64,000 nucleotides of DNA, taken from Cladocopium goreaui. Its lineage: Eukaryota > Sar > Dinophyceae > Suessiales > Symbiodiniaceae. Below the pieces are notes generated by a model, which was not told the origin of the DNA, did no database searches, and was given only the letters and a program-made list of their open reading frames with translations. This document shows positions 1 through 64,000 of the stretch, piece by piece. The translations under genes were made by a program, and so were the position numbers. The stretch lies in contig CAMXCT020000906.1 in the NCBI GenBank assembly GCA_947184155.2, positions 124,001-188,000 of the forward strand, given 5' to 3'. How positions within the stretch are numbered: position 1 is the stretch's first letter; each line of letters opens with the position of its first letter.

Positions 1-655
1 GAGGGGTCATTCACTGTGTCTCCTGCACCCTCGGGGCTTGCAAAATTCATGGACCCAGGATCAATCCGGCGATCCAATGTGTTCAAGAGGTCCGGTTGCA
101 ACCGATGGGCATCGAAGTAGTGGATACCCGGTATTACGACAAGTTGCCGATCCTGTATACCCACGTGAAAAAAGACCTTGTGGCCTCGCTGTCGATGAAC
201 AAGTGCTGGGGACCCATTATAGGCTGCACAGATCCAGAGAGGTGATCTATACCCATCAGCAGCATAACCATACAAGTATTCCCGATCGATCGAGCAGGGG
301 AAAAACCCGCTGGTCGTCAGCACATGATCACGTGTGCGGGACTCTAAAGCTGCAAGGACATCAGGGGGTAGCCGTAGCTTGTCTCTGCATGCCACAACCA
401 ACCGATATCGTCGCCACACTCGCGTGCCATTGGTGGTCACTATCATGGCAATAGCAAGGGGAGGTTTATCTTGGGAAATAAATGGGTCCACCAATCCCCA
501 GTCCAGTATGGCACTTTTGTCGCTGGGGTATTTTGAAGGGCCATGGTACTGAATGTCGCGGCCTTTCAGAGTGAAGTAGCCATAATGGTACACTCCTAGT
601 GTCTGAGCCATGCCAATCATGCCTGCCATATCAAGCGGCGAAACAATATAGGTAT
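1..655 (-). CDS. C-terminal fragment of giant SF1-helicase protein (second copy)
   Basis: The minus strand is open without a stop for about 218 codons and runs off the left edge. My translation starts near YIVSPLDMAGMIGMAQ and later reads EYLYGYAADG and GIHYFDAHRLQP. These match LLVSPLDMMGLMGMAQ, VLYAYAADR and GIYFFDGWRVHP in the same order in the C-terminal part of the 2116-aa protein at 20970-27320. The segment therefore begins just after helicase motif VI and continues into the tail domain. The two copies are clearly diverged, so this is a second family member rather than a recent duplicate. Its 5' part is cut off at the end of the retrotransposon that begins at 657, and I see no continuation beyond 9494. 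It is probably a truncated or interrupted copy. Homology is seen directly; function is only inferred from the full copy. Confidence 0.8.
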
Positions 656-656
656 G

Positions 657-1122
657 TTATTTTCGCTAACAAACCACAAGACGATGGGGAAGGATCAAAC
701 GTATAGATCCATATTCATATATGTGGTTTATTTATTTAAACTAACAATAAAACATCAAGAAGAATAATATATAACAATATATTATTCAACCAAATATCTC
801 GAGGATACGCGCGCCATCGAAAGTGTGTTTCCAAATCGTGATCATCAAACTGCACAAGGACATGCGGATAAATCACAAAAGCAAATCGAAACAAACAAAC
901 AATGGACATCACTGAAATGAAAACGTGGCGGGGGAATGCTGCCTCTCTTTTTGTCGCGGATTCACTTCGAATGCACAGTCGGGGTAAAGACAGGAAAGGT
1001 TGCAGTTTCAACCTGTAGCGAACAAATCATGTTTTTGTCACAGGAAGGTGGCAGATGATGCTATCTGCGTAGGGTCAAGCTTTCCGGTTGCATGCTTCCG
1101 GAACACCCGTTGATATACCCCC
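657..1122 (-). repeat. Split direct repeat, copy A1
   Basis: Matches 1441-1892 almost base for base from TTATTTTCGCTAAC to GTTGATATACCCC. It differs mainly by about 15 extra bases near 775-790 and a few substitutions. It forms the outer 3' end of the retrotransposon in coding sense. Confidence 0.9.
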
Positions 1123-1164
1123 CCCGCAGCGTGGGTGGGTGAACGTAGTGAAAGTAGGGTGGGT

Positions 1165-1440
1165 AACGCTGCCCTCTTAAAAAGGGTGGAATTCCCACCC
1201 ACCCTCCCTTGAAACGGAAAACATCAAACGAATGAAAAATCACACATGTGAACATGAAGAATCATCGATGTTTCCAGTTAAACAGGGAGACAACCAACAA
1301 ACTGTTTACTGTTTGTGTTTGTTTGTTGTTTGGTGGTTTCAGAGATTTTTTTTTTTGGTCTTGTTAATTTGTCCCACTGGGACAAATTTTTGTTGTCGTG
1401 AAAATAAGGCATTCATCTTTGATTCTCAAAGAGGTGTTGC
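1165..1440 (-). repeat. Split direct repeat, copy B1
   Basis: Near-identical to 9218-9494, from AACGCTGCCCTCTTAAAAAG to AAAGAGGTGTTGC. It is directly joined to A2. It contains the short palindrome TTTGTCCCACTGGGACAAAT. Confidence 0.9.
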
Positions 1441-1892
1441 TTATTTTCGCTAACAAACCACAAGACGATGGGGAAGGATCAAACGTATAGATCCATATTC
1501 ATATATGTGGTTTATTTATTTAAACTAACAATAAAACATCAAGAAGAATAATATATAACAACAAATATCTCGAGGATACGCGCGCCATCGAAAGTGTGTT
1601 TCCAAATCGTGATCATCAAACTGCACAAGGACATGCGGATAAATCACAAAAGCAAATCGAAACAAACAAACAATGGACATCACTGAAATGAAAACGTGGC
1701 GGTGGAATGCTGCCTCTCTTTTTGTCGCGGATTCACTTCGAATGCACAGTCGGGGTAAAGACAGGAAAGGTTGCAGTTTCAACCTGTAGCGAACAAATCA
1801 TTTTTTTGTCACAGGAAGGTGGCAGATGATGCTATCTGCGTAGGGTCAAGCTTTCCGGTTGCATGCTTCCGGAACACCCGTTGATATACCCC
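1441..1892 (-). repeat. Split direct repeat, copy A2
   Basis: Inner copy of A1. The last codons and stop of the RT/RNase H ORF (stop at 1846) lie inside this repeat. Confidence 0.9.
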
Positions 1893-4800
1893 ACTGACTT
1901 AAGTGTGCAGGAAGAACCACTGAGAGAAGTTTGGCTTGGGTAAGCCAGGCCACGTTAAAGTTCAGCCTAGATGCGTCGTCTGCTGGGTTGCTAGCGGACG
2001 GGACTCGTCCGAACCATGGTAACAAACCTAACAACTTCTCATACTTGACAAAGTCTCGCACCATGCCTGCTGCCGCTGGGGTGGCTCCCTCCGCACGGAC
2101 AAAGGCACTATGTGCTGCAGTATTGTCTAAGTAAAACACAACGTGGCTCTTCTCCAACAACTTGGCCCATATCCTGATGGCTACCAGGACTGGGAGGATC
2201 TCAAGCTCATATATTGGATGTTCTGAATGTTCCAGGAATTGGTCCAGCAAGGTCTGTGGAACAGGCAACCCAAAGAACTCTAATGACCTTCCCCATTCAT
2301 CAACTAGTAGGCCACCAACAGTGGCAGGTGTATTGGAAGTGGGTTCAAACGCTCCATCCGTGAAGACAAAGAAGGTGCTGGAATGAGATAGGGAGACTTG
2401 GACTGGTCTGGCTCTGACCAGTTCCTCCGCCAGAAATTTCAACGCATGGTTCAGGTCATCGGGCTTGTTGATGGTTTTGGTTTTGAACCTTGCGTATCTC
2501 GAAATCACCCTCACTGCAGTATTCAACTCTCGGCCAAAAACATAGGAACTGAACCACACCAACCGACCATGCAGTTTCTCCAGCGCTTTCACCTCTACCG
2601 TCTCGACCTGCAAAAATTCATGCAATGTGGCTAGGAGCTCTTCTCGTCTTTTGTCAGTGTGACCTAAGACAAAAGACCCATGGTCGGTTTCAGACAAGTC
2701 GAATTCCAACCCCAGGGTTTTGAACTTCTCCGCAAAGTCTGGGGCCTTGGGGCCCGTCTCAGCATATTTCACTCCAAGCAAATGCAACAAGGACTCTACA
2801 CAGAAGGTCACCTCTTGAGCCGTCTGCCTGGTACACAAAGCAGTATAATCATCAAAGAAATTGGTCCAAATGAGCCGCAGCCCCACCGTGCCAATGAACT
2901 TAATGGAAGCTGCTATGCGCAAGAATGAAGAGACAGAGGCTGTGGCCCCGAACGGTAGCGATTGGACCGCAAAGAACTTGACTCCGCCGCCCGGGTGACG
3001 CTGGGCAATCCTGAGAGTTTTTTGGTGCTCGACGTCGACCCCAAATTGCTTATAAGCGCTTTTCAAGTCAAACGTCCTACCCACAAGATTCAGCAGAGCA
3101 CTTTCACCGCATTTTTTCAACATCACAAGGATGGTGGCCGTCAGCTCGTCCACCGACTCCACCCTGAGTTTTTCGGCCATGCCCACCGTTTGGTTAACTC
3201 CAGCTGCTGAAAAATCGTCGATCACCCGCAATTTACCGCCCTGCTGCAAAGGAAAGCGTTTGGCTACATGCACCACACGCAAATCTGAAACTTCACAAGG
3301 TTCTAGCCACCCATTCTGAATCTCTGCCTGGGTTTCTTCCCAAGCCGGGACATCCAACTCTGAATCTCCGGCCTGTGCCAACGATTCCACCACTGCATGG
3401 TTCAGTCCAAGTGCAATGCCCCGCAATTGATCCACGGTCATGTCTGGAGGCCGCACATCAGGCACAAAAACTCCTGATTCTTCGGTCCAACCTGTCATAG
3501 GGAAACCTCGGATGATTTCGTCCACCACCTTGGCATCTTGGTATCCTAGTTCAAGCAAAATTTCACGCCACAATAAGAGGCGTTTGCCTGCCAGGACCCT
3601 GCGCAAGTGTGCAGGCAACTTGGAGTGCAAATCCTCCTCATGTTCATGCAACTCTTTTGCCCTTTGCAACCATTTTTTCAAAAACCGGGCTCTAAGCAAA
3701 GAAAGTTTCGCCGCATTCCCCAAAAGATGATCCACAGCAACTTCAGCCTCACTACTCACCCTTGCAAGCAAGAAACGTGGATGCCCTAATGCCACTGCAG
3801 CTGCAATGAACTCGGTTGGATCTCTTGGAACGCCTACTTTCACCAGTTCGAAGGTTTCTCCATCATCCAAATGGGAGACCATGGTGGCACCCTTTTGGGT
3901 CATGAAAACGTCCCGCCTAAACCCCCATTGAATTTGACGTGACACTATTTTTGAACCCTTAGGACAAAGTTTTTCCAACTGCAATTTTGAAGCATCCTCC
4001 AGGCTTACTGCCATGACTAGAAAATGACCAAACTCAGACAAAATCGGCCGCAACTTCTGCTGACGAGGTTGTGTAGTGAACAACTGCCTTTTTCCGACTG
4101 CGCTGTCGTGTTGCAGCTGCTGTGTCAAACTGTCATCTGGTGCTAAGCCTCGGCAGGTTGCTTCTTGCAAAAGGATGCTTGCCATGCGTTCACACAGAAG
4201 AACTGGGTATGCAGCTTCGTCCTTGGTTGGAAAAATCCATCGGCCATCAACAAACCGAGGCCGCCATGACTGGTGTGGATGGCTCCTGTCACACTCCAGA
4301 GCCAATGATGCAAACAGGTTTATTTCTGGGGCGCGAGGGTTAAAAGACCAAAACTTTGTTGCTTTGTCTCGGGTGCCACCGTGCATGCAACTGTGAAAAA
4401 TGGTCTCATGACCTCCTTTGACTGCCTTGTAGAGCCTTTGCATCATTGATGTCAACCAGAAAAGTGAGTTCTTAGGGTTCTCTACTGAGACCGAAATTCC
4501 CAGATCCACCAAGAGCAAGATGAGCCTCACTGCGGCTTCATATGAATCGTTGGCTGATATCACCCTTGCAGCTTCACTTGAAGTCAAATTGTCAAGGCCA
4601 TCAGGCTTCTCCTCGGACCTAAGGGGCCGTGGTTGGCGCTCTTTAGGCAATCCAGGGACCAAACGCTCCCGGGCTTTGGAAGCGGTCCCACAACTGGGCG
4701 CGAAGTGCGCATGCAAGAGCCGATGCCTCTCGGCTTTGACCAAGCCCTCCAGTATTGAAAAATGATTCTTATCACACAAGTCATATTTTGCAACTGCTGC

Positions 4801-5046
4801 GTTTTCTGCTCTACTCAAGTCTTTATCCACCGACAATGCTTGTAGGCCAATTCCACGACAAGCTTTGCTGAGCCGACACGATCCGGCAAAAATCTCAAGG
4901 ACCAGTCCTGTACCCTTATTGCACATTGAATCGCCAGGCAACTGATGGCTGGCAGGCTGCGTCTGACTAATGGGACCAGGCCGATCGACATCCTTTATAG
5001 GACACATTGGAAATCTTGAGCAAAAATTGGATGGCCCACTGTACAA
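1846..5046 (-). CDS. Methyltransferase-like / reverse transcriptase / RNase H polyprotein
   Basis: The frame has 1066 codons. The listed start codon is TTG and an in-frame stop lies just upstream, so ATG starts at 5007 or 4926 are more likely. Residues about 50-200 resemble a DNA methyltransferase: LEIFAGSCRL (53 onward, motif I-like), APSCGTAS (116-123, where C5 enzymes have PPC) and ENPKNSLFW (189-197). The reverse transcriptase spans about 560-830, with VIDDFS near 607 and the catalytic FFDDY near 730. RNase H follows, with FVFTDGAFEP near 896, the acidic ELE near 943, YLDNTAA near 972 and ADDASRL near 1022. It copies the element RNA to DNA. Whether the methyltransferase-like part is active is unknown; the expected proline before the cysteine is serine. 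The stop lies inside repeat A2. Confidence 0.9.
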   Translation of the reverse strand: MYSGPSNFCSRFPMCPIKDVDRPGPISQTQPASHQLPGDSMCNKGTGLVLEIFAGSCRLSKACRGIGLQALSVDKDLSRAENAAVAKYDLCDKNHFSILEGLVKAERHRLLHAHFAPSCGTASKARERLVPGLPKERQPRPLRSEEKPDGLDNLTSSEAARVISANDSYEAAVRLILLLVDLGISVSVENPKNSLFWLTSMMQRLYKAVKGGHETIFHSCMHGGTRDKATKFWSFNPRAPEINLFASLALECDRSHPHQSWRPRFVDGRWIFPTKDEAAYPVLLCERMASILLQEATCRGLAPDDSLTQQLQHDSAVGKRQLFTTQPRQQKLRPILSEFGHFLVMAVSLEDASKLQLEKLCPKGSKIVSRQIQWGFRRDVFMTQKGATMVSHLDDGETFELVKVGVPRDPTEFIAAAVALGHPRFLLARVSSEAEVAVDHLLGNAAKLSLLRARFLKKWLQRAKELHEHEEDLHSKLPAHLRRVLAGKRLLLWREILLELGYQDAKVVDEIIRGFPMTGWTEESGVFVPDVRPPDMTVDQLRGIALGLNHAVVESLAQAGDSELDVPAWEETQAEIQNGWLEPCEVSDLRVVHVAKRFPLQQGGKLRVIDDFSAAGVNQTVGMAEKLRVESVDELTATILVMLKKCGESALLNLVGRTFDLKSAYKQFGVDVEHQKTLRIAQRHPGGGVKFFAVQSLPFGATASVSSFLRIAASIKFIGTVGLRLIWTNFFDDYTALCTRQTAQEVTFCVESLLHLLGVKYAETGPKAPDFAEKFKTLGLEFDLSETDHGSFVLGHTDKRREELLATLHEFLQVETVEVKALEKLHGRLVWFSSYVFGRELNTAVRVISRYARFKTKTINKPDDLNHALKFLAEELVRARPVQVSLSHSSTFFVFTDGAFEPTSNTPATVGGLLVDEWGRSLEFFGLPVPQTLLDQFLEHSEHPIYELEILPVLVAIRIWAKLLEKSHVVFYLDNTAAHSAFVRAEGATPAAAGMVRDFVKYEKLLGLLPWFGRVPSASNPADDASRLNFNVAWLTQAKLLSVVLPAHLSQWGISTGVPEACNRKA

Positions 5047-5087
5047 GGCCTTGGCTCACATGCACCCTGTTGATCTGATGTTTCTAG

Positions 5088-6272
5088 TCAACCAGGGCAA
5101 TCTGCTGCTCCGTGTCCCGTTTTGTGACACTTCATGCATACGTGCATCCCAAATCTGCACCGGCCATTCTTGACTGTGTTATTGCACCCTTTCTTAAGGT
5201 TCCTATGCCAGCAAATGGGTTTGCCGTCTGCAGTCCTACTTGTCAACCCTTTCAACTCAGCTGGCATCTGAGGCACGGGCTTCGGCGGCTGGTTTTTTGG
5301 CTTTTTAGGACTTGGTTTATCTCCAGGCTCATCACCAGGACGCTTTGGGGTTTTCGGTGCAACTGGCTGCTGCTTTGGGTATGCAATCAAATGAACATTG
5401 ATGCGTGGGTCGTGCATCAGGCGCTTGAACGTTTTGTCCAACGGCGGCTCTCTGCCAGGCAATGCTTTCAAACCATCTGTATGTTCCATGGCAAGCAATG
5501 TAAACATCTCCCGATCAGCTTTGAGAATCTGACTCACTCCAACTGCTGAAAAATTTGCTGGAGCATCTGAGATCAGCACGGTCATGAGCTTGTCCAACCA
5601 AAGTTGACACAACTCCCAGGAAAGCAAATGAAGCATCTCGAAAGCCAAGTGCCGTCGCATCAAAGCAAAGTAAACCTTCAACTCAGTGGAAGTGTCAATG
5701 TCTGTCATGGCATTGGCTGTGGTTGTTTTCAAGGCCCCCTGTTCAAGGGTAACGATTTGCTTGGTCTTCTGTTTTGCCTCATTCTGAATCTCGTGTTCCC
5801 TTGAATGGCACTTTGAGGGATGAATGTAAATGATGGCACCTGACTCTATCAAGTTGTACACCTGGTCAATCAACTGGTGGGCTGGCTGCTGCTCAGGTCG
5901 GTGCGACAACCCACTGATTCGGCGCTTCTGCATTTCAAGGCGATTCTGCTTTTCAACAAATGGAAGTTTACGCACAGGCTCTGACGGGTCAGTTGCTGTT
6001 ACCTGCGACTTCATATCTGCCATAAGAAATGTACAAGCCTCAAAATGGAGTCTCCTTATGTTGGCTGTGTTCCCCACTGTGGCCACTCCTCCATGAATTT
6101 TTCCCGCCAAATCTGACAGCTCTGTTTCACTGACTTGGTTCTGAGGTGACCCCAACGAAAATGCCAGAGTTGAAAAAGACGTGATGTCCTGGGCCTTACA
6201 CTTCGTGTAGAGCTGGTCCTCCAGTTCATCACAACGCTTTTGAAAAGCGGCCTCTGATTCCACCAGTGCCAT
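5088..6272 (-). CDS. Gag-like protein with CCCH-like and CCHC zinc motifs
   Basis: A 394-aa frame from ATG at 6272. The N-terminal two thirds is helical-looking with no recognised domain. A lysine/proline-rich linker (about 310-345) follows. The C-terminus carries a cysteine/histidine cluster (CWHRNLKKGC...CRFGMHVC) and then a clean CCHC knuckle, CMKCHKTGHGAADC. A basic linker plus a zinc knuckle at the C-terminus is typical of retroelement nucleocapsid proteins that bind element RNA. The RT ORF begins about 40 bp downstream in another frame, behind an in-frame stop, so RT expression needs reinitiation, frameshifting or a separate RNA. Role inferred from position and zinc motifs. Confidence 0.8.
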   Translation of the reverse strand: MALVESEAAFQKRCDELEDQLYTKCKAQDITSFSTLAFSLGSPQNQVSETELSDLAGKIHGGVATVGNTANIRRLHFEACTFLMADMKSQVTATDPSEPVRKLPFVEKQNRLEMQKRRISGLSHRPEQQPAHQLIDQVYNLIESGAIIYIHPSKCHSREHEIQNEAKQKTKQIVTLEQGALKTTTANAMTDIDTSTELKVYFALMRRHLAFEMLHLLSWELCQLWLDKLMTVLISDAPANFSAVGVSQILKADREMFTLLAMEHTDGLKALPGREPPLDKTFKRLMHDPRINVHLIAYPKQQPVAPKTPKRPGDEPGDKPSPKKPKNQPPKPVPQMPAELKGLTSRTADGKPICWHRNLKKGCNNTVKNGRCRFGMHVCMKCHKTGHGAADCPG

Positions 6273-6742
6273 GTTTCAGCAACGGGTAGCGTTTGAGGTC
6301 CCTACAACAAAAGAAACAATGAACCAGCTGTCAAAGTGAAAGAAAAACTGGGTCAGATCCAAAAGAGGGTGTATTTAGAATGGAGTGTGGTTTATCAACT
6401 TCTGTATCTATATGACATGCTCACTTATGCAATTTGCAACAAGTTGAGAGTGCCTGGGTTAAGGTCTGGACGTTCCTGACATGCATGATGAAATGAGCCA
6501 AACAAACGTATCATGCACTTCATGTTGCACACCTGGAGCCGACATGTATGACAAGTGGAATGAAATGTTTGACAGGTGGTTTTCAATGTGTGCGTTCTCA
6601 CCGTGTCTCATGTTGACACTAACTGGTGAATGATTTGCACAAGGAGATGCTGCCTGTCAAATTTTTTCCACAAGAAGGCTCATAGCTCTGCGTTGCCAAG
6701 TGTTTGGCTGCAAAGGTCCAGCGCTCATGTTGTCTGGCTCAT

Positions 6743-8767
6743 TCATCCGACCCTAGACACGAGCGGGTGCCCAGCTGTGCGCCAACATCGGCCACAGCAA
6801 GGGGTGTCCCAACGGAGTTTGCTGGCCTGGGAAATCTCATGCTTTTCCCCAGCCATCCTTCCACACTGGAACACCCTATGGTGCTCCAACTCCATGAGGT
6901 GAAGCATGCGGCTCTTGGTGTGCTGGTACATCTTGAAGCCCACCGGCGCCTTTGGCACGGTTACGGGTCGACTGCACCTTGCAGATGCCACTGCACTTTC
7001 ATCTGAGCTTGAACAGGTGTCAGCTTCGTCCTCACTGTCAGACTCAGCAATTTGTTCCACCTGTGCCATCTCATGCTTAACGTCCTCATCATCACTGACC
7101 AGAATAACTGTACTGTCAATCTCCTCTGTGGCTGGGTCCAAGTTCATTGAAAAGTATCCAGCCCTTGTGGTGTCCGGCATAAAAATGCCACTGCGTATGT
7201 CAGCCAGCATGCGTGCCATAACCCGCAAGGGCTCAGCCAGGGCGTCTCTTGAATATCTGATGACCGACTGCAAGTGGGAAACATGGGCCCCCAAAATCTC
7301 ACGCACTGATATCTCTGCTCCATACTTCGCTAAGTATGAAAGGATGGTGGCTTTGGCACTATGGGATGAAATTCTGCGTTCACCCATTGCTATGCCACCT
7401 CTCCTCAAAAGCAAACGGATCCACTCCGCAACTTCCTTAGTGGTAAGGGGCCTTTTGGTGGCCTCCCCTGCAGCGTTCGGTGCTGGCATGATGGGAAAAT
7501 CCTCATGCAAAGGTGCCTGCAACATGTTTCTAACTACCAGCCAGTTCTGCGCCCAGTTCTCTGCCGACGCACCAATGGCTGGGGCCACTGCTGTAAGCAA
7601 ACCACCCCTCCAAGCATTTGCATACTTTGTCTTGTACTCTGAAATGGATAACTCCACAAACTCAGGACAATGAGGGTGTGGATCTGCTGTCATTTCATTC
7701 GAGTGCTGAAAATCTGACCACCTCGACCTTGTATAAACACATCCCAGGAAAGCGCCAGCCATGTTACGATCCCAAACATCTGCATCAGGTGAAGCAAGGA
7801 TGTCATGAAGTACCCGCAGCTCTGCAACTGTCAGCGGTGCTGCCTGACGGTTTGGCCCAGCTGTTGTCTGCTTTGCCGCACCTAAGCAGCGCTTGGACAG
7901 CAGGTCTGTCAAACCATTGAGGCCTAACACATGCTCCATGAACCTGATGGACTCAATCACAGCTGCAAGTCTCGACTGAGGTGCGCCTTCAGACCTTTGC
8001 TCCTTGAGAAAAGCATACAAGTCTGACTCAACCCCAGGCGCTGTCATCCCGTGATTGCGCAGAAATGTCATGTACCGTGTAATGGAGTTCACTCGTTTCA
8101 ACAAGGTCAAAGGTGATCTGCCACTCAAAACATCTCTCATCATGGACATTTGCTCACCCAAGGTGGGTAATTCAGCCAGTTGAGCCACCAAGATAAATGA
8201 CGTTGGAAACATGATCACCACGTCATACCAGCGTTTCAAAGCCACGTCCAGCTTGGCTTCATGAAGCTCCTGCCATGACGCCACATCCGAGGCCATGACC
8301 ACTTGTTGCCAGGCCTGAGGTTCAGCTGCAATGCGCCTGCTTTTCAAAGCCGGGTGTTGCACTGGCAAGACATCTGGCAGAGGAGCCACTGCAGGTCTAC
8401 TCAAAACAGGCATTGTCAAGCTACTTGAACGCTCTGACACATCAAAAATATGTTTCCACACGCCCGTTTCCCAAGGCATCGTCCACTGTGGCGCCGGCTC
8501 CAAAGATTGCCATGCTCTGTCCAATGCATTTTGAAAATCACCGGAAGTGAAAACATGCAAACCGTCCAACACTGAACCAGCAAAGTTTACTGCCGTAACA
8601 TCCCAGTCGTCCAATTGGTCCCCCACTGTTTCAGATGGATCAACCCTGGCGTCATCAAAAAAGGGTTCAGACTGTTCACCACCATATGGGTATCCAACAT
8701 CAAAACCTGACCCCGCAAAATCTCCCATAGGAAAAAGGTCAGGATTCGTATCTGTGGCCTCAGTCAT
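6743..8767 (-). CDS. Tyrosine recombinase (integrase) of the retrotransposon
   Basis: The frame is open from 9124, but residues before MTEATDTNPD look non-coding, so I place the start at the ATG at 8767 (674 aa). The C-terminal half shows the tyrosine-recombinase pattern: a box-A arginine in CVYTRSRWSDF, then ISSHSAKATILSYL (H-x-x-K where most families have H-x-x-R), then LGAH followed by SVIRYSRDAL with the probable nucleophilic tyrosine. After the catalytic domain comes an acidic serine-rich linker. A final cysteine/histidine segment reads KSRMLHLMEL, VFQCGR and PCCGRCW, a possible zinc-binding module. The protein would integrate the circular or linear DNA copy. It lies upstream of the Gag-like and RT genes, which is unusual for this class. 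Confidence 0.82.
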   Translation of the reverse strand: MTEATDTNPDLFPMGDFAGSGFDVGYPYGGEQSEPFFDDARVDPSETVGDQLDDWDVTAVNFAGSVLDGLHVFTSGDFQNALDRAWQSLEPAPQWTMPWETGVWKHIFDVSERSSSLTMPVLSRPAVAPLPDVLPVQHPALKSRRIAAEPQAWQQVVMASDVASWQELHEAKLDVALKRWYDVVIMFPTSFILVAQLAELPTLGEQMSMMRDVLSGRSPLTLLKRVNSITRYMTFLRNHGMTAPGVESDLYAFLKEQRSEGAPQSRLAAVIESIRFMEHVLGLNGLTDLLSKRCLGAAKQTTAGPNRQAAPLTVAELRVLHDILASPDADVWDRNMAGAFLGCVYTRSRWSDFQHSNEMTADPHPHCPEFVELSISEYKTKYANAWRGGLLTAVAPAIGASAENWAQNWLVVRNMLQAPLHEDFPIMPAPNAAGEATKRPLTTKEVAEWIRLLLRRGGIAMGERRISSHSAKATILSYLAKYGAEISVREILGAHVSHLQSVIRYSRDALAEPLRVMARMLADIRSGIFMPDTTRAGYFSMNLDPATEEIDSTVILVSDDEDVKHEMAQVEQIAESDSEDEADTCSSSDESAVASARCSRPVTVPKAPVGFKMYQHTKSRMLHLMELEHHRVFQCGRMAGEKHEISQASKLRWDTPCCGRCWRTAGHPLVSRVG

Positions 8768-9217
8768 TTTCTGCCCGTTGAGAAGACACGCTGGGAGTGT
8801 CCACCTGTGTCCAGGAACCTGTAATGATACGAATGGCAGGCGCAGTGTTACCCAAATGAAAAATATCTGGATTCCTAGCACCAGGCGTGTACAAATACGA
8901 CAGGATGCTGTGTTGCAACAAAACTGCAGAACCACCACCTGCAAGAATGTAACTGCAAGATGTAGAATCAGATTGCAATGGTCGATGTGGCACCAGCGGC
9001 CTAAACACAGGAAGCCGAGGTTGTGACCTGTGTTGCATAAAAGACGATCTCCTAAAGAGTCCAAATCCAGGCGAAGAAAATCACAAATGCAGTGCCAAAA
9101 CCTGAAATCACTGACAAAATGCACAGCCGATACGGAAATGGAACAGGTACCACTGGTTGAAAAACCACAGGAGACCGAAGCAACGCTTGGCCACGCGCCA
9201 CTGCTTTGCCCATTGCC

Positions 9218-9494
9218 AACGCTGCCCTCTTAAAAAGGGTGGAATTCCCACCCACCCTCCCTTGAAACGGAAAACATCAAACGAATGAAAAATCACACAT
9301 GTGAACATGAAGTATCATCGATGTTTCCAGTTAAACAGGGAGACAACCAACAAACTGTTTACTGTTTGTGTTTGTTTGTTGTTTGGTGGTTTCAGAGATT
9401 ATTTTTTTTTGGTCTTGTTAATTTGTCCCACTGGGACAAATTTTTGTTGTCGTGAAAATAAGGCATTCATCTTTGATTCTCAAAGAGGTGTTGC
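9218..9494 (-). repeat. Split direct repeat, copy B2 (5' end of element in coding sense)
   Basis: Outer copy of B1 (1165-1440). The match ends at GAGGTGTTGC (9494), where unrelated sequence begins, which fixes the element boundary. Confidence 0.9.
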
Positions 9495-10270
9495 AGCATT
9501 GTTACATACGGGAATGTTGTTTTTTCACCCAGATTGCTGTGTCTAACAATGGGAGGGCACCCTCCAATACATTCCCCAGGAATGGGCTACACCCTGCGCA
9601 TTACCGCTGGTTGAGCTTTGAATGCTTTGGTCTTAACGACAGTGTATAAATATAAATAAGTGAATATATATATATATATATAAACAAATAAATAAATAGA
9701 CCCTTGATCCTGTCTCCAGGACATAGCTGCAGGAGAAGGTCGCGAGAAGCCTGCGGAGGACAATGTTGTTTTTAACTATCTATCTATATATATATATACA
9801 CACATATTGGACCACCAGCCACGGCAGTACATGGCAGTGTTTGATGCGTTATAGATGCTCTGCGAGACATGTTGTTTAACCACCACCGAGGTATATTGGA
9901 TATCTTTTGTACATATGATGAAATGGATGTTTAGATATATATATATATATATGTTCAAAAGATAGACGAACATTTGATGGGAATATATATATATACAGAC
10001 AGATATAGCCAATAATCGGGATGGTAGCGGCCATGTTGGTGGCCAGGAAAAGATTCTAGAAACAAGTCCAAAGAAGCATCCGCGGGAAGAAGCCAAAGAG
10101 GTGGAAATAGCGTGCTCGGTAGTGGGGGAAAGGGTAGAATGAAAACTGATTCAGCTTGAAAACAATTCCTGGGCAGAAGGGTTAGAATGTGGGACCCAAT
10201 GTGGGATGGGTTGAATCCTTTCTACAGGTTTTATTTTGGTTCGAGCTGAGCAGTTTTTAGGGGTCTTGTC
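9495..10270. repeat. AT-rich spacer with (TA)n tracts
   Basis: Several (TA)n runs (about 9667-9685, 9783-9800, 9938-9955 and 9984-9997) in otherwise unique sequence. Open frames here are made of repetitive tyrosine/isoleucine and are not credible genes. Confidence 0.7.
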
Positions 10271-10642
10271 ATGATGTCCCTTGTGTTTAGCTCTTTCGCG
10301 CTGGGTGCGTTAGCCATGGGGCTGGCCGTACAGACTGATCTAATCTTTGAGTTCCTGATTGGGCTGGCTGCGACATGGTCGATCTCTACAATGCTCTTTA
10401 GCATCCTCCCCTCCAAGAAGAAAGTCGCGCGCACTTCGAGCAATCCCGTGACCGTTTCTGATGGGGGCGTCCAGTGTTCTCTTCGGCCCTGTGCAAAAGA
10501 AACCAGCCCCCCAGACGGTACCATCTACTATGCACCAAACGGTGCACGGTGGCACGCGAGAAAAACTTGTGGGCACCTAAAACATGCGCAGAAGGCTACT
10601 CCGTTGACACCGTGCTTGACCTGCTCCGTTGAAAGCGATTAA
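10271..10642 (+). CDS. Small membrane protein with C-terminal H-C-CxxC zinc-type motif
   Basis: A 123-aa frame beginning ATGATG. Residues about 1-22 and 26-48 are hydrophobic and could be two membrane spans or a signal plus a span. A basic stretch (PSKKKVAR) follows. The C-terminus reads IYYAPNGARWHARKTCGHL and then PCLTCS, giving the spacing Y, G, W-H, C, then C-x-x-C, which suggests one metal-binding mini-domain. The same design (N-terminal hydrophobic segment, then H-C-CxxC units) appears twice over in the 193-aa protein at 31022-31603 next to the Copia-type element. The gene stands alone among (TA)n repeats. It may be a leftover of another retroelement or a host gene. Function unknown. 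Confidence 0.55.
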   Translation: MMSLVFSSFALGALAMGLAVQTDLIFEFLIGLAATWSISTMLFSILPSKKKVARTSSNPVTVSDGGVQCSLRPCAKETSPPDGTIYYAPNGARWHARKTCGHLKHAQKATPLTPCLTCSVESD

Positions 10643-10794
10643 GCAGATTGTTGCGCATTGTGTTAGGTCCCACCCAAGAGTGGTACGTGCTTGTACACTA
10701 TCTGCTATATAGTAGAACCTAGGTCTGATCCTGAAGCGAATCGCCTGCCAAAACAACGGAAGCTTTCCAGGGAAAGACGTGGGGCATGGAAGAG

Positions 10795-11765
10795 AGGTGT
10801 ATATTATATATATATTATATGTATTCACGTGTAGGTATGTGTGTATATATATATGATTACGTCTTTTAGACGTGGATATATATATATATATACAGATATA
10901 TAGATAGACATATAGCTACAAATATGTATGTATATATATATATTTATAATATAGATATTAAATAAAAAACATCTCTCTCTCTCTGGCGCTCCACGGAACT
11001 TGGAAGAGTGAGAGGGCCTTTCCCCCAAGCAGGCTTAGAATGTGCCACTCTGATGTCCTGTTCAATAGGCAAGATGGCGTGCATATATATATATATAAAT
11101 ATATATATATATATTCAATATCTGCCCCTCTGCTTGTATACAAGGGGCACTCTTCAAGAAGTATATGCTGTACATACAATGGCGCACTGTTTCCCAAGCA
11201 ATTTTCTGTGTTTATATTTTTATATATATATATATATATAGATGTATGTGATCATATATGGGTACAATGTGAGCTATTTGCCCGCTGCCAGGCGCCAAAG
11301 AGTCCCGAGGACCCTTTCTGGAAGGATTTGGGAGGGAAGTCATATCTTCTTATCCATATATGCACATATATATATATAAATAATACATATATATATATAA
11401 AGAAAAAAGGGGGAGAGAAGAGAGGTTGATGTAGTGACCTGTATGTATATAATATGTATATACCGGCCGGGTGCCCAGATCAATGATTCGCTTCGGCAAC
11501 TCCACACCATATATTGCTTTATCTGACCCTGAAAAACTTCAATGTGGCTCATGCCCCTCCCAGGAGGTAGAGCCGACACAGGCGGTCCTGCTTTTTAATG
11601 TGGCGCAGCTTTCAGAGGACTGCAAATCTACATGCGCATCTCTCTGTATATCTCTCTCTCTTTCTTTTTATCTATATATATATATACATCTATCTATCTA
11701 TTAAACTTTCTTTTTTTATATATATATATATACACCGCTTTTCCCCCCCGCAGGAATCAAAGCGC
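10795..11765. repeat. (TA)n- and (CTAT)n-rich spacer
   Basis: Repeated TATATATA runs near 10808, 10879, 11084-11114, 11220-11240, 11365-11400 and 11720-11732, with TCTATC-type runs near 11640-11700. The frames in all directions are low-complexity Y/I/S peptides. No gene is supported here. Confidence 0.75.
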
Positions 11766-12009
11766 GAAGGGTGGACTCCTGATTCTTGGCACCTCCTCCA
11801 CCAGAGAAAGGAGAAGGTGTGGTGAGTTGGGACAGATGGCCCCCACCAAAAAAAATGGTTCCATCGCTCCATTGTCCTTTCTAATGACTGTTGATTTTTG
11901 CTATGCGCGGAAAAATCCAAAACTCCGGCCAACACATTTTGCTTTGCTTTACATGTTTTTACATGCGGGACTGTGCTAAACCGTATATACCCAAAGAAGT
12001 GAATGCTCT

Positions 12010-13035
12010 TGTAAAGCTTACCGGGGAAACTTAGAATGTGGTTTTGGGAACTTCCGATCTGGGCAAAGCCATTATATATATATATGTGTGTGTGTGTGTA
12101 TGTGTGTGGAAACGAGACCCTGCCGAAACCAATCATAAAGTTGTGTGTAACTGTACATGTACACATCTCACGGCATTTTCATTCTCGCAGGATCCGCATT
12201 CTGCGGTGGAGGATGTCCCGAACAACAAAGTTGGCCACCAACCTGAAACACCAGCGTGCCGCCAAGCTCCAGAGGCCTTTTCTAATGATTGTGTTGTTTT
12301 TCCCTACGAATTGTAAATTCCAAGGCTCTGGCCAAAACATGTTGCTTTGCAAATAGATTTATATATTTATTGATTTATTTATTTATTTATTTATTCATTT
12401 AAAAATTTTGGATCGCCCTAAAAAAAAATATCTCTCTCTTTCTCTCTCTCACAGACGTGCCCAAAGAGTGGGAATGCTCCCGGAAATCTTACCATGCAAA
12501 CTTAGAATGTGGTCTGGGGACCTTCGGACCTGGGCAAAACCATTGTAAATATATATATATGAAAGAAAGAAAGAAAGAAAAAAAGAAAGAAAGAAAGAGA
12601 TATATGTATATATTTAAATATATACACAAATGTATATGTGTGCGTGGAAACGAGACCCTGCCCAAACCAATCATAAGAAGTGCGTAAATTCACATATGCA
12701 TTTGTTCTCTGTGTTTATACATGTGCACATCATTTTTTGCTGACGCATTTTATTGCAGGTGTCGCAACCTTCGGTGGAGCATGTCCCGAACAACAAAGCT
12801 GGCTACCAACCTGAAGCACCAGCGCGCCGCCATGCAGAGCTATCCACATGGCCAGGCAACATGTTTTCGCCGGAGCCTTGGAAATTACAATTCATTGGAA
12901 GAACAACAATCATTGGAAAAGTATCATGTTTCTAAATGTCGGATCGCGCTATTCTCCCGTAAATCCTACCATGTAAACTTAGAATGTGATTTTGGGACGT
13001 TGCGATCTGGGGAAAGCGACTCTTTTCATATATAA
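12010..13035 (+). repeat. Tandem segment repeats carrying an exon-like block
   Basis: A segment recurs at about 12010-12480 and 12481-12965, and its start recurs a third time at 12966-13030. Shared landmarks are AACTTAGAATGTG, a (TA)n/(TG)n tract, GAAACGAGACCCTGCC, and an exon-like block. That block, near 12190-12270 and 12760-12835, follows TTGCAG- or TCGCAG-like acceptor sites. In it ATGTCCCGAACAACAAAG encodes MSRTTKLATNLKHQRAA in both copies with few changes. The better conservation of the block than its surroundings suggests a short conserved exon or coding remnant. I do not recognise the protein. Confidence 0.5.
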
Positions 13036-13132
13036 TGTTGGTTCCTGATTAGTGTGTGGCCCCCCCCCCCTCCCCTAAACTATATCTAGACTCTCTTTAA
13101 AAGTAGAAAAGCAAAAAAAAATCTTCCCAAAA

Positions 13133-13320
13133 GAACTAGACGACGGATGGCCCGAGAGCGTAGAGGAGCAGGTCTTCTCTTGTTAGTATGGAGACACCAT
13201 ATTAGAAACAATATATATCAATATATTAAAGATGTGTTATAGGCAGTCGAGAAGAGGAGTATTGAGACAAAATAGCAGAAGTGCAACACAATAGTTTGCA
13301 TCGCAAACACGCACAGACCC
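13133..13320. repeat. Dispersed repeat, copy 1
   Basis: Starts AACTAGACGACGGATGGCCC and matches 35283-35452 through GAGAAGTGCAA and TAGTTTGCATCGCAAACAC. Both copies run straight into the ACACACAGACGC-type minisatellite. Confidence 0.85.
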
Positions 13321-13400
13321 TTTTACGCACAGACGCTTGTACACACAAAAGCTTTCACACACAGAAGCTTTTACAGACAGACACTTTCACACACAGACCC

Positions 13401-13434
<34 letters not shown>

Positions 13435-13490
13435 CATCTATCTCATATCTATCGATCGATCGATCTATCTATCTATCTCTCTCTCTCTTT
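13321..13490. repeat. Short ACACACAGACGC minisatellite followed by (CTAT)n
   Basis: A few degenerate 16-bp units (TTTTACACACAGACGC type) at 13320-13400 lead into about ten ATCT units (13402-13436) and more degenerate ones to 13490. Confidence 0.8.
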
Positions 13491-13834
13491 CATCTGTCTA
13501 TCTGGCTAGCTGTCTACCTGTCGGGACTGCGACATTCTAGGTACTGCTTAGGGTATGTGGGGGGGGACCTTTCCATTTTCCTTTTTAAGGTGGGGTTGCC
13601 TACTCCTGTCCAATCCTGATCCTGGCTTTGGAGACCAAGAATGCCTAAACAAGCCTAAACAGTGCATCGCGCCATTTTATAGGGTGCACAGCCGCATGGT
13701 CAGGGCAGGGTTTTACCTGGGACGGCCGGAGGTATATTAAAAACATAAAAGCTGGTTCACATTTTAGGTTTTGCCACCTTGATCCATCGCAATCTGATCC
13801 CGTTGTAGCGGATAGGTGCAAAGCTTATTCAATT

Positions 13835-13935
13835 AGCTTCAAAATGGTCGATTTAAGCTTCCAAATCGTCGATTTTAGCTTCAAAATCGTCGATTCTAGC
13901 TTCAAAAACGTCGAATTTCGGTTCAGAACGGTCGA
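13835..13935. repeat. Short tandem repeat AGCTTCAAAATCGTCGATTT
   Basis: About five imperfect ~20-bp units. The flanks hold a direct repeat of GTTGTAGCGGATAGGTGCAA at about 13795 and 14007. No gene seen between 13530 and 14026. Confidence 0.7.
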
Positions 13936-14026
13936 TTTTAATTACGCAAGAATCGCTTCCATGACTGCCTCCCTCCCCCCTCCTAAATCCTATACCTTGT
14001 AGCCAGGTTGTAGCGGATAGGTGCAA

Positions 14027-14658
14027 AGCTATTTAATGAAAGCGGTGGGGTGGGTGGAAATACACGGTGCTAGGGCGACGTTAGGGCGACGTTAGGGCGA
14101 CATTAGGGCGTCTGTAGGGCCTTTCCTGCAGCTAAATGCCGCATCACATGATGTGGCAATCCTCCAGGGGCCAACAACAGGGCACAACCGACCAGATTGT
14201 TTTTTCTTGTACCCAGCTTGTACTTTATTCTTTCCAGAGGCTATTCCTTTTCATTCCTGTTCATTTTTCTTTTTTGCTTTGGGACTTACAAACCTTAAAC
14301 ACAATGAAATGCATAGAAGATTTCTTTCGCATTCCTATGCGTTTCATTGCTTTTAAGGTTTGTGAGTCCCAAGACATGATGGAAAAATGAAAAGGAATAG
14401 CTCTGGAAAGAAAAAGGTACGGAAACCTGTAGAAATGCTCCACGGACGGTCCCATTGGAGAGGCCCCCAGAGCGAGAAACAAGCATGTCTCTTGCTCTGG
14501 GAAGCGTCCCATTGCTTAGGGCCCCCGGCCCTAAGCGATGGGGATGCTTCCGCCCAAAAACCCATCCAATCGATTGTGCAGTGTTGTTATACCCCTTGAA
14601 GGATTGCCACATCATGCGATGCGGCATTTAGCTGCAGGACCCTTCATTAAATAAGCTT
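14027..14658. mobile_element. Foldback/MITE-like element, near-complete inverted repeat
   Basis: Outer arms AAGCTATTTAATGAA (14027 onward) and TTCATTAAATAAGCTT (to 14658) are inverted. Next, CCTGCAGCTAAATGCCGCAT (near 14127) matches the reverse of 14610-14640. Further inward, CTTTCCAGAGGCTATTCC (14231), TTGGGACTTACAAACCTT and AATGAAATGCATAG pair with 14322-14408. The centre is a short loop near 14315-14325. The left arm carries an insert with three tandem GTTAGGGCGAC units (14079-14105). No transposase is encoded, so it would be non-autonomous. Target duplication not identified. Confidence 0.75.
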
Positions 14659-15416
14659 TTTATTGGTTGGTGGATAAGTCTATATATATCAAAATATCTA
14701 CCGCCAAACTAACGCAAAACTAGCGCTTAGGTGCAGAGATTGATTTTCAATGCGTATACGCGTGACTCCGCCTTTTAACGAAATTGTAAATTCGTCATGC
14801 AAATTTATTTATGTCCACCTATGATTAGATTTCCTGATTAGCATTTTAGAAAAGTTTCCATATGTGTATCATACAGGGATTAGACAAAATCACCCCTAAG
14901 TCATACCTAAAGCCAGCCTAAAGCCTCCCTAAAGCGCTTGCGCGCATGGCAACGCCATTTCAATAAGTCATACCGTCATACCTTAGTTGTCCCTTTGAGG
15001 CATTTCACCATGTAAACGCTGCATCAGCTTTAGACCTTCAAACTTGCAGATCGCTCAAATTCAACTCTTTCTTGCCCTGCTGCCTATGCGTTTCACGAGT
15101 TTCCTTGGCAGTGGAACAAATCGTTTCCAACGATTTGCTTTGCCCTTCCCTTCCCTTTCTTTCTTCCCTTCTTTTCCATTTCCTTCCATTCCCTTTTCTT
15201 TTCTTCCCATCCCTTCCCTGAAGCAAACCAGGGAAAAAACGAGATCAAAATGAGATCAGAAGGCTGGGTCAGCCCTTACCTTTTGGGCCCTGACCTTGCC
15301 CGGAACCTGGTGTTAAAACTGCAACGGATAGCACCGCCGGATGGGAAACCCTTGAAAAAAAGATTTTCCAAAAAATGAACCCCACCGGCGTTTTCTTTTA
15401 CTAAGGGGGTACCTAG
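14659..15416. other. Spacer without a supported gene
   Basis: I see nothing gene-like. A CT-rich tract (CCCTTCCCTTTC type) lies at about 15140-15220. Confidence 0.5.
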
Positions 15417-18290
15417 ACTTCCGGGTCCAATATGTGAACAACTATGTACAAGTACATGACACGTTCACAACATGGTTTCCTTTGCTTCAATTTCTCACAA
15501 ACTTGTAAGTAGCTAAAGCTAACATCCAACACGCGAGAGCTGCCGCAATCAAAGCGTGGTGCAAAAAAATCTGGTCCAATGCTGCACATCAAAGAAAAAG
15601 AAACAGCCGGTCCACTGTCTTCAGGGTGACCTCAATCTCAAACAGGACGCCCCATCAATTGACAGATACAATCCCAACAAACCGGGGTCTGTAAAGAAGT
15701 CGGTATACACGAGGTGGGGAATTCCCAAGGAACCACCTCCACAACCACTCAACGGTGGAGCATAGGGGACGGTGGTGGGAAAGAACGAAACCAAGGTGGG
15801 AAGTTTGAAGCAAAATGGCCACGGACCAAAGATGAACTTCCGGGTCCAATATTGGAACAACTATGTACAAGTACATGACACGTTCACAACATGGTTTCCT
15901 TTGCTTCAATTTCTCACAAACTTGTAAGTAGCTAAAGCTAACATCCAACACACGAGAGCTGCCGCAATCACAACGCATCATTTTAAGCGTGGTGCAAAAA
16001 AATCAGGTCCAATGCTGCACATCAAAGAAAAAGAAACAGCCGGTCCACTGTCTTCAGGGTGACCTCAATCTCAAACAGGACGCCCCATCAATTGACAGAT
16101 ACAATCCCAACAAACCAGGGTCTGTAAAGAAGTCGGTATACACGAGGTGGGGAATTCCCAAGGGACCACCTCCACAACCACTCAACGGTGGAGCATAGGG
16201 GACGGTGGTGGGAAAGAACGAAACCAAGGTGGGAAGTTTGAAGCAAAATGGCCACGGACCAAAGATGAACTTCCGGGTCCAATATGTGAACAACTATGTA
16301 CAAGTACATGACACGTTCACAACATGGCTTCCTTTGCTTCAACTTCTCACAAACTTGTAAGTAGCTAAAGCTAACATCCAACACACGAGAGCTGCCGCAA
16401 TCACAACGCATCATTTTAAGCGTGGTGCAAAAAAATCAGGTCCAATGCTGCACATCAAAGAAAAGAAACAGCCGGTCCACTGTCTTCAGGGTGACCTCAA
16501 TCTCAAACAGGACGCCCCATCAATTGACAGATACAATCCCAACAAACCAGGGTCTGTAAAGAAGTCGGTATACACGAGGTGGGGAATTCCCAAGGAACCA
16601 CCTCCACAACCACTCAACGGTGGAGCATAGGGGACGGTGGTGGGAAAGAACGAAACCAAGGTGGGAAGTTTGAAGCAAAATGGCCACGGACCAAAGATGA
16701 ACTTCCGGGTCCAATATGTGAACAACTATGTACAAGTACATGACACGTTCACAACATGGCTTCCTTTGCTTCAACTTCTCACAAACTTGTAAGTAGCTAA
16801 AGCTAACATCCAACACACGAGAGCTGCCGCAATCACAACGCATCATTTTAAGCGTGGTGCAAAAAAATCAGGTCCAATGCTGCACATCAAAGAAAAAGAA
16901 ACAGCCGGTCCACTGTCTTCAGGGTGACCTCAATCTCAAACAGGACGCCCCATCAATTGACAGATACAATCCCAACAAACCGGGGTCTGTAAAGAAGTCG
17001 GTATACACGAGGTGGGGAATTCCCAAGGAACCACCTCCACAACCACTCAACGGTGGAGCATAGGGGACGGTGGTGGGAAAGAACGAAACCAAGGTGGGAA
17101 GTTTGAAGCAAAATGGCCACGGACCAAAGATGAACTTCCGGGTCCAATATGTGAACAACTATGTACAAGTACATGACACGTTCACAACATGGCTTCCTTT
17201 GCTTCAACTTCTCACAAACTTGTAAGTAGCTAAAGCTAACATCCAACACACGAGAGCTGCCGCAATCACAACGCATCATTTTAAGCGTGGTGCAAAAAAA
17301 TCAGGTCCAATGCTGCACATCAAAGAAAAAGAAACAGCCAGTCCACTGTCTTCAGGGTGACCTCAATCTCAAACAGGACGCCCCATCAATTGACAGATAC
17401 AATCCCAACAAACCGGGGTCTGTAAAGAAGTCGGTATACACGAGGTGGGGAATTCCCAAGGAACCACCTCCACAACCACTCAACGGTGGAGCATAGGGGA
17501 CGGTGGTGGGAAAGAACGAAACCAAGGTGGGAAGTTTGAAGCAAAATGGCCACGGACCAAAGATGAACTTCCGGGTCCAATATGTGAACAACTATGTACA
17601 AGTACATGACACGTTCACAACATGGTTTCCTTTGCTTCAACTTCTCACAAACTTGTAAGTAGCTAAAGCTAACATCCAACACACGAGAGCTGCCGCAATC
17701 ACAACGCATCATTTTAAGCGTGGTGCAAAAAAATCAGGTCCAATGCTGCACATCAAAGAAAAAGAAACAGCCGGTCCACTGTCTTCAGGGTGACCTCAAT
17801 CTCAAACAGGACGCCCCATCAATTGACAGATACAATCCCAACAAACCGGGGTCTGTAAAGAAGTCGGTATACACGAGGTGGGGAATTCCCAAGGAACCAC
17901 CTCCACAACCACTCAACGGTGGAGCATAGGGGACGGTGGTGGGAAAGAACGAAACCAAGGTGGGAAGTTTGAAGCAAAATGGCCACAGACCAAAGATGAA
18001 CTTCCGGGTCCAATATGTGAACAACTATGTACAAGTACATGACACGTTCACAACATGGTTTCCTTTGCTTCAACTGCTCACAAACTTGTAAGTAGCTAAA
18101 GCTAACATCCGACACACGAGAGCTGCCGCAATCACAACGCATCATTTTAAGCGTGGTGCAAAAAAATCAGGTCCAATGCTGCACATCAAAGAAAAAGAAA
18201 CAGCCGGTCCACTGTCTTCAGGGTGACCTCAATCTCAAACAGGATGCCCCATCAATTGACAGGTACAATCCCCACAAACCGAGGTGTGTA
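15417..18290. repeat. 433-bp tandem satellite, seven copies
   Basis: Units start with ACTTCCGGGTCCAATATG at 15417, 15836, 16269, 16701, 17134, 17567 and 18000. Unit length is 433 bp (419 in the first, which lacks ACGCATCATTTTA-like bases; 432 in one that lost an A). The last copy diverges near 18290. Copies are about 98-99 percent alike by eye. Each unit has a small open frame on both strands (69 aa plus, 108 aa minus), but the substitutions look random and both strands are equally open, so I read it as a non-coding satellite. A small non-coding RNA gene array cannot be excluded. Confidence 0.9.
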
Positions 18291-19297
18291 TTGACGTCGA
18301 TATACGATGGTATTTTTTGTCCTCTTTGCTTTCGTTCTCGTGTGTTTTGCCGGTTACGTATCTCCTCTCTTCCCCTACCGCTTTTTCTCGGATAGCGGGC
18401 ACGGTGCACTCGAGGCACGGCCCTTGCAGTCACAAATGAAAGATCAAGAGAGGAAGCAAAAACCACCAATGGCCTAGCGCATCCAGCGCGAGCTGTCCAG
18501 CAAGGCTGAACTTGAAGTAGTTGGTAACTGCGCTGCCTGGCTTAAATTTTAGGCCGCAGCTGGCGCAAAGAGACAGCCTCAAGGCAAGCCTCGAGGCCTC
18601 AAGGTTATGCAAATTGCAGCAAAACAAAAAGTTAATAGAAAAACCAAAGTTGGAGGCAGGCCCCAATGCAAGTCTCGAACTCCAGTGTCGCGAGACTATG
18701 GAAAGAAGAACAAAACACCTTTATGAATTCAAAGAACCTGGAATGGAGTTTCCAGAAACCCACAGAATTTTTCAGCGAAAGTTGCGTTCTGTGAACTTTA
18801 CTTTTGTGGGAAACTTTCATAGAAAGCCAATTTGAACTTTGAACTTTGGACTGAACTGAGTTTAGAGTGGCTGCTTGTTAGTAGCTGTGTGTGTAACTGT
18901 GAATAGTCGACTTGTGGTTGGAGTTTTTTGTTGGCTGACAGGTTAACATCGAGACGGTGGTTGCCGATGTCCCTCAATGATGACAACAGACCGAGCGACC
19001 GCAGTGTCGATGTTGCCTGTCTCTGGTTAGTGGAAGAAAGTTTTTGAGAGAAAGATCTTCGGATCTTGAACGTTTAAACATTTGTTGCAGTCAAGCTGTA
19101 TGGTTGATGTTGGCTCAAAGCCAAGGAAACTGCAAAGAAGTAGTCTAAGACAGTCACGTGGTTTAGTCCAGCTTGTTTTGCTTTGGTTCGTGTTTTGCTA
19201 CCGCACCTCTGAGCGAGTGTCCAAAAGGGTTGAGCTGTTCCGAACCTGAGAGCTTGTGTGGGAACCGCGTTTTTTGCGTAAGCTTCGCTTTGCGTAG
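18291..19297. other. Spacer before the multi-ORF unit
   Basis: About 1 kb without a supported gene. It may hold the leader or promoter of the plus-strand unit that follows; no recognisable signal was found. Confidence 0.4.
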
Positions 19298-20320
19298 GTT
19301 GTAGGAACTGCATCTAGGTGTAGGTCCTGGGATTTACGTAGAAAGATTTTTAAACGATCTAGAACTCTTCAGCATACAATACAGTGGCTATCTGAGACAG
19401 GAGAGGCGTACCCACCTGAACTGCGGGATGTGATTCAGCCACGCCTTGATAAGCTTAAACCTTCCCAGCCCGCCAAGCGGTCGCAGCCTCCGACTCCACC
19501 GAAACCAAACAGATGGCTGGAACGACCCCAAGAGAAACAGACCGTGCAAGCACCTCAAGAACCTGCTCCACAGGACCGCAGCAGGTCGCTGATCAAGAAA
19601 GGCAATATATGGAATTGCAAGCAGTTTTTGCCCAAATGAGACAACGAACAATAGCAGAAAGCCGACCAGCACATCCCACACAGTCCCAAACATCAACTAG
19701 CTTGCCGGCCGCAAGCCCGCAAATTACAGGAGAAGCCGACACCGCCTTGCCATCCAAATCCAGTACAAATGCGGCGGCAGAGGCTCCAGTTCACCAAGAG
19801 AGCCATCGGCCCCCTAAGGTCAGTGCACAATCGTTATTCAACCAGAGACCAGCGCCACCGTCACCGCCAGCCACACGCGAACCAGAGACGGATACCCCGG
19901 GTACCGGTGCGTTATCCACACACTCCCCTCATCCCGCAAATCAGAGCTGAACAGCAGCAGCCTCCGAAACAGGAGCAACCTAGTGTTGACAAGGAGATAC
20001 CGACAGAGAGATCCACGCCTGTTGACACACCAAGCGAATCGCCAGACACGCAAGCCACTGACACCGTTGTTGCTAGTAGCCCTGAACCTGCCTGTGAAAC
20101 CGGCCAGGAGGTTGACCTCTTTGCAGCGGACATTCCTACATTGCAGAATCTGCAGAGAGTAGCCAGTGAGAAAGTGGCGTATCATGAAACGCGACTAGCT
20201 AGAGCCCGTCAGAACCTATGGCGTATCACGAAACGCCTCAAGACAATACAAGATGGCCAGGAACCAGATACTCCTCAGGCTTCGCCGATCGTGGATATCG
20301 AAATGGAAATCATTGATTGA
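19298..20320 (+). pseudogene. ORF1 of the multi-ORF unit, proline-rich with C-terminal coiled coil, two frame breaks
   Basis: The frame with coding character changes twice. Frame 2 reads LSETGEAYPPELRDVIQPRLD and on to about 19580. Frame 1 (ATG at 19513) then reads VADQERQYMELQAVFAQMRQ to about 19890. From about 19917 frame 2 returns, reading PPKQEQPSVDKEIPTE and ending in a helical, charged segment (LQRVASEKVAYHETRLARAR). Nothing is recognised; low-complexity Pro/Gln/Thr plus a coiled coil is compatible with a Gag-like structural protein. The second frame change coincides with a 28-bp palindromic hairpin (19890-19917), 28 being one more than a multiple of three. This copy is therefore probably broken. 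No ATG is evident at the very start before 19430. Confidence 0.5.
19890..19917. repeat. GGTACC-core double hairpin, copy 1 (inside ORF1)
   Basis: The outer arms GGATA and TATCC flank the core CCCCGGGTACCGG, which itself folds as CCGG-GTA-CCGG. It lies at the frame change in ORF1. Confidence 0.7.
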
Positions 20321-20814
20321 GTGAACTTGCAGCCAGCTAGCACAGGGTGCATATGACTGCTCTGAGATCACCCGATCAGTGCCGGCGTATGTTGTCGCCA
20401 TACTCCACAGTTGCGCCAAGAGAAAAGCAGTTGAGTGCCAGGGTGTTACCCCCCAAAACTTGTTGGACATTTAGGGGCTTACCAACTCAATATGACCCCC
20501 CCAAGGTAGCGTAAGGGGATTTCTATTTGTGTATTTCACTTGTTTGGTCTTGTCAAGTCTGTGTCCCATGTCCTTCCGTCTCCGGTCATTTGAATCCTGC
20601 TTTTGTTGGTGCTGATGCATTGTTGGTGAGGCATGCTTCCAACATCTGTCATTGTGTAATCTTTTTCTCACTGCAGCTTTTGCGGCTCTACTAGTTTCTC
20701 TAGCTAGGTCAGCCATAAGCCACGCAATTCGCACCTCAAGGCGATAGATAAGCTTCAAAGGTTGCCCCCTAATCTTTGTTTTTAAAACTCCACTTGAATT
20801 GGCCTTGCAACGAG

Positions 20815-20848
20815 AACCCCCGACCCCGGGTACCGGGTGTTCGGGGTT
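20815..20848. repeat. GGTACC-core double hairpin, copy 2
   Basis: The arms AACCCC(C)GA and TCGGGGTT flank CCCCGGGTACCGGGTGT. It lies about 120 bp before the ORF2 start, in the 650-bp spacer (20321-20969) where I see no gene. Confidence 0.75.
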
Positions 20849-20923
20849 TCCCTAGCTTAGCTGATTCATTGGTAACATTTGAACCCTACCGCCTTGATAG
20901 TCTCTCACAGCCCTAGTCGTAGA

Positions 20924-20955
20924 AACCTGACACCGGGTACCGGTTGTTCAGGGTT
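20924..20955. repeat. GGTACC-core double hairpin, copy 3
   Basis: The arms AACC-TGA and TCAGGGTT flank CACCGGGTACCGGTTGT. Arm bases differ from copy 2 but remain paired (CCCGA/TCGGG against CCTGA/TCAGG). It ends 14 bp before the ORF2 ATG. Confidence 0.75.
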
Positions 20956-20969
20956 ACGCCCACGCCAGA

Positions 20970-23900
20970 ATGATACAGCAGCTCATGACTGAAAATAGTT
21001 TCATTTCCTTGGCGACGGATGACCCTGACGACTCGGATACAGACATAGAGCCAACGGTGCCATGCATCACAGAAAAACCCCGTGAAGATACGTCAGCTGA
21101 CAGTGACCAATCGGTCTACTTCGATGCTCTAGAGGCTGATGATGACACTCCCTACTTCCTACAAGGAACTGAGCCTCCCCCACGAGAGGAGTGGGAAATT
21201 GCCGCGCCCATTGACTTCTCCGATGTCCAGGGCATCCTGCGGATAAGTCACCAACTGGACGAACTCTTCCTGTCGGAGAAAGAGATTGAAACCCCACTTG
21301 GTATGGATGACATTAAACAGAATTGGAAGTGGGCAGACGTAGGCTCCCGTCGAATGCCTCGAGCACCCCTGACATACCCGACAGTGATGGCGGACGACGG
21401 GAATGGAATCCGCCGACCCCCAGCCAGCCAGGTCCATCACAGGACACTCTTCCAGTGGATTGTGGACAATCTCTCATGGGTATCGCAGTATGACACTGTC
21501 TATGTCTTTGTGGACAACCGTACGCTATCAGGAACCAATCCTCCTGAGTACTGGCAGTATTTTGCACCTTGGATCAAAGGCAGATGTGAAGTCACTGGAC
21601 CTTACCAAGAAAAAACAACTGCTATCCACATTCCCATCAACGCTAACACAGGTTTGCATCAGATCCATTATACCTGGGCTGGCGCTGCGGTCCTTGAGGC
21701 TCTGTGCTTAGTCTTTCCCACTGTGAACTTTGCACTCACGGACTCTGATTGTGTGCCCACCTCGCTCTTTGAGGTAGCCGAACTGGTCAATCTCATGACA
21801 GATAAGGCGAGCAGAGCCGAGGCAATGCAGCACTACACTATGGCCAGTTCCAGTCAATGCCCGCCGGCAGTCCTGCTCACGACCGAAGCAAAAGCAGAAC
21901 TCAACGCTGGATTGATTATAGTTACAGGACATGCTCCGACCTACGCAGTAGATGTCGACATGGACCAAGAAACCCCAGATGCCAGCATGCCACCAAGTGA
22001 TGCCGCCGGCTCCGATGCGAGTGATGCGCGTGCCCTTAAAGCAAGACGTATAGTCCATCCAGCCAACAGCAGATCGGCGGACGAATGGGTCATCGCACTT
22101 TGCAACAGTCGAGCCAATTTCCTAGCCACCACAGCTGTGCCAGAAGACCCTGCGGAAGCAATAAGAGGCGGACTAGTTCTTACCCCCTTACTTGGATGTA
22201 AGGCCAGAACCCCACTAGACTGGACACATGCCTGGGCAATGCTAGGGGAATGGGCTGGAATCATTGCATTCCCTATCCCTGAACAAGGAGAATGGCCTTG
22301 TCACGGAGATGGTCGCTACTTACGGCCGGATTTTGTCCAGCGAACCCCGCCCTTCCTCACATGGGCCCGTCCCATCTTCGAGCAGGGAGCACTCTCCCCC
22401 ATGTCTGTCTTCCCGGCTAACTTTCCCATACTCTGCCTCTCGGGGGACAAGCTATTCCAAAGCAAGGAGTTAGATGATGGGTACAGCCTTCCACCCGTTG
22501 TACATGCCTTCCATGAGAGCAAAGTTGGCCTCGGACAGAAGCTCCAACAGTGGCAAAGTAAAGGGCTGCAACCACTTGCCGTTTCGCTCATAGGGGTTGA
22601 CGAGGCACCACTGCTATGGACACACCCCACAGGCTGCGATTTCGTCAGAGGAAGTAAATTGGTAGCAAAACCGCACGTCGGACAACAGCGCAGCCTTACC
22701 AAGATGCAAGTATTGCTGCTCCAAAGCCTTTGGACGCCAGTGGATGTCCCTAATTACAACAACGACCACACACCCTGGCCCCAGACCTGCCAAACCGCCC
22801 ACGTCCTCTGCGGACAGCAAGCCAGCCTCCAACTGCCCACCGCCCAGATCCTCCCTCTTCTCGAGGCACTGCAAAAACGACTGGGAATTGACCCTAGCAA
22901 CGCAGAGCTGGCCATTAACGAAGTTCTTGCTAGCCATGCCGACCCTCAATACACTGAGTGGAAGATCATTATCATGGATAACACTGCCTGGCAACTCAAT
23001 CCCACTGACCCAGGGTCCCTGGATGTTCAGTGCACTGGATTGGGTGGAGGAGAGCTAGACCAACAGTGGGATGTACTGCTGGCTTGCAGAAAGGAAGCAC
23101 ATGTTTACGGACCATCTCTCAGCAAGCAGGATGATTGGAATGCAAGAGCTGGCACAATTGCAGGAACCGCCCACACCCAAGAATACTTGCTACTGCATAT
23201 AGCCATGTTCCCAATTGGTGCCCACACCTGGTGCCATGTTCTCGGAGTGCCCGACGCCCACCAACTGCAAGCACAGATCATCAGCCGTGCCATGAAACTC
23301 CTACGTTTCTGTCCCATTACCCCGGCACACAGGAAACCACCATGGCCAGGGTACAAGCACGGCCTGCAACTCTTTACCAAACTGCTGGTTGCGCATCCAT
23401 TGGTCGGAGTGTGCCTGCCCCCGGAAATCCGTTCTGTGGAGTATCTTAAGTTAACAGGTTACATGGTAGGCTCCCTCTTCATTCGAGGGCACAGTGCAGG
23501 CTCGTATGCAGGTATGGTATGGGAGACCATCCTTGCTGAATTCCCAGACATTGAAGGCAAAACAGTTCTAGCAGCCATTGCTCTGCCGCCATCGCTCCTA
23601 ACGACACCCAGACTGTCCCATAATCGACAGGTACACCTCATCCACCATGCAGATGACCGACTTTGCGTCTGGAACCCGTCCAATCAAGACATGAGGATGC
23701 TCCAACACCAGGGGTTCACAATCACACACATCACAGGGTGGCGAGTATACCTAGGTACTGCCCAACACAACTACCCGCACTGGACACGAGTTACCCTTCC
23801 AGAGGGACGACAGGACATAGCACAGTTGGAGAGTACCCCAGGGGTGCTTCCCTTTGAAGTTTACTCACAAGCCCCCCTGCGTTTGATATCATGGTGCAGC

Positions 23901-26900
23901 TTTGAACTCCCACAGGCAGCTAAGCGTCTCCTGCGTGAGTTAGCAATGATGTGCGAGGTGCCAGAGACCACAACCCAAGCACTGGTCAGCCATATTGCCA
24001 TACGCAACTCACACGTACGAACGGAGCAAGATGCAACTCAATATCTGGCCTCATTGGCGACAGTCAGCATTGCGTCCAGGGCCAAACTGCTCAATTACAC
24101 AACCATGGTTCAACACTTCCTTGGCACCCTACAACTGCCCATGGCTGTCTACATGCTAGATTACTATCTGCCAATGCTCAGCCCCAATGAAGGCTACAAT
24201 GAGACGGGGCTTACAATGCAGAGTGCTGGACCAATTCGTGAGCCATGGCAACCAATTGCATTCGAATTTCTTTTCAAAGGCAGTGAGTTTGGTCACTGGA
24301 GAGTTAAAGGAGGACAGGATGCATTCGCGTTCCGACACCCGAGCCTAGGCCAAACGGAAGTCTTCAGCCTCCTGGCAAGTGAGGCACACCACCACAAAGT
24401 TAGCCCCATAGGCACGGGAAGGCTTGTTGCAATGGTAGGAACCACAGATGCTCCAGCGAGCGACGTCAGAAACCTGCAAATCCTTTTTGGGCTAGTCCTT
24501 GCTATCACGCCACGCTCATCCAAAAGTAAGGATGAACTGCCTGCCACCCGAATACACAGGCAGTGCAACCCCAGAGCCATCGAAGTAGCTTTTCTCTCAG
24601 GGCCAGCCATCGACTTCTTTGCCCAAGAACAACTCCTGGTACTTCAAGACTGGTACCTTGCCTCTGGCCAGAACCTGGAACCCATAGATGCTACCGTCAA
24701 GGGGGACGGGGGCCCACTCCCAGGCACCTTTTTCCTCCATACTATGTGGATGTTTGGATGCACCAAGCCCACCAGAGAAGTAACTGCTGTCGCACAGACT
24801 CCCCCCTGTAGGTACCACCTTGGCCTAGGCATCTATAATGTCCAAACAGCAGTTGAAGGAATGGATGGCAACAAACGATCACACTTGCTGCATTTGTGCG
24901 CGCAGTTGCTGCGCCTAGTCCTTATCCCATGTCATGTGGAGGGCGAACCCTATCAATGGACCCGCACAACGGCACTTTCCTTCGCTGCCGAAATAGACGG
25001 ACATGTCTTGGGCACGCTATGTGCAGTGACAATGGCGTTGCTCACCAATCGGCTAGACCTGTGTATTCAAGGACTTTTTGGTGCAGGCAAGTCAAAATCG
25101 ATGGCAGTCCTCATCCTTGCCTTGATTGAAATCGACACCACCGACAGCCTTAAGATATTGTTTATATGTAAGGAAAACTCAGGCACTCGATCCTTTGCTG
25201 ACCTGCTCCTATGGCTCGACCCCCCGTCGGGGGTGTTTGGGCGCATAGGCAGGATAGTGGGGGACCAAGAACGTAACAAGAGCAGTTACTCCCACACCAA
25301 ATTCGATATTCATCCGAGAGAAAGAAGGCAAATGCTGAGCAAGTGCCAGCTAGTTTTGGCCACAGGAGGTACGGTAGCCCAAGATCTCACCATGCAATGG
25401 TCCACGCTGGGGGGCTTCATGCAAGAGCTTTCCCTCATGGTAATTGATGAAGGTCAACAATATGGTACTGACCGGGAAATTGCAGTCATCAGCCTGATGA
25501 GACAGCAACCCCTAGTCCTGTGGACGGGAGATTCAGAGCAGACGCCAGGAGGTATTGATCGAGCAGCCCGTAACGCCAAACGATCCCGGCAACTCCTCTT
25601 ATCCAAAAAACATGGGCTGCGAAGTGACCGCAATTATTATATGCCAGCTAATTTAGCAGATGCAATGATTCGGCTATTTGACGGCTCATCCAATGAAGGT
25701 CTAACTACCCTCAGCCAAATCCTCCGTCGAGGCCAGCACACGTTGGGTCAGCTATGGACAAGCCAACTCTCGCCACAGGCTACCGAAGACCTGAAGGCGG
25801 CTAATGCTGTCCTCCCCGGCCTGAGAGCACAATTTGAAGCAGCCCAGCCACATGAGCAAAGACAACTCCCCACATTCGTGGACACCGAACTACTGACAGG
25901 CACAACAGTCAACTTTCCACGGTCCCTGGTGCGCCTTGCCTGGATTTTGCAGCATGCTGCGACCCTCCTACCCATGGCCGGTGACATACAAGCGGTTTTA
26001 AACTCCCATACCGCCGGAGTGAGCGACATCCATGCATGGGGATTGATGCTCCCGTCTAGCTCAAGAGTTAGCCCTGTAACATATCACTCAGTAGTAGCAG
26101 TCAGATACCCTGATCTTTGCAGACTCATCAACGACATGTGGGAACTTGGAAGTTTTGCCTCCGGAGGACTTCCAGACCGGCCACCGGGGTTCCAGTTCGT
26201 GCTTTGGGACACCAATGCTAGAATTAATGGGCTAGTAGCGACAGACCTAGAGACGCTCGTGTCAGAAGTGCTCTCCCCCTTCCCCAGGAATGCCGGGTTT
26301 GCCGATGGGCTCTTCGTAATGACCACTGCAACAGACCACAAGAATAACCTGAACCGTTCAGTGTTTAAGAAAGATTATGCCCGCACTCTCCGTGTAGAAA
26401 CAATAGCCAACTCAGCAGGAGGAACAGCACAAGTAGCAATCGTAGCCCAGCCCAGTATTGGATTCCTGAACACGAAGTACTACTCCAACGGTTCCCCTAC
26501 GGAGGATACGGAAGACTGCCTTGGCCGAATCACTGTCGGACTCACCCGCTCAAAATCCTTAACCCTGTTGGTCTCCCCGTTAGACATGATGGGGCTTATG
26601 GGCATGGCTCAGGTGGTCGCGACCATAGCATATGGCATCCGAGGCCTTCGAAGAGGAGAGACGACATGGGAATGGCCTGACTTCGATGCCAACCCAGAAC
26701 AGGAAAATCTTGCACAGATGAGTAGATGGTCGCTGAACTCAACACCCGCATGGGAATTCCCTCCCCTCGCAATCGCACACCAATACCAGGACCAACAAAC
26801 CAATGAGGTGAAGCGAGCGAGATACCGTCTGATATTGGTTCGAGGGTCAGATCTTGGGTGGCTGAACAGAGATCGCCTCCAAGAAGTCAAGACAGGCCTA

Positions 26901-27320
26901 GCAGCTCAACATAAATGGATTCCTGTTCAGAATCTCCCGTTCCCGGAAGTTGTCCTGTATGCCTATGCAGCTGATCGCACACCCTTTCCCACATATGTAT
27001 GCCTGCCTTCAGGATTGTACAAGGCGCGTACTGGGCAGATTGTGGCGCAGACCGGCCCTGATCAGGAAATCCTACCCTTGTCAGGTATATACTTCTTTGA
27101 TGGATGGCGGGTACACCCAACGCTACCAATCCCCGGCCACCTGCCACGCACTAAAGAGCGCCAGTCCAAGATATCGCTCCGACTGCACCTGCACCTGGTA
27201 CAGAACCAACTCGGTCGCCGGAAGAAGAAGCGAGAGACATCCTTGCGACAGCCGCTAAGAATCAGGCCGAAGATGGGCCAAATACAAGGAGGGCAGCAGT
27301 CCGCGCATGCAAGTACTTAA
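20970..27320 (+). CDS. Giant multi-domain protein: DxD domain, alpha/beta-hydrolase-like segment, SF1 helicase
   Basis: A single 2116-codon frame from ATG. The N-terminus is acidic. Residues about 150-270 end in NFALTDSDCVPTSLFEV, a DxD-type motif in a setting reminiscent of glycosyltransferase folds (weak). Near 838-900, RGHSAGSYAG gives a GxSxG elbow and LIHHADDRLCVW a plausible acid-loop, as in alpha/beta hydrolases. An SF1 (Upf1-like) helicase follows: Walker A GLFGAGKSKS (~1368), Walker B LMVIDEGQQ (~1489), motif III LWTGDSEQTPGG (~1517), motif V TIANSAGG and motif VI VGLTRSKSLTLL (~1855). The tail after about residue 2062 turns basic and loses coding character, suggesting a frame change into ORF3. 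It probably acts on nucleic acid with ATP. A diverged relative lies at 1-655. No HUH, RT, integrase or capsid motif found. Confidence 0.8.
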   Translation: MIQQLMTENSFISLATDDPDDSDTDIEPTVPCITEKPREDTSADSDQSVYFDALEADDDTPYFLQGTEPPPREEWEIAAPIDFSDVQGILRISHQLDELFLSEKEIETPLGMDDIKQNWKWADVGSRRMPRAPLTYPTVMADDGNGIRRPPASQVHHRTLFQWIVDNLSWVSQYDTVYVFVDNRTLSGTNPPEYWQYFAPWIKGRCEVTGPYQEKTTAIHIPINANTGLHQIHYTWAGAAVLEALCLVFPTVNFALTDSDCVPTSLFEVAELVNLMTDKASRAEAMQHYTMASSSQCPPAVLLTTEAKAELNAGLIIVTGHAPTYAVDVDMDQETPDASMPPSDAAGSDASDARALKARRIVHPANSRSADEWVIALCNSRANFLATTAVPEDPAEAIRGGLVLTPLLGCKARTPLDWTHAWAMLGEWAGIIAFPIPEQGEWPCHGDGRYLRPDFVQRTPPFLTWARPIFEQGALSPMSVFPANFPILCLSGDKLFQSKELDDGYSLPPVVHAFHESKVGLGQKLQQWQSKGLQPLAVSLIGVDEAPLLWTHPTGCDFVRGSKLVAKPHVGQQRSLTKMQVLLLQSLWTPVDVPNYNNDHTPWPQTCQTAHVLCGQQASLQLPTAQILPLLEALQKRLGIDPSNAELAINEVLASHADPQYTEWKIIIMDNTAWQLNPTDPGSLDVQCTGLGGGELDQQWDVLLACRKEAHVYGPSLSKQDDWNARAGTIAGTAHTQEYLLLHIAMFPIGAHTWCHVLGVPDAHQLQAQIISRAMKLLRFCPITPAHRKPPWPGYKHGLQLFTKLLVAHPLVGVCLPPEIRSVEYLKLTGYMVGSLFIRGHSAGSYAGMVWETILAEFPDIEGKTVLAAIALPPSLLTTPRLSHNRQVHLIHHADDRLCVWNPSNQDMRMLQHQGFTITHITGWRVYLGTAQHNYPHWTRVTLPEGRQDIAQLESTPGVLPFEVYSQAPLRLISWCSFELPQAAKRLLRELAMMCEVPETTTQALVSHIAIRNSHVRTEQDATQYLASLATVSIASRAKLLNYTTMVQHFLGTLQLPMAVYMLDYYLPMLSPNEGYNETGLTMQSAGPIREPWQPIAFEFLFKGSEFGHWRVKGGQDAFAFRHPSLGQTEVFSLLASEAHHHKVSPIGTGRLVAMVGTTDAPASDVRNLQILFGLVLAITPRSSKSKDELPATRIHRQCNPRAIEVAFLSGPAIDFFAQEQLLVLQDWYLASGQNLEPIDATVKGDGGPLPGTFFLHTMWMFGCTKPTREVTAVAQTPPCRYHLGLGIYNVQTAVEGMDGNKRSHLLHLCAQLLRLVLIPCHVEGEPYQWTRTTALSFAAEIDGHVLGTLCAVTMALLTNRLDLCIQGLFGAGKSKSMAVLILALIEIDTTDSLKILFICKENSGTRSFADLLLWLDPPSGVFGRIGRIVGDQERNKSSYSHTKFDIHPRERRQMLSKCQLVLATGGTVAQDLTMQWSTLGGFMQELSLMVIDEGQQYGTDREIAVISLMRQQPLVLWTGDSEQTPGGIDRAARNAKRSRQLLLSKKHGLRSDRNYYMPANLADAMIRLFDGSSNEGLTTLSQILRRGQHTLGQLWTSQLSPQATEDLKAANAVLPGLRAQFEAAQPHEQRQLPTFVDTELLTGTTVNFPRSLVRLAWILQHAATLLPMAGDIQAVLNSHTAGVSDIHAWGLMLPSSSRVSPVTYHSVVAVRYPDLCRLINDMWELGSFASGGLPDRPPGFQFVLWDTNARINGLVATDLETLVSEVLSPFPRNAGFADGLFVMTTATDHKNNLNRSVFKKDYARTLRVETIANSAGGTAQVAIVAQPSIGFLNTKYYSNGSPTEDTEDCLGRITVGLTRSKSLTLLVSPLDMMGLMGMAQVVATIAYGIRGLRRGETTWEWPDFDANPEQENLAQMSRWSLNSTPAWEFPPLAIAHQYQDQQTNEVKRARYRLILVRGSDLGWLNRDRLQEVKTGLAAQHKWIPVQNLPFPEVVLYAYAADRTPFPTYVCLPSGLYKARTGQIVAQTGPDQEILPLSGIYFFDGWRVHPTLPIPGHLPRTKERQSKISLRLHLHLVQNQLGRRKKKRETSLRQPLRIRPKMGQIQGGQQSAHAST

Positions 27321-27325
27321 GGGCT

Positions 27326-29104
27326 ATGGTCAACCAATATGAGTCCACCATACAAGAAGTGCACAAGGCGGCCCGCATCCACACACAAATGAGCAAGGGC
27401 ACAGCAGGGGCAACTGCAGATTATCGACCACAAGGAGGGGCGCTCCCAGTTATATCCCCAGAACTAACTTCAGAGTTACTGCATTGCTTATCCACGCTAC
27501 CCGACCCATGGCCCCTGGCTAAGATCACGATCGATATGGAGAAACCAAGCCAGTGGGTTTCCAAATTGTGCCGACTCTACTTTGCTGACGAATATGCCAG
27601 GCGAACAGTCGGATTGCCCTCGGCTACACATGTCCCAGACATTGAGACAGCGCTCCAGGCGGTCCAGAAAATCCTCCCAAAGCTTGAAGCAAGGATGATT
27701 GAATTTTTGGCCGAATGGTTAGTCACCTTCCTGATACCAGCAACGCACGTATTGGAAGTGAGGGCACCTCATCTTTCCTTTATGTTGCTCAAAGAATACT
27801 GGTTCAGAGAACTATACCTCGGCCTAAAAGTCACAGCATCGTTTGACCGATCCGAATCGTACACGCGAGTCATAGATGGTCAAGTGAGATGCATCACTCC
27901 TGAAATTAAACCGCAGAACCTGCAGGTCATCTGGAAAGTTCAGTTTATCACTGTTTTTGTGCCCGCATGGATGATCCCTCCTGTCTACCACAGCCTGCGC
28001 AGGGAAAGCATCAAGAACGCAAGTTCCGCCAGTACAATAGGTGTCCAGTCGGTCCGCCCCACCTGGTTTGAAGACATCGCGGTGCCCAAAGAGACTACGC
28101 CTCAACCAGACCAAGGGCAGCCCCAACCGCTACACGGTCTTAAATTAGTCATTAAGGAAGAGGTGCTACCGATGAAAGACCAACCGGAATTCCCAGCACT
28201 AGCATTACTGGCCGCGCGTGGCTTGCTCGCACCAGATACATGGAAGTGCAAACGTGCGCAGGTTAGCCTCAAGGCAACAATTGATGTCCCAATGCTAGGC
28301 ACAATCATCGAGCAAAATGGTGATGGGCTTCTAGAAGACTCCCACATGCCAGTGGGATGGCCACTGCACATCGATGGTGCCGTTAGGCAATGTTGTATTC
28401 ACCGATCTGCGACCCTCCAAGAACTTGATGACATGCTGAAAGAATATGACATGAAAAGAGATTCAGTTGAAATAAACCATGACGCACCCCAATGGTCTCA
28501 CAACGCAGTATGGAACAGAAGGTACATGGAACCGAAGACAGGATACACGCTGCGGCAACTCTGGGCTGATTCCGAGCCGGCCATTGGGCAGAAATCTTCC
28601 CCTTCTTATGAAGTCAAAGATGGTGACATTTCACGTGCAGTAGCCGCTATCACAAACCTGCCGTCTTCCACGCTGCCTGACAGTCCCTTCATCCGTGCAT
28701 TGGGGACACCGGCAGCTCAAAATGCCCCACCACAAACTGGCACCCTGGCGCAAAGAGCCCTGGAGGAATGGGAACGCACCCTGTGCGAAAACAAGGCGGT
28801 GGCAATTCTTGCACTTGCACAGATGCAAGCCGGCCGGCCGGCCCTCATCCAGAAAGATGGCGGAGAAATGCTCATTGCCATTGTCCTTGACAGGCCACTG
28901 GCGGAAGCGAAGGCACTAGTGGACGACCCAGCAGCTTTCACTCGCGAAATGACTAGGATTCTGCTTGCAAAGCAAAGCCATCCACTTATCGCGCAAATGA
29001 TCAAACCAGCAGGAAGTGGTGACCCACCCCCTTCAAGTAGCACAGCCAGTAGCACCGGCAGCCACGAACACCCCAGAGCCAGTCAGCCCGTGCAGTTCCA
29101 GTAG
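27326..29104 (+). CDS. ORF3 of the multi-ORF unit, unknown (possibly C-terminal part of the ORF2 protein)
   Basis: 592 codons from ATG, but the same frame is open and protein-like from 27155 (APVQDIAPTAPAPGTE, then SPEEEARDILATAAKNQ) directly upstream of the ATG. Meanwhile the overlapping end of ORF2 is a run of basic, random-looking residues. The natural product may thus be one protein of about 2700 aa, joined by a -1 (or +2) shift near 27100-27155, or this copy may carry an indel. No domain recognised. The C-terminus is Ser/Thr/Pro-rich. The stop at 29104 is followed within 15 bp by two palindromic hairpins. Confidence 0.6.
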   Translation: MVNQYESTIQEVHKAARIHTQMSKGTAGATADYRPQGGALPVISPELTSELLHCLSTLPDPWPLAKITIDMEKPSQWVSKLCRLYFADEYARRTVGLPSATHVPDIETALQAVQKILPKLEARMIEFLAEWLVTFLIPATHVLEVRAPHLSFMLLKEYWFRELYLGLKVTASFDRSESYTRVIDGQVRCITPEIKPQNLQVIWKVQFITVFVPAWMIPPVYHSLRRESIKNASSASTIGVQSVRPTWFEDIAVPKETTPQPDQGQPQPLHGLKLVIKEEVLPMKDQPEFPALALLAARGLLAPDTWKCKRAQVSLKATIDVPMLGTIIEQNGDGLLEDSHMPVGWPLHIDGAVRQCCIHRSATLQELDDMLKEYDMKRDSVEINHDAPQWSHNAVWNRRYMEPKTGYTLRQLWADSEPAIGQKSSPSYEVKDGDISRAVAAITNLPSSTLPDSPFIRALGTPAAQNAPPQTGTLAQRALEEWERTLCENKAVAILALAQMQAGRPALIQKDGGEMLIAIVLDRPLAEAKALVDDPAAFTREMTRILLAKQSHPLIAQMIKPAGSGDPPPSSSTASSTGSHEHPRASQPVQFQ

Positions 29105-29118
29105 TCTCACACGGTTAA

Positions 29119-29133
29119 CGTGGGGTACCCACG
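29119..29133. repeat. GGTACC-core hairpin, copy 4
   Basis: CGTGGG-GTA-CCCACG followed by GTTG, 15 bp after the ORF3 stop. It shares GGGTACC and the 3' GGTTG with the other copies. Confidence 0.65.
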
Positions 29134-29166
29134 GTTGCCACACATGACAGGGAACCACTGTGTAGA

Positions 29167-29209
29167 TAGGTGCTGTCACCATGGGGTACCCATGGTTGAC
29201 TACTGCCTA
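29167..29209. repeat. GGTACC-core double hairpin, copy 5
   Basis: CCATGGG-GTA-CCCATGG extended by GTCA/TGAC and TAGG/CCTA outer pairs. One stem pair differs from copy 4 by a compensating change (G-C to A-T). Confidence 0.7.
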
Positions 29210-29333
29210 CTGGAGCTGATTAGGTGGTAAGCTTGCCTTTCTAAGTGTGGGAAGGGAGGAAGGGGGAGGGGGACAATTGTAACATTTTTAATGGGCCACT
29301 ATATATATATCTAGCTACTGGTAGCGTAGGACG

Positions 29334-29927
29334 ATGTCAAAGTACATCAAGCCATTGCGCCCGTTGCTATTTTGCTCAGCTCAATCCAGTACCTTCACTG
29401 CTCGAATGCCGCCTGGCCATATGAGTACAGCGCAACCGAGTGAATTGGCATGCCTGCCTCAAGAACCCCAGAGTCACAATGAGGCACAAGATCTCCTCCT
29501 TTTGCAGGACTATGTTTGCAAACTGACGCACACCCTCAGAACACTAGAAGACACCCATGCCTTAGTGCAGCAAACAGAACTCCTTGCAGGCGTCATCAAC
29601 GAGCAAGATTGCAGAGCCATACGCACAGCCTGCTGTTGCATAAAGAGTCTGCGCATCCGTGTAGAGGCCCGAGCCAATGTTACAGAACGTGAAGTTATAA
29701 GTCGACAGCTACAGCTCATGCAAGCGAGCGTACAACATTACCCGACAGAGGACCTCAACACAGCTGACACAAGTTGCCTGTCCAGAACCTCGGCTGAACA
29801 CTTTGATGACAGACCTGGTCCCTGTTCAGAGGAAAACGCTCGCATCCCCTGTATCAATGTGACTAAGCCAGCTACCATAGTCAATCGACCGCATCAAATG
29901 CAATTGGCTGCAACGCCTGCAAGATGA
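29334..29927 (+). CDS. ORF4 of the multi-ORF unit, unknown 197-aa protein
   Basis: The ATG at 29334 lies 230 bp after the ORF3 stop and just after a TATATATATA tract. The middle (about 50-140) looks helical and leucine-rich (LLLLQDYVCKLTHTLRTLED), with a CCC cluster in RTACCCIKSLRIR. No domain recognised. Same strand and similar codon use to ORF2/3 suggest it belongs to the same unit. From 29928 to about 30950 I see no gene, only small hairpins (for example AGCTCCAC/GTGGAGCT near 29937-29975) and an 81-bp-spaced direct repeat, TCCACAGATGATA/TCCACAGACGATA. Confidence 0.5.
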   Translation: MSKYIKPLRPLLFCSAQSSTFTARMPPGHMSTAQPSELACLPQEPQSHNEAQDLLLLQDYVCKLTHTLRTLEDTHALVQQTELLAGVINEQDCRAIRTACCCIKSLRIRVEARANVTEREVISRQLQLMQASVQHYPTEDLNTADTSCLSRTSAEHFDDRPGPCSEENARIPCINVTKPATIVNRPHQMQLAATPAR

Positions 29928-31021
29928 CCGCTCGAGGAGCTCCACGCTTGCAAGCCTGCATCAATGCTGTGGAGCTAGCGATCATCGCTAACTCGATCGC
30001 ATTGGATTCAGTTTTGAAAGCGGTATGCACCGCAAGAGTGCACTACAGCTCCCAATGATGATGCTTGGAAAAGAACAACTGAGCGGGACTCTGAGTGTGC
30101 CCTGAGTGCCGTAGCTATTGCTGTCATTTTCACCTTAGATCTTGTTTCACCTTCCTGTTTCACCGTTTTTTTCGTTTCTCACCACTCTCGTTGCGACCCG
30201 GCGTTCTCGGTGTTTGCTTCGAAGTGCCAGGGTGTAATCGTAAAACTTTGCACCGCTAAGTTGTGCCTTGAAAACCAAAACAAAACCTATCGCGATCAAA
30301 GTTACCCAAAGGCTTTTCCACAAATAAACAAACGTGAGTCAAACTTTCCGTGCTCTCTCGCTCAAATCACTCCAGACAACAAGCAACGCTTCAACACACA
30401 CTCTGTTTCTCTCGCTCGGGCTTGAGCCAACGAGTATCGTTGACCATTCAGTTCAAATATTGTTTAAAGGTGACAAAAACCAAGGAGGGGTTTTTGTCTA
30501 AACTGCAAACTGGATTCCAGTCTTGACGAAATTCCGAAAAGCGATCCACTGAGGATCAAAAGCTTTCATTCGGCTCTAAAACTGTTGAAATGTTTCCAAA
30601 CTGTTCAAATAATGTTCGGTTTCCTACAAAAACATCACAACTCTCAACTACAAAACGAGACGAGTGCAACCGCAGTGTCGGTTGTGCTCGTTGAGTGTCA
30701 TAAATGATCTATGCTTCATAGAGCATCCAAAAACATTCAAAAGTATATCTTCCACAGATGATATTCGGTCAAATCAAAACTACAAACTACGATCTGTCCA
30801 TTCACAATCGTTCCACGTCGAAATAGGCTCGTCCACAGACGATACTTGGTGAAATCAAAACTGTGCAACGTCACTGATCTCTCAGCGCTATACCAGGTAG
30901 GATTTTCACACCCCCTTTCGATGAGAGGTCAGTATGGAGTCTTCGTCCAATACGTAGTGCAGTCAATGCAATGCAATGCAATCCAGAAAGTCATGGCGTC
31001 CCATTCCAATCCAGAAAAAAT

Positions 31022-31603
31022 CTAGTCCTCTGACATACCTGCAATAGAAGAAGTTGACGAAGCAGTTCTTCGCTGGCGAGGTACTGAATCTCCGAATAAA
31101 ACCTGTGTAGAATGTTCCAGTGTACAACATGCAGTGCACCTTGCATATTCAGTCACTGGCAGACTCTTGAAAGTACGGCAAAATCGGGTCAAATGAAACT
31201 TCTGTCCTTGTTCAGAAACAAAAATACATTGCCCAATCTCAAAAGTCGAAGATGAAATACGGCAGATTTCACAAATTGTAAGCCCTCTCTTCACATTGTC
31301 CCAATCTGGATAACAACGACAACGGCGATCAAGATGATAACACCTCTCCGCAGTTCCAATGTACAAATGATAAGAAGACGAAGTCTGAGCTCTGTGCATT
31401 TGTCTGAAGTCTGACGTTTCATCCGATGTAGCCTGAGTATATTCAGCCTGAATTGTCGCATCCCTCAACTCTGGACTAACTTTCTCAATAACTGTCTTAC
31501 GTTCCAGTGCTCCACAAAGCCAGAATATAACAACTGTCCCCAAAGATCCAATCATCACTCCAGTCAATGCAGAAAATAGCACCACAATGAGAAGCTCATC
31601 CAT
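31022..31603 (-). CDS. Copia-associated small membrane protein with two H-C-CxxC zinc-type units
   Basis: A 193-aa frame from ATG at 31603. Residues about 4-32 form a hydrophobic segment (LLIVVLFSALTGVMIG onward), so it is probably membrane anchored. Two similar cysteine/histidine units follow: RCYHLDRRCRCY then CEIC (about 88-115), and KFHLTRFCRTF then CTACC (about 130-160). Each fits H-x4-C then C-x-x-C, suggesting paired metal-binding mini-domains. It lies 364 bp downstream of the methyltransferase-like ORF on the same strand, at the 3' end of the Copia-type element, where some retroelements keep an accessory or envelope-like gene. Function unknown. The protein at 10271-10642 has the same design. 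Confidence 0.6.
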   Translation of the reverse strand: MDELLIVVLFSALTGVMIGSLGTVVIFWLCGALERKTVIEKVSPELRDATIQAEYTQATSDETSDFRQMHRAQTSSSYHLYIGTAERCYHLDRRCRCYPDWDNVKRGLTICEICRISSSTFEIGQCIFVSEQGQKFHLTRFCRTFKSLPVTEYARCTACCTLEHSTQVLFGDSVPRQRRTASSTSSIAGMSED

Positions 31604-31966
31604 GGCTGGCGAACGCGGCGCGGCCGGCCCGGGCTACACGAAAAAGAAACACACACACACAACAGAACAAAACAACTGGAGTGTGAGCGTCCTGATGCGA
31701 GCACTCTCTCAACGGAGTTGATAGGCTCCTGAAACTAAACTGATGTCATCACCTGATTCCTGATGACAAGCTTTGAGAATTCACTTAGTGAAGTCTTCAC
31801 TGAAAACTGTGCCTGACAATCGAATGTCCCTGAATCCGCTGTGAACCATGCAAACATGCAAATTCCACTGAACGGTTCAGCTGAAAAAGAAAACTGTGCT
31901 TTCCTGAAGTCAAACTGCTGACATGAAATGCAACCTGATGCAAACTGCAGTCAATGACAAACAAAA

Positions 31967-33802
31967 TCACGATGTTTCTTCCTGTTGATCAATCCAACGA
32001 AGTGCAATAGCACGACAATAGAATCTTGCAAACTTATATGAATATCTTTCCGTCATCGAATAGTTGACCTGATTCAATGGAGCGTGGTCCTGAGTACACT
32101 TACACTGAAATCTCTTTCCAAGACCTGTGGCAAGTACTTGATCCGAACATGCAATGCGAAAGACTTTACCAATAGGTTGTCCCTGACTGGTTTCCAAACC
32201 CATGGCACATGCAGCACAATCCGCAAACTTTTGCATGTCGTGGTCAGTTAGAAACTTCTTCAATCTCTCGTCTGACCAAAAACGGTTCGATTTCGGAAGC
32301 TCCAGAGTCACAGCACTACACACATTGCTCATGCCCTTGATATATGAAACATATCTCTTGCAATGATCAAGAAGCCTGAAATATGCGTCCTGAGCAGGTT
32401 TCCTGTCTTTCTTGGATAAGTCCAACAAAGGGCTACCCCCAGTACAGGGAAGAGAAATGTGTACCTGAATCAGTTTCTGTGAATCCGCACTACCGGAAGA
32501 TCCCTCAGCAAAGCTCTTCAAGAACTTATAGGCCTGACGTTGAGTTGAAGAAAGCTCCAAACCGGCATGAATTCCAATGTAACTGCATCCAAACTCCCTA
32601 GAAGCATTTTGAATCACTGAGTCAACACCACAAGCAAGTTCCAAAATCAAAAGATTTCCACCTGAATCAAACATGGTCATACTTCCATCTTCAGTCACAC
32701 TGCAAACACCTGAACGAGTTGGAGTACGAGATCTACCTGAGTTTTCACTGAGGCTTGGACTGACTTCGGTCCCGTTACCAGGTCCAGTGGGATTTGCAGC
32801 TGCCGGAGCTGGTGTTGTAGGTGCGGCCGGAGCCGGGGTCGCAGGTGCGGCCGGAGCCGGGGTCACTGGTGCAACTTGGGCAATCGGCCCCGCCAAACGG
32901 AGCTGCCCCGTTCCGATAAGTCGGAACAATCGCAGATTCACCTGCGAGTTCAGCAATCCACTCCCTTGGCATGCCACACAAACCTCTGTCTCGCCTCCCA
33001 CCGGTGCTGGCGGTGGTGTAGATGGTACCGGTGAAATCACCGGAGCATTCGACCAGTGAGTTGAACTTTGTCCTGGTGCTTCTCCAGCCACAAGGGAATC
33101 TCCTGCTGGAGATGTAGGCGTCGCCGCCTGTGAGTTCGCTGGCGTCGGTTGGTGCACTGTAAGTGCTGACAATCTTCCATAGCCATGTGCCGCTGCAAGA
33201 TGGACATCCCCATGTCCCGCACTGTCTGAAACTGGGGTTCCAACATCCACAGCTGTGCTCGGCGTCACAAGGTCCACAGTCGCAGGTGCCGCCTTAGCTG
33301 CCTCTTCCACGACTCTCCCAACCAAGCCTCTGATCTCTGTTGCTGGCTCTGTCGCCTTGGACTTCTCAGTCGCTTTGGACTTCTCTGTCCCTTTTGCCTT
33401 CTCTGTCCCTTGGGTCTTCTGTGGCGCACCTTTCACTCGCGGTGCCTTGCTTGGTGGTCTCTTTGGCGGTGTTTTGGGTGGAGTTTTAGGTCTCCTCACG
33501 TCTCTGCTCGAGGAGGCCGCTTCTCCCAGAGGTGGGTCCTGAGAAAACTTAGCCGGAAGTCTTGCACTTGGCGCTGGTGGTGGCCTCATAGCTGCCGAAG
33601 TCTGCGGCGGAACGCCTGGTCTGCTCCTGGCAATCTTTGGGCTTCCACCCATCGGAGGTGGAGGTGGTGGTGGTGGCAAGTTCTTCTTGACACCTCCTCC
33701 AACCGTAGACATAGTTCCCAGGTATTGTCCGCCCACCTGAGATGCTGAGTCTTCTGGACGGACATCATCAAACTCCGGGGTCTCCTGAGGAATACTCCCC
33801 AT
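31967..33802 (-). CDS. Proline-rich protein with C-terminal methyltransferase-like domain (Copia-type element)
   Basis: 611 codons from ATG at 33802, overlapping the end of the RNase H/zinc-knuckle frame in another frame. Residues 1-370 are low complexity: poly-proline near 42-49, KAP/KGTEKSKATEKSKA-type repeats and an APAAPTTPAP run. From about 383 a compact domain begins: LLILELACG (motif I-like), VHISLPCTGGSPL (Pro-Cys as in motif IV of C5 methyltransferases) and LELPKSNRFW. The last resembles ENPKNSLFW in the tyrosine-recombinase element. Cytosine methyltransferases captured by dinoflagellate retrotransposons have been reported, and this may be a diverged, possibly inactive form. It may be read as an extension of the upstream frame through a shift near 33800. 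Confidence 0.65.
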   Translation of the reverse strand: MGSIPQETPEFDDVRPEDSASQVGGQYLGTMSTVGGGVKKNLPPPPPPPPMGGSPKIARSRPGVPPQTSAAMRPPPAPSARLPAKFSQDPPLGEAASSSRDVRRPKTPPKTPPKRPPSKAPRVKGAPQKTQGTEKAKGTEKSKATEKSKATEPATEIRGLVGRVVEEAAKAAPATVDLVTPSTAVDVGTPVSDSAGHGDVHLAAAHGYGRLSALTVHQPTPANSQAATPTSPAGDSLVAGEAPGQSSTHWSNAPVISPVPSTPPPAPVGGETEVCVACQGSGLLNSQVNLRLFRLIGTGQLRLAGPIAQVAPVTPAPAAPATPAPAAPTTPAPAAANPTGPGNGTEVSPSLSENSGRSRTPTRSGVCSVTEDGSMTMFDSGGNLLILELACGVDSVIQNASREFGCSYIGIHAGLELSSTQRQAYKFLKSFAEGSSGSADSQKLIQVHISLPCTGGSPLLDLSKKDRKPAQDAYFRLLDHCKRYVSYIKGMSNVCSAVTLELPKSNRFWSDERLKKFLTDHDMQKFADCAACAMGLETSQGQPIGKVFRIACSDQVLATGLGKRFQCKCTQDHAPLNQVNYSMTERYSYKFARFYCRAIALRWIDQQEETS

Positions 33803-35271
33803 ATTTCCCTGAAGCCTGACTCGAGGCCGGGTCTCCCTGCCCCCTCGTACTTGATGACGCCCTCAGTGAGTGATACTCTCCTCATCTTCTGCGGGCAATT
33901 GGCACTCAGATGCCCCTTCTCACCACACTGGTAGCAAGTACGAGTCTCAGTAGGGTACCTGGAAAAACCTGACTGCACAGTCCGAAACTTCTGCTCCCTG
34001 TCGAGTGGCTTGACTTCCATTGCCTCTCTTCTGCCTGAAACAGGGTCGAAAAAACTTCGAACTGGCACATCTCCTCCACGAGCTGGAATCTCAAAGGCTG
34101 GTGCAGGCTGAGCACGCTCTTCTCTGGCAGTCTTCTTAATCTCTTCCCACTTCGCCTTCTGGCATCTCTTCGTCTCCTTGTTCTTGAAGCGGTTCTTCCC
34201 GGGCACCTTGGCAGTTGCCCCAGGCTCCAACTTCACCTTGGTGACCTTCAAACGCCTCGGCATGAGCTTGGCTGCAGGCCTCTTGGGCATTCTCTTCACC
34301 TGAGGTTTCCTTCCAGATCCAGAAGACGGCTCACCTGATGGCTTCTCTCCTGAAGTTGCTTCGCCACCTGGAACTGCTTCCTTGGTGTCCGGTGTACCTG
34401 AAACAGTCGCAGCTGGCTCACCTGATGGGGGTTGAACCTCCTCAACCACTGCATCTCGGCGCATAACTCCCCCAGTTGGGTCCTCTCTTGGCTCTCCTGT
34501 CGTCCAATCCACACGAGTGAACCCTGAGACACTAGACCGTGTATCTTCCTCTGCCATCAGCGCGACAGCAAGAGGCAAACTGTCCGGGTTTGTCAAGGTT
34601 TCTTGAGCAAACACAGCTTTCACATGACGAAATGATCTCTGATCTCCTGAAACTTGCAGTTCTTCTTCCAAAACAAACGAAATCAAACGTTCTCCGCACA
34701 AAACGCAGTTCCTGTTTGACAAACATGAAATTGGTTTTGAATAACTGTTGTCACAAACTTTCAAGCAAAAACCAAGGATGTTCGAAATCAAACTGAAATC
34801 AACTTTCACAAATCCAAGCATGTTCCTGTAAAATAAAAACTTCTGAGTTGGCAAGCACTTGGTAAAACAATCTGCTGGGTTCAAAGTTCCTGGAACGTGC
34901 GACAAAAGCAAAACTTTGCGATCCATCAACTCTCGGAGCCAATAAACTTTAATCTCAATGTGTCGGCTCTTTCGCTGCAAATCAGATGCTTCGAGAAGCA
35001 TTTTCCCTGACAAACTGTCGGTCTTGACGACCAGTGGAAACAAGTATGAAACTCTCATAGAGTCTTCGTCATCAGACTCTGCTTCGTCATACCAAGTCAC
35101 CTGAGCGTCCTGAGGGATAATGTCAACCCATGGATACAAACGACCAAGCACAAAACCCAAAGTCCTGAGCAAGCCGATTCCTTCCTGAACACCTGACTGT
35201 AATGCAACAAGCTCAGCCTCACAAGAGGAGAGCGTCACAGCTGACTGGTGCCTGCTGAAACACTTCATCAA
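33586..35271 (-). pseudogene. 3' part of Copia-type pol: RNase H then CCHC zinc knuckle
   Basis: The frame begins at TTG near the junction with a dispersed repeat at 35283, so the integrase and RT parts are missing and this is a 5'-truncated copy. RNase H features are SAVTLSSCEAELVALQSG, then IEIKVYWLREL, VLLLSHVPGTLNPADCFTK and FYRNMLGFV, the typical Copia RNase H end. A basic region with GEKPSGEPSSGSGRK and KAKWEEIKKTAREE follows, then a CCHC knuckle, TCYQCGEKGHLSANC. The last about 40 codons, after GFREIW, lose sense, and the 611-aa frame continues instead. A zinc knuckle downstream of RNase H is unusual, because it normally sits in Gag. Confidence 0.75.
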
Positions 35272-35282
35272 ACACTGTTGAA

Positions 35283-35452
35283 AAACTAGACGACGGATGG
35301 CCCGAGAGCGTAGAGGAGCAGGGTCTTCTCTTGTTAGTATGGAGACACAATTTTACAAACAATATATGAAAGATGTGTTATAGGCAATCGAGAAGAGAAG
35401 TAGCAAGACAAAATAGTGAGAAGTGCAAGACAATAGTTTGCATCGCAAACAC
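35283..35452. repeat. Dispersed repeat, copy 2
   Basis: Matches 13133-13320 from AACTAGACGACGGATGGCCC. It abuts the truncated end of the Copia-type element on one side and the minisatellite on the other. Confidence 0.85.
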
Positions 35453-35985
35453 TTTTACACACAGACGCTTTTACACACAAAAGTTTTTACACACAGAAGC
35501 TTTTACACACAGAAGCTTTTACACAGAGGCTATTACACACAAAGCTGTTACCCACAGAAGCTTTTACATACAGACGCTTTTACACACAGATGTTTTTACA
35601 CACAGACGCTTTTACACGGACACTTTTACACACAGACATGTTTACACACAGACACTTTTACACACAGACCTTTTTACAGACAGGAGCTGCTTTTACACAC
35701 AAACGCTTTGACACACAGAAGCTTTTACACATAGACGCTTTTACACACAGGCACTTTTACACACAAACACTTTTACACACAAACACTTTTACACACAAAC
35801 ACTTTTACACACAGACGCTTTTACACGCAGACGCTTGTACACACAGAAGCTTTTACACACAAACACTTTTACGCAGAAACACTTTGACACACAGACGCTT
35901 TTACACACAGACGGCTTTACACACAAGCGCTTTTACACACAATCACTTGTACACACAGACGCTTTTACACAGAGGCCGGCCCAGG
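35452..35985. repeat. 16-bp minisatellite TTTTACACACAGACGC
   Basis: About 33 imperfect units. The open frames here are repeats of FYTQTLLHTDA-like peptide and are by-products. Confidence 0.9.
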
Positions 35986-36671
35986 TAGTCACAGCGAAGT
36001 CATCGTTGTCGTGGCGACCTCAGCAATCCGACGGGGTGGTGGCGAAGTCCTATTTCCATGTGCCTCGAAACCAGCATGTATAAACATGTCATGCGGGCTA
36101 TGTGCTTTGGGGCCCCCCAACCAAGGTGGTTTGCCATCTCCTGAAAAAAAAAGTATAAACGGGCGGACCTGGCAGGCAGCGACCGTTTCTGGGCTGGGAC
36201 ACGCACAGTATTACAATATGATAGAAGTTGGTTCTTTATGGGTTTAGGGTCCTGACTCCTGACTGTGACTGGAATGGGAACTCTTATCTTAACACTCATA
36301 CATCCATCTCTATATATTAAAAGTCATACATCCATCTTTATATCATATCTCTATCTCAATATAAAATATATCGATTTGTTTCTTTGTGGTAGCAGCTTAT
36401 CCAGGTAATCCATCCCATCCCGGGGCCCTGACTCGATGCAAACCTAGCTGCACAGACCAACAATGCGGACCCGCAAAGCATTCAAGGACTATGACTAATG
36501 ACTGTGACAGATCACATTCAGCGATGTCCCGGCACAACTATATGCACAAAAGGAATCGGCAGCTTTATTGCTCTTCTATGGAGTCTCAGACCGTTCTGCT
36601 TGACCCACGCCGATACACTATGGTGAGACAGGATGCACTACGGTGAAACTGAATGTCTCAAGCAAAGATGC
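35986..36671. other. Repeat-derived spacer
   Basis: Contains a 36100-36240 block (GCTTTGGGGCCCCCCAACCAA to CAGTATTACAATATGATA) that recurs at 38741, 40605 and 42471, plus ATACATCCATCTCTATAT-type short repeats. A degenerate hairpin core lies at about 36585-36600. No gene seen. Confidence 0.6.
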
Positions 36672-36719
36672 GTGCATCAGCAAGTCTCAGACAGTTCTGG
36701 TTGACTCATGCTGATGCAC
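36672..36719. repeat. TCAGACAGTTCTGGTT hairpin 1
   Basis: The left arm GTGCATCAGCA-AGTC pairs with GACT(CA)TGCTGATGCAC around the exact 16-nt core: 15 bp with a 2-nt bulge. Confidence 0.85.
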
Positions 36720-36736
36720 TTCTTTTTCAAATTCAA

Positions 36737-36765
36737 AGCTCAGACAGTTCTGGTTGCAATACAAG
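36737..36765. repeat. TCAGACAGTTCTGGTT core with right arm only
   Basis: The exact core is followed by GCAATACAAGAATCAAAG as in the 39390 copy, but the left arm is missing. It looks like a recombined half-copy. Confidence 0.6.
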
Positions 36766-36880
36766 AATCAAAGTTAAACATCAAATAACTAAGCTGCTCA
36801 CAAAGGTGTTGACGCACGCCGATGCACTACGGTGAGACAGGATGCACTACGGTGAAACTGAATGTCTCAAGCAAAGATGC

Positions 36881-36929
36881 GTGCATCAACAAGCCTCAGA
36901 CAGTTCTGGTTGACTCATGCTGATGCACT
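36881..36929. repeat. Hairpin 2, degenerate arms
   Basis: Like hairpin 1, but the left arm has two changes (GTGCATCAACA, AGCC). Confidence 0.65.
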
Positions 36930-37084
36930 TCATTTTCAAATTCAATTGACATCAGTGGCTACCGCGGTTGATCTTTATCTGGGCACCTCCACGGACACGA
37001 CCTTAGGTCCAGCATCTCTGTGAACGCAACAAGTTTTTCCACATTGCATCACAAGTGGTGTTGAAGATATCCCGAACACTGCCG

Positions 37085-37330
37085 ATTGGGATCTCAGTCT
37101 CGACGAACGTAAAACTATGCCTTTCATGAAAAGAGTCAATTAACGACCTTTCAAGTCCTCTGCTCCATTCATCCGCGCGCCTGTAATCACGGTCACATAG
37201 CTGACACCATCAGAGGACATAGGACATTCCTTGAAAAGACATAGGTCGCATTATGCAAAGAGGTTTGAGTGGAAGGGCAAAAAATAGAAGGGTAAAATCC
37301 AACTACCATGCTATGTAATATGAACAGGTA
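37085..37330 (-). pseudogene. Gene fragment duplicated from the 38.5-kb pseudogene
   Basis: About 245 bp shared with 38450-38697. The minus strand reads CDRDYRRADEWSRGLERS and then SFTFVETEIPIG without the 4-bp deletion present in the other copy, and stops after RSQRCWT near 37004. Unknown protein. Confidence 0.5.
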
Positions 37331-37558
37331 CTACCACTCAACAGGTAATCGATCCCATCCCAGGGCCCTGACTCGATGCAAACCTAGCTGCACAGACCAA
37401 CAATGCGGACCTGCAAAGCATTCAAGGACTATGGCTAATGACTGCGACAGATCACATTCATTGATGTTCCGGCACAACTATATGCGCAAAAGGATCTGAC
37501 AGCTTTATTGATCTTCGATGAAGTCTCAGACCGGGCTGTTTGACTCACGCAAAGATGC

Positions 37559-37606
37559 GTGCATCAACAAGTCTCAGACAGTTCTGGTTGACTCATGCTG
37601 ATACAC
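37559..37606. repeat. Hairpin 3, degenerate arms
   Basis: Exact core with arms GTGCATCAACA-AGTC and GACTCATGCTGATACAC. It lies about 135 bp after the stop of the pseudogene ending at 37741. A second, decayed core lies near 37523-37540. Confidence 0.65.
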
Positions 37607-37740
37607 TTCATTTTCAAATCGTCTTTGCGATGATATGATTACATGTATCCAAATGCTTGTTTCACCGGTGTCAGGTAACCGGAAAGGTCTATAAAGCCCC
37701 AAGGCAGGACGGACCCACTAATCTACAGCTTGCTCATTCC

Positions 37741-38640
37741 TCAGTTCCTAGTAGGACGCTCGTGAGCCGGCTCATTAGCAACCATGGGGTCGATGATCTG
37801 ATAAAGCAATCTTCCCTGCTCATCACGTTCTTCTGGAGCAAGAAATCCATACCAACGAAACTCACCAGGTCGAACCTTCTCCAGTACATTTGCTTCCATC
37901 TTTCGAAAGTAACCCAGAGCAGTAATTTCGACCTGGAGGAAGCTGTAGTCGAAATAGTTGTAAGTGTGACACCATTGAGCATCTGTGGCACGCCCAAGAG
38001 GCGCATGTGTCGCACTCAAATCTATCCTGGAGGTATAGATGTCTGGCTGGACTCTATGATGCGTCCGCAGTTCCTCCATCTGTGGTGGAGCGAGAGCTAT
38101 CCACAGACGAATGCTATCCTCCATTGAGTTCAAACCGAGATTACTCCCCAAACTCAGCAAAGAAAATGGCTTCGCGACATCGATGCAAACATGCAACTCA
38201 ATTGCCTTTCCATGTGGATTGATACTCACTGCAAATCTCGGTCCATGTTGATCTCTTGACTGTGAACTCTGCCGCTTACAGTTCTTCCAAACCAACGACC
38301 TACCAATCTACAGTCACCTTCCAGTTCAACATGACAACTCCACACGTCAAAACTCACAGTTTCACTACAGCAAATCAAACAAAAACAAACTGTCCATCCG
38401 TCACATGAGCAACGCAGACCCACATGCTGCTGAAGATACTTGGATGGCATTGGGATCTCAGTCTCGACAAACGTAAAACTATGCCTTGCATTAAAAGAGT
38501 GAACGACCTTTCAAGTCCTCTGCTCCATTCATCCGCGCGCCTGTAATCACGGTCACATAGCTGACGCCATCTGAGGACATAGGACATTCCTTGAAAAGAC
38601 ATAGGTCGCATTATGCAAAGAGGTTTGAGTGGAAGGGCAA
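37741..38640 (-). pseudogene. Unknown protein pseudogene with at least two frame breaks
   Basis: Coding sense moves between frames: MRPMSFQGMSYVL to GLERS; then HSFTFVETEIPMPSKYLQQ to HSQEINMDRDL (with CSCDGWTVCFCLICC); then AVSINPHGKAIELHVC to the stop at 37741. The first break matches a 4-bp deletion relative to the 37.1-kb copy. The C-terminal part, NVLEKVRPGEFRWYGFLAP then GRLLYQIID, resembles VLEKLRAIGEGWYQYFGPL then GTLLYTIDA in the protein at 56630-56995, so the two are related. No known domain. Confidence 0.5.
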
Positions 38641-39389
38641 AAAATAGAAGGGTAAAATCCAACTACCATGCTATGTAATATGAACAGGTACTACCATGCC
38701 TCGATCTGCCAAATTCGTATCCTGTCTCATGAGGGCGGTGTGCTTTGGGGCCCCCAACCAAGGTGGTTTGCCATCTCCCCAAAAAGAAGCATAAACGGGC
38801 GGACCTGGCAGGCGGCGAACGTTTCTGGGCTGGGAGAAGCACAGTATTACAATACGATATAATGGGATGGCTTTTGTGCTCCTTTCCATGTGGTTTTTGG
38901 GTTTAGGGTCCATGTGACTTGAATTGAAAGTCTTTTCTTAACATTCATACATCCATCTCTATATATATTACCACTTATACATCCAAATTCCATCTCATAA
39001 CTTTATTTCTATCTCAATATATAATGTATCGATTTGTTTCTTTGTGGTAGCAGCCTATCCATGTAATCCATCCCATCCCGGGGCCCTGACTCGATGCAAA
39101 CCTAGCTGCAGAGTCCAACAGTGCGGACCTGCAAAGCATTCAAGGACTATGACGAATGACTGCGACAAATCAATTTCAGTGATGTTCAGGCACAACTATA
39201 TGCGCAAAAGGAATTAGCAACTTTATTGATCTTACTACCACTGCCTCGATCCGCCAAATTCGTATCCTGTCTCATGAGGGCAGTGTGCTTTGGGCCCCCC
39301 CAAGCAAGGTGGTTCTGGCAGGCGGCGGACATTGCTGGCCCCCTCAGCATTTCGACGGAGGGGTGAAGTTCGTACCATGTATTTGTACT

Positions 39390-39423
39390 TTGTATTGCTC
39401 AGACAGTTCTGGTTGCAATACAA
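39390..39423. repeat. TCAGACAGTTCTGGTT hairpin 4
   Basis: TTGTATTGC / GCAATACAA, 9 bp perfect arms around the exact core. Confidence 0.85.
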
Positions 39424-40395
39424 GAATCAAAGTTAAACATCAAATAACTAAGCTGCTCACTAAGGTGTTGAGAAGACAAAGAACCGACCTGGCCCCCCGC
39501 CAGGGTGGGGGAACCATCCTATCCCCTGAAAGTCTTATAGGAGCAGGCCATAATTATATACCTATTATCAAAGTCTGAAGCTAAGGCCTAAGGCTGTTAA
39601 TCTGAATATTGTAGAGATCTAAGACGACGACTCGACTATGTGCATCTCATCACAATACGTGACCAAGTGTGTAATGTCATGGCGAGCCTAACTAAAACTT
39701 GTGTCAGTCCCGATATTGTCCTGCAGAACCTTGAAGCGATCACTGCCCGCAGACTATCGCAGCTGTTGCATGCCATTCAGCATGGTCGAGTCCACTGGCA
39801 CTGTGCTGCAAAACGATAAGTGCGCGCCATGCAAGCGCGCCGTTCCAGTGAGAAGTAGATCTGGGTGGCCTCCTCGAAGTCGCTCAGTTGGAAGTAGTGG
39901 TTCGTATGTTTGTTGTCGGATCGCATCCAGGAATTGGTCGTGCAGCCTTGCGCAAGTTCGGAAGCTGCCACTGTGTCCTCACCGCATCGATGAGGAACTC
40001 TCCCTGGTCAAGGCTCGCCTATGGATCTCCTAGTCCAAGGCCCAAAGCTCCTATACTCCTTGCTCACCCTTTTCTTCACACATCTGTGATGACCTTGGTG
40101 ATCGCGGTGATGTTCTTCTCCAGGAAATAGCTAGTTACTTGCTTCTTCAAAATGACTCCGTTAACCATCAATTTGAAGCCACTTGATCAATCTCAAACAA
40201 GTTCAATGGACCATCTCAAAGGGGATCACTTTGAAGAAGCAACAGAAAATAGTTTTTGCTTTTCTTTACTTAGAAAAGTCCGTCCGTCCAGAGAGAGGCC
40301 TATCTGCCCACAACAAGAGATCGGGGGGAACCGGGGTTACTGGCCCTGCAGGCCAAAGGTTATCATAGATTCAATTGGGAGGAAGTGACAATAGA

Positions 40396-40427
40396 TGTAC
40401 CATGGCTGATGGCAAGGCCATGGTACA
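40396..40427. repeat. Perfect palindrome TGTACCATGGC / GCCATGGTACA
   Basis: 11-bp arms with the 10-nt loop TGATGGCAAG. Confidence 0.85.
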
Positions 40428-41254
40428 CCATCACCTCCATTGAAAGTCATAAGACCTGAGGAGGAGCCTGGACACGTATACCTTATATCGTGCGTGCGTG
40501 TGTCGATGGGATGGCGTGGTGAAGTCCCATTTCCATGTGAACCGGAAAAAAAGGAAATGATCTTACTCGAAACCAGCATGTATAAACATGTCATGAGGGC
40601 TGTGTGCTTTGGGGCCCCCCAACCAAGGTGGTTTGCCATCTCCCCAAAAAGAAGCATAAACGGGCGGACCTGGCAGGCGGCGAACGTTTCTGGGCTGGGA
40701 GAAGCACAGTATTACAATATGATATAATGGGATGGCTTTTGTGCTCCTTTCCATGTGGTTTTTGGGTTTAGGGTCCATGTGACTTGAATTGAAAGTCTTT
40801 TCTTAACATTCATACATCCATCTCTATATATATTACCACTTATACATCCAAATTCCATCTCATAACTTTATTTCTATCTCAATATATAATGTATCGATTT
40901 GTTTCTTTGTGGTAGCAGCCTATCCATGTAATCCATCCCATCCCGGGGCCCTGACTCGATGCAAACCTAGCTGCAGAGTCCAACAGTGCGGACCTGCAAA
41001 GCATTCAAGGACTATGACGAATGACTGCGACAAATCAATTTCAGTGATGTTCAGGCACAACTATATGCGCAAAAGGAATTAGCAACTTTATTGATCTTAC
41101 TACCACTGCCTCGATCCGCCAAATTCGTATCCTGTCTCATGAGGGCGGTGTGCTTTGGGCCCCCCCAAGCAAGGTGGTTCTGGCAGGCGGCGGACATTGC
41201 TGGCCCCCTCAGCATTTCGACGGAGGGGTGAAGTTCGTACCATGTATTTGTACT

Positions 41255-41288
41255 TTGTATTGCTCAGACAGTTCTGGTTGCAATACAA
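41255..41288. repeat. TCAGACAGTTCTGGTT hairpin 5 (duplicate of hairpin 4)
   Basis: Copied with the 1.87-kb duplication. Confidence 0.85.
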
Positions 41289-42260
41289 GAATCAAAGTTA
41301 AACATCAAATAACTAAGCTGCTCACTAAGGTGTTGAGAAGACAAAGAACCGACCTGGCCCCCCGCCAGGGTGGGGGAACCATCCTATCCCCTGAAAGTCT
41401 TATAGGAGCAGGCCATAATTATATACCTATTATCAAAGTCTGAAGCTAAGGCCTAAGGCTGTTAATCTGAATATTGTAGAGATCTAAGACGACGACTCGA
41501 CTATGTGCATCTCATCACAATACGTGACCAAGTGTGTAATGTCATGGCGAGCCTAACTAAAACTTGTGTCAGTCCCGATATTGTCCTGCAGAACCTTGAA
41601 GCGATCACTGCCCGCAGACTATCGCAGCTGTTGCATGCCATTCAGCATGGTCGAGTCCACTGGCACTGTGCTGCAAAACGATAAGTGCGCGCCATGCAAG
41701 CGCGCCGTTCCAGTGAGAAGTAGATCTGGGTGGCCTCCTCGAAGTCGCTCAGTTGGAAGTAGTGGTTCGTATGTTTGTTGTCGGATCGCATCCAGGAATT
41801 GGTCGTGCAGCCTTGCGCAAGTTCGGAAGCTGCCACTGTGTCCTCACCGCATCGATGAGGAACTCTCCCTGGTCAAGGCTCGCCTATGGATCTCCTAGTC
41901 CAAGGCCCAAAGCTCCTATACTCCTTGCTCACCCTTTTCATCACACATCTGTGATGCCCTTGGTGATCGCGGTGATGTTCTTCTCCAGGAAATAGCTAGT
42001 TACTTGCTTCTTCAAAATGACTTCGTTAACCATCAATTTGAAGCCAGTTGATCAATCTCAAACAAGTTCAATGGACCATCTCAAAGGGGATCACTTTGAA
42101 GAAGCAACAGAAAATAGTTTTTGCTTTTCTTTACTTAGAAAAGTCCGTCCGTCCAGAGAGAGGCCTATCTGCCCACAACAAGAGATCGGGGGGAACCGGG
42201 GTTACTGGCCCTGCAGGCCAAAGGTTATCATAGATTCAATTGGGAGGAAGTGACAATAGA

Positions 42261-42292
42261 TGTACCATGGCTGATGGCAAGGCCATGGTACA
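42261..42292. repeat. Perfect palindrome, second copy
   Basis: Duplicate of 40396-40427 in the second tandem unit, unchanged. Confidence 0.85.
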
Positions 42293-43056
42293 CCATCACC
42301 TCCATTGAAAGTCATAAGACCTGAGGAGGAGCCTGGACACGTATACCTTATATCGTGCGTGCGTGTGTCGATGGGATGGCGTGGTGAAGTCCCATTTCCA
42401 TGTGAACCGGAAAAAAAAGGAAATGATCTTACTCGAAACCAGCATGTATAAACATGTCATGAGGGCTGTGTGCTTTGGGGCCCCCCAACCAAGGTGGTTT
42501 GCCATCTCCCCAAAAAGAAGCATAAACGGGCGGACCTGGCAGGCGGCGAACGTTTCTGGGCTGGGACAAGCACAGTATTACAATATGATATAATGGGATG
42601 GCCCTTGTGCTCCTTTCCATGTGGTTTTTGGGTTTAGGGTCCATGTGACTTGAATTGAAAGTCTTATCTTAACATTCATACATCCATCTCTATATATTAA
42701 CACTCATACATCCATCTCTATTTCATATTGCTATTCTATCTCAATATATAATATATCGATTTGTCTCCTCGTGGTAGCAGCCTATCCATGTAATCCATCC
42801 CATCCCGGGGCCCTGACTCGATGCAAACCCAACTGCAGAGACCAACAGTGCGGACCTGCAAAGCATTCAAGCACTATAACTAATGACTGCGACAGATCAC
42901 ATTTGTTGATGTTCAGGCACAACTATATGCGCAAAAGGAATTGGCAGCTTGATTGATTTTCGATTGAGTGTCAGACCGATCTGCTTGACTCACGCCGATG
43001 CACTATGGTGAGACAGGATGCACTACGGTGAAACTGAATGTCCAGCAAAGATGCGC

Positions 43057-43102
43057 GCATCAACAAGTCTCAGACAGTTCTGGTTGACTCATGCTGATGC
43101 AC
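43057..43102. repeat. Hairpin 6, imperfect arms
   Basis: Exact core with GCATCAACA-AGTC and GACTCATGCTGATGC, about 30 bp after the stop of the gene ending at 43133. A decayed core (GTCAGACCGATCTGCTTGAC) lies at about 42970. Confidence 0.7.
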
Positions 43103-43132
43103 TTCATTTTCAAATTTAATTGTCCTCCGTGG

Positions 43133-43669
43133 CTACCGCGGTCGATCCTTATCTGGGCACCTCCATGGCGCTGACCTTATTTGCAGCATCTGTGTGAATG
43201 CAGCAAGATCTGCTAGCCAGTCAGCTGGCTCCTCCGAGACATCCACAATGCAGTCGTTGCAGTGCCCGCAAATGTAACATCTCTCTGCCGCCATTGTCTT
43301 CCAAACATGTTCTATGCTTCTAGCTGTTTTTGAGATATATTTCATATGATGATGATGAAAGTGTGGTATTGTCACGGTCATGACCTTTGCCCAGCCAGCA
43401 GAGACTTGCTGAGATGTGTAGCTATCGTCTGACTCGTTTGGATCGCCGGGTTCTTGGTTGGCACCGCAGCAAATGCACATGGTGTCCGCCTCCTTCGAAT
43501 GATACATTTTCTTCAAAACAGCTGGCCAACCAGCTTTTACCAGATAGTGCTCGGTCTTTGGTTGAAACGAATACTGCTTGGCCAATTCAGAGCTCCTAGG
43601 AACAAATGCAAGAATGTGTCGTAGAAGCTGCTCACCGAAGACATCCGCGTTTGCCATGGCAGACCACAT
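43133..43669 (-). CDS. Unknown 178-aa protein with two cysteine clusters
   Basis: ATG at 43669 (MWSAMANADVFGEQLLRHIL). Cysteine motifs are CICCGANQEP (about 69) and CYICGHCNDC (about 131), possibly metal binding, with a histidine run (HFHHHH) between them. The opening LRHILAFVPRSSELA is helical. It lies 46 bp downstream of the 199-aa gene on the same strand and is followed by core hairpins. No family recognised. A single-exon reading is assumed; flanking exons could be missed. Confidence 0.55.
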   Translation of the reverse strand: MWSAMANADVFGEQLLRHILAFVPRSSELAKQYSFQPKTEHYLVKAGWPAVLKKMYHSKEADTMCICCGANQEPGDPNESDDSYTSQQVSAGWAKVMTVTIPHFHHHHMKYISKTARSIEHVWKTMAAERCYICGHCNDCIVDVSEEPADWLADLAAFTQMLQIRSAPWRCPDKDRPR

Positions 43670-43715
43670 TTAAATAACAAGATAATTTATGTGAGTTTGT
43701 TTGTTGTGGAAACTG

Positions 43716-44315
43716 TCATGTCCAACGATGTGGTCGCTGCCGCCGCGTATCCTTCAACACCAAGACCCATAATGGGCTGTCATCATCTCTTGCGTCTTCA
43801 TTGTAAAACAGAATGTAATACAGTGTGAAATCGACCGTGTGCTCACGCATCCAAGATAGTGGCAAATGGCCCCAGAAATGGTGGCCCATGTCTGGAGGGC
43901 CGTTCATGAAGACTTGGTCGTAGATGTACAATTCTCTCGAACCAGCGTCCATCCAGTCATGGAAGGATAGCAACAGCGCATCATTCAAATCAACTGAATT
44001 TGTTTGAAACGACGTATACTGCAATCTCCCCGCAGCTGCAAAGCAATCGGCTGCCATGCGTGACTTGATGTTAGTACAGCTACAACATTTTGGGGACCTC
44101 AGTCGATTGCTAGAAACTTTCGAAGGTGGACTTGCATTCTTGCAATCTTTACTTGAATAATGGGCTTTTCGATAGTGTAGTCCACATGTGAGCAATAATC
44201 TGCAGCTTCCTGATGTCACATAAGCAAGCGTGAATATAAACAATGCCATCCTCTCCCGGGGCCCTGGCCTGATGAAGACCCAGCTGTGTAGAAGAACCGA
44301 AGACCTTCTAAGCAT
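43716..44315 (-). CDS. Unknown 199-aa protein
   Basis: Start at ATG 44315, although the first about 70 residues (LLTCGLHYRKAHYSSKDC) are less convincing than the rest and may be intron or leader. The C-terminal 120 residues look like a folded protein: LNDALLLSFHDWMDAG, YIYDQVFMNGPPDMGHHFWGHLP, then DFTLYYILFYNEDARDDDSPLWVLVLKD. I do not recognise the family. It is the only pair in this cluster (with 43133-43669) without a core hairpin between genes. Confidence 0.5.
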   Translation of the reverse strand: MLRRSSVLLHSWVFIRPGPRERMALFIFTLAYVTSGSCRLLLTCGLHYRKAHYSSKDCKNASPPSKVSSNRLRSPKCCSCTNIKSRMAADCFAAAGRLQYTSFQTNSVDLNDALLLSFHDWMDAGSRELYIYDQVFMNGPPDMGHHFWGHLPLSWMREHTVDFTLYYILFYNEDARDDDSPLWVLVLKDTRRQRPHRWT

Positions 44316-44489
44316 TCAAGCACCAAGACCTGCTGTGACAGATTACATTGAGTAATACTTTCGTATTGGCATGCTTTTGTATTAGATCTCATGGTTTTCT
44401 GCACAGATACTTTCCACTTTGTGTGAAAACTAAAGCAATGAGCAACTTTTTGTATCTTTTTGTCATGATGAAGTTGGGTGTAGCTGCCA

Positions 44490-44515
44490 AAGTCTCAGAC
44501 AGTTCTGTTTGACTT
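44490..44515. repeat. Hairpin 7 (short arms)
   Basis: AAGTC / GACTT around TCAGACAGTTCTGTTT (one core change). Second of the pair after the phosphatase gene. Confidence 0.65.
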
Positions 44516-44555
44516 CTGCCGCTGGCTTATGGTGAAACAGGATACATGATGCATT

Positions 44556-44597
44556 CATCAGCAAGTCTCAGACAGTTCTGGTTGACTCATGCTGATG
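44556..44597. repeat. TCAGACAGTTCTGGTT hairpin 8
   Basis: CATCAGCA-AGTC / GACT-(CA)-TGCTGATG, 12 bp, exact core, 64 bp after the stop of the phosphatase gene. Confidence 0.85.
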
Positions 44598-44660
44598 CAT
44601 TTCATTTTGAAATTGAAAAAAACGTGCTACCAAGGCTCGCAGTCTGCAAGCAAGTGGGAG

Positions 44661-45392
44661 CTAGGCTGTGCCATGTTGGAAATCCTGGCACCACTCAGAA
44701 CGCTGTTGTTCCACCATCCACAATGCATCCAAAACATAGTCTCGATGGCGCCATGGGCGAAGAGATGGCCTCTTTGTGAGCAACAGCTTGATCGCATCCT
44801 CCGCGGTGTAGTCATAGGCCACAATAAGCCAAGCACACAAAATCGCAGCGCTGCGATTGATCCCACCAAAGCAATGAAACAAAATGTGCATGGGCTTGTC
44901 TTTGTTGACGGCAATGATTGACTGTTGCCACAGTCGAAGGCATATGCTTTTCCAGCTGGAGAGGCATTTCCTTTGCAATGCTTCGTGCCGTTCCAAGTCG
45001 CGGCCCGGCTGCTTCACTGTGATGTCATCCAACTGACAATGAATATGAACTACATCGCGCTCACGGAAATAATCTTTCCAATTGGATGGAGTTCCATGTG
45101 ATCGCATCTCAGTCTCACACATGGAAACAACCACTGTTACGGAGACGCCAAGTTCTTCTTTGATGACATCCAAGTTGCAAGCGGCTTGCAAGCTGCCAAG
45201 CAGCACACTTGCCCTTTCTGTAGGCTTGCAAACAAGGCAACCATCCACAGGCCATGCAGCTATGGATGAGAAGCTGTAAGTGTGTTGGTAGATGATTTCG
45301 TCCAAGGCCGTCCATGAAGCAGTATCATTGTACGCATCCTGGATGTCCTTTTGCCTGGCTTGCGACCACTTCAGCATCACACGTTGCGCCAT
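44661..45392 (-). CDS. Dual-specificity protein phosphatase-like protein
   Basis: The frame is open to 45449 but that start is GTG; the first ATG is at 45392 (243 aa). The phosphatase signature HCFGGINRSA (HC-x5-R-S) places the catalytic cysteine near residue 174 and the arginine near 180. LDDITVKQPG, about 50 residues earlier, can supply the general-acid aspartate. After the signature, AAILCAWLIVAYDYTAEDAIKLLLTKRPSLRP matches the helical region of dual-specificity phosphatases. It would remove phosphate from Ser/Thr/Tyr. The N-terminal 100 residues are not recognised. Intact by sequence. Two core hairpins follow its stop. Confidence 0.8.
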   Translation of the reverse strand: MAQRVMLKWSQARQKDIQDAYNDTASWTALDEIIYQHTYSFSSIAAWPVDGCLVCKPTERASVLLGSLQAACNLDVIKEELGVSVTVVVSMCETEMRSHGTPSNWKDYFRERDVVHIHCQLDDITVKQPGRDLERHEALQRKCLSSWKSICLRLWQQSIIAVNKDKPMHILFHCFGGINRSAAILCAWLIVAYDYTAEDAIKLLLTKRPSLRPWRHRDYVLDALWMVEQQRSEWCQDFQHGTA

Positions 45393-45557
45393 GGGTGAGC
45401 CTACCTGAGAACACCTGTGTCTTTTACCTGAGAAGAAAAAAGCTGCCACATCGTATATTCAAGCTGTGGAGTGAAGCACCTGGAAGCGACAAGACCAAGT
45501 TCATCAAGCAGGCAAATCTTTTGTGCAACTCAAGCACGAAACGCAAATTTGCTGTCA

Positions 45558-45596
45558 CGCATCGAAACTCAGACAGTTCTGGTTGCTTCACATGCG
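45558..45596. repeat. TCAGACAGTTCTGGTT hairpin 9
   Basis: CGCAT-c-GAA-a-C / G-c-TTC-ac-ATGCG around the exact core; interrupted arms. Confidence 0.65.
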
Positions 45597-45654
45597 AAAC
45601 TTGCAACAAGAAATAATACTACGGAAACCTGAAGCAGTACTGGTGTGCTCGCTT

Positions 45655-45684
45655 GTGAAGCTCAGACAGATCCGGTTGCTTCAC
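45655..45684. repeat. Hairpin 10
   Basis: GTGAAGC / GCTTCAC perfect arms around TCAGACAGATCCGGTT (variant core), 76 bp after the stop of the RPA-like gene. Confidence 0.8.
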
Positions 45685-45759
45685 GCGCGATGCGTTAAAA
45701 ACCAGTGAATTCTGCCAGGTTCGTAGTTGCTAATTGCATGCTGTCTTGAAAGCCAGCTG

Positions 45760-46977
45760 TCAGGCATTGTTCCACTTGCCAGCTTTCACTTTGGCAGGCG
45801 TTTCTACAATGAGATCAGCAGCAGGTCGTTTTTGGGTGGTGCTCATTTGCAGTCCACAGATGCCACGTCGCTCTGCTTCCACTGCGTCCATCTGCTCATC
45901 AGTCGTCAGCTTGAAGATCTTCTCAGCGATCACAGTCATGTTGGCACCTTGATCGTCGGCGGAAACTTTTCCCACCAACAGATGCACTTTGTGATCTGCC
46001 ATGTTGAAATGGTGCGTTTGTTCCAGTTGGCAGAAAGCTTCAACAGAGAACGGTTTGGGATTTTTGGCAGCCACAGCGATGACCTTGGTGTGCTGCATCA
46101 TGAAGACTTCCTCATCTCCAGTGCCCGATTTCTTGATGGTTGGCTCCTCATCGTCCGCGCGAACGAGCATACTGATGTACCCAGGGAAAATGGGTGCATC
46201 TTGCAATTTCACACCAAAGCCTGAAAAGAGCAGATCTTCATATGGACAAGCAATGGGATACACCATACCAACGGCTCTCTGGTTCTCCAAGCGCAGAATC
46301 TTGCGCACCATCGGCCGGCTCTGGTCATTGTATTCTTTGTACAACGCAGGCTGTGCAGCTACGACTTGAAACTGACATTCTGGCAATTGCACCGTTGCTG
46401 TTTCACTCTCTTGCGTCTGCAACACACCGGCAGTGGCTGCAGGCACATTGGATCGTGAAATGCCCGCTTTGCGGTTGTTTGTCGCTAGCCTCACGTCCAC
46501 GGGCTGCTTGAAGCAAATTCCTGCTGGGCCACGTTTCTCTAAGAGTGTGAGAAGTTGCTCCTTGGAAGCTACAGCTGCCAGAGCTTGAAGATTTTGTTCG
46601 TCGACCAGAATTCTTTCAATCTCTCCAGTGTGATCTGCCAGATTCACTGTCGCCAAAATAGCGATCTCATCATCACGCTCCGTCTGACAACTGTGTGTGT
46701 CGTGCCGTTTGCAGTGTCCAGTGTCTGGGTCGATCTTTGTGCGGCAGTTTCTGCATGCCACATACGTGGGATTGCCTAAGACAGATGTCACCCACACACT
46801 GTTGAGCTGCACCTCGATGATGGTATCCTTTGCCTGCGGTGCAAAGAAGCAGTTCTTTTTTTTCTTTGTATCCTTTCCATTCAAAGATTTTTCAAACATT
46901 TCTTCTTTCAGTTCTTTTCTTTCAAGCAAACCAGACACAAACAACACACACGGACACAAACGCATACACACACTCAC
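45760..46977 (-). CDS. RPA-like protein, C-terminal OB-fold/zinc part (probable second exon)
   Basis: The frame opens at GTG (46977), which overlaps the stop of the preceding frame, so this is better read as the 3' exon of the same gene. The segment TSVLGNPTYVACRNCRTKI, then GHCKRHDTHSC, then VNLADHTGEIERILVDEQ resembles the zinc-containing OB fold (DBD-C) near the C-terminus of the RPA large subunit, which binds single-stranded DNA. The first about 25 residues (MSVCMRLCPCVLFVSG) look like intron. The C-terminus (ADLIVETPAKVKAGKW) is not recognised. Family assignment rests on pattern only. Two core hairpins lie just after the stop. Confidence 0.6.
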   Translation of the reverse strand: MSVCMRLCPCVLFVSGLLERKELKEEMFEKSLNGKDTKKKKNCFFAPQAKDTIIEVQLNSVWVTSVLGNPTYVACRNCRTKIDPDTGHCKRHDTHSCQTERDDEIAILATVNLADHTGEIERILVDEQNLQALAAVASKEQLLTLLEKRGPAGICFKQPVDVRLATNNRKAGISRSNVPAATAGVLQTQESETATVQLPECQFQVVAAQPALYKEYNDQSRPMVRKILRLENQRAVGMVYPIACPYEDLLFSGFGVKLQDAPIFPGYISMLVRADDEEPTIKKSGTGDEEVFMMQHTKVIAVAAKNPKPFSVEAFCQLEQTHHFNMADHKVHLLVGKVSADDQGANMTVIAEKIFKLTTDEQMDAVEAERRGICGLQMSTTQKRPAADLIVETPAKVKAGKWNNA

Positions 46978-47966
46978 ATATGGACCAATGTGGAAGAAAG
47001 GTGGCTAGAAGAATGGTAACAACTTTCCCAGGCCTCAGCTTCTTCATTGCTTGCGCTCAGGCAGCACGCACCGACTGTGGCACAGCAGGAAATGAACTTC
47101 TCCAAACCATCTGAAGTGAGGCGATGGGCGCCCGTCTGCAACCACGGTGTGGAGACCGCTTCACCTCTGTCATCGGACAACTGCTTCAAAACATTCACTC
47201 TTTCTCCCACTGGGTTGATGTGCAAAGCAGCAAACATATTCTTGCCGCTATCCATCCAATGCTCGGCACTTGCTTCCACGCTTCCATCCAACTTCTTTGA
47301 CAACAGAGCATTGTCAATCTGAACAACATCGCCATTTGTCACTGTCACACACTGGCTCGTCATACGATGCCCCCATACGTTCACCGCAACTTCGTTCCTT
47401 GATTCATCTTTTAACCAGAGAGTCACTTTGGGCACCTTAGTTGGCGGTGTTTCCTTCAAGGTCACCTTCCCGATCACATCGGCACGCTCATACCCTTGGC
47501 AATGTTCTGTCAAAATCCCAAAGTTGGACCTCGCCACTGGAAACATATTGCGGAGAACCGCCGCAGCTGGATGGGATTCTGCGATTGGCGTCGCTTTCCC
47601 TGTTTTCGACACATCCGCCGAAAAGCCAGCCAGAAATGTCGAATGCTGCTTAATCTCTATCTGTGTGACCTGCAGAAATTTGGGTTGAAAAAACACTTTG
47701 GCTCTATCCTGAACTTCTCCTTGGGTGGAGCCTCTGATCTCTGCATACAATCCTTGCCCCTTTTTGTCTACCAAACGCACAATAGCTTTCCACCATGCTT
47801 TTTTGCCGGCGGCTTCAATTTTCTTGACATCGTGGTAAATGGGACGTAGCATCACTGCCACAAACTTGGCATTGTTCTTTGTGACTCTTTCCAGCGTCAC
47901 TTCTTGCAAATTCATGTTGGCGGAAGAACTCTGCGGGAGCAAAGCAGCCAGTGCGGCGAGGACCAT
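46974..47966 (-). CDS. RPA-like protein, N-terminal OB-fold part (probable first exon)
   Basis: The frame is open from 48095 (GTG). ATG codons at 47966 (MVLAALAALLP) and 47915 (MNLQEVTLERVTK) are better starts. Two OB-like stretches are visible: WWKAIVRLVDKKGQGLYAEI, and VIGKVTLKETPPTKVPKVTLWLKDESRNEVAVNVWG, the latter close to RPA70-type DNA-binding domains. The coding frame loses sense at the end (HSSSHLSSTLVHM). The stop TGA falls inside ATGTGAGTGTG, a canonical GTGAGT donor, so an intron of roughly 50-100 bp to the next frame is likely. The joined protein would be about 700 aa, close to RPA large subunits. Confidence 0.6.
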   Translation of the reverse strand: MVLAALAALLPQSSSANMNLQEVTLERVTKNNAKFVAVMLRPIYHDVKKIEAAGKKAWWKAIVRLVDKKGQGLYAEIRGSTQGEVQDRAKVFFQPKFLQVTQIEIKQHSTFLAGFSADVSKTGKATPIAESHPAAAVLRNMFPVARSNFGILTEHCQGYERADVIGKVTLKETPPTKVPKVTLWLKDESRNEVAVNVWGHRMTSQCVTVTNGDVVQIDNALLSKKLDGSVEASAEHWMDSGKNMFAALHINPVGERVNVLKQLSDDRGEAVSTPWLQTGAHRLTSDGLEKFISCCATVGACCLSASNEEAEAWESCYHSSSHLSSTLVHM

Positions 47967-48539
47967 GTACGTATCACAGCAGATGTACGAGTAGTGGCAA
48001 CAATAGATGCATCGTTCGGGCGAATTAAATCTGTTTGAAACTAAGTATATCACATACTCTTGGCAGCTGCGCAGAAATTCGTTGCCAGGTGTCACATGTT
48101 ATTAATGTAGTTATAACATTTCACTTCTGCGTGCTGATATCTCGATCTTGTTCCATGCCACGTGGGACGCATGGGTTTCAGAGCGGCTAATGACGGCAAA
48201 TGAAACTCAAGCAGAAACAATCCTTTCCATGCATAGTCCTGAAAATGATAAACCAACAGACACTACCGAATGCTATCCTTTTTCTACGCTGCTGTTACAG
48301 TCTGAGAAAGTAAACTGTTTGTCACTAAGAAGAACACGCATTCTCGGGCATCACGCATTGTTCCTTCCACAGCCTGTTTGCGAATGAAAATCAAGTACAA
48401 ACAATGCTCTCACAGCAGCATTCTGAAAGGAAGAAACCAACAGACACTACCAATTGCAATCTTTTTTTCTACGCTGCTGTTGCATTCTGAGAAAGTTCTG
48501 TTTGCAGAAGACAGCTACAGATATATTACAAGCTACAGA

Positions 48540-48571
48540 TGTATTGCTCAGACAGCTCTGGTTGCAATACA
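48540..48571. repeat. Hairpin 11
   Basis: TGTATTGC / GCAATACA perfect arms; core TCAGACAGCTCTGGTT. Confidence 0.85.
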
Positions 48572-48615
48572 AGTAGCAAGTTTGAAATCAAATGGCATTT
48601 AGACAACAGGAGGCT

Positions 48616-48658
48616 ACAGTGGCATCGCTCAGACAGTTCTGGTTGCAATGCCAACTGT
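48616..48658. repeat. TCAGACAGTTCTGGTT hairpin 12
   Basis: ACAGT-GGCAT-c-GC / GC-a-ATGCC-a-ACTGT, 12 bp; 70 bp after the stop of the gene ending at 48728. Confidence 0.85.
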
Positions 48659-48727
48659 TTGTCCTCCATTGCAAATTTACGCCGCTGCTCAACTGGCGAC
48701 ATGCATTTTCAGTCAACGTTCTTTTCG

Positions 48728-49318
48728 TCATGGCAGGACGTTGCGATTGGGCAGAGCTTTGTGACAGCTAAGCCTCATGATATATGGTTGCCTCGTATTC
48801 CGAAAAGCCACTAAGTGACGCTGGGTACCTGTTTCCTGAGCTCGCGCCCAATGAGGACGATGTTCTGCAAGCAATTTGCTGATACTCTGGTAATTGCGAA
48901 GGATGAAAGTATCCCCAGTGCAATCGCTCCAACGAAGATCCATATCATCAGGCGCAACATAGGAGCCCCAGGTCTTGTAGATGTACTCACCAATACAGCA
49001 AAGAAGATCACTGACTGAGGTGATTTGAATTTGACTAGGTTTCAAAAGGCATGAATATGTGAACAGTGCCAATTCTTCCGGGGCACGCAGGTCTGGAACG
49101 CATTCATTAGATGTGGCATCCATGGAGTCGTCTCTTCTCTCAGTCAGAAGTTCTTTGGTTTGATTGATATCAATCAACAGTAAAACTCTGCGGCTGTTGC
49201 GAAGACCTGGCATATAAGGTTCCATGTGTCTGCGAAAATGATCATGAGGAAGAGCAGGATTGGGGTTTCCCCATATCGGACGATCATCATCACGCGAGCG
49301 TGATCGTTCTCGCGCCAT
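48728..49318 (-). CDS. Unknown 196-aa protein
   Basis: Starts at ATG 49318 (MARERSRSRDDDRPIW, an RS-like basic start). The rest is non-repetitive: NSRRVLLLIDINQTKELL, LALFTYSCLLKPSQIQITSVSDLLCCIGEYIYKTWGSY, DLRWSDCTGDTFILRNYQSISKLLAEHRP. It looks like a globular protein but matches nothing I know. The stop is followed by a pair of core hairpins. Possible further exons upstream are not visible (49319-50070 holds no convincing frame). Confidence 0.5.
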   Translation of the reverse strand: MARERSRSRDDDRPIWGNPNPALPHDHFRRHMEPYMPGLRNSRRVLLLIDINQTKELLTERRDDSMDATSNECVPDLRAPEELALFTYSCLLKPSQIQITSVSDLLCCIGEYIYKTWGSYVAPDDMDLRWSDCTGDTFILRNYQSISKLLAEHRPHWARAQETGTQRHLVAFRNTRQPYIMRLSCHKALPNRNVLP

Positions 49319-50070
49319 GGCGAAGGTGAGTCTGAACTTTTATCTGCCACTTCATGTTCCTCCAAAAATACATGGCCAAGCAGCTTTTCTCAGATGGTGT
49401 GCGGTTTCTGGAAGCAAAAAATAGTGGCTGAAATTCAGACAGCAATACCAAAATAATCTATATGACTTTGTTGCACATGGTTCCGACATGTCTTCTTCTA
49501 GAGCTGCCCATATGCACTACCAACAATGTTGTTCCATTCCGCGACAAGCTAGCATCCAATGAAGCGTTCACATGTTTTGTACTGCTTTGCACATCAAACT
49601 TCCGGCCTCCACGGATGGATCCTGCGGTTTCATTGCACAACCTGGCATCAAACGACAATCACATAGGACATGTTGATTGAACGGCGGCTACATGCACATG
49701 GCATATCTCAACTCACTTCTGATGCTGTGAAAATGCAATTCCATGGCACAACCTGGCCTCAAACGAAACTGATGCGGAACATATTGAACTAACTGAATAT
49801 GGATATGAAGATATAGAATCATGCATAAGGAAGCAAACATTGATTTCAAATCTTCTCTGACAACCTACAGTTCAAAGACTCAAGTCTGATAATGTTAAAG
49901 TAAACTGTTTGCACCATTTCTGAAAGGAATAAACCAACAGACACTACAAATTGCAATCTTTTTTATACGCTGCTGTTGCATTCTGAGAAAGTTCTGTTTG
50001 CAGATGATTGCAATCAGTAGATTACAAGCTGCACGTTTGAAATTAAATCGCATTTGGACAACAGGAGGCT

Positions 50071-50113
50071 ACAGTGGCATCGCTCAGACAGTTCTGGTTG
50101 CAATGCCCACTGT
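50071..50113. repeat. TCAGACAGTTCTGGTT hairpin 13
   Basis: ACAGT-GGCAT / ATGCC-c-ACTGT plus GC/GC; exact core. Confidence 0.85.
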
Positions 50114-50166
50114 GCGTCCTCCGTTGCAACTTGAAGCACTACAGCTTAGCGACGCAACGGAAGCCT

Positions 50167-50209
50167 ACAGTGGTATTGCTCAGACAGTTCCGGTTGCAAT
50201 GCCAGCTGT
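50167..50209. repeat. Hairpin 14
   Basis: ACAG-TGGTATTGC / GCAATGCCA-g-CTGT with one G-T pair; core TCAGACAGTTCCGGTT; 18 bp after the stop of the 444-codon frame. Confidence 0.85.
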
Positions 50210-50226
50210 AATTTCCCGTTGCAAAT

Positions 50227-51561
50227 TTACGCCGCTGCTGAACTTGCGGAAGACATTTTTAGCCTCTCTGTGGTAAGCCACGATGAAATCCACTGCCATC
50301 GCACATGCAGAATTGCGATAGCCGTCGCTGCCAGATGGTCAATTTCTGTGTCAGACATCTCAAATTCATAAAAACACAATGTGGTACGCCAAGACATCTT
50401 CTCGATCTCTGCATCCTCCGTTTCATTCTTTCCAGCTCTGGGACGCAACCACTTCTTCAATGCTTCAATGGCATCTAGGATCTTGTCTGCTTGCAAACCA
50501 TATTTGCAATGGTCACCATCTTCATCACCTTGGTGAAACCATCCAGCGTCAACGTGGCGAAACAGTCCAAGCACACGATCTGAATTAGCGAAGTTAAAGG
50601 CCGCTTCCTTTGAGCGCTCCCAACACTTGTGCTCAGCACGCTGCCTGTCTAGCTGACCGATGCGTTGAAGAGGCAGCATGTTGTGCACCAGTCGCAGCAA
50701 ATCTTGCACCACTCGAAACACATGAGGCTCCCGATTGACGTCAGGAATTTGCGCGCTTCGATGTGCTCTTCTTGATTTCTTGGCTCTTGTTTTTTCATAT
50801 GGCATCATTTGCTGCGAGCTTTCACGCTGCTCGTAGGTCACCGCCTGAGGACGATCTGGCCTTTGTGGTCGCGAAAAAAAACCACGCTGTCCCTGCACCA
50901 CCCGAAACTGCGACGTCAAATCGTCGAGACTCTGCTTCATCATGGAGTCTTGCCACTGACCCAAATTCAAACCAGACAAGATAGCTCCTACAGCTTCACG
51001 ACACACTTCACCCCAGGAGTCTTGGGCAATTCTGTCCCAAAAAATTGTGGCAATGTGTCCACTTGGATGCAGACAGCTTGTAATCTCAAACACTTCAGAC
51101 GAAGCATTCTGCGATGCTGCCGCCAAGTTTGCACCATGTCTTTTGCAGATGCCAATAGTTTCTTCTCCACGCAACATCAACAACTTCTTTGGTGCAGCCA
51201 AGATAAACAAATGCCATTGATCAGAAGCATCCTCTTTGGGACTGCATTTCACCAACACTTCCACCTCAGAAGCGAGATCAGTTCGTGTCAGTCTGCATAC
51301 CAATAAACTGGACACTTCTAAGAGCTCTGGACAAATTGTCGTGCCCCATTGATTGATTTCCCGAGGTGGTGGTGGATCATCTGCCCCACTTCTTGATTTC
51401 ATGCTTGCATCTGTGGATGGCGCATTGACAGCTGCTGCACCACGCACTTCGGCTGCAGATGTCCTTGGCAACAAATTTTGGGTGAAAGGATACGGAAAGT
51501 TCGCCTCCTTGTCTCCCGTCTCAGGCTTCACTTGACGAATCTCCCTTTCCAGCTCTTGCAA
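50227..51561 (-). CDS. Unknown protein of about 390-440 aa
   Basis: The frame has 444 codons from TTG at 51561, with the first ATG at 51402; the N-terminus is uncertain and may lie in an upstream exon. A proline-rich start (DDPPPPREINQWG) is followed by a mixed alpha/beta region (VSSLLVCRLTRTDLASEVEVLVK, WHLFILAAPKKLLMLRGEETIG). A basic segment (YEKTRAKKSRRAHRSA) follows, then a helical C-terminus (RVVQDLLRLVHNMLPLQRIGQLDRQ). No family recognised. It sits between the kinase-like gene and a hairpin pair on the same strand. Confidence 0.5.
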   Translation of the reverse strand: MQELEREIRQVKPETGDKEANFPYPFTQNLLPRTSAAEVRGAAAVNAPSTDASMKSRSGADDPPPPREINQWGTTICPELLEVSSLLVCRLTRTDLASEVEVLVKCSPKEDASDQWHLFILAAPKKLLMLRGEETIGICKRHGANLAAASQNASSEVFEITSCLHPSGHIATIFWDRIAQDSWGEVCREAVGAILSGLNLGQWQDSMMKQSLDDLTSQFRVVQGQRGFFSRPQRPDRPQAVTYEQRESSQQMMPYEKTRAKKSRRAHRSAQIPDVNREPHVFRVVQDLLRLVHNMLPLQRIGQLDRQRAEHKCWERSKEAAFNFANSDRVLGLFRHVDAGWFHQGDEDGDHCKYGLQADKILDAIEALKKWLRPRAGKNETEDAEIEKMSWRTTLCFYEFEMSDTEIDHLAATAIAILHVRWQWISSWLTTERLKMSSASSAAA

Positions 51562-51652
51562 ATAAGATGGACTTGCCGATGGAAACCTCCGCGCACGTTG
51601 TCAAGAGGTCTGGGTACTTGCTATACCATTAGAGCTAAGTAAAGACACACGC

Positions 51653-52633
51653 TCATATGTAAAGATGTGAGAAGACATCATATGAGAAGTAACTGTCAAC
51701 AGGCGAAAATGAAAAGCATAACCATATTATGCTATACCATATGCTACCAAGACACGTCCAGCGTTCTTGGCCCATTGTGTCAGTCACCAAAGCTCCGCGT
51801 ATCAAAGTTTGCACTTTTTCATACGGAGCTTGCCAGCCATGGGCGATCGCATCCCTTTGGTGGGGCTGCATCAGGTTGTGATCTTGGTTGACCATCGTCT
51901 GCACAATCTTTTTGAAAGCACCTCCAATGTTTACATGCTCTGTTTTGTCTCGCAGTCCATCCAGATCGCAAAATACCCAGACTGGAGCTGAATGTGGCTC
52001 CCTTCCTTCTGCCAGGCCGACATTATCAATCTTGGCATCCCAAGGTATCACTTCCTGATGCACGAACCGGAACAGCAGACGCAAAATCTCGACCTGCATC
52101 TGAACATAGGATTCCCATGCCTGAGGCGTGCATTGCATTGTCGTGAAGAATGATGTCAATTTCGATTTGCCGGTGAAGATCAACTTCTCTGCAAGCAGGA
52201 TAGATGCGTCACCGTCTCGCAGTGAAGAATCTCCTGTGAAAAAATCACCATGTATCATACTGGTCTTCTCCAAGAAGATTTGCCCGAAACAATACATCAT
52301 TTCATTCTCCACTTTGTCTTTGTACTTGTCAAATCTATGCTGCTCTTCTCCCCACTCACGCTTGGTTCTGGCATCTGTATTCATCTTGACTACAAAATTG
52401 TAGTTGTCAAGCATGAACACATCTTTGAAGGCGCCGCTACCACAGCGAGTAACATTGTCTTGGATCGTGATGTCTTTCTGTCTCTGCGTCCTATCCCGGA
52501 GAACCAAAACAATGGTAGCACATTTAATCTTCTCTTGGCTTTTTCTTTTTTGAATTTTGACCCAATCCGTCTCAGTGACCTGCAGCCGCCCTCTCACCAG
52601 CTGGAAGTCTCTATACGTAGCCACAGTGGACAT
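51653..52633 (-). CDS. Protein kinase-fold protein, divergent (possibly pseudokinase)
   Basis: The frame is open to 52738, but the first ATG is at 52633 (MSTVATYRDFQLVRG), giving about 326 aa. A glycine-loop-like CGSGAFKDVFML (about 65) is followed by FVVKMN with a possible ATP-binding lysine. Later, FVHQEVIPWDAKIDNVGLAEG resembles the catalytic loop (HRDxKxxN), with D and N kept but HR replaced by PW. VWVFCDLDGLRD resembles DFG with DLD in its place. These are features of a kinase fold with altered catalytic motifs. Substrate unknown. A 72-bp hairpin lies immediately upstream. Confidence 0.6.
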   Translation of the reverse strand: MSTVATYRDFQLVRGRLQVTETDWVKIQKRKSQEKIKCATIVLVLRDRTQRQKDITIQDNVTRCGSGAFKDVFMLDNYNFVVKMNTDARTKREWGEEQHRFDKYKDKVENEMMYCFGQIFLEKTSMIHGDFFTGDSSLRDGDASILLAEKLIFTGKSKLTSFFTTMQCTPQAWESYVQMQVEILRLLFRFVHQEVIPWDAKIDNVGLAEGREPHSAPVWVFCDLDGLRDKTEHVNIGGAFKKIVQTMVNQDHNLMQPHQRDAIAHGWQAPYEKVQTLIRGALVTDTMGQERWTCLGSIWYSIIWLCFSFSPVDSYFSYDVFSHLYI

Positions 52634-52752
52634 GGCAGTGATCGAGCGGGTCGTCGAAGCACGTGTTGCAGCTTCAAGTGATAACACATTGATAACATGT
52701 TGATACAAATCATTGATGTGAAAGAAGTGTAATGTCACCGAAAAACAAAGGA

Positions 52753-52824
52753 GTCACACGTGCCTGAACCGCACCCGCCTTTCAGACAGTTCCGGTTAAG
52801 ACAGGCCGTTCCAGCACGTGTGAC
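52753..52824. repeat. Hairpin 15 with long outer arms
   Basis: The perfect outer arms GTCACACGTGC / GCACGTGTGAC (11 bp) and inner GCCT / AGGC enclose the core TCAGACAGTTCCGGTT. It ends about 120 bp before the kinase-like gene's ATG. Confidence 0.85.
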
Positions 52825-53251
52825 AATGTAGATGTATGACATGTATGGCAGAAATGGAAATTACAACTGCAGCTTGAGCTAAAACAATGATAGAAATTAT
52901 TATTGACAAGCTTGAGCCGGGATGAAGACAAATAGCTCTTGCTGCCTTCAACAACTGCAAGTGTTCATGCTGCCACAGCCATGATCCCTGAAGCAAGTGT
53001 GCACCGTTTTTTCCAGATGCCAACAGGCGCACAGAAGAAGCAAAACACCACAGACATTTCCAAGCCTTTGATATCTTGGGGGCTGCAGCACCAGAGTGGC
53101 TTATGCCTTAGACATTCACAAGACTAGCTGCGCCTTGGTTGACATAAGTAAAGCAATCAATCATGGCAGCAGCCGAATGTGCGAATACGTCTGGACGTTT
53201 TCCGCGCAGGTTTTGCGCATGCATAGGTGAAACGATCTGCAACCTAAGTCC

Positions 53252-53300
53252 GCAACAGATGCGGCACGCTCAGACAGTTCTGGTTGCATGCCGCTGTTGC
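53252..53300. repeat. TCAGACAGTTCTGGTT hairpin 16
   Basis: GCAACA-(gat)-GCGGCA-c-GC / GC-a-TGCCGC-TGTTGC; 14 pairs around the exact core. Confidence 0.88.
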
Positions 53301-53361
53301 TTTGACAGATACCTGCCACCTTTCAATGCGAAAGTATACCTATTTTCACATAATTCCCAAA

Positions 53362-53400
53362 CAGTAGCAACACGCTCAGACAGCTCTGGTTGCATGCTAC
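53362..53400. repeat. Hairpin 17
   Basis: AGTAGCA / TGCTACT perfect outer arms plus GC/GC; core TCAGACAGCTCTGGTT; 20 bp after the stop of the gene ending at 53420. Confidence 0.85.
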
Positions 53401-53419
53401 TACTGCCTGGGCGTGAAAG

Positions 53420-54407
53420 TTACAAGTTGCAAGATGACAACCAGTCCTCAATCTCACTTGGAATCTGGCGAGTCATTTTCCCATCTTCATCTGTCTGTGC
53501 CCATTGCCTCACACCCTTCGAAGATGACGTGCAATGCAAATCAAAATTTGCTAACGAGCGATAATATTTCAAACACTGCAAGCAATCAGCTTGCCCGGCA
53601 TATAGATATTCATATTCCTCTTGTCTTTCTGGCGTCATCTTTCGTTTCTTTTTGTGCTTGGTATCAAGTTCTGGACAATGAGGTGCAGCACTGCATTGCT
53701 CCAATTTCTCATAAGCTTGTATGGAACTTGCTGAGTCACTTTGGACGCTTGATTCTGAATTGCATCTCGCAGCGTGGATTCTTTTCCCAGGAGCCTGTGA
53801 CGGTGCATGTGGCAGCTTTGACCAAAAAGTAGGTTTTCCACTGCTGCTGGCAGTTGCGTCATTACACAATGCTCGCCACCCTTCCAGATCTCTTGCAATC
53901 ATGTTCAAGCGTGTTGCATATCGTGCAGAAGCATTGACGGCTATGTCCTGTATCTTTCGTTCAACTTCGAAAAGAGAAACATCTCGAGGAGACATCTGTT
54001 TTGCCCCAAGCAGCATGAGGAGGTATCGAAACTTTGCGAGAAGAAGACAAGCGCTTTCATGTTCTTCCACATGCAACCAAATCTGCATACTCCAGCATTA
54101 GCCCCTGCAATTCCCGCAAGTTTTCTTCGATGCGATCATGTCCACGATTTCCGGACCATTGGATCAGTCGCTGAGCGGCTTTTTCCACCTCTGGGAGTGT
54201 GGCATCGTCAATGTCAGACTCAACATTCAATTCCCGCAGCAACGCCTGGAATTTCAACTTTTGAAACTCTGCCAAAGTTCTTTGTGCTGTTGCAACATTG
54301 CCTCCATGGTTGCATCCAAGCAAGGTTCTAGTTACCACTGACGCTCTACTACCCTGTCTTTTTGCTGTTCCAACATTGCGTCCATGGCTTTTTCCAAACA
54401 ATTCCAA
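53420..54407 (-). CDS. Unknown protein with C-terminal CLxC...RQWA...WL domain, paralogue 1
   Basis: Two overlapping frames: 54407-54057 (MELFGKSHGRNVG, then LAEFQKLKFQALLRELNVESDIDDATLPEVEKAAQRLIQW) and 54088-53420 (222 aa). The first has clear helical coding character and then ends 30 bp into the second, so the gene probably uses both, through an intron or a frameshift near 54060-54100. The C-terminus YLYAGQADCLQCLKYYRSLANF, then RQWAQT, then IPSEIEDWLSSC is shared with the protein at 55245-55850. The missing second cysteine pair (CTSSSKG against CVSCGKT) suggests weakened metal binding. Function unknown. Confidence 0.5.
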
Positions 54408-54708
54408 ACAAGCTTCTAGTTACCAAAGTCCACATGTTTTGGCTGCTTCAATGTGGTATCACTTCTCCAACAGCACAGGTTGTAGCAATCACTGCTTGAG
54501 CCATAGTACCGGATCGGACGCTGAAAAGCTATCAGATCCAAAGCTTGCAAGACCACAATTCAAACACCTCCAAAGATGCAGCCTGAGTTGCAAGCAGAGC
54601 TGTTGCCGTGCAACCACCATCTCCCAGAAGACCACCAAAGCAGACGAAAGAAAGTTCGCACATTGCCAATATGCTGGCAGCGACGACAAGAATGAATCGG
54701 TTCAAGAT

Positions 54709-54767
54709 AAGAGAGATGAATTGCTTGACGGCATCATTGAGATGCCGTCAAGCAATTCATCTCTCTT
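54709..54767. repeat. Perfect 27-bp inverted repeat with 5-nt loop
   Basis: The left arm starts AAGAGAGATGAATTGC and ends GACGGCATC; the loop is ATTGA; the right arm is its exact reverse complement. It lies in a gene-free stretch (54408-55244) downstream of the 205-aa gene, where I see nothing else. Confidence 0.9.
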
Positions 54768-55244
54768 CTCTTTAACTGGACTTTTCTGAGATGGAGGCCA
54801 GTGTCAGTGACAATTTAGTCCAGGGACCTGTGTGTTGAAAGTGCAAACCAAAGAAAGTTGGCAAATGGCAACAGCATGACGAAGTCAACAAACCCATGTT
54901 TTTATCTCATTCAATGTACCGCTCTGAAAAACTGCCACTGCATTGTAAACAGGTTTCTGAGCGCAGCGCGTGAGATTGCCATGCTTTCTCCTCCTAAACT
55001 GCACAACTTCAAGCAACCATGTAGGCTTCGTGACCACAATAAATGCAAAATGCTCCATCAACTTTTTTTGACGACCAAACAATGTAGACACCATGAAGGT
55101 GATGCAACTGCATTCATCGATTTTCTCCCTTTCTGCCACTCGATCCCTGTACCATCAAAGCACTCTGAAACTGCTACATCACCTTTCAGGTGAGAGCATG
55201 TGTTGTAACTCACACGGCAACATCATACTAGAACAACCAGCACA

Positions 55245-55850
55245 CTACAAATCGTGTGCTTGAAGCCAAGCTTCAACATCCAATGGTATATCAACAGCCT
55301 GTCTCCGGCGTCTGCTCCTGCTCGTCGTGGCCCATTGACGGGCCGTTTTTCCGCAGGACACACATTTCACATTAAATCCTTCAATCGAACTATAAAATTC
55401 CATGCAAGTCAGGCAATGAGCTTGAGCAGCATACAGAAACATGTACTCCATTTTTTTTCGACTGTCAAGACTTCCATGTTTCGCCTCGAAATCGTCAATA
55501 TGAGGCGCCAAGGAACATGCTGGTGCACCGTTGTCTGCTTGTGGCTGTTGTTGAGATGAAGTTCCTGCACCTGTCTGGTGCTCAGCACCATTGCCCGTTC
55601 CTGCATTCCAGTCTGGTGGCAGCTTTCTCACCAATTCGTCCCACGCATTGTTGAAGCGCTGATTGAATGCATTGCACGCTTCCTTCTTGTCATCATCCAC
55701 ACATTTGTCAAGGTGATTTTTGCGCAACAACTCCTTCCGCCGGATCTTCAAGATTTGAAAGTCTTCAAACGTAACAGCATACCAACTAGATTTCTGCAGC
55801 TGCAAAACTTCAAGTAACCAACTGATCTCAGCGGTAGCAGCACTCCACAT
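55245..55850 (-). CDS. Unknown protein with C-terminal CLxC...CVSC...RQWA...WL domain, paralogue 2
   Basis: The frame runs from 55862 (GTG) with the ATG at 55850 (MWSAATAEISWLLEVLQLQ), about 201 aa. An N-terminal helical region (FEDFQILKIRRKELLRKNHLDK, FNQRFNNAWDELVRKLPPDW) is followed by a Gln/Gly-rich linker. The C-terminal domain reads YMFLYAAQAHCLTCMEFYSSIEGFNVKCVSCGKTARQWATT, then IPLDVEAWLQAHDL. Two C-x-x-C pairs suggest a zinc ribbon. It matches the C-terminus of the gene 1.5 kb downstream on the same strand, so the two are tandem paralogues. Family not recognised. Confidence 0.55.
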   Translation of the reverse strand: MWSAATAEISWLLEVLQLQKSSWYAVTFEDFQILKIRRKELLRKNHLDKCVDDDKKEACNAFNQRFNNAWDELVRKLPPDWNAGTGNGAEHQTGAGTSSQQQPQADNGAPACSLAPHIDDFEAKHGSLDSRKKMEYMFLYAAQAHCLTCMEFYSSIEGFNVKCVSCGKTARQWATTSRSRRRRQAVDIPLDVEAWLQAHDL

Positions 55851-55952
55851 GGCCAAGGCCACAGACGAATTTCAAGTAAGCAACTTTCAATCAGTTTCGG
55901 TTAAGGAAGCAGCAATGTCTGAAAACCTGTGCTAATTTGAAAGCAAGCACCA

Positions 55953-55976
55953 CCCTTCGGACAGTTCCGGTTAGGG
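55953..55976. repeat. Hairpin 18, variant core
   Basis: CCCT / AGGG around TCGGACAGTTCCGGTT. The core's inner stem is CGGA/TCCG in place of CAGA/TCTG. Confidence 0.75.
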
Positions 55977-56049
55977 CAGCTACAATGTGACAACATATGG
56001 CAACATGAGCAATGTCTGAAAACCTGTGCTAATTTGAAAGCATGCACCA

Positions 56050-56073
56050 CCCTTCGGACAGTTCCGGTTAGGG
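56050..56073. repeat. Hairpin 19, variant core
   Basis: Tandem copy of hairpin 18 with the same CGGA/TCCG inner stem. Confidence 0.75.
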
Positions 56074-56376
56074 CAGCCACAATGTGACAACATATGGCAA
56101 CATGTAAGCGAATGTTGAGTTCAAATATGATGTCTATCACTTTCCAATTGAGCAGCAGTGGGAAGCGGCTGGAAAAGACTCATCGCCATATGATAACTGC
56201 TGCTCATGATGGCACAAACACTTATGCAAGGCAAACTTATCGGAGCGCGCCTTTTTCCAGACAACCGACAGCTTGAGATGTCGCTTGAGATGTCCAACAG
56301 TTCCGTAGCACCAACAATAAAGAAATAAAGATATGTGAACCTATTTGCACCAATTTTGTCTGCCAGACAAGCGACT

Positions 56377-56412
56377 GCAATCTTGCTCAGACAGTTCTGG
56401 TTGCAAAATTGC
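56377..56412. repeat. TCAGACAGTTCTGGTT hairpin 20
   Basis: GCAAT-c-TTGC / GCAA-a-ATTGC around the exact core; about 220 bp after the stop of the 121-aa frame. Confidence 0.85.
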
Positions 56413-56484
56413 AACTTCTTTAAAAAAAAGGTATCTGCTACACCTGACAATAGGCAACTTTGTCTCTGAACGAACTCTTGCTGG

Positions 56485-56486
<2 letters not shown>

Positions 56487-56515
<29 letters not shown>

Positions 56516-56622
56516 CTTGTTCTTGTTCTTGTTCTTGTTCTTGTTGTTCTTGTTCTTGTTCTTGTTGTTGTTGTTGTTGTTGTCGTTGTTCTTGTTCTTG
56601 TTCTTGTTGTTGTTGTTGTTGT
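56487..56622. repeat. GTT/CTT trinucleotide microsatellite
   Basis: Runs of TTG and TTC in three blocks with one TCG. Long Q/E, T/R or V/L peptides in three frames are artefacts. Confidence 0.9.
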
Positions 56623-56629
56623 TGAACCT

Positions 56630-56995
56630 TTAAATGATGCCATGACATTCAGCATCAATCGTGTACAAAAGCGTCCCATCCGACGCCCGCCCCTCAGCTT
56701 CCAAGGGACCAAAGTACTGATACCATCCCTCGCCGATGGCTCTCAGCTTCTCCAGCACCTGAAGACACGCAAACAAACAGTTACCGAACATGCCATGGAT
56801 GCATTTATTTCGAAAAGATTTCTCTTTGCCGTCAAAATACAACCAAATGGGTGATGCCATGCGTAGTAAATGTAACCTTGTGCGCTCCGATCTCCTTGAT
56901 GTGCCCTCCTTTAAGATCCGTGTCGTGGCAGCGCTGGATGGCCTGCATTTGTGGCTCAAATGGATGCGTTTGAAATGCAAACAAAGAATTGACAT
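56630..56995 (-). CDS. Unknown protein fragment related to the 37.7-38.6-kb pseudogene
   Basis: 121 codons from ATG at 56995. The C-terminal half, CLQVLEKLRAIGEGWYQYFGPL, then GTLLYTIDAECHGII, resembles NVLEKVRPGEFRWYGFLAP, then GRLLYQIID, in the pseudogene. The N-terminal half (HFKRIHLSHKCRPSSAATT) is weak and may not be exonic. No domain recognised. It could be the last exon of a longer gene whose upstream part I cannot see. Confidence 0.4.
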   Translation of the reverse strand: MSILCLHFKRIHLSHKCRPSSAATTRILKEGTSRRSERTRLHLLRMASPIWLYFDGKEKSFRNKCIHGMFGNCLFACLQVLEKLRAIGEGWYQYFGPLEAEGRASDGTLLYTIDAECHGII

Positions 56996-57061
56996 TCCAG
57001 CTCAAAATGTGGCAACGAAAGACGACCCGTGTCCGGGCCTCTAAAGCAGTACTTTTCAGAC

Positions 57062-57690
57062 CCTTTCATTTTGGTTTATTCATTCAATCACTTGTTTCAT
57101 TCTACTGATGTCCATTCATTGTTTGTGGTTTTGGTAGTGGTTTGAATGCCAGACTCAGACCAGATCAGGTTACAAATTCAACTGTCAATTGAATCAAATT
57201 AACCAACAGCATGATGAACGACATAATTGATTGATTTGTAGAATCACTTGAACCATGTTGGTGCTTCAAAGCTGCTACACAGCTAAGTTCCAGCTTGTGT
57301 CAACTCAATCATTTGACTTTATAAACTTCCCAGGACTCACTGGTCAGCTGATGCGCCACAACTTAATTTGACTTTGACTTGGATGAGTGTGATGCAGCTT
57401 GCCATGTGGAATTCATGTCCACAAAATGACTCTGAGATTGATTGAAACAGATTCTATTTTGCAACTCAATCAGGCAGGAATAATGATGTTGATGTTGATC
57501 TTCTTCTATGAGCTTGATAAAATTCATCATCTATCATTGATGCAAACTTGTGCATACAAACAGTCACAAACAAAGTAGACTTGCATTGCCACTGACAGGC
57601 ATACTCTACCAGTCTTCTATGCAGGCCCTTTCAAATGATGAGAGGTGTGATGTTATTGTTTTTGCTGATCTAACCAACTGTTAACTAAGC
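57062..57690. other. Spacer without a supported gene
   Basis: AT-rich and unique-looking, with many TCAATCA/TTGATT-type words. I see no gene or clear repeat. Confidence 0.4.
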
Positions 57691-57980
57691 ATGGGTGCAC
57701 CGAGCCTTGCTGCAAAGCATGGCAGGCACACTGCAAAGTGTGGCGTGTATGCTGCAAAGCATGCTAGGAATGCTGCAAAGTGTGGTATGCATGCTGCAAA
57801 GCATGCTAGGAATGCTGCAAAGTGTGGTATGCATGCTGCAAAGCATGCTAGGCATGCTGCAAAGCATGCCAGGCATGCTGCAAAGTGTGGCAGGCATTCT
57901 GCAAAGCATGCTAGGCACGCTGATGCACACTGCAAAGTGTGATATGCATGCTGCAAAGCATGCTAGGACTGCTGCATAGC
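57691..57980. repeat. Minisatellite GCATGCTGCAAAGCATGCTAG
   Basis: About ten imperfect units of 20-30 bp built from ATGCTGCAAAG plus CATGC or TGTGG. GCATGC...GCATGC gives local palindromes. Related words (GGCATGCTGCAAAG) reappear near 58311. The cysteine-rich reading frames are by-products. Confidence 0.85.
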
Positions 57981-58321
57981 ATAGCAAGCATGATAGACAG
58001 GCAGGAATGCATGGATCTACTGCATCTTGTGCTCATTTGAATTCTCAGGAGGTATGCAAGTGGGCTGGTGGTTGTGATGACTAGTCATTCATTCATTCAA
58101 TGCAGTCATGTGCATCCAATACAGTCTTAACCCCTGACTGGCATTAATGTACTGTCTTCTGTGCAGGCCTCTTTGGATGATGACGTGGTGGTGCTTAGAC
58201 CCTCAGTTTTTTTTGCTGAAGTCTAATCATCTGTTAACTATATTCATTATATTTTTCCTCAAAAGCATGGGTCCACCAAGCCTTGCTCACATAATGCTTG
58301 CAAAGCATGGCAGGCATGCTG

Positions 58322-58402
58322 CAAAGGGGAAAGGGGGGAAGGGGGGAGGGGAAGGGGGGGAGGAGGGGAAGGAGGAGGGAGGAGGGGGAGGAGGGGGAAG
58401 GG
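58322..58402. repeat. Purine-rich GGGGAA/GGAGG tract
   Basis: About 80 bp of nearly pure G/A on the plus strand, able in principle to form G-quadruplex or triplex DNA. Confidence 0.8.
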
Positions 58403-58724
58403 CAGGTAATTTTGGACAAACAATCATCGCTGAAATGCTAAAACGCATGATGGAAGTGCTGCAAAGCACAATGTGGGTGCAGCAATGCACAGTATGTAGT
58501 GCTGCAGCAAAACACAAGCTGCAAAGCACAGAGTGTGTGTGTGTGTGTGTTTTTTCCTACACACCTATTTTATGTCTGCAATAGGTCTGTGCCAGCCTTC
58601 AACGACTTTCTCGTTGGTTCCAATGGGTTAGGAATCTTAAGGCCATGAATTGCCGCTGGAAAAAGTGCCATGTCTAGGTCTTACAATTGGAAAATGAAAC
58701 AGCAACAAAAAGAGTCAGCCAAAT

Positions 58725-61700
58725 CTACGGGTCGCCCTCAGTCTCACTCTTGTCTCTCAGATGTGCTCCAGGTTGAGCTTGCAGCAAGTGAAGAAACTCG
58801 TGCATCGTCCCCCCAGCCTGATCTGCCTTGTTCAGCTCAGGAGTCGGCAGGTGCTGAGAATCGTCAGAGCCATGGGTTGAAGTGGCATGATAGTATGGGA
58901 GTCGCAGGCAGTCTGTGCGTAGCATCCAAACCGTGATCACATTGCCAGCAAACCATGTCGGATATTTCCATACCGCCTGTGGGCGCTGATCATCTTCCGT
59001 GATCAGCCAGGCTGCAGGGTGAGAGGAGTCAATCAGGGTGGGTTGCATCTTCAAAATGGCCTTGCAATGGCCTGCCATGTCCTGTCCAAAGTGTGCCACT
59101 GCTGCCACAGGGATGTAATCTGCTGAGGCGCAGGTCAATCCAGCTGTGCGGAAGACTGGTACAGTCACAGCAGTTTCAATGTCAATGCGACATAAGCTCT
59201 TGGTCACCGCGCCTGCCTCATCTTCACGCATGCGATCAATGTGTAGACAAAGGCAGGCTGGGGCATCCAGCAGCGCCGTGCACATCGATTGCTCCTGGGT
59301 CCAATCAGTCACCAAGGCAGCCAAATTGCAAAAACCAACTGAATGATATTGTGGTGCAATGGAAAGAATGATGGGGGTGTGCATGTTGCTTGAATCAAAC
59401 TTCTGGATGTCTGTGGCAACTGCAAGCCGTCTTTCCCAACGCATGTCAAACGCTGATGATTGCAACCAAGCCAAAGCTCTCTGAGCACATTCGGCGCAGT
59501 CTTTCTGGCCCAGTGCATCTCCCCAATTGTGCACAATGTCCTGAAACCACACTTCTGCCTGTAGGCTTGCTGGTGTATCAGCATGCCTTTGCAAAAAAGA
59601 AATCAAGGTCTCACCGTGCAATCCCCAAAGGTCCTTCATGGGTACCTGTAGACACAAAAGAGTCCAGATCAAGCTATGAATGGTACCATTGCCATAGCAC
59701 CAATTGCGGTCATTCTGGAACTGCAGACCACAAGCGATCTTTGTCAGAGTTGCCACAAGGTCAGAACTCAGGACGCTGACTTGGGTGTGGCCTGTTTCTT
59801 CTGGGGCCTGTGCTTGCCCTTGCCTCGGCCCTTCTGTCCCAGCATCGTCTGCAGGTGAGTTGCCATGGGAGATTGATTCAATGAATGTGGTTTCATTGTT
59901 GCGCCAACCACCATCCAAATCGCATTGAAGGAGATCTGATGCAGCAGCTCGTAAGCTCTGTCCCTCCTGAGGTTGATTTGCATTCTCCATGGAATCACGC
60001 GATCCAACTGGGAGTCCGGTGTCCTCAGTGCATGAAAACGAACCACCAGCTCCGGGTCTTGCATCATCTCGGTGAGCTCCTCCAAGTGCTGGTCCATTTT
60101 GGTGCCCGTCACCGGGGATTTCTTGTCCAGCACCAATTGTTGGGCTTGTGGGTCCCAACGATGAAATGGAAAGCTTCTGTCCGCTAAGATCAAGCCCTTG
60201 GCCAGCGACGTGGTGAACAGTTGATCCGTCTCGTTGCACTTCATGAGCTGGGCCAGTCTGTCCCGCATCTTGTTCAGCAGTGCAAGCACCAGATGTTGTC
60301 TCAGGGGCATCATCAGAGACTTGGACTTCTTCCTCCACTGAACCGTCGCCTCCATCAGGAGGTGAAGCGCACCTGTTGGATCGGGATTCAAAAAAAGAAT
60401 GTATTGATCCATTTTTCGGAGGCTTTGCAGCTCCTGATCGTGACGGATCAGCAGATTGGCCATGGTGGTCAGCATCTGCAGTGCCGGCTGCTGTTGTGGC
60501 ACGTCTGGAGGAAGATCTGCCATCTCTGTGTCTCTGCCGTTTTGGTCGTCTCTCTTGCGTGCTTTGGCCTGTCGTGGGTTCTCCTGGAGTTTCAGTGTCG
60601 GGTCCCTGAAGAGGCTGGCCAGCGCTCCAAACGCCTCCTTCATTTGTTCTGCGGCTGCCATCTCCTGGAGATCCATGAGAGAGTGGGCCACCAGCCAAGA
60701 GGGCTCCAAAGAGCTGAGCCAGCTGCAGCAAAACAGGGCAGGAGCCACGCAAGTGAGAGTGAGCCAAATGAGCTCTTTCAGACAGCAATTCATCAGGTCG
60801 CAACGTGGCAGGCAAATTGTAAATCAGTTCACACAAATGGCACTGGAAATCATCCAAGTTCTGGGCAAGCGCAACTGGCAGAAGTTGTTCCATGTAAAAC
60901 AGAAAAATCTCATTCTGACAGTGATGCTCCTCGCGGATGTGAAGCGCAAGGTCAGCTGTGTGAAGCCGCTCACCGCAGAGGATGCATTGTTGGCGCATCA
61001 GCTGCAAAATCATTGGGTCCTTCCAGGTGTCTGCAAAATTTCTGTGAACCAAAGCCTGTTCAAGCCTGTAACGCATGGGTCTGGGCAATGTGGCAGCCAA
61101 GATCTCCTGAAACATCTGATCTGTGATCACCGTTGGTGCAAAGGGCTCAGTGTCCAAACGATGAAAAGCCATTGCCAGTTGCCTGAACGGAAGCTGTCCA
61201 CGTTTGACCCCTGTAGAGGGATTGCAAAAGCACTGCAAACGATAAAAGACAGAAACAAGGATCATCGTGAGTCGTTGTGACAAGCGCCATAGCCTGGAGT
61301 GAGCCGATTGCAGATGCAAAGACAAATCTGCAGCACGTTGACAGCCCTTGCCACAGGCCTGACAGACCACAGTCAAGCGCAGTCTTGCTTGGGGACTGCG
61401 CAAGATCTCAAGAAATTTGCCCTCCAAGCAGGCCTGTTGCCACATCTCATCCACCTTCAGTGTTTCTGCTGAGGCTTGGGGATTGAAATATATGCATCGG
61501 CCCTGCACTATGTGGGACTTGAGTCCACTGACCGTCAAAAATAACTGTCCACAATGTGCGCAAGCTGAGGAGCCGTCCAGAGAGTCTCGACTGGAGTTGA
61601 AGCTCAAGCCCTGCAGACCATGTTGTACCTGCAAATGCTGCACCAGATCAGTCGTGGTGGGGAAGCTCTCAAGGCAAATCTCACACCTTCTGCGCACGTC

Positions 61701-64000
61701 ATGTACAGGCTCAATGTCTGGGGTGTCGACAGCAGCGCCGTTCACCAAAAGGACAGCTATCTGAGACCAGATGGGGCATGAGTGAGTCCGAAAATACGAC
61801 CCACAGCATCCACAAGGGCTTTCTGATGAAAAAAGATTGGTGAGCTGAATCGCCTTCTGAGGTGCGTACTCCCACAAGTCGGGATGTTGCAAACGAAAAT
61901 GTTGATGAAGTTCTTGGCATCTGCCAACACGATGAGAGCAAATGATGCATTGGGTTGAAAGGTAGGCACACGCCTCAGCCTCCTGCTCCACCTTCTCCCA
62001 ATCTCTATCGTGAACAATCTGCAAGAGGCGTGGCCCAAAGGCCTGTTGGTTCAGATTGTGAAGTTCATCTGCCGTGATCATGCGCAACCCCCGTGCTGCT
62101 GCCATTGGAGTAGTCACGGGTGCAATGGAGCTGATGGTTGCACCTGTTGGTTCCAAAGTCACTGTGCAGGAAGACGGTCCAATGTGTAGCACCTGGCACC
62201 CACGTTCAATGTGACTCTGAAACATGCGCCATGTAGTGAATTGCTTGTGACAAAACTTACATGTAGGGAGCCCTTCAACTGTAAAATTGTGTGCCATCAC
62301 ATGTTTGGTACGAAACATAGTTTGGCCATGCGCTCTGGTGCAATGCCGTCTGAAAGTGCTGACATTCTCCGTGCAAAAGTCACAAAGAGCACATTGGAAG
62401 AATGGGGTGTCAGCACCTGCCTGTGGGCTATGTAGCACGGGTGTCACCAAAGAAGTGGCCTGCACAGTGTCCAGTTGATGTATGAGAGCAGGTAGATGAC
62501 CCCATGTGATCGTGTGAACAAGATCATGTAGAGGTACATGCATACTGCGTTCAGTCAGGGTCCTCAGGAGGTTTTCCGCAGTGGCATGCAACAAGCGCGC
62601 CGGAGATCTTAAATGATGATCTGTCAGAACCTGTTGATTGGTGCGTCTTGTGACATAGGAGTGATCCTGCAACAATTTTCTAATCATGACCATCATGTGC
62701 TTCGTGGCCAGTTGAATGCCATTGTGTGTCAACCCCAATGCAAAAATGCCATAGCTCAAAATCGGATAAACGCATGTAAGCCATAGTTTGTAGCGTTGCG
62801 CACTTGTGAGGCAATGTTTGCCTGTGAGCCACTTCTGCAAACGTCGAAAGCCCGTGTGCATCAAGCTCAACCGATGTTTCAGGCTGTCATCTTCAAAGTT
62901 TCCATAACTGATCACAACCCCCAGATATTTGGTAGATTTGCAAATGGGGATGTACACTGTCTCGGCATTGGGCAGCACGATTTTCAGGCTGTCGCCAGTG
63001 TGGTCATGTTGTACCAATTGCCTTTTGACGGCAAGACTCTGTCGGCCGCGCAGCTCAATGATTGCAGCTGACTTGCTCGTGTTAATGTGCAAATCCATGG
63101 ATGCGAAGGTTGAAATGAGAAAACCTAGTGCTCGATGAAAAAAATAAAAATCCTCCAACGAGACAAAGGAGTCCCCAATATGCAGATCGTCAGCGTAAAT
63201 TGTGACGCATCTTTGGATCCAGGAAAAAGGTGTGTGTGCCATCAAATCATGCAACATGAGAACAATGAAGCCATTCCACAATCCAGGTGCCGCCTTGCAC
63301 CCCTGTCTCACTCCCTTTCCAACAGCAATGGGGCTATCTGTGTGTTCATGTTGCACAAAGTAGCAAGCATCTTCATGCCACGTGGCCAACAAATTAATGA
63401 GGGCATCACTGATGTGAAGCTCCCTCAGTCTGGCAAAAAGTTTGCAGCGGTTGACACTGTCGAATGCACCACGGAGATCAATGCAAATTTGGGCCCCCCC
63501 GTAAAAAGAAAATTGGTGGATTTGCAGTGCCCTTGTGTGGGGGGTGGATCGTTGTTGGCAAACGAGCAATCGAACCGCCGCACAATGCAAGCCTACTCTT
63601 CGGATCGCATCAAGAGTTGACCTATTTTCTAAATATGCCCAAAGGGGGAAAAGGATTAAATGGTCTGAAGCCTCTTTCATGGCTAGATGGATAAGTAGCC
63701 CTATGATGGCCTTACCTATCGGTTCCTGGAGGGCCAACGGCCTCAAGTTATTGGGGGTCACCGGAGGCTTGGAAGGTTTCGGGATCATGAATAGCCATCC
63801 ATGGCGCCATGAACTCGGTATGATTGGGGGATTAAAAGACCACCAGGTGCATAATTTTTCATGGATGAGTGGTGCAAGAAGGCTCGAATGCTGGCGCCAA
63901 ACCACGCCAGGGGCAAATGGCTTGGCGACCGCCTTGGTCGTGGGAATCAAGGCAATGGCTCTCTCAAGCTGTCTCACCGTGAAAGGTACACCTGGGGCTT
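58725..64000 (-). CDS. LINE-type polyprotein: RT, zinc-finger array, ubiquitin-protease-like C-terminus (5' partial)
   Basis: The frame is open to the right edge, so the N-terminus (probably an endonuclease) is outside. From residue 1 = 63977: non-LTR reverse transcriptase with FMIPKPSKPP, RPLALQEPIGK, ICIDLRGAFDSVNR, GVRQGCKAAPGLWNGF and the catalytic TIYADDLHIG (~258). About nine C2H2/C2HC fingers follow from residue ~530 to ~1060 (for example CALCDFCTENVSTFRRHCTRAH, CEICLESFPTTTDLVQHLQVQH). An acidic Ser/Gly-rich linker leads to a C-terminal domain: NWCYGNGTIHSLIWTLL (Cys-box-like), then YIPVAAVAHFGQDMAGHCKAIL and WLITEDD (His-box-like), as in ubiquitin-specific proteases. A non-LTR element moving by target-primed reverse transcription is inferred. 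No frame breaks over 1750 codons, so it may be recent. Confidence 0.85.
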   Translation of the reverse strand, partial: APGVPFTVRQLERAIALIPTTKAVAKPFAPGVVWRQHSSLLAPLIHEKLCTWWSFNPPIIPSSWRHGWLFMIPKPSKPPVTPNNLRPLALQEPIGKAIIGLLIHLAMKEASDHLILFPLWAYLENRSTLDAIRRVGLHCAAVRLLVCQQRSTPHTRALQIHQFSFYGGAQICIDLRGAFDSVNRCKLFARLRELHISDALINLLATWHEDACYFVQHEHTDSPIAVGKGVRQGCKAAPGLWNGFIVLMLHDLMAHTPFSWIQRCVTIYADDLHIGDSFVSLEDFYFFHRALGFLISTFASMDLHINTSKSAAIIELRGRQSLAVKRQLVQHDHTGDSLKIVLPNAETVYIPICKSTKYLGVVISYGNFEDDSLKHRLSLMHTGFRRLQKWLTGKHCLTSAQRYKLWLTCVYPILSYGIFALGLTHNGIQLATKHMMVMIRKLLQDHSYVTRRTNQQVLTDHHLRSPARLLHATAENLLRTLTERSMHVPLHDLVHTITWGHLPALIHQLDTVQATSLVTPVLHSPQAGADTPFFQCALCDFCTENVSTFRRHCTRAHGQTMFRTKHVMAHNFTVEGLPTCKFCHKQFTTWRMFQSHIERGCQVLHIGPSSCTVTLEPTGATISSIAPVTTPMAAARGLRMITADELHNLNQQAFGPRLLQIVHDRDWEKVEQEAEACAYLSTQCIICSHRVGRCQELHQHFRLQHPDLWEYAPQKAIQLTNLFSSESPCGCCGSYFRTHSCPIWSQIAVLLVNGAAVDTPDIEPVHDVRRRCEICLESFPTTTDLVQHLQVQHGLQGLSFNSSRDSLDGSSACAHCGQLFLTVSGLKSHIVQGRCIYFNPQASAETLKVDEMWQQACLEGKFLEILRSPQARLRLTVVCQACGKGCQRAADLSLHLQSAHSRLWRLSQRLTMILVSVFYRLQCFCNPSTGVKRGQLPFRQLAMAFHRLDTEPFAPTVITDQMFQEILAATLPRPMRYRLEQALVHRNFADTWKDPMILQLMRQQCILCGERLHTADLALHIREEHHCQNEIFLFYMEQLLPVALAQNLDDFQCHLCELIYNLPATLRPDELLSERAHLAHSHLRGSCPVLLQLAQLFGALLAGGPLSHGSPGDGSRRTNEGGVWSAGQPLQGPDTETPGEPTTGQSTQERRPKRQRHRDGRSSSRRATTAAGTADADHHGQSADPSRSGAAKPPKNGSIHSFFESRSNRCASPPDGGDGSVEEEVQVSDDAPETTSGACTAEQDAGQTGPAHEVQRDGSTVHHVAGQGLDLSGQKLSISSLGPTSPTIGAGQEIPGDGHQNGPALGGAHRDDARPGAGGSFSCTEDTGLPVGSRDSMENANQPQEGQSLRAAASDLLQCDLDGGWRNNETTFIESISHGNSPADDAGTEGPRQGQAQAPEETGHTQVSVLSSDLVATLTKIACGLQFQNDRNWCYGNGTIHSLIWTLLCLQVPMKDLWGLHGETLISFLQRHADTPASLQAEVWFQDIVHNWGDALGQKDCAECAQRALAWLQSSAFDMRWERRLAVATDIQKFDSSNMHTPIILSIAPQYHSVGFCNLAALVTDWTQEQSMCTALLDAPACLCLHIDRMREDEAGAVTKSLCRIDIETAVTVPVFRTAGLTCASADYIPVAAVAHFGQDMAGHCKAILKMQPTLIDSSHPAAWLITEDDQRPQAVWKYPTWFAGNVITVWMLRTDCLRLPYYHATSTHGSDDSQHLPTPELNKADQAGGTMHEFLHLLQAQPGAHLRDKSETEGDP

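Follow-up and report, generated by a model that had tools for sequence, protein, structure and literature searches.

The window analysed here is a 64,000-nucleotide stretch of a contig from the dinoflagellate Cladocopium goreaui. It contains a copy of a large Helitron2/Helentron-like rolling-circle transposon, in whose gene array a hairpin family recurs. With a covariance model, 24 hairpins were recovered from the window. They span positions 36574 to 56414, all belong to the minus strand, and the weakest has an E-value of 8.4e-4; beyond these, no match up to E 1 was found within the window. The features are listed below by position.

35286..35289 (-) CTAG, 3' end of the Helitron2/Helentron-like element; common to 13 copies (two in the window), T next in all
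35452..35971 (-) 16-bp tandem repeat close to the element 3' end (TRF); related sequence in other copies
36574..36613 (-) tail hairpin, AB lineage; 28.9 bits
36675..36714 (-) tail hairpin, AB lineage; 47.5 bits, fold -28.8 kcal
36728..36767 (-) weak-arm hairpin, two-lineage chimera joined at the core; 32.2 bits
36884..36923 (-) tail hairpin, AB lineage; 45.8 bits
37514..37553 (-) weak hairpin, second after the stop of ORF 37741; 21.4 bits
37562..37601 (-) hairpin, first after the stop of ORF 37741; 50.8 bits
37741..38295 (-) ORF, 184 aa, without Pfam match
39387..39426 (-) hairpin in 1.86-kb repeated unit; 47.0 bits
41252..41291 (-) hairpin in 1.86-kb repeated unit; 47.0 bits
42959..42998 (-) hairpin 2, 3' of gene A; 24.2 bits
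43058..43097 (-) hairpin 1, 3' of gene A; 50.8 bits
43133..44315 (-) gene A, ORFs 43716-44315 and 43133-43669, without Pfam match
44483..44522 (-) hairpin 2, 3' of gene B; 43.4 bits
44556..44595 (-) hairpin 1, 3' of gene B; 47.5 bits
44661..45449 (-) gene B, dual-specificity phosphatase domain (PF00782, E 1.4e-10)
45557..45596 (-) hairpin 2, 3' of gene C; 38.4 bits
45650..45689 (-) hairpin 1, 3' of gene C; 41.5 bits
45760..48095 (-) gene C, two ORFs; weak OB-fold/RPA-like matches, OB below Pfam cut-offs
48536..48575 (-) hairpin 2, 3' of gene D; 45.6 bits
48617..48656 (-) hairpin 1, 3' of gene D; 48.2 bits
48728..49318 (-) gene D, 196 aa, without Pfam match
50072..50111 (-) hairpin 2, 3' of gene E; 50.2 bits
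50168..50207 (-) hairpin 1, 3' of gene E; 45.9 bits
50227..52738 (-) gene E, protein-kinase-like ORF and second ORF; relative P0007
52770..52809 (-) long-arm hairpin (52782) upstream of gene E; 44.6 bits, fold -41.8 kcal
53258..53297 (-) hairpin 2, 3' of gene F; 49.5 bits
53364..53403 (-) hairpin 1, 3' of gene F; 41.3 bits, fold -38.1 kcal
53420..54088 (-) gene F, ORF of 222 aa
55245..55862 (-) gene G, ORF without hairpin within 200 nt past the stop
55945..55984 (-) hairpin in 97-bp tandem unit upstream of gene G; 36.1 bits, 149 nt past a low-complexity ORF stop
56042..56081 (-) hairpin in 97-bp tandem unit upstream of gene G; 39.1 bits, 52 nt past a low-complexity ORF stop
56375..56414 (-) hairpin within low-complexity ORF (56121-56648), 3' of a 123-aa ORF that ends at 56630; 45.3 bits
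57060..57063 (-) 5' limit of the window copy; relatives C194, C6051, C2756 and C4922 share more sequence upstream

Genes of the array and placement of the hairpins

The two ORFs of gene C, to both of which a 603-aa relative (P0063) aligns, are probably exons, and the OB/RPA assignment from their sequence is weak; RPA-like genes occur in some Helitrons and Helentrons, according to the available text of PMC4683698. Probable exons are likewise the two ORFs of gene E, parts of both being contained in P0007, which one source names 'Protein kinase domain-containing protein'; gene E itself gave no Pfam kinase match. Those of gene A are perhaps exons as well. By eye only, gene F seems related to gene G. 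The array also has nine antisense ORFs 150 aa or more in length, which we take as chance.

For ORFs of 150 aa or more, the 200 nt past the stop codon hold 15 of 22 hairpins, against an expectation of 15.6% (the share of non-ORF bases that are so placed); two of these fifteen follow a low-complexity ORF that is possibly no gene. Counted from the ORFs, a hairpin follows within 200 nt at 8 of 12 such stops, and two of the four stops lacking one are probably exon ends (P0007, P0063). The usual distances are 29-84 and 128-176 nt past the stop, mostly in doublets. The other seven hairpins have no such stop in the 200 nt before them, namely 52782 and six in the tail at 36.5-41.3 kb. Two hairpins are found upstream of ORFs (52782 and L062:5509) and one inside an apparently coding reading frame, in the RepHel linker QPELSE, so placement in the 3' UTR is not universal. 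As proof for the coding copy, codon conservation is weak, with 113 of 187 identical residues sharing codons overall. In one 3' UTR compared over 10 copies, conservation reached 0.944 and 0.894 against 0.851 in the spacer, a modest excess.

Across 25 stretches, every covariance model hit with E of 0.1 or less was in gene sense (119/119); independent copies are fewer, as part of these stretches overlap one another or repeat the window. Genes and element run in the same direction, and gene sense is therefore inseparable from the transferred strand. Two 20-mers that include the structure had 164 and 176 matches in the genome and 0 in controls, and no covariance model hit fell in the 20 kb adjoining one element (L034, L035).

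Core and arms of the hairpin

In gene sense the hairpin is AAC-CRGA-NCUG-UCYG-A, and its 16-nt core is almost invariant among copies. The conserved part comprises a 4-bp stem (C-R-G-A/U-C-Y-G) that closes an NCUG loop, with an asymmetric AAC/A internal loop beneath. The core is present at 27 sites of the window with at most three mismatches and at 22 with at most two; together with the 24 covariance model hairpins, this bears out the original prediction of at least 20 copies at 36.6-56.4 kb. All six arm pairs quoted there were found in the sequence. Inverted-repeat arms do occur in most copies, but the claim that they differ in every copy did not stand, because modules have been duplicated and the arms group into about seven lineages (the grouping is our own). 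Among the 22 copies whose core has no more than two mismatches, pairing over six adjacent arm positions is 6/6 in 19, 5/6 in two and 4/6 in one. This last copy is the chimera at 36740.

Complementarity beyond chance had been asserted and is confirmed: summed over 25 copies it was 369, whereas 5000 re-dealings of the arms averaged 263 and never exceeded 323. Singly, against shuffled arms, p was at most 0.05 in 13 of the 25 copies and not in 12. The covariance model, proposed at the time as a check, yielded the 24 window hits, whose covariation lies far above the controls (0.688 for the 24 distinct hairpins versus 0.214 shuffled and at most 0.203 slid). Nine lineage representatives, two of them from a relative contig, gave 0.811 versus 0.264 shuffled and at most 0.225 slid, with 98.9% of cells paired. 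One pair of the core stem covaries too (A-U, G-U, G-C). Sense-strand arms contain G-U more often than A-C (84 versus 22 in 72 distinct hairpins; 37 versus 6 in 26 selected ones); G-T is also better than A-C in DNA pairing. Mean arm identity is 0.67 inside nine doublets and 0.29 between modules, and 4 of 8 double changes inside these doublets keep pairing compared to 0 to 2 at other offsets, which is a weak test. Since complementarity persists across lineages, an origin of all copies from a few duplicated segments, the refutation envisaged with the prediction, is insufficient as an explanation. The sequence of the outer stem may vary as long as it pairs, and selection on pairing, one of the two causes originally considered, is supported.

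No window sequence, the hairpin included, matched Rfam at the gathering threshold; below it, most matches were of miRNA models to a palindrome at 54.7 kb that is unrelated to the hairpin. The titles and abstract beginnings listed by literature searches likewise contained no such hairpin. The statement that no such dinoflagellate nuclear element is known needs qualification for the carrier of the hairpin, which is a recognisable Helitron2/Helentron-like transposon.

The transposon carrying the hairpins

The element has asymmetric terminal inverted repeats, 5' TCCCGAGAGCG at 8 loci and 3' CGCTCTCGGG then CCATCCGTCGTCTAG in 13 copies (one of 14 pattern rows, a chance match with three mismatches, was omitted). 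The 3' flanking base is T in 13 of 13 copies (12 independent sites) and the base before the 5' TCCCG is T in 8 of 8 (7 independent sites), L043 and L045 sharing one insertion. The window copy is cut before the Rep/helicase part. The near-identical contig C194, with 99.2-99.6% identity to the window downstream, encodes Helitron_like_N (PF14214, E 7.2e-13) and DUF6570 (E 3.3e-17), and its helicase rests on a PIF1 match below the Pfam cut-off (E 2.3e-4). Folds predicted at the termini are weak (-4.6 and -3.0 kcal), and a joined-flank search for an empty site without target-site duplication returned only the filled C1001 site.

Likeness to Helitron2/Helentron extends to the asymmetric terminal inverted repeat CCCGAGAGCG with its 3' copy inside the end, the T on both sides of the insertion, the Helitron_like_N domain and a family with shorter copies. 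Unlike in Helentrons, no endonuclease was matched in the ORFs scanned, among which the RepHel gene is not fully delimited; the 3' repeat lies 15 nt from the end rather than 20-40 bp as in Fusarium elements (PMC5148889), and the 3' end CTAG fits the CTRR of Helitron1. All six outlying hairpin sites that were read match this element family. A listed hairpin lies within 3 kb upstream of 12 of 27 near-identical 3' ends and of none of the other 15, in a tally of two exact hairpin patterns that variant hairpins escape; mobile copies therefore seem not to need one. Several hairpin-carrying copies have no long gene ORFs, and one 501-base stretch of C4887, from a related RepHel family, contained no hairpin (best 7.6 bits). 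We know of no described Helitron2/Helentron with a repeated internal constant-core hairpin or a phosphatase and kinase-like gene set.

Possible roles of the hairpin

The hairpins are probably a cis-acting RNA structure in the transcripts of this transposon, typically in the 3' UTR, through which one RNA-binding factor acts on the mRNAs. With one or two copies just past the stop codon of most array genes, a single factor, host- or element-encoded, would recognise the loop and internal loop on element mRNAs and jointly set their 3'-end formation, stability or translation. The host setting would be a reliance on post-transcriptional control, which is thought to be dominant in dinoflagellates. We infer that the DNA is transcribed, that the factor binds and that such a step is controlled. 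In mRNA elements such as the iron-responsive element and the histone stem-loop, a fixed loop and bulge are read by a protein, the stem is paired and the mRNAs come from functionally linked genes. The hairpins described here resemble them in the constant loop and the free paired stem, and differ in sequence and geometry, in being transposon-borne and in lacking an Rfam match at the gathering threshold. To our knowledge, no binding protein of the hairpin is known. A bolder version, which we put forward tentatively, would be an RNA code of the transposon's own, in which a dedicated protein reads the hairpins and the replication, phosphatase and kinase-like genes form one regulon, the hairpin being kept even in coding sequence.

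The main rival, which we judge rather unlikely, is that the hairpins act as ssDNA on the strand transferred in rolling-circle transposition, in binding, priming or termination by Rep or a ssDNA-binding protein. Such a role would suit the single sense common to all copies, the Helitron_like_N and DUF6570 domains of the carrier, the likely coding copy, the two copies upstream of ORFs and the G-T advantage in DNA; the 5' terminus also contains GTCTGAGC, 8 nt that end many cores, perhaps by chance. However, it would not lead one to expect placement past stop codons, the full core is absent from the element terminal sequences examined, and the 15 of 27 3' ends without a listed hairpin, within the reach of the two exact patterns, speak against it. 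Improbable in our view is a private 3'-end processing signal, at which a factor would recognise the doublet and cut or polyadenylate the transcript, by analogy with Mimiviridae. Giant-virus mRNAs are polyadenylated at 3' hairpins, which in Mimiviridae lack sequence conservation (PMC4402537, in the part accessible); as in those signals, the hairpins lie past the stop codon, at the usual distances given above, and their arms vary between genes. In contrast to them, the window hairpins have a fixed 16-nt core, and doublets, the likely coding copy and other copies outside 3' UTRs, including those upstream of ORFs, would be ill-suited to a terminator. A viral element was rejected: at 21 exact cores in viral contigs, 6/6 arm pairing occurred in none and 5/6 in two, uninterrupted stems reached at most 1 bp, and one structured 20-mer had 0 matches. 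The dinoflagellate m1A motif, NNCA in the accessible text of PMC11549392, also fails to explain the core, as CCGG copies, by our own reasoning, lose it.

That a few functionless hairpins spread through module duplication appears very improbable to us: many copies are indeed duplicated modules, and hairpins persist in element copies without long gene ORFs, but compensatory change over nine arm lineages needs selection for pairing. Hardly credible is a small mobile fold-back element that inserts widely and copies flanking DNA as an inverted repeat, the other cause contemplated originally. Its constant centre and site-specific arms would be accounted for; the single orientation, the regular post-stop distances, the homology of the surrounding 3' modules, the excess of G-U over A-C and the membership of all six outlying sites in one transposon family argue against it.

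As far as we know, rolling-circle transposons would gain a new feature with a structured RNA (or ssDNA) element repeated throughout a Helitron gene array. Because covariation is strong, the question can be tested directly, and the hairpin would give dinoflagellate research a defined cis-element from which its binding protein could be reached.

Structure and pairing of the hairpins

The 16-nt core TCAGACAGTTCTGGTT occurs 27 times in the window at up to 3 mismatches and reads AACCAGAACTGTCTGA in the direction of the neighbouring genes, namely on the minus strand. Folding of 16 copies gave a 4-nt loop closed by a CAGA/TCTG stem, an AAC/A internal loop, and an outer stem formed by the flanks. A covariance model trained on 24 hairpins detected 24 window copies between 36574 and 56414, all on the minus strand. 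Applied at E up to 0.1 to 25 stretches of the same genome, some of which overlap one another or repeat the window so that copies are not independent, it found 119 hairpins, all 119 in gene sense. No description of this hairpin was found in the titles and abstract openings of the literature searched.

The core has no more than 2 mismatches in 22 of the window copies; all six adjacent arm positions are paired in 19 of these, five in 2 and four in 1; around exact cores in 21 viral contigs, used as a control, six were paired in none and five in 2. The original prediction that the arms are complementary beyond shuffled sequence was borne out by 24 distinct hairpins, in which 93.1% of cells are paired and covariation reaches 0.688, compared to 0.214 after shuffling and at most 0.203 after sliding. 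Its view of the copies as independent holds only in part. Many are duplicated modules, and the test was therefore repeated on a set in which a single hairpin stood for each arm lineage, seven of them taken from the window and two from the related contig C194. These nine representatives, which were taken as separate lineages and were picked for good arms and hence biased toward pairing, are 98.9% paired, with a covariation of 0.811 against 0.264 shuffled and at most 0.225 slid, so that covariation persists beyond duplication.

One pair of the core stem covaries as well (A-U to G-U to G-C), and in gene sense G-U outnumbers A-C by 84 to 22 in 72 distinct hairpins, counted after dropping from a set of 76 the 4 whose stems were shorter than 3 bp. 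Weaker evidence came from a single-copy arm test, in which 13 of 25 copies reached p ≤ 0.05, from a modest excess of conservation in the hairpins of one 3' UTR (0.944 and 0.894 vs 0.851 in the spacer; 10 copies) and from double changes within hairpin doublets, which are scarce and kept pairing in 4 of 8.

Position relative to open reading frames

Of the 22 hairpins located outside ORFs, 15 are found no more than 200 nt 3' of the stop codon of an ORF of at least 150 aa, a placement shared by 15.6% of non-ORF bases. For two of these 15 the stop belongs to a low-complexity ORF (56121-56648), perhaps not a true gene, inside which the hairpin 56387 lies. The usual layout is a doublet, 29-84 and 128-176 nt past the stop codon. 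A hairpin follows within 200 nt in 8 of 12 sense ORFs and in none of 55245, 51653, 46974 and 43716. Of these, 51653 and 46974 probably mark the ends of exons, since in each case a single related protein (P0007; P0063) covers both ORFs. The array also contains nine antisense ORFs of 150 aa or more; these were regarded as chance, given that in the part of the ORFs searched the relatives and domains detected fall on sense ORFs. Exceptions to the post-stop position are 52782 and L062:5509 (on another genome stretch), both upstream of ORFs, and six hairpins of the 36.5-41.3 kb tail that have no such stop nearby.

Mean arm identity is 0.67 inside doublets (n=9) and 0.29 across modules (maximum 0.5). 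One 3' module is common to the PIF1-bearing region, the protein-kinase-like gene E and gene D, and another to gene A, the phosphatase gene B and the 37741 ORF. Duplicated units of 209 bp were seen at window 36738 and at L042:4337-4794, meeting at the border of the hairpin core. The interval that separates genes G and F holds a perfect inverted repeat (54704-54760) with arms of about 26 bp around a 5-nt loop. It lacks the core, and its miRNA matches are all sub-threshold.

A core hairpin also lies within the linker, likely coding, of the Rep/helicase gene RepHel (L062:7337-7376). The encoded peptide QPELSE is present in 9 of 15 aligned proteins, some with two, and C194 and contig C3591 share the core nucleotides here with different arms. 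A second family of RepHel-type ORFs, related to the first and often of 308 aa, is present on about 25 or more contigs (G000); in the single copy that was read, the coding hairpin is missing.

The carrier transposon and its copies

Copy comparison placed the 3' end of the element at ...CGCTCTCGGGCCATCCGTCGTCTAG followed by T (13/13 copies) and its 5' end at TCCCGAGAGCG preceded by T (8/8). T thus flanks the element on both sides, and its two ends form an asymmetric inverted repeat. Seven complete copies measure 4.9-9.2 kb. The 5' terminus contains GTCTGAGC at 8 loci, the 8 nt that close many hairpin cores, perhaps by chance. In the window, the copy extends from its end at 35286 to ~57060, where it is cut; relatives on C194, C6051, C2756 and C4922 have more sequence in common beyond this point, and C194 is 99.2-99.6% identical to the window downstream. 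C194 encodes DUF6570 and Helitron_like_N domains, PIF1 appearing only under the cut-off. Such domains, asymmetric inverted repeats and T flanks are marks of Helitron2-type elements (PMC5148889), with some differences.

A second copy of the 3' end lies at window 13136 (minus strand), with homology limited to the last 260 bp or so; no core hairpin occurs in the window upstream of it until the 36.5-kb array. Other window features are:

15417-18305: 433-bp satellite, 6.7 copies, 98% matches
20970-29104, plus strand: 2116-aa ORF (weak DEAD helicase match), then 592-aa ORF
58725-63977: 1750-aa ORF with reverse transcriptase domain PF00078

Genome-wide, two structured 20-mers gave 164 and 176 exact matches and none in reversed controls. 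The core at up to 1 mismatch gave 446 matches vs 62 in the control, and part of its matches are therefore chance. Six outlying places chosen and read (L070-L075), a small part of the genome copies, all match the same element family. In the 20 kb adjoining one element (L034, L035) the covariance model found no hairpin. Of 40 near-identical 3' ends scored, 27 were on contigs in both listings; a listed hairpin was within 3 kb of 12 and absent from 15, though variant hairpins would escape detection.

An RNA or a DNA role

We favour the hairpin as a cis-acting RNA element of the transposon mRNAs, because its loop and internal loop stay fixed while its stem varies freely, in genes that travel together, a pattern that resembles an mRNA element read by a protein. 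The main rival is a DNA element acting on the transferred strand. This strand has the same sense as the genes, and uniform orientation would suit either role; a DNA role is disfavoured by the placement of most hairpins after stop codons and by those recent element copies that apparently lack a hairpin. The copy in the coding linker favours neither role.

A review of dinoflagellate RNA-binding proteins emphasises post-transcriptional control (PMC12787238) and, in the parts examined, describes no such hairpin. As a cis-acting RNA element, the hairpin would offer its fixed loop and internal loop on the mRNA to a protein, and would impose a common fate on the mRNAs of the transposon.
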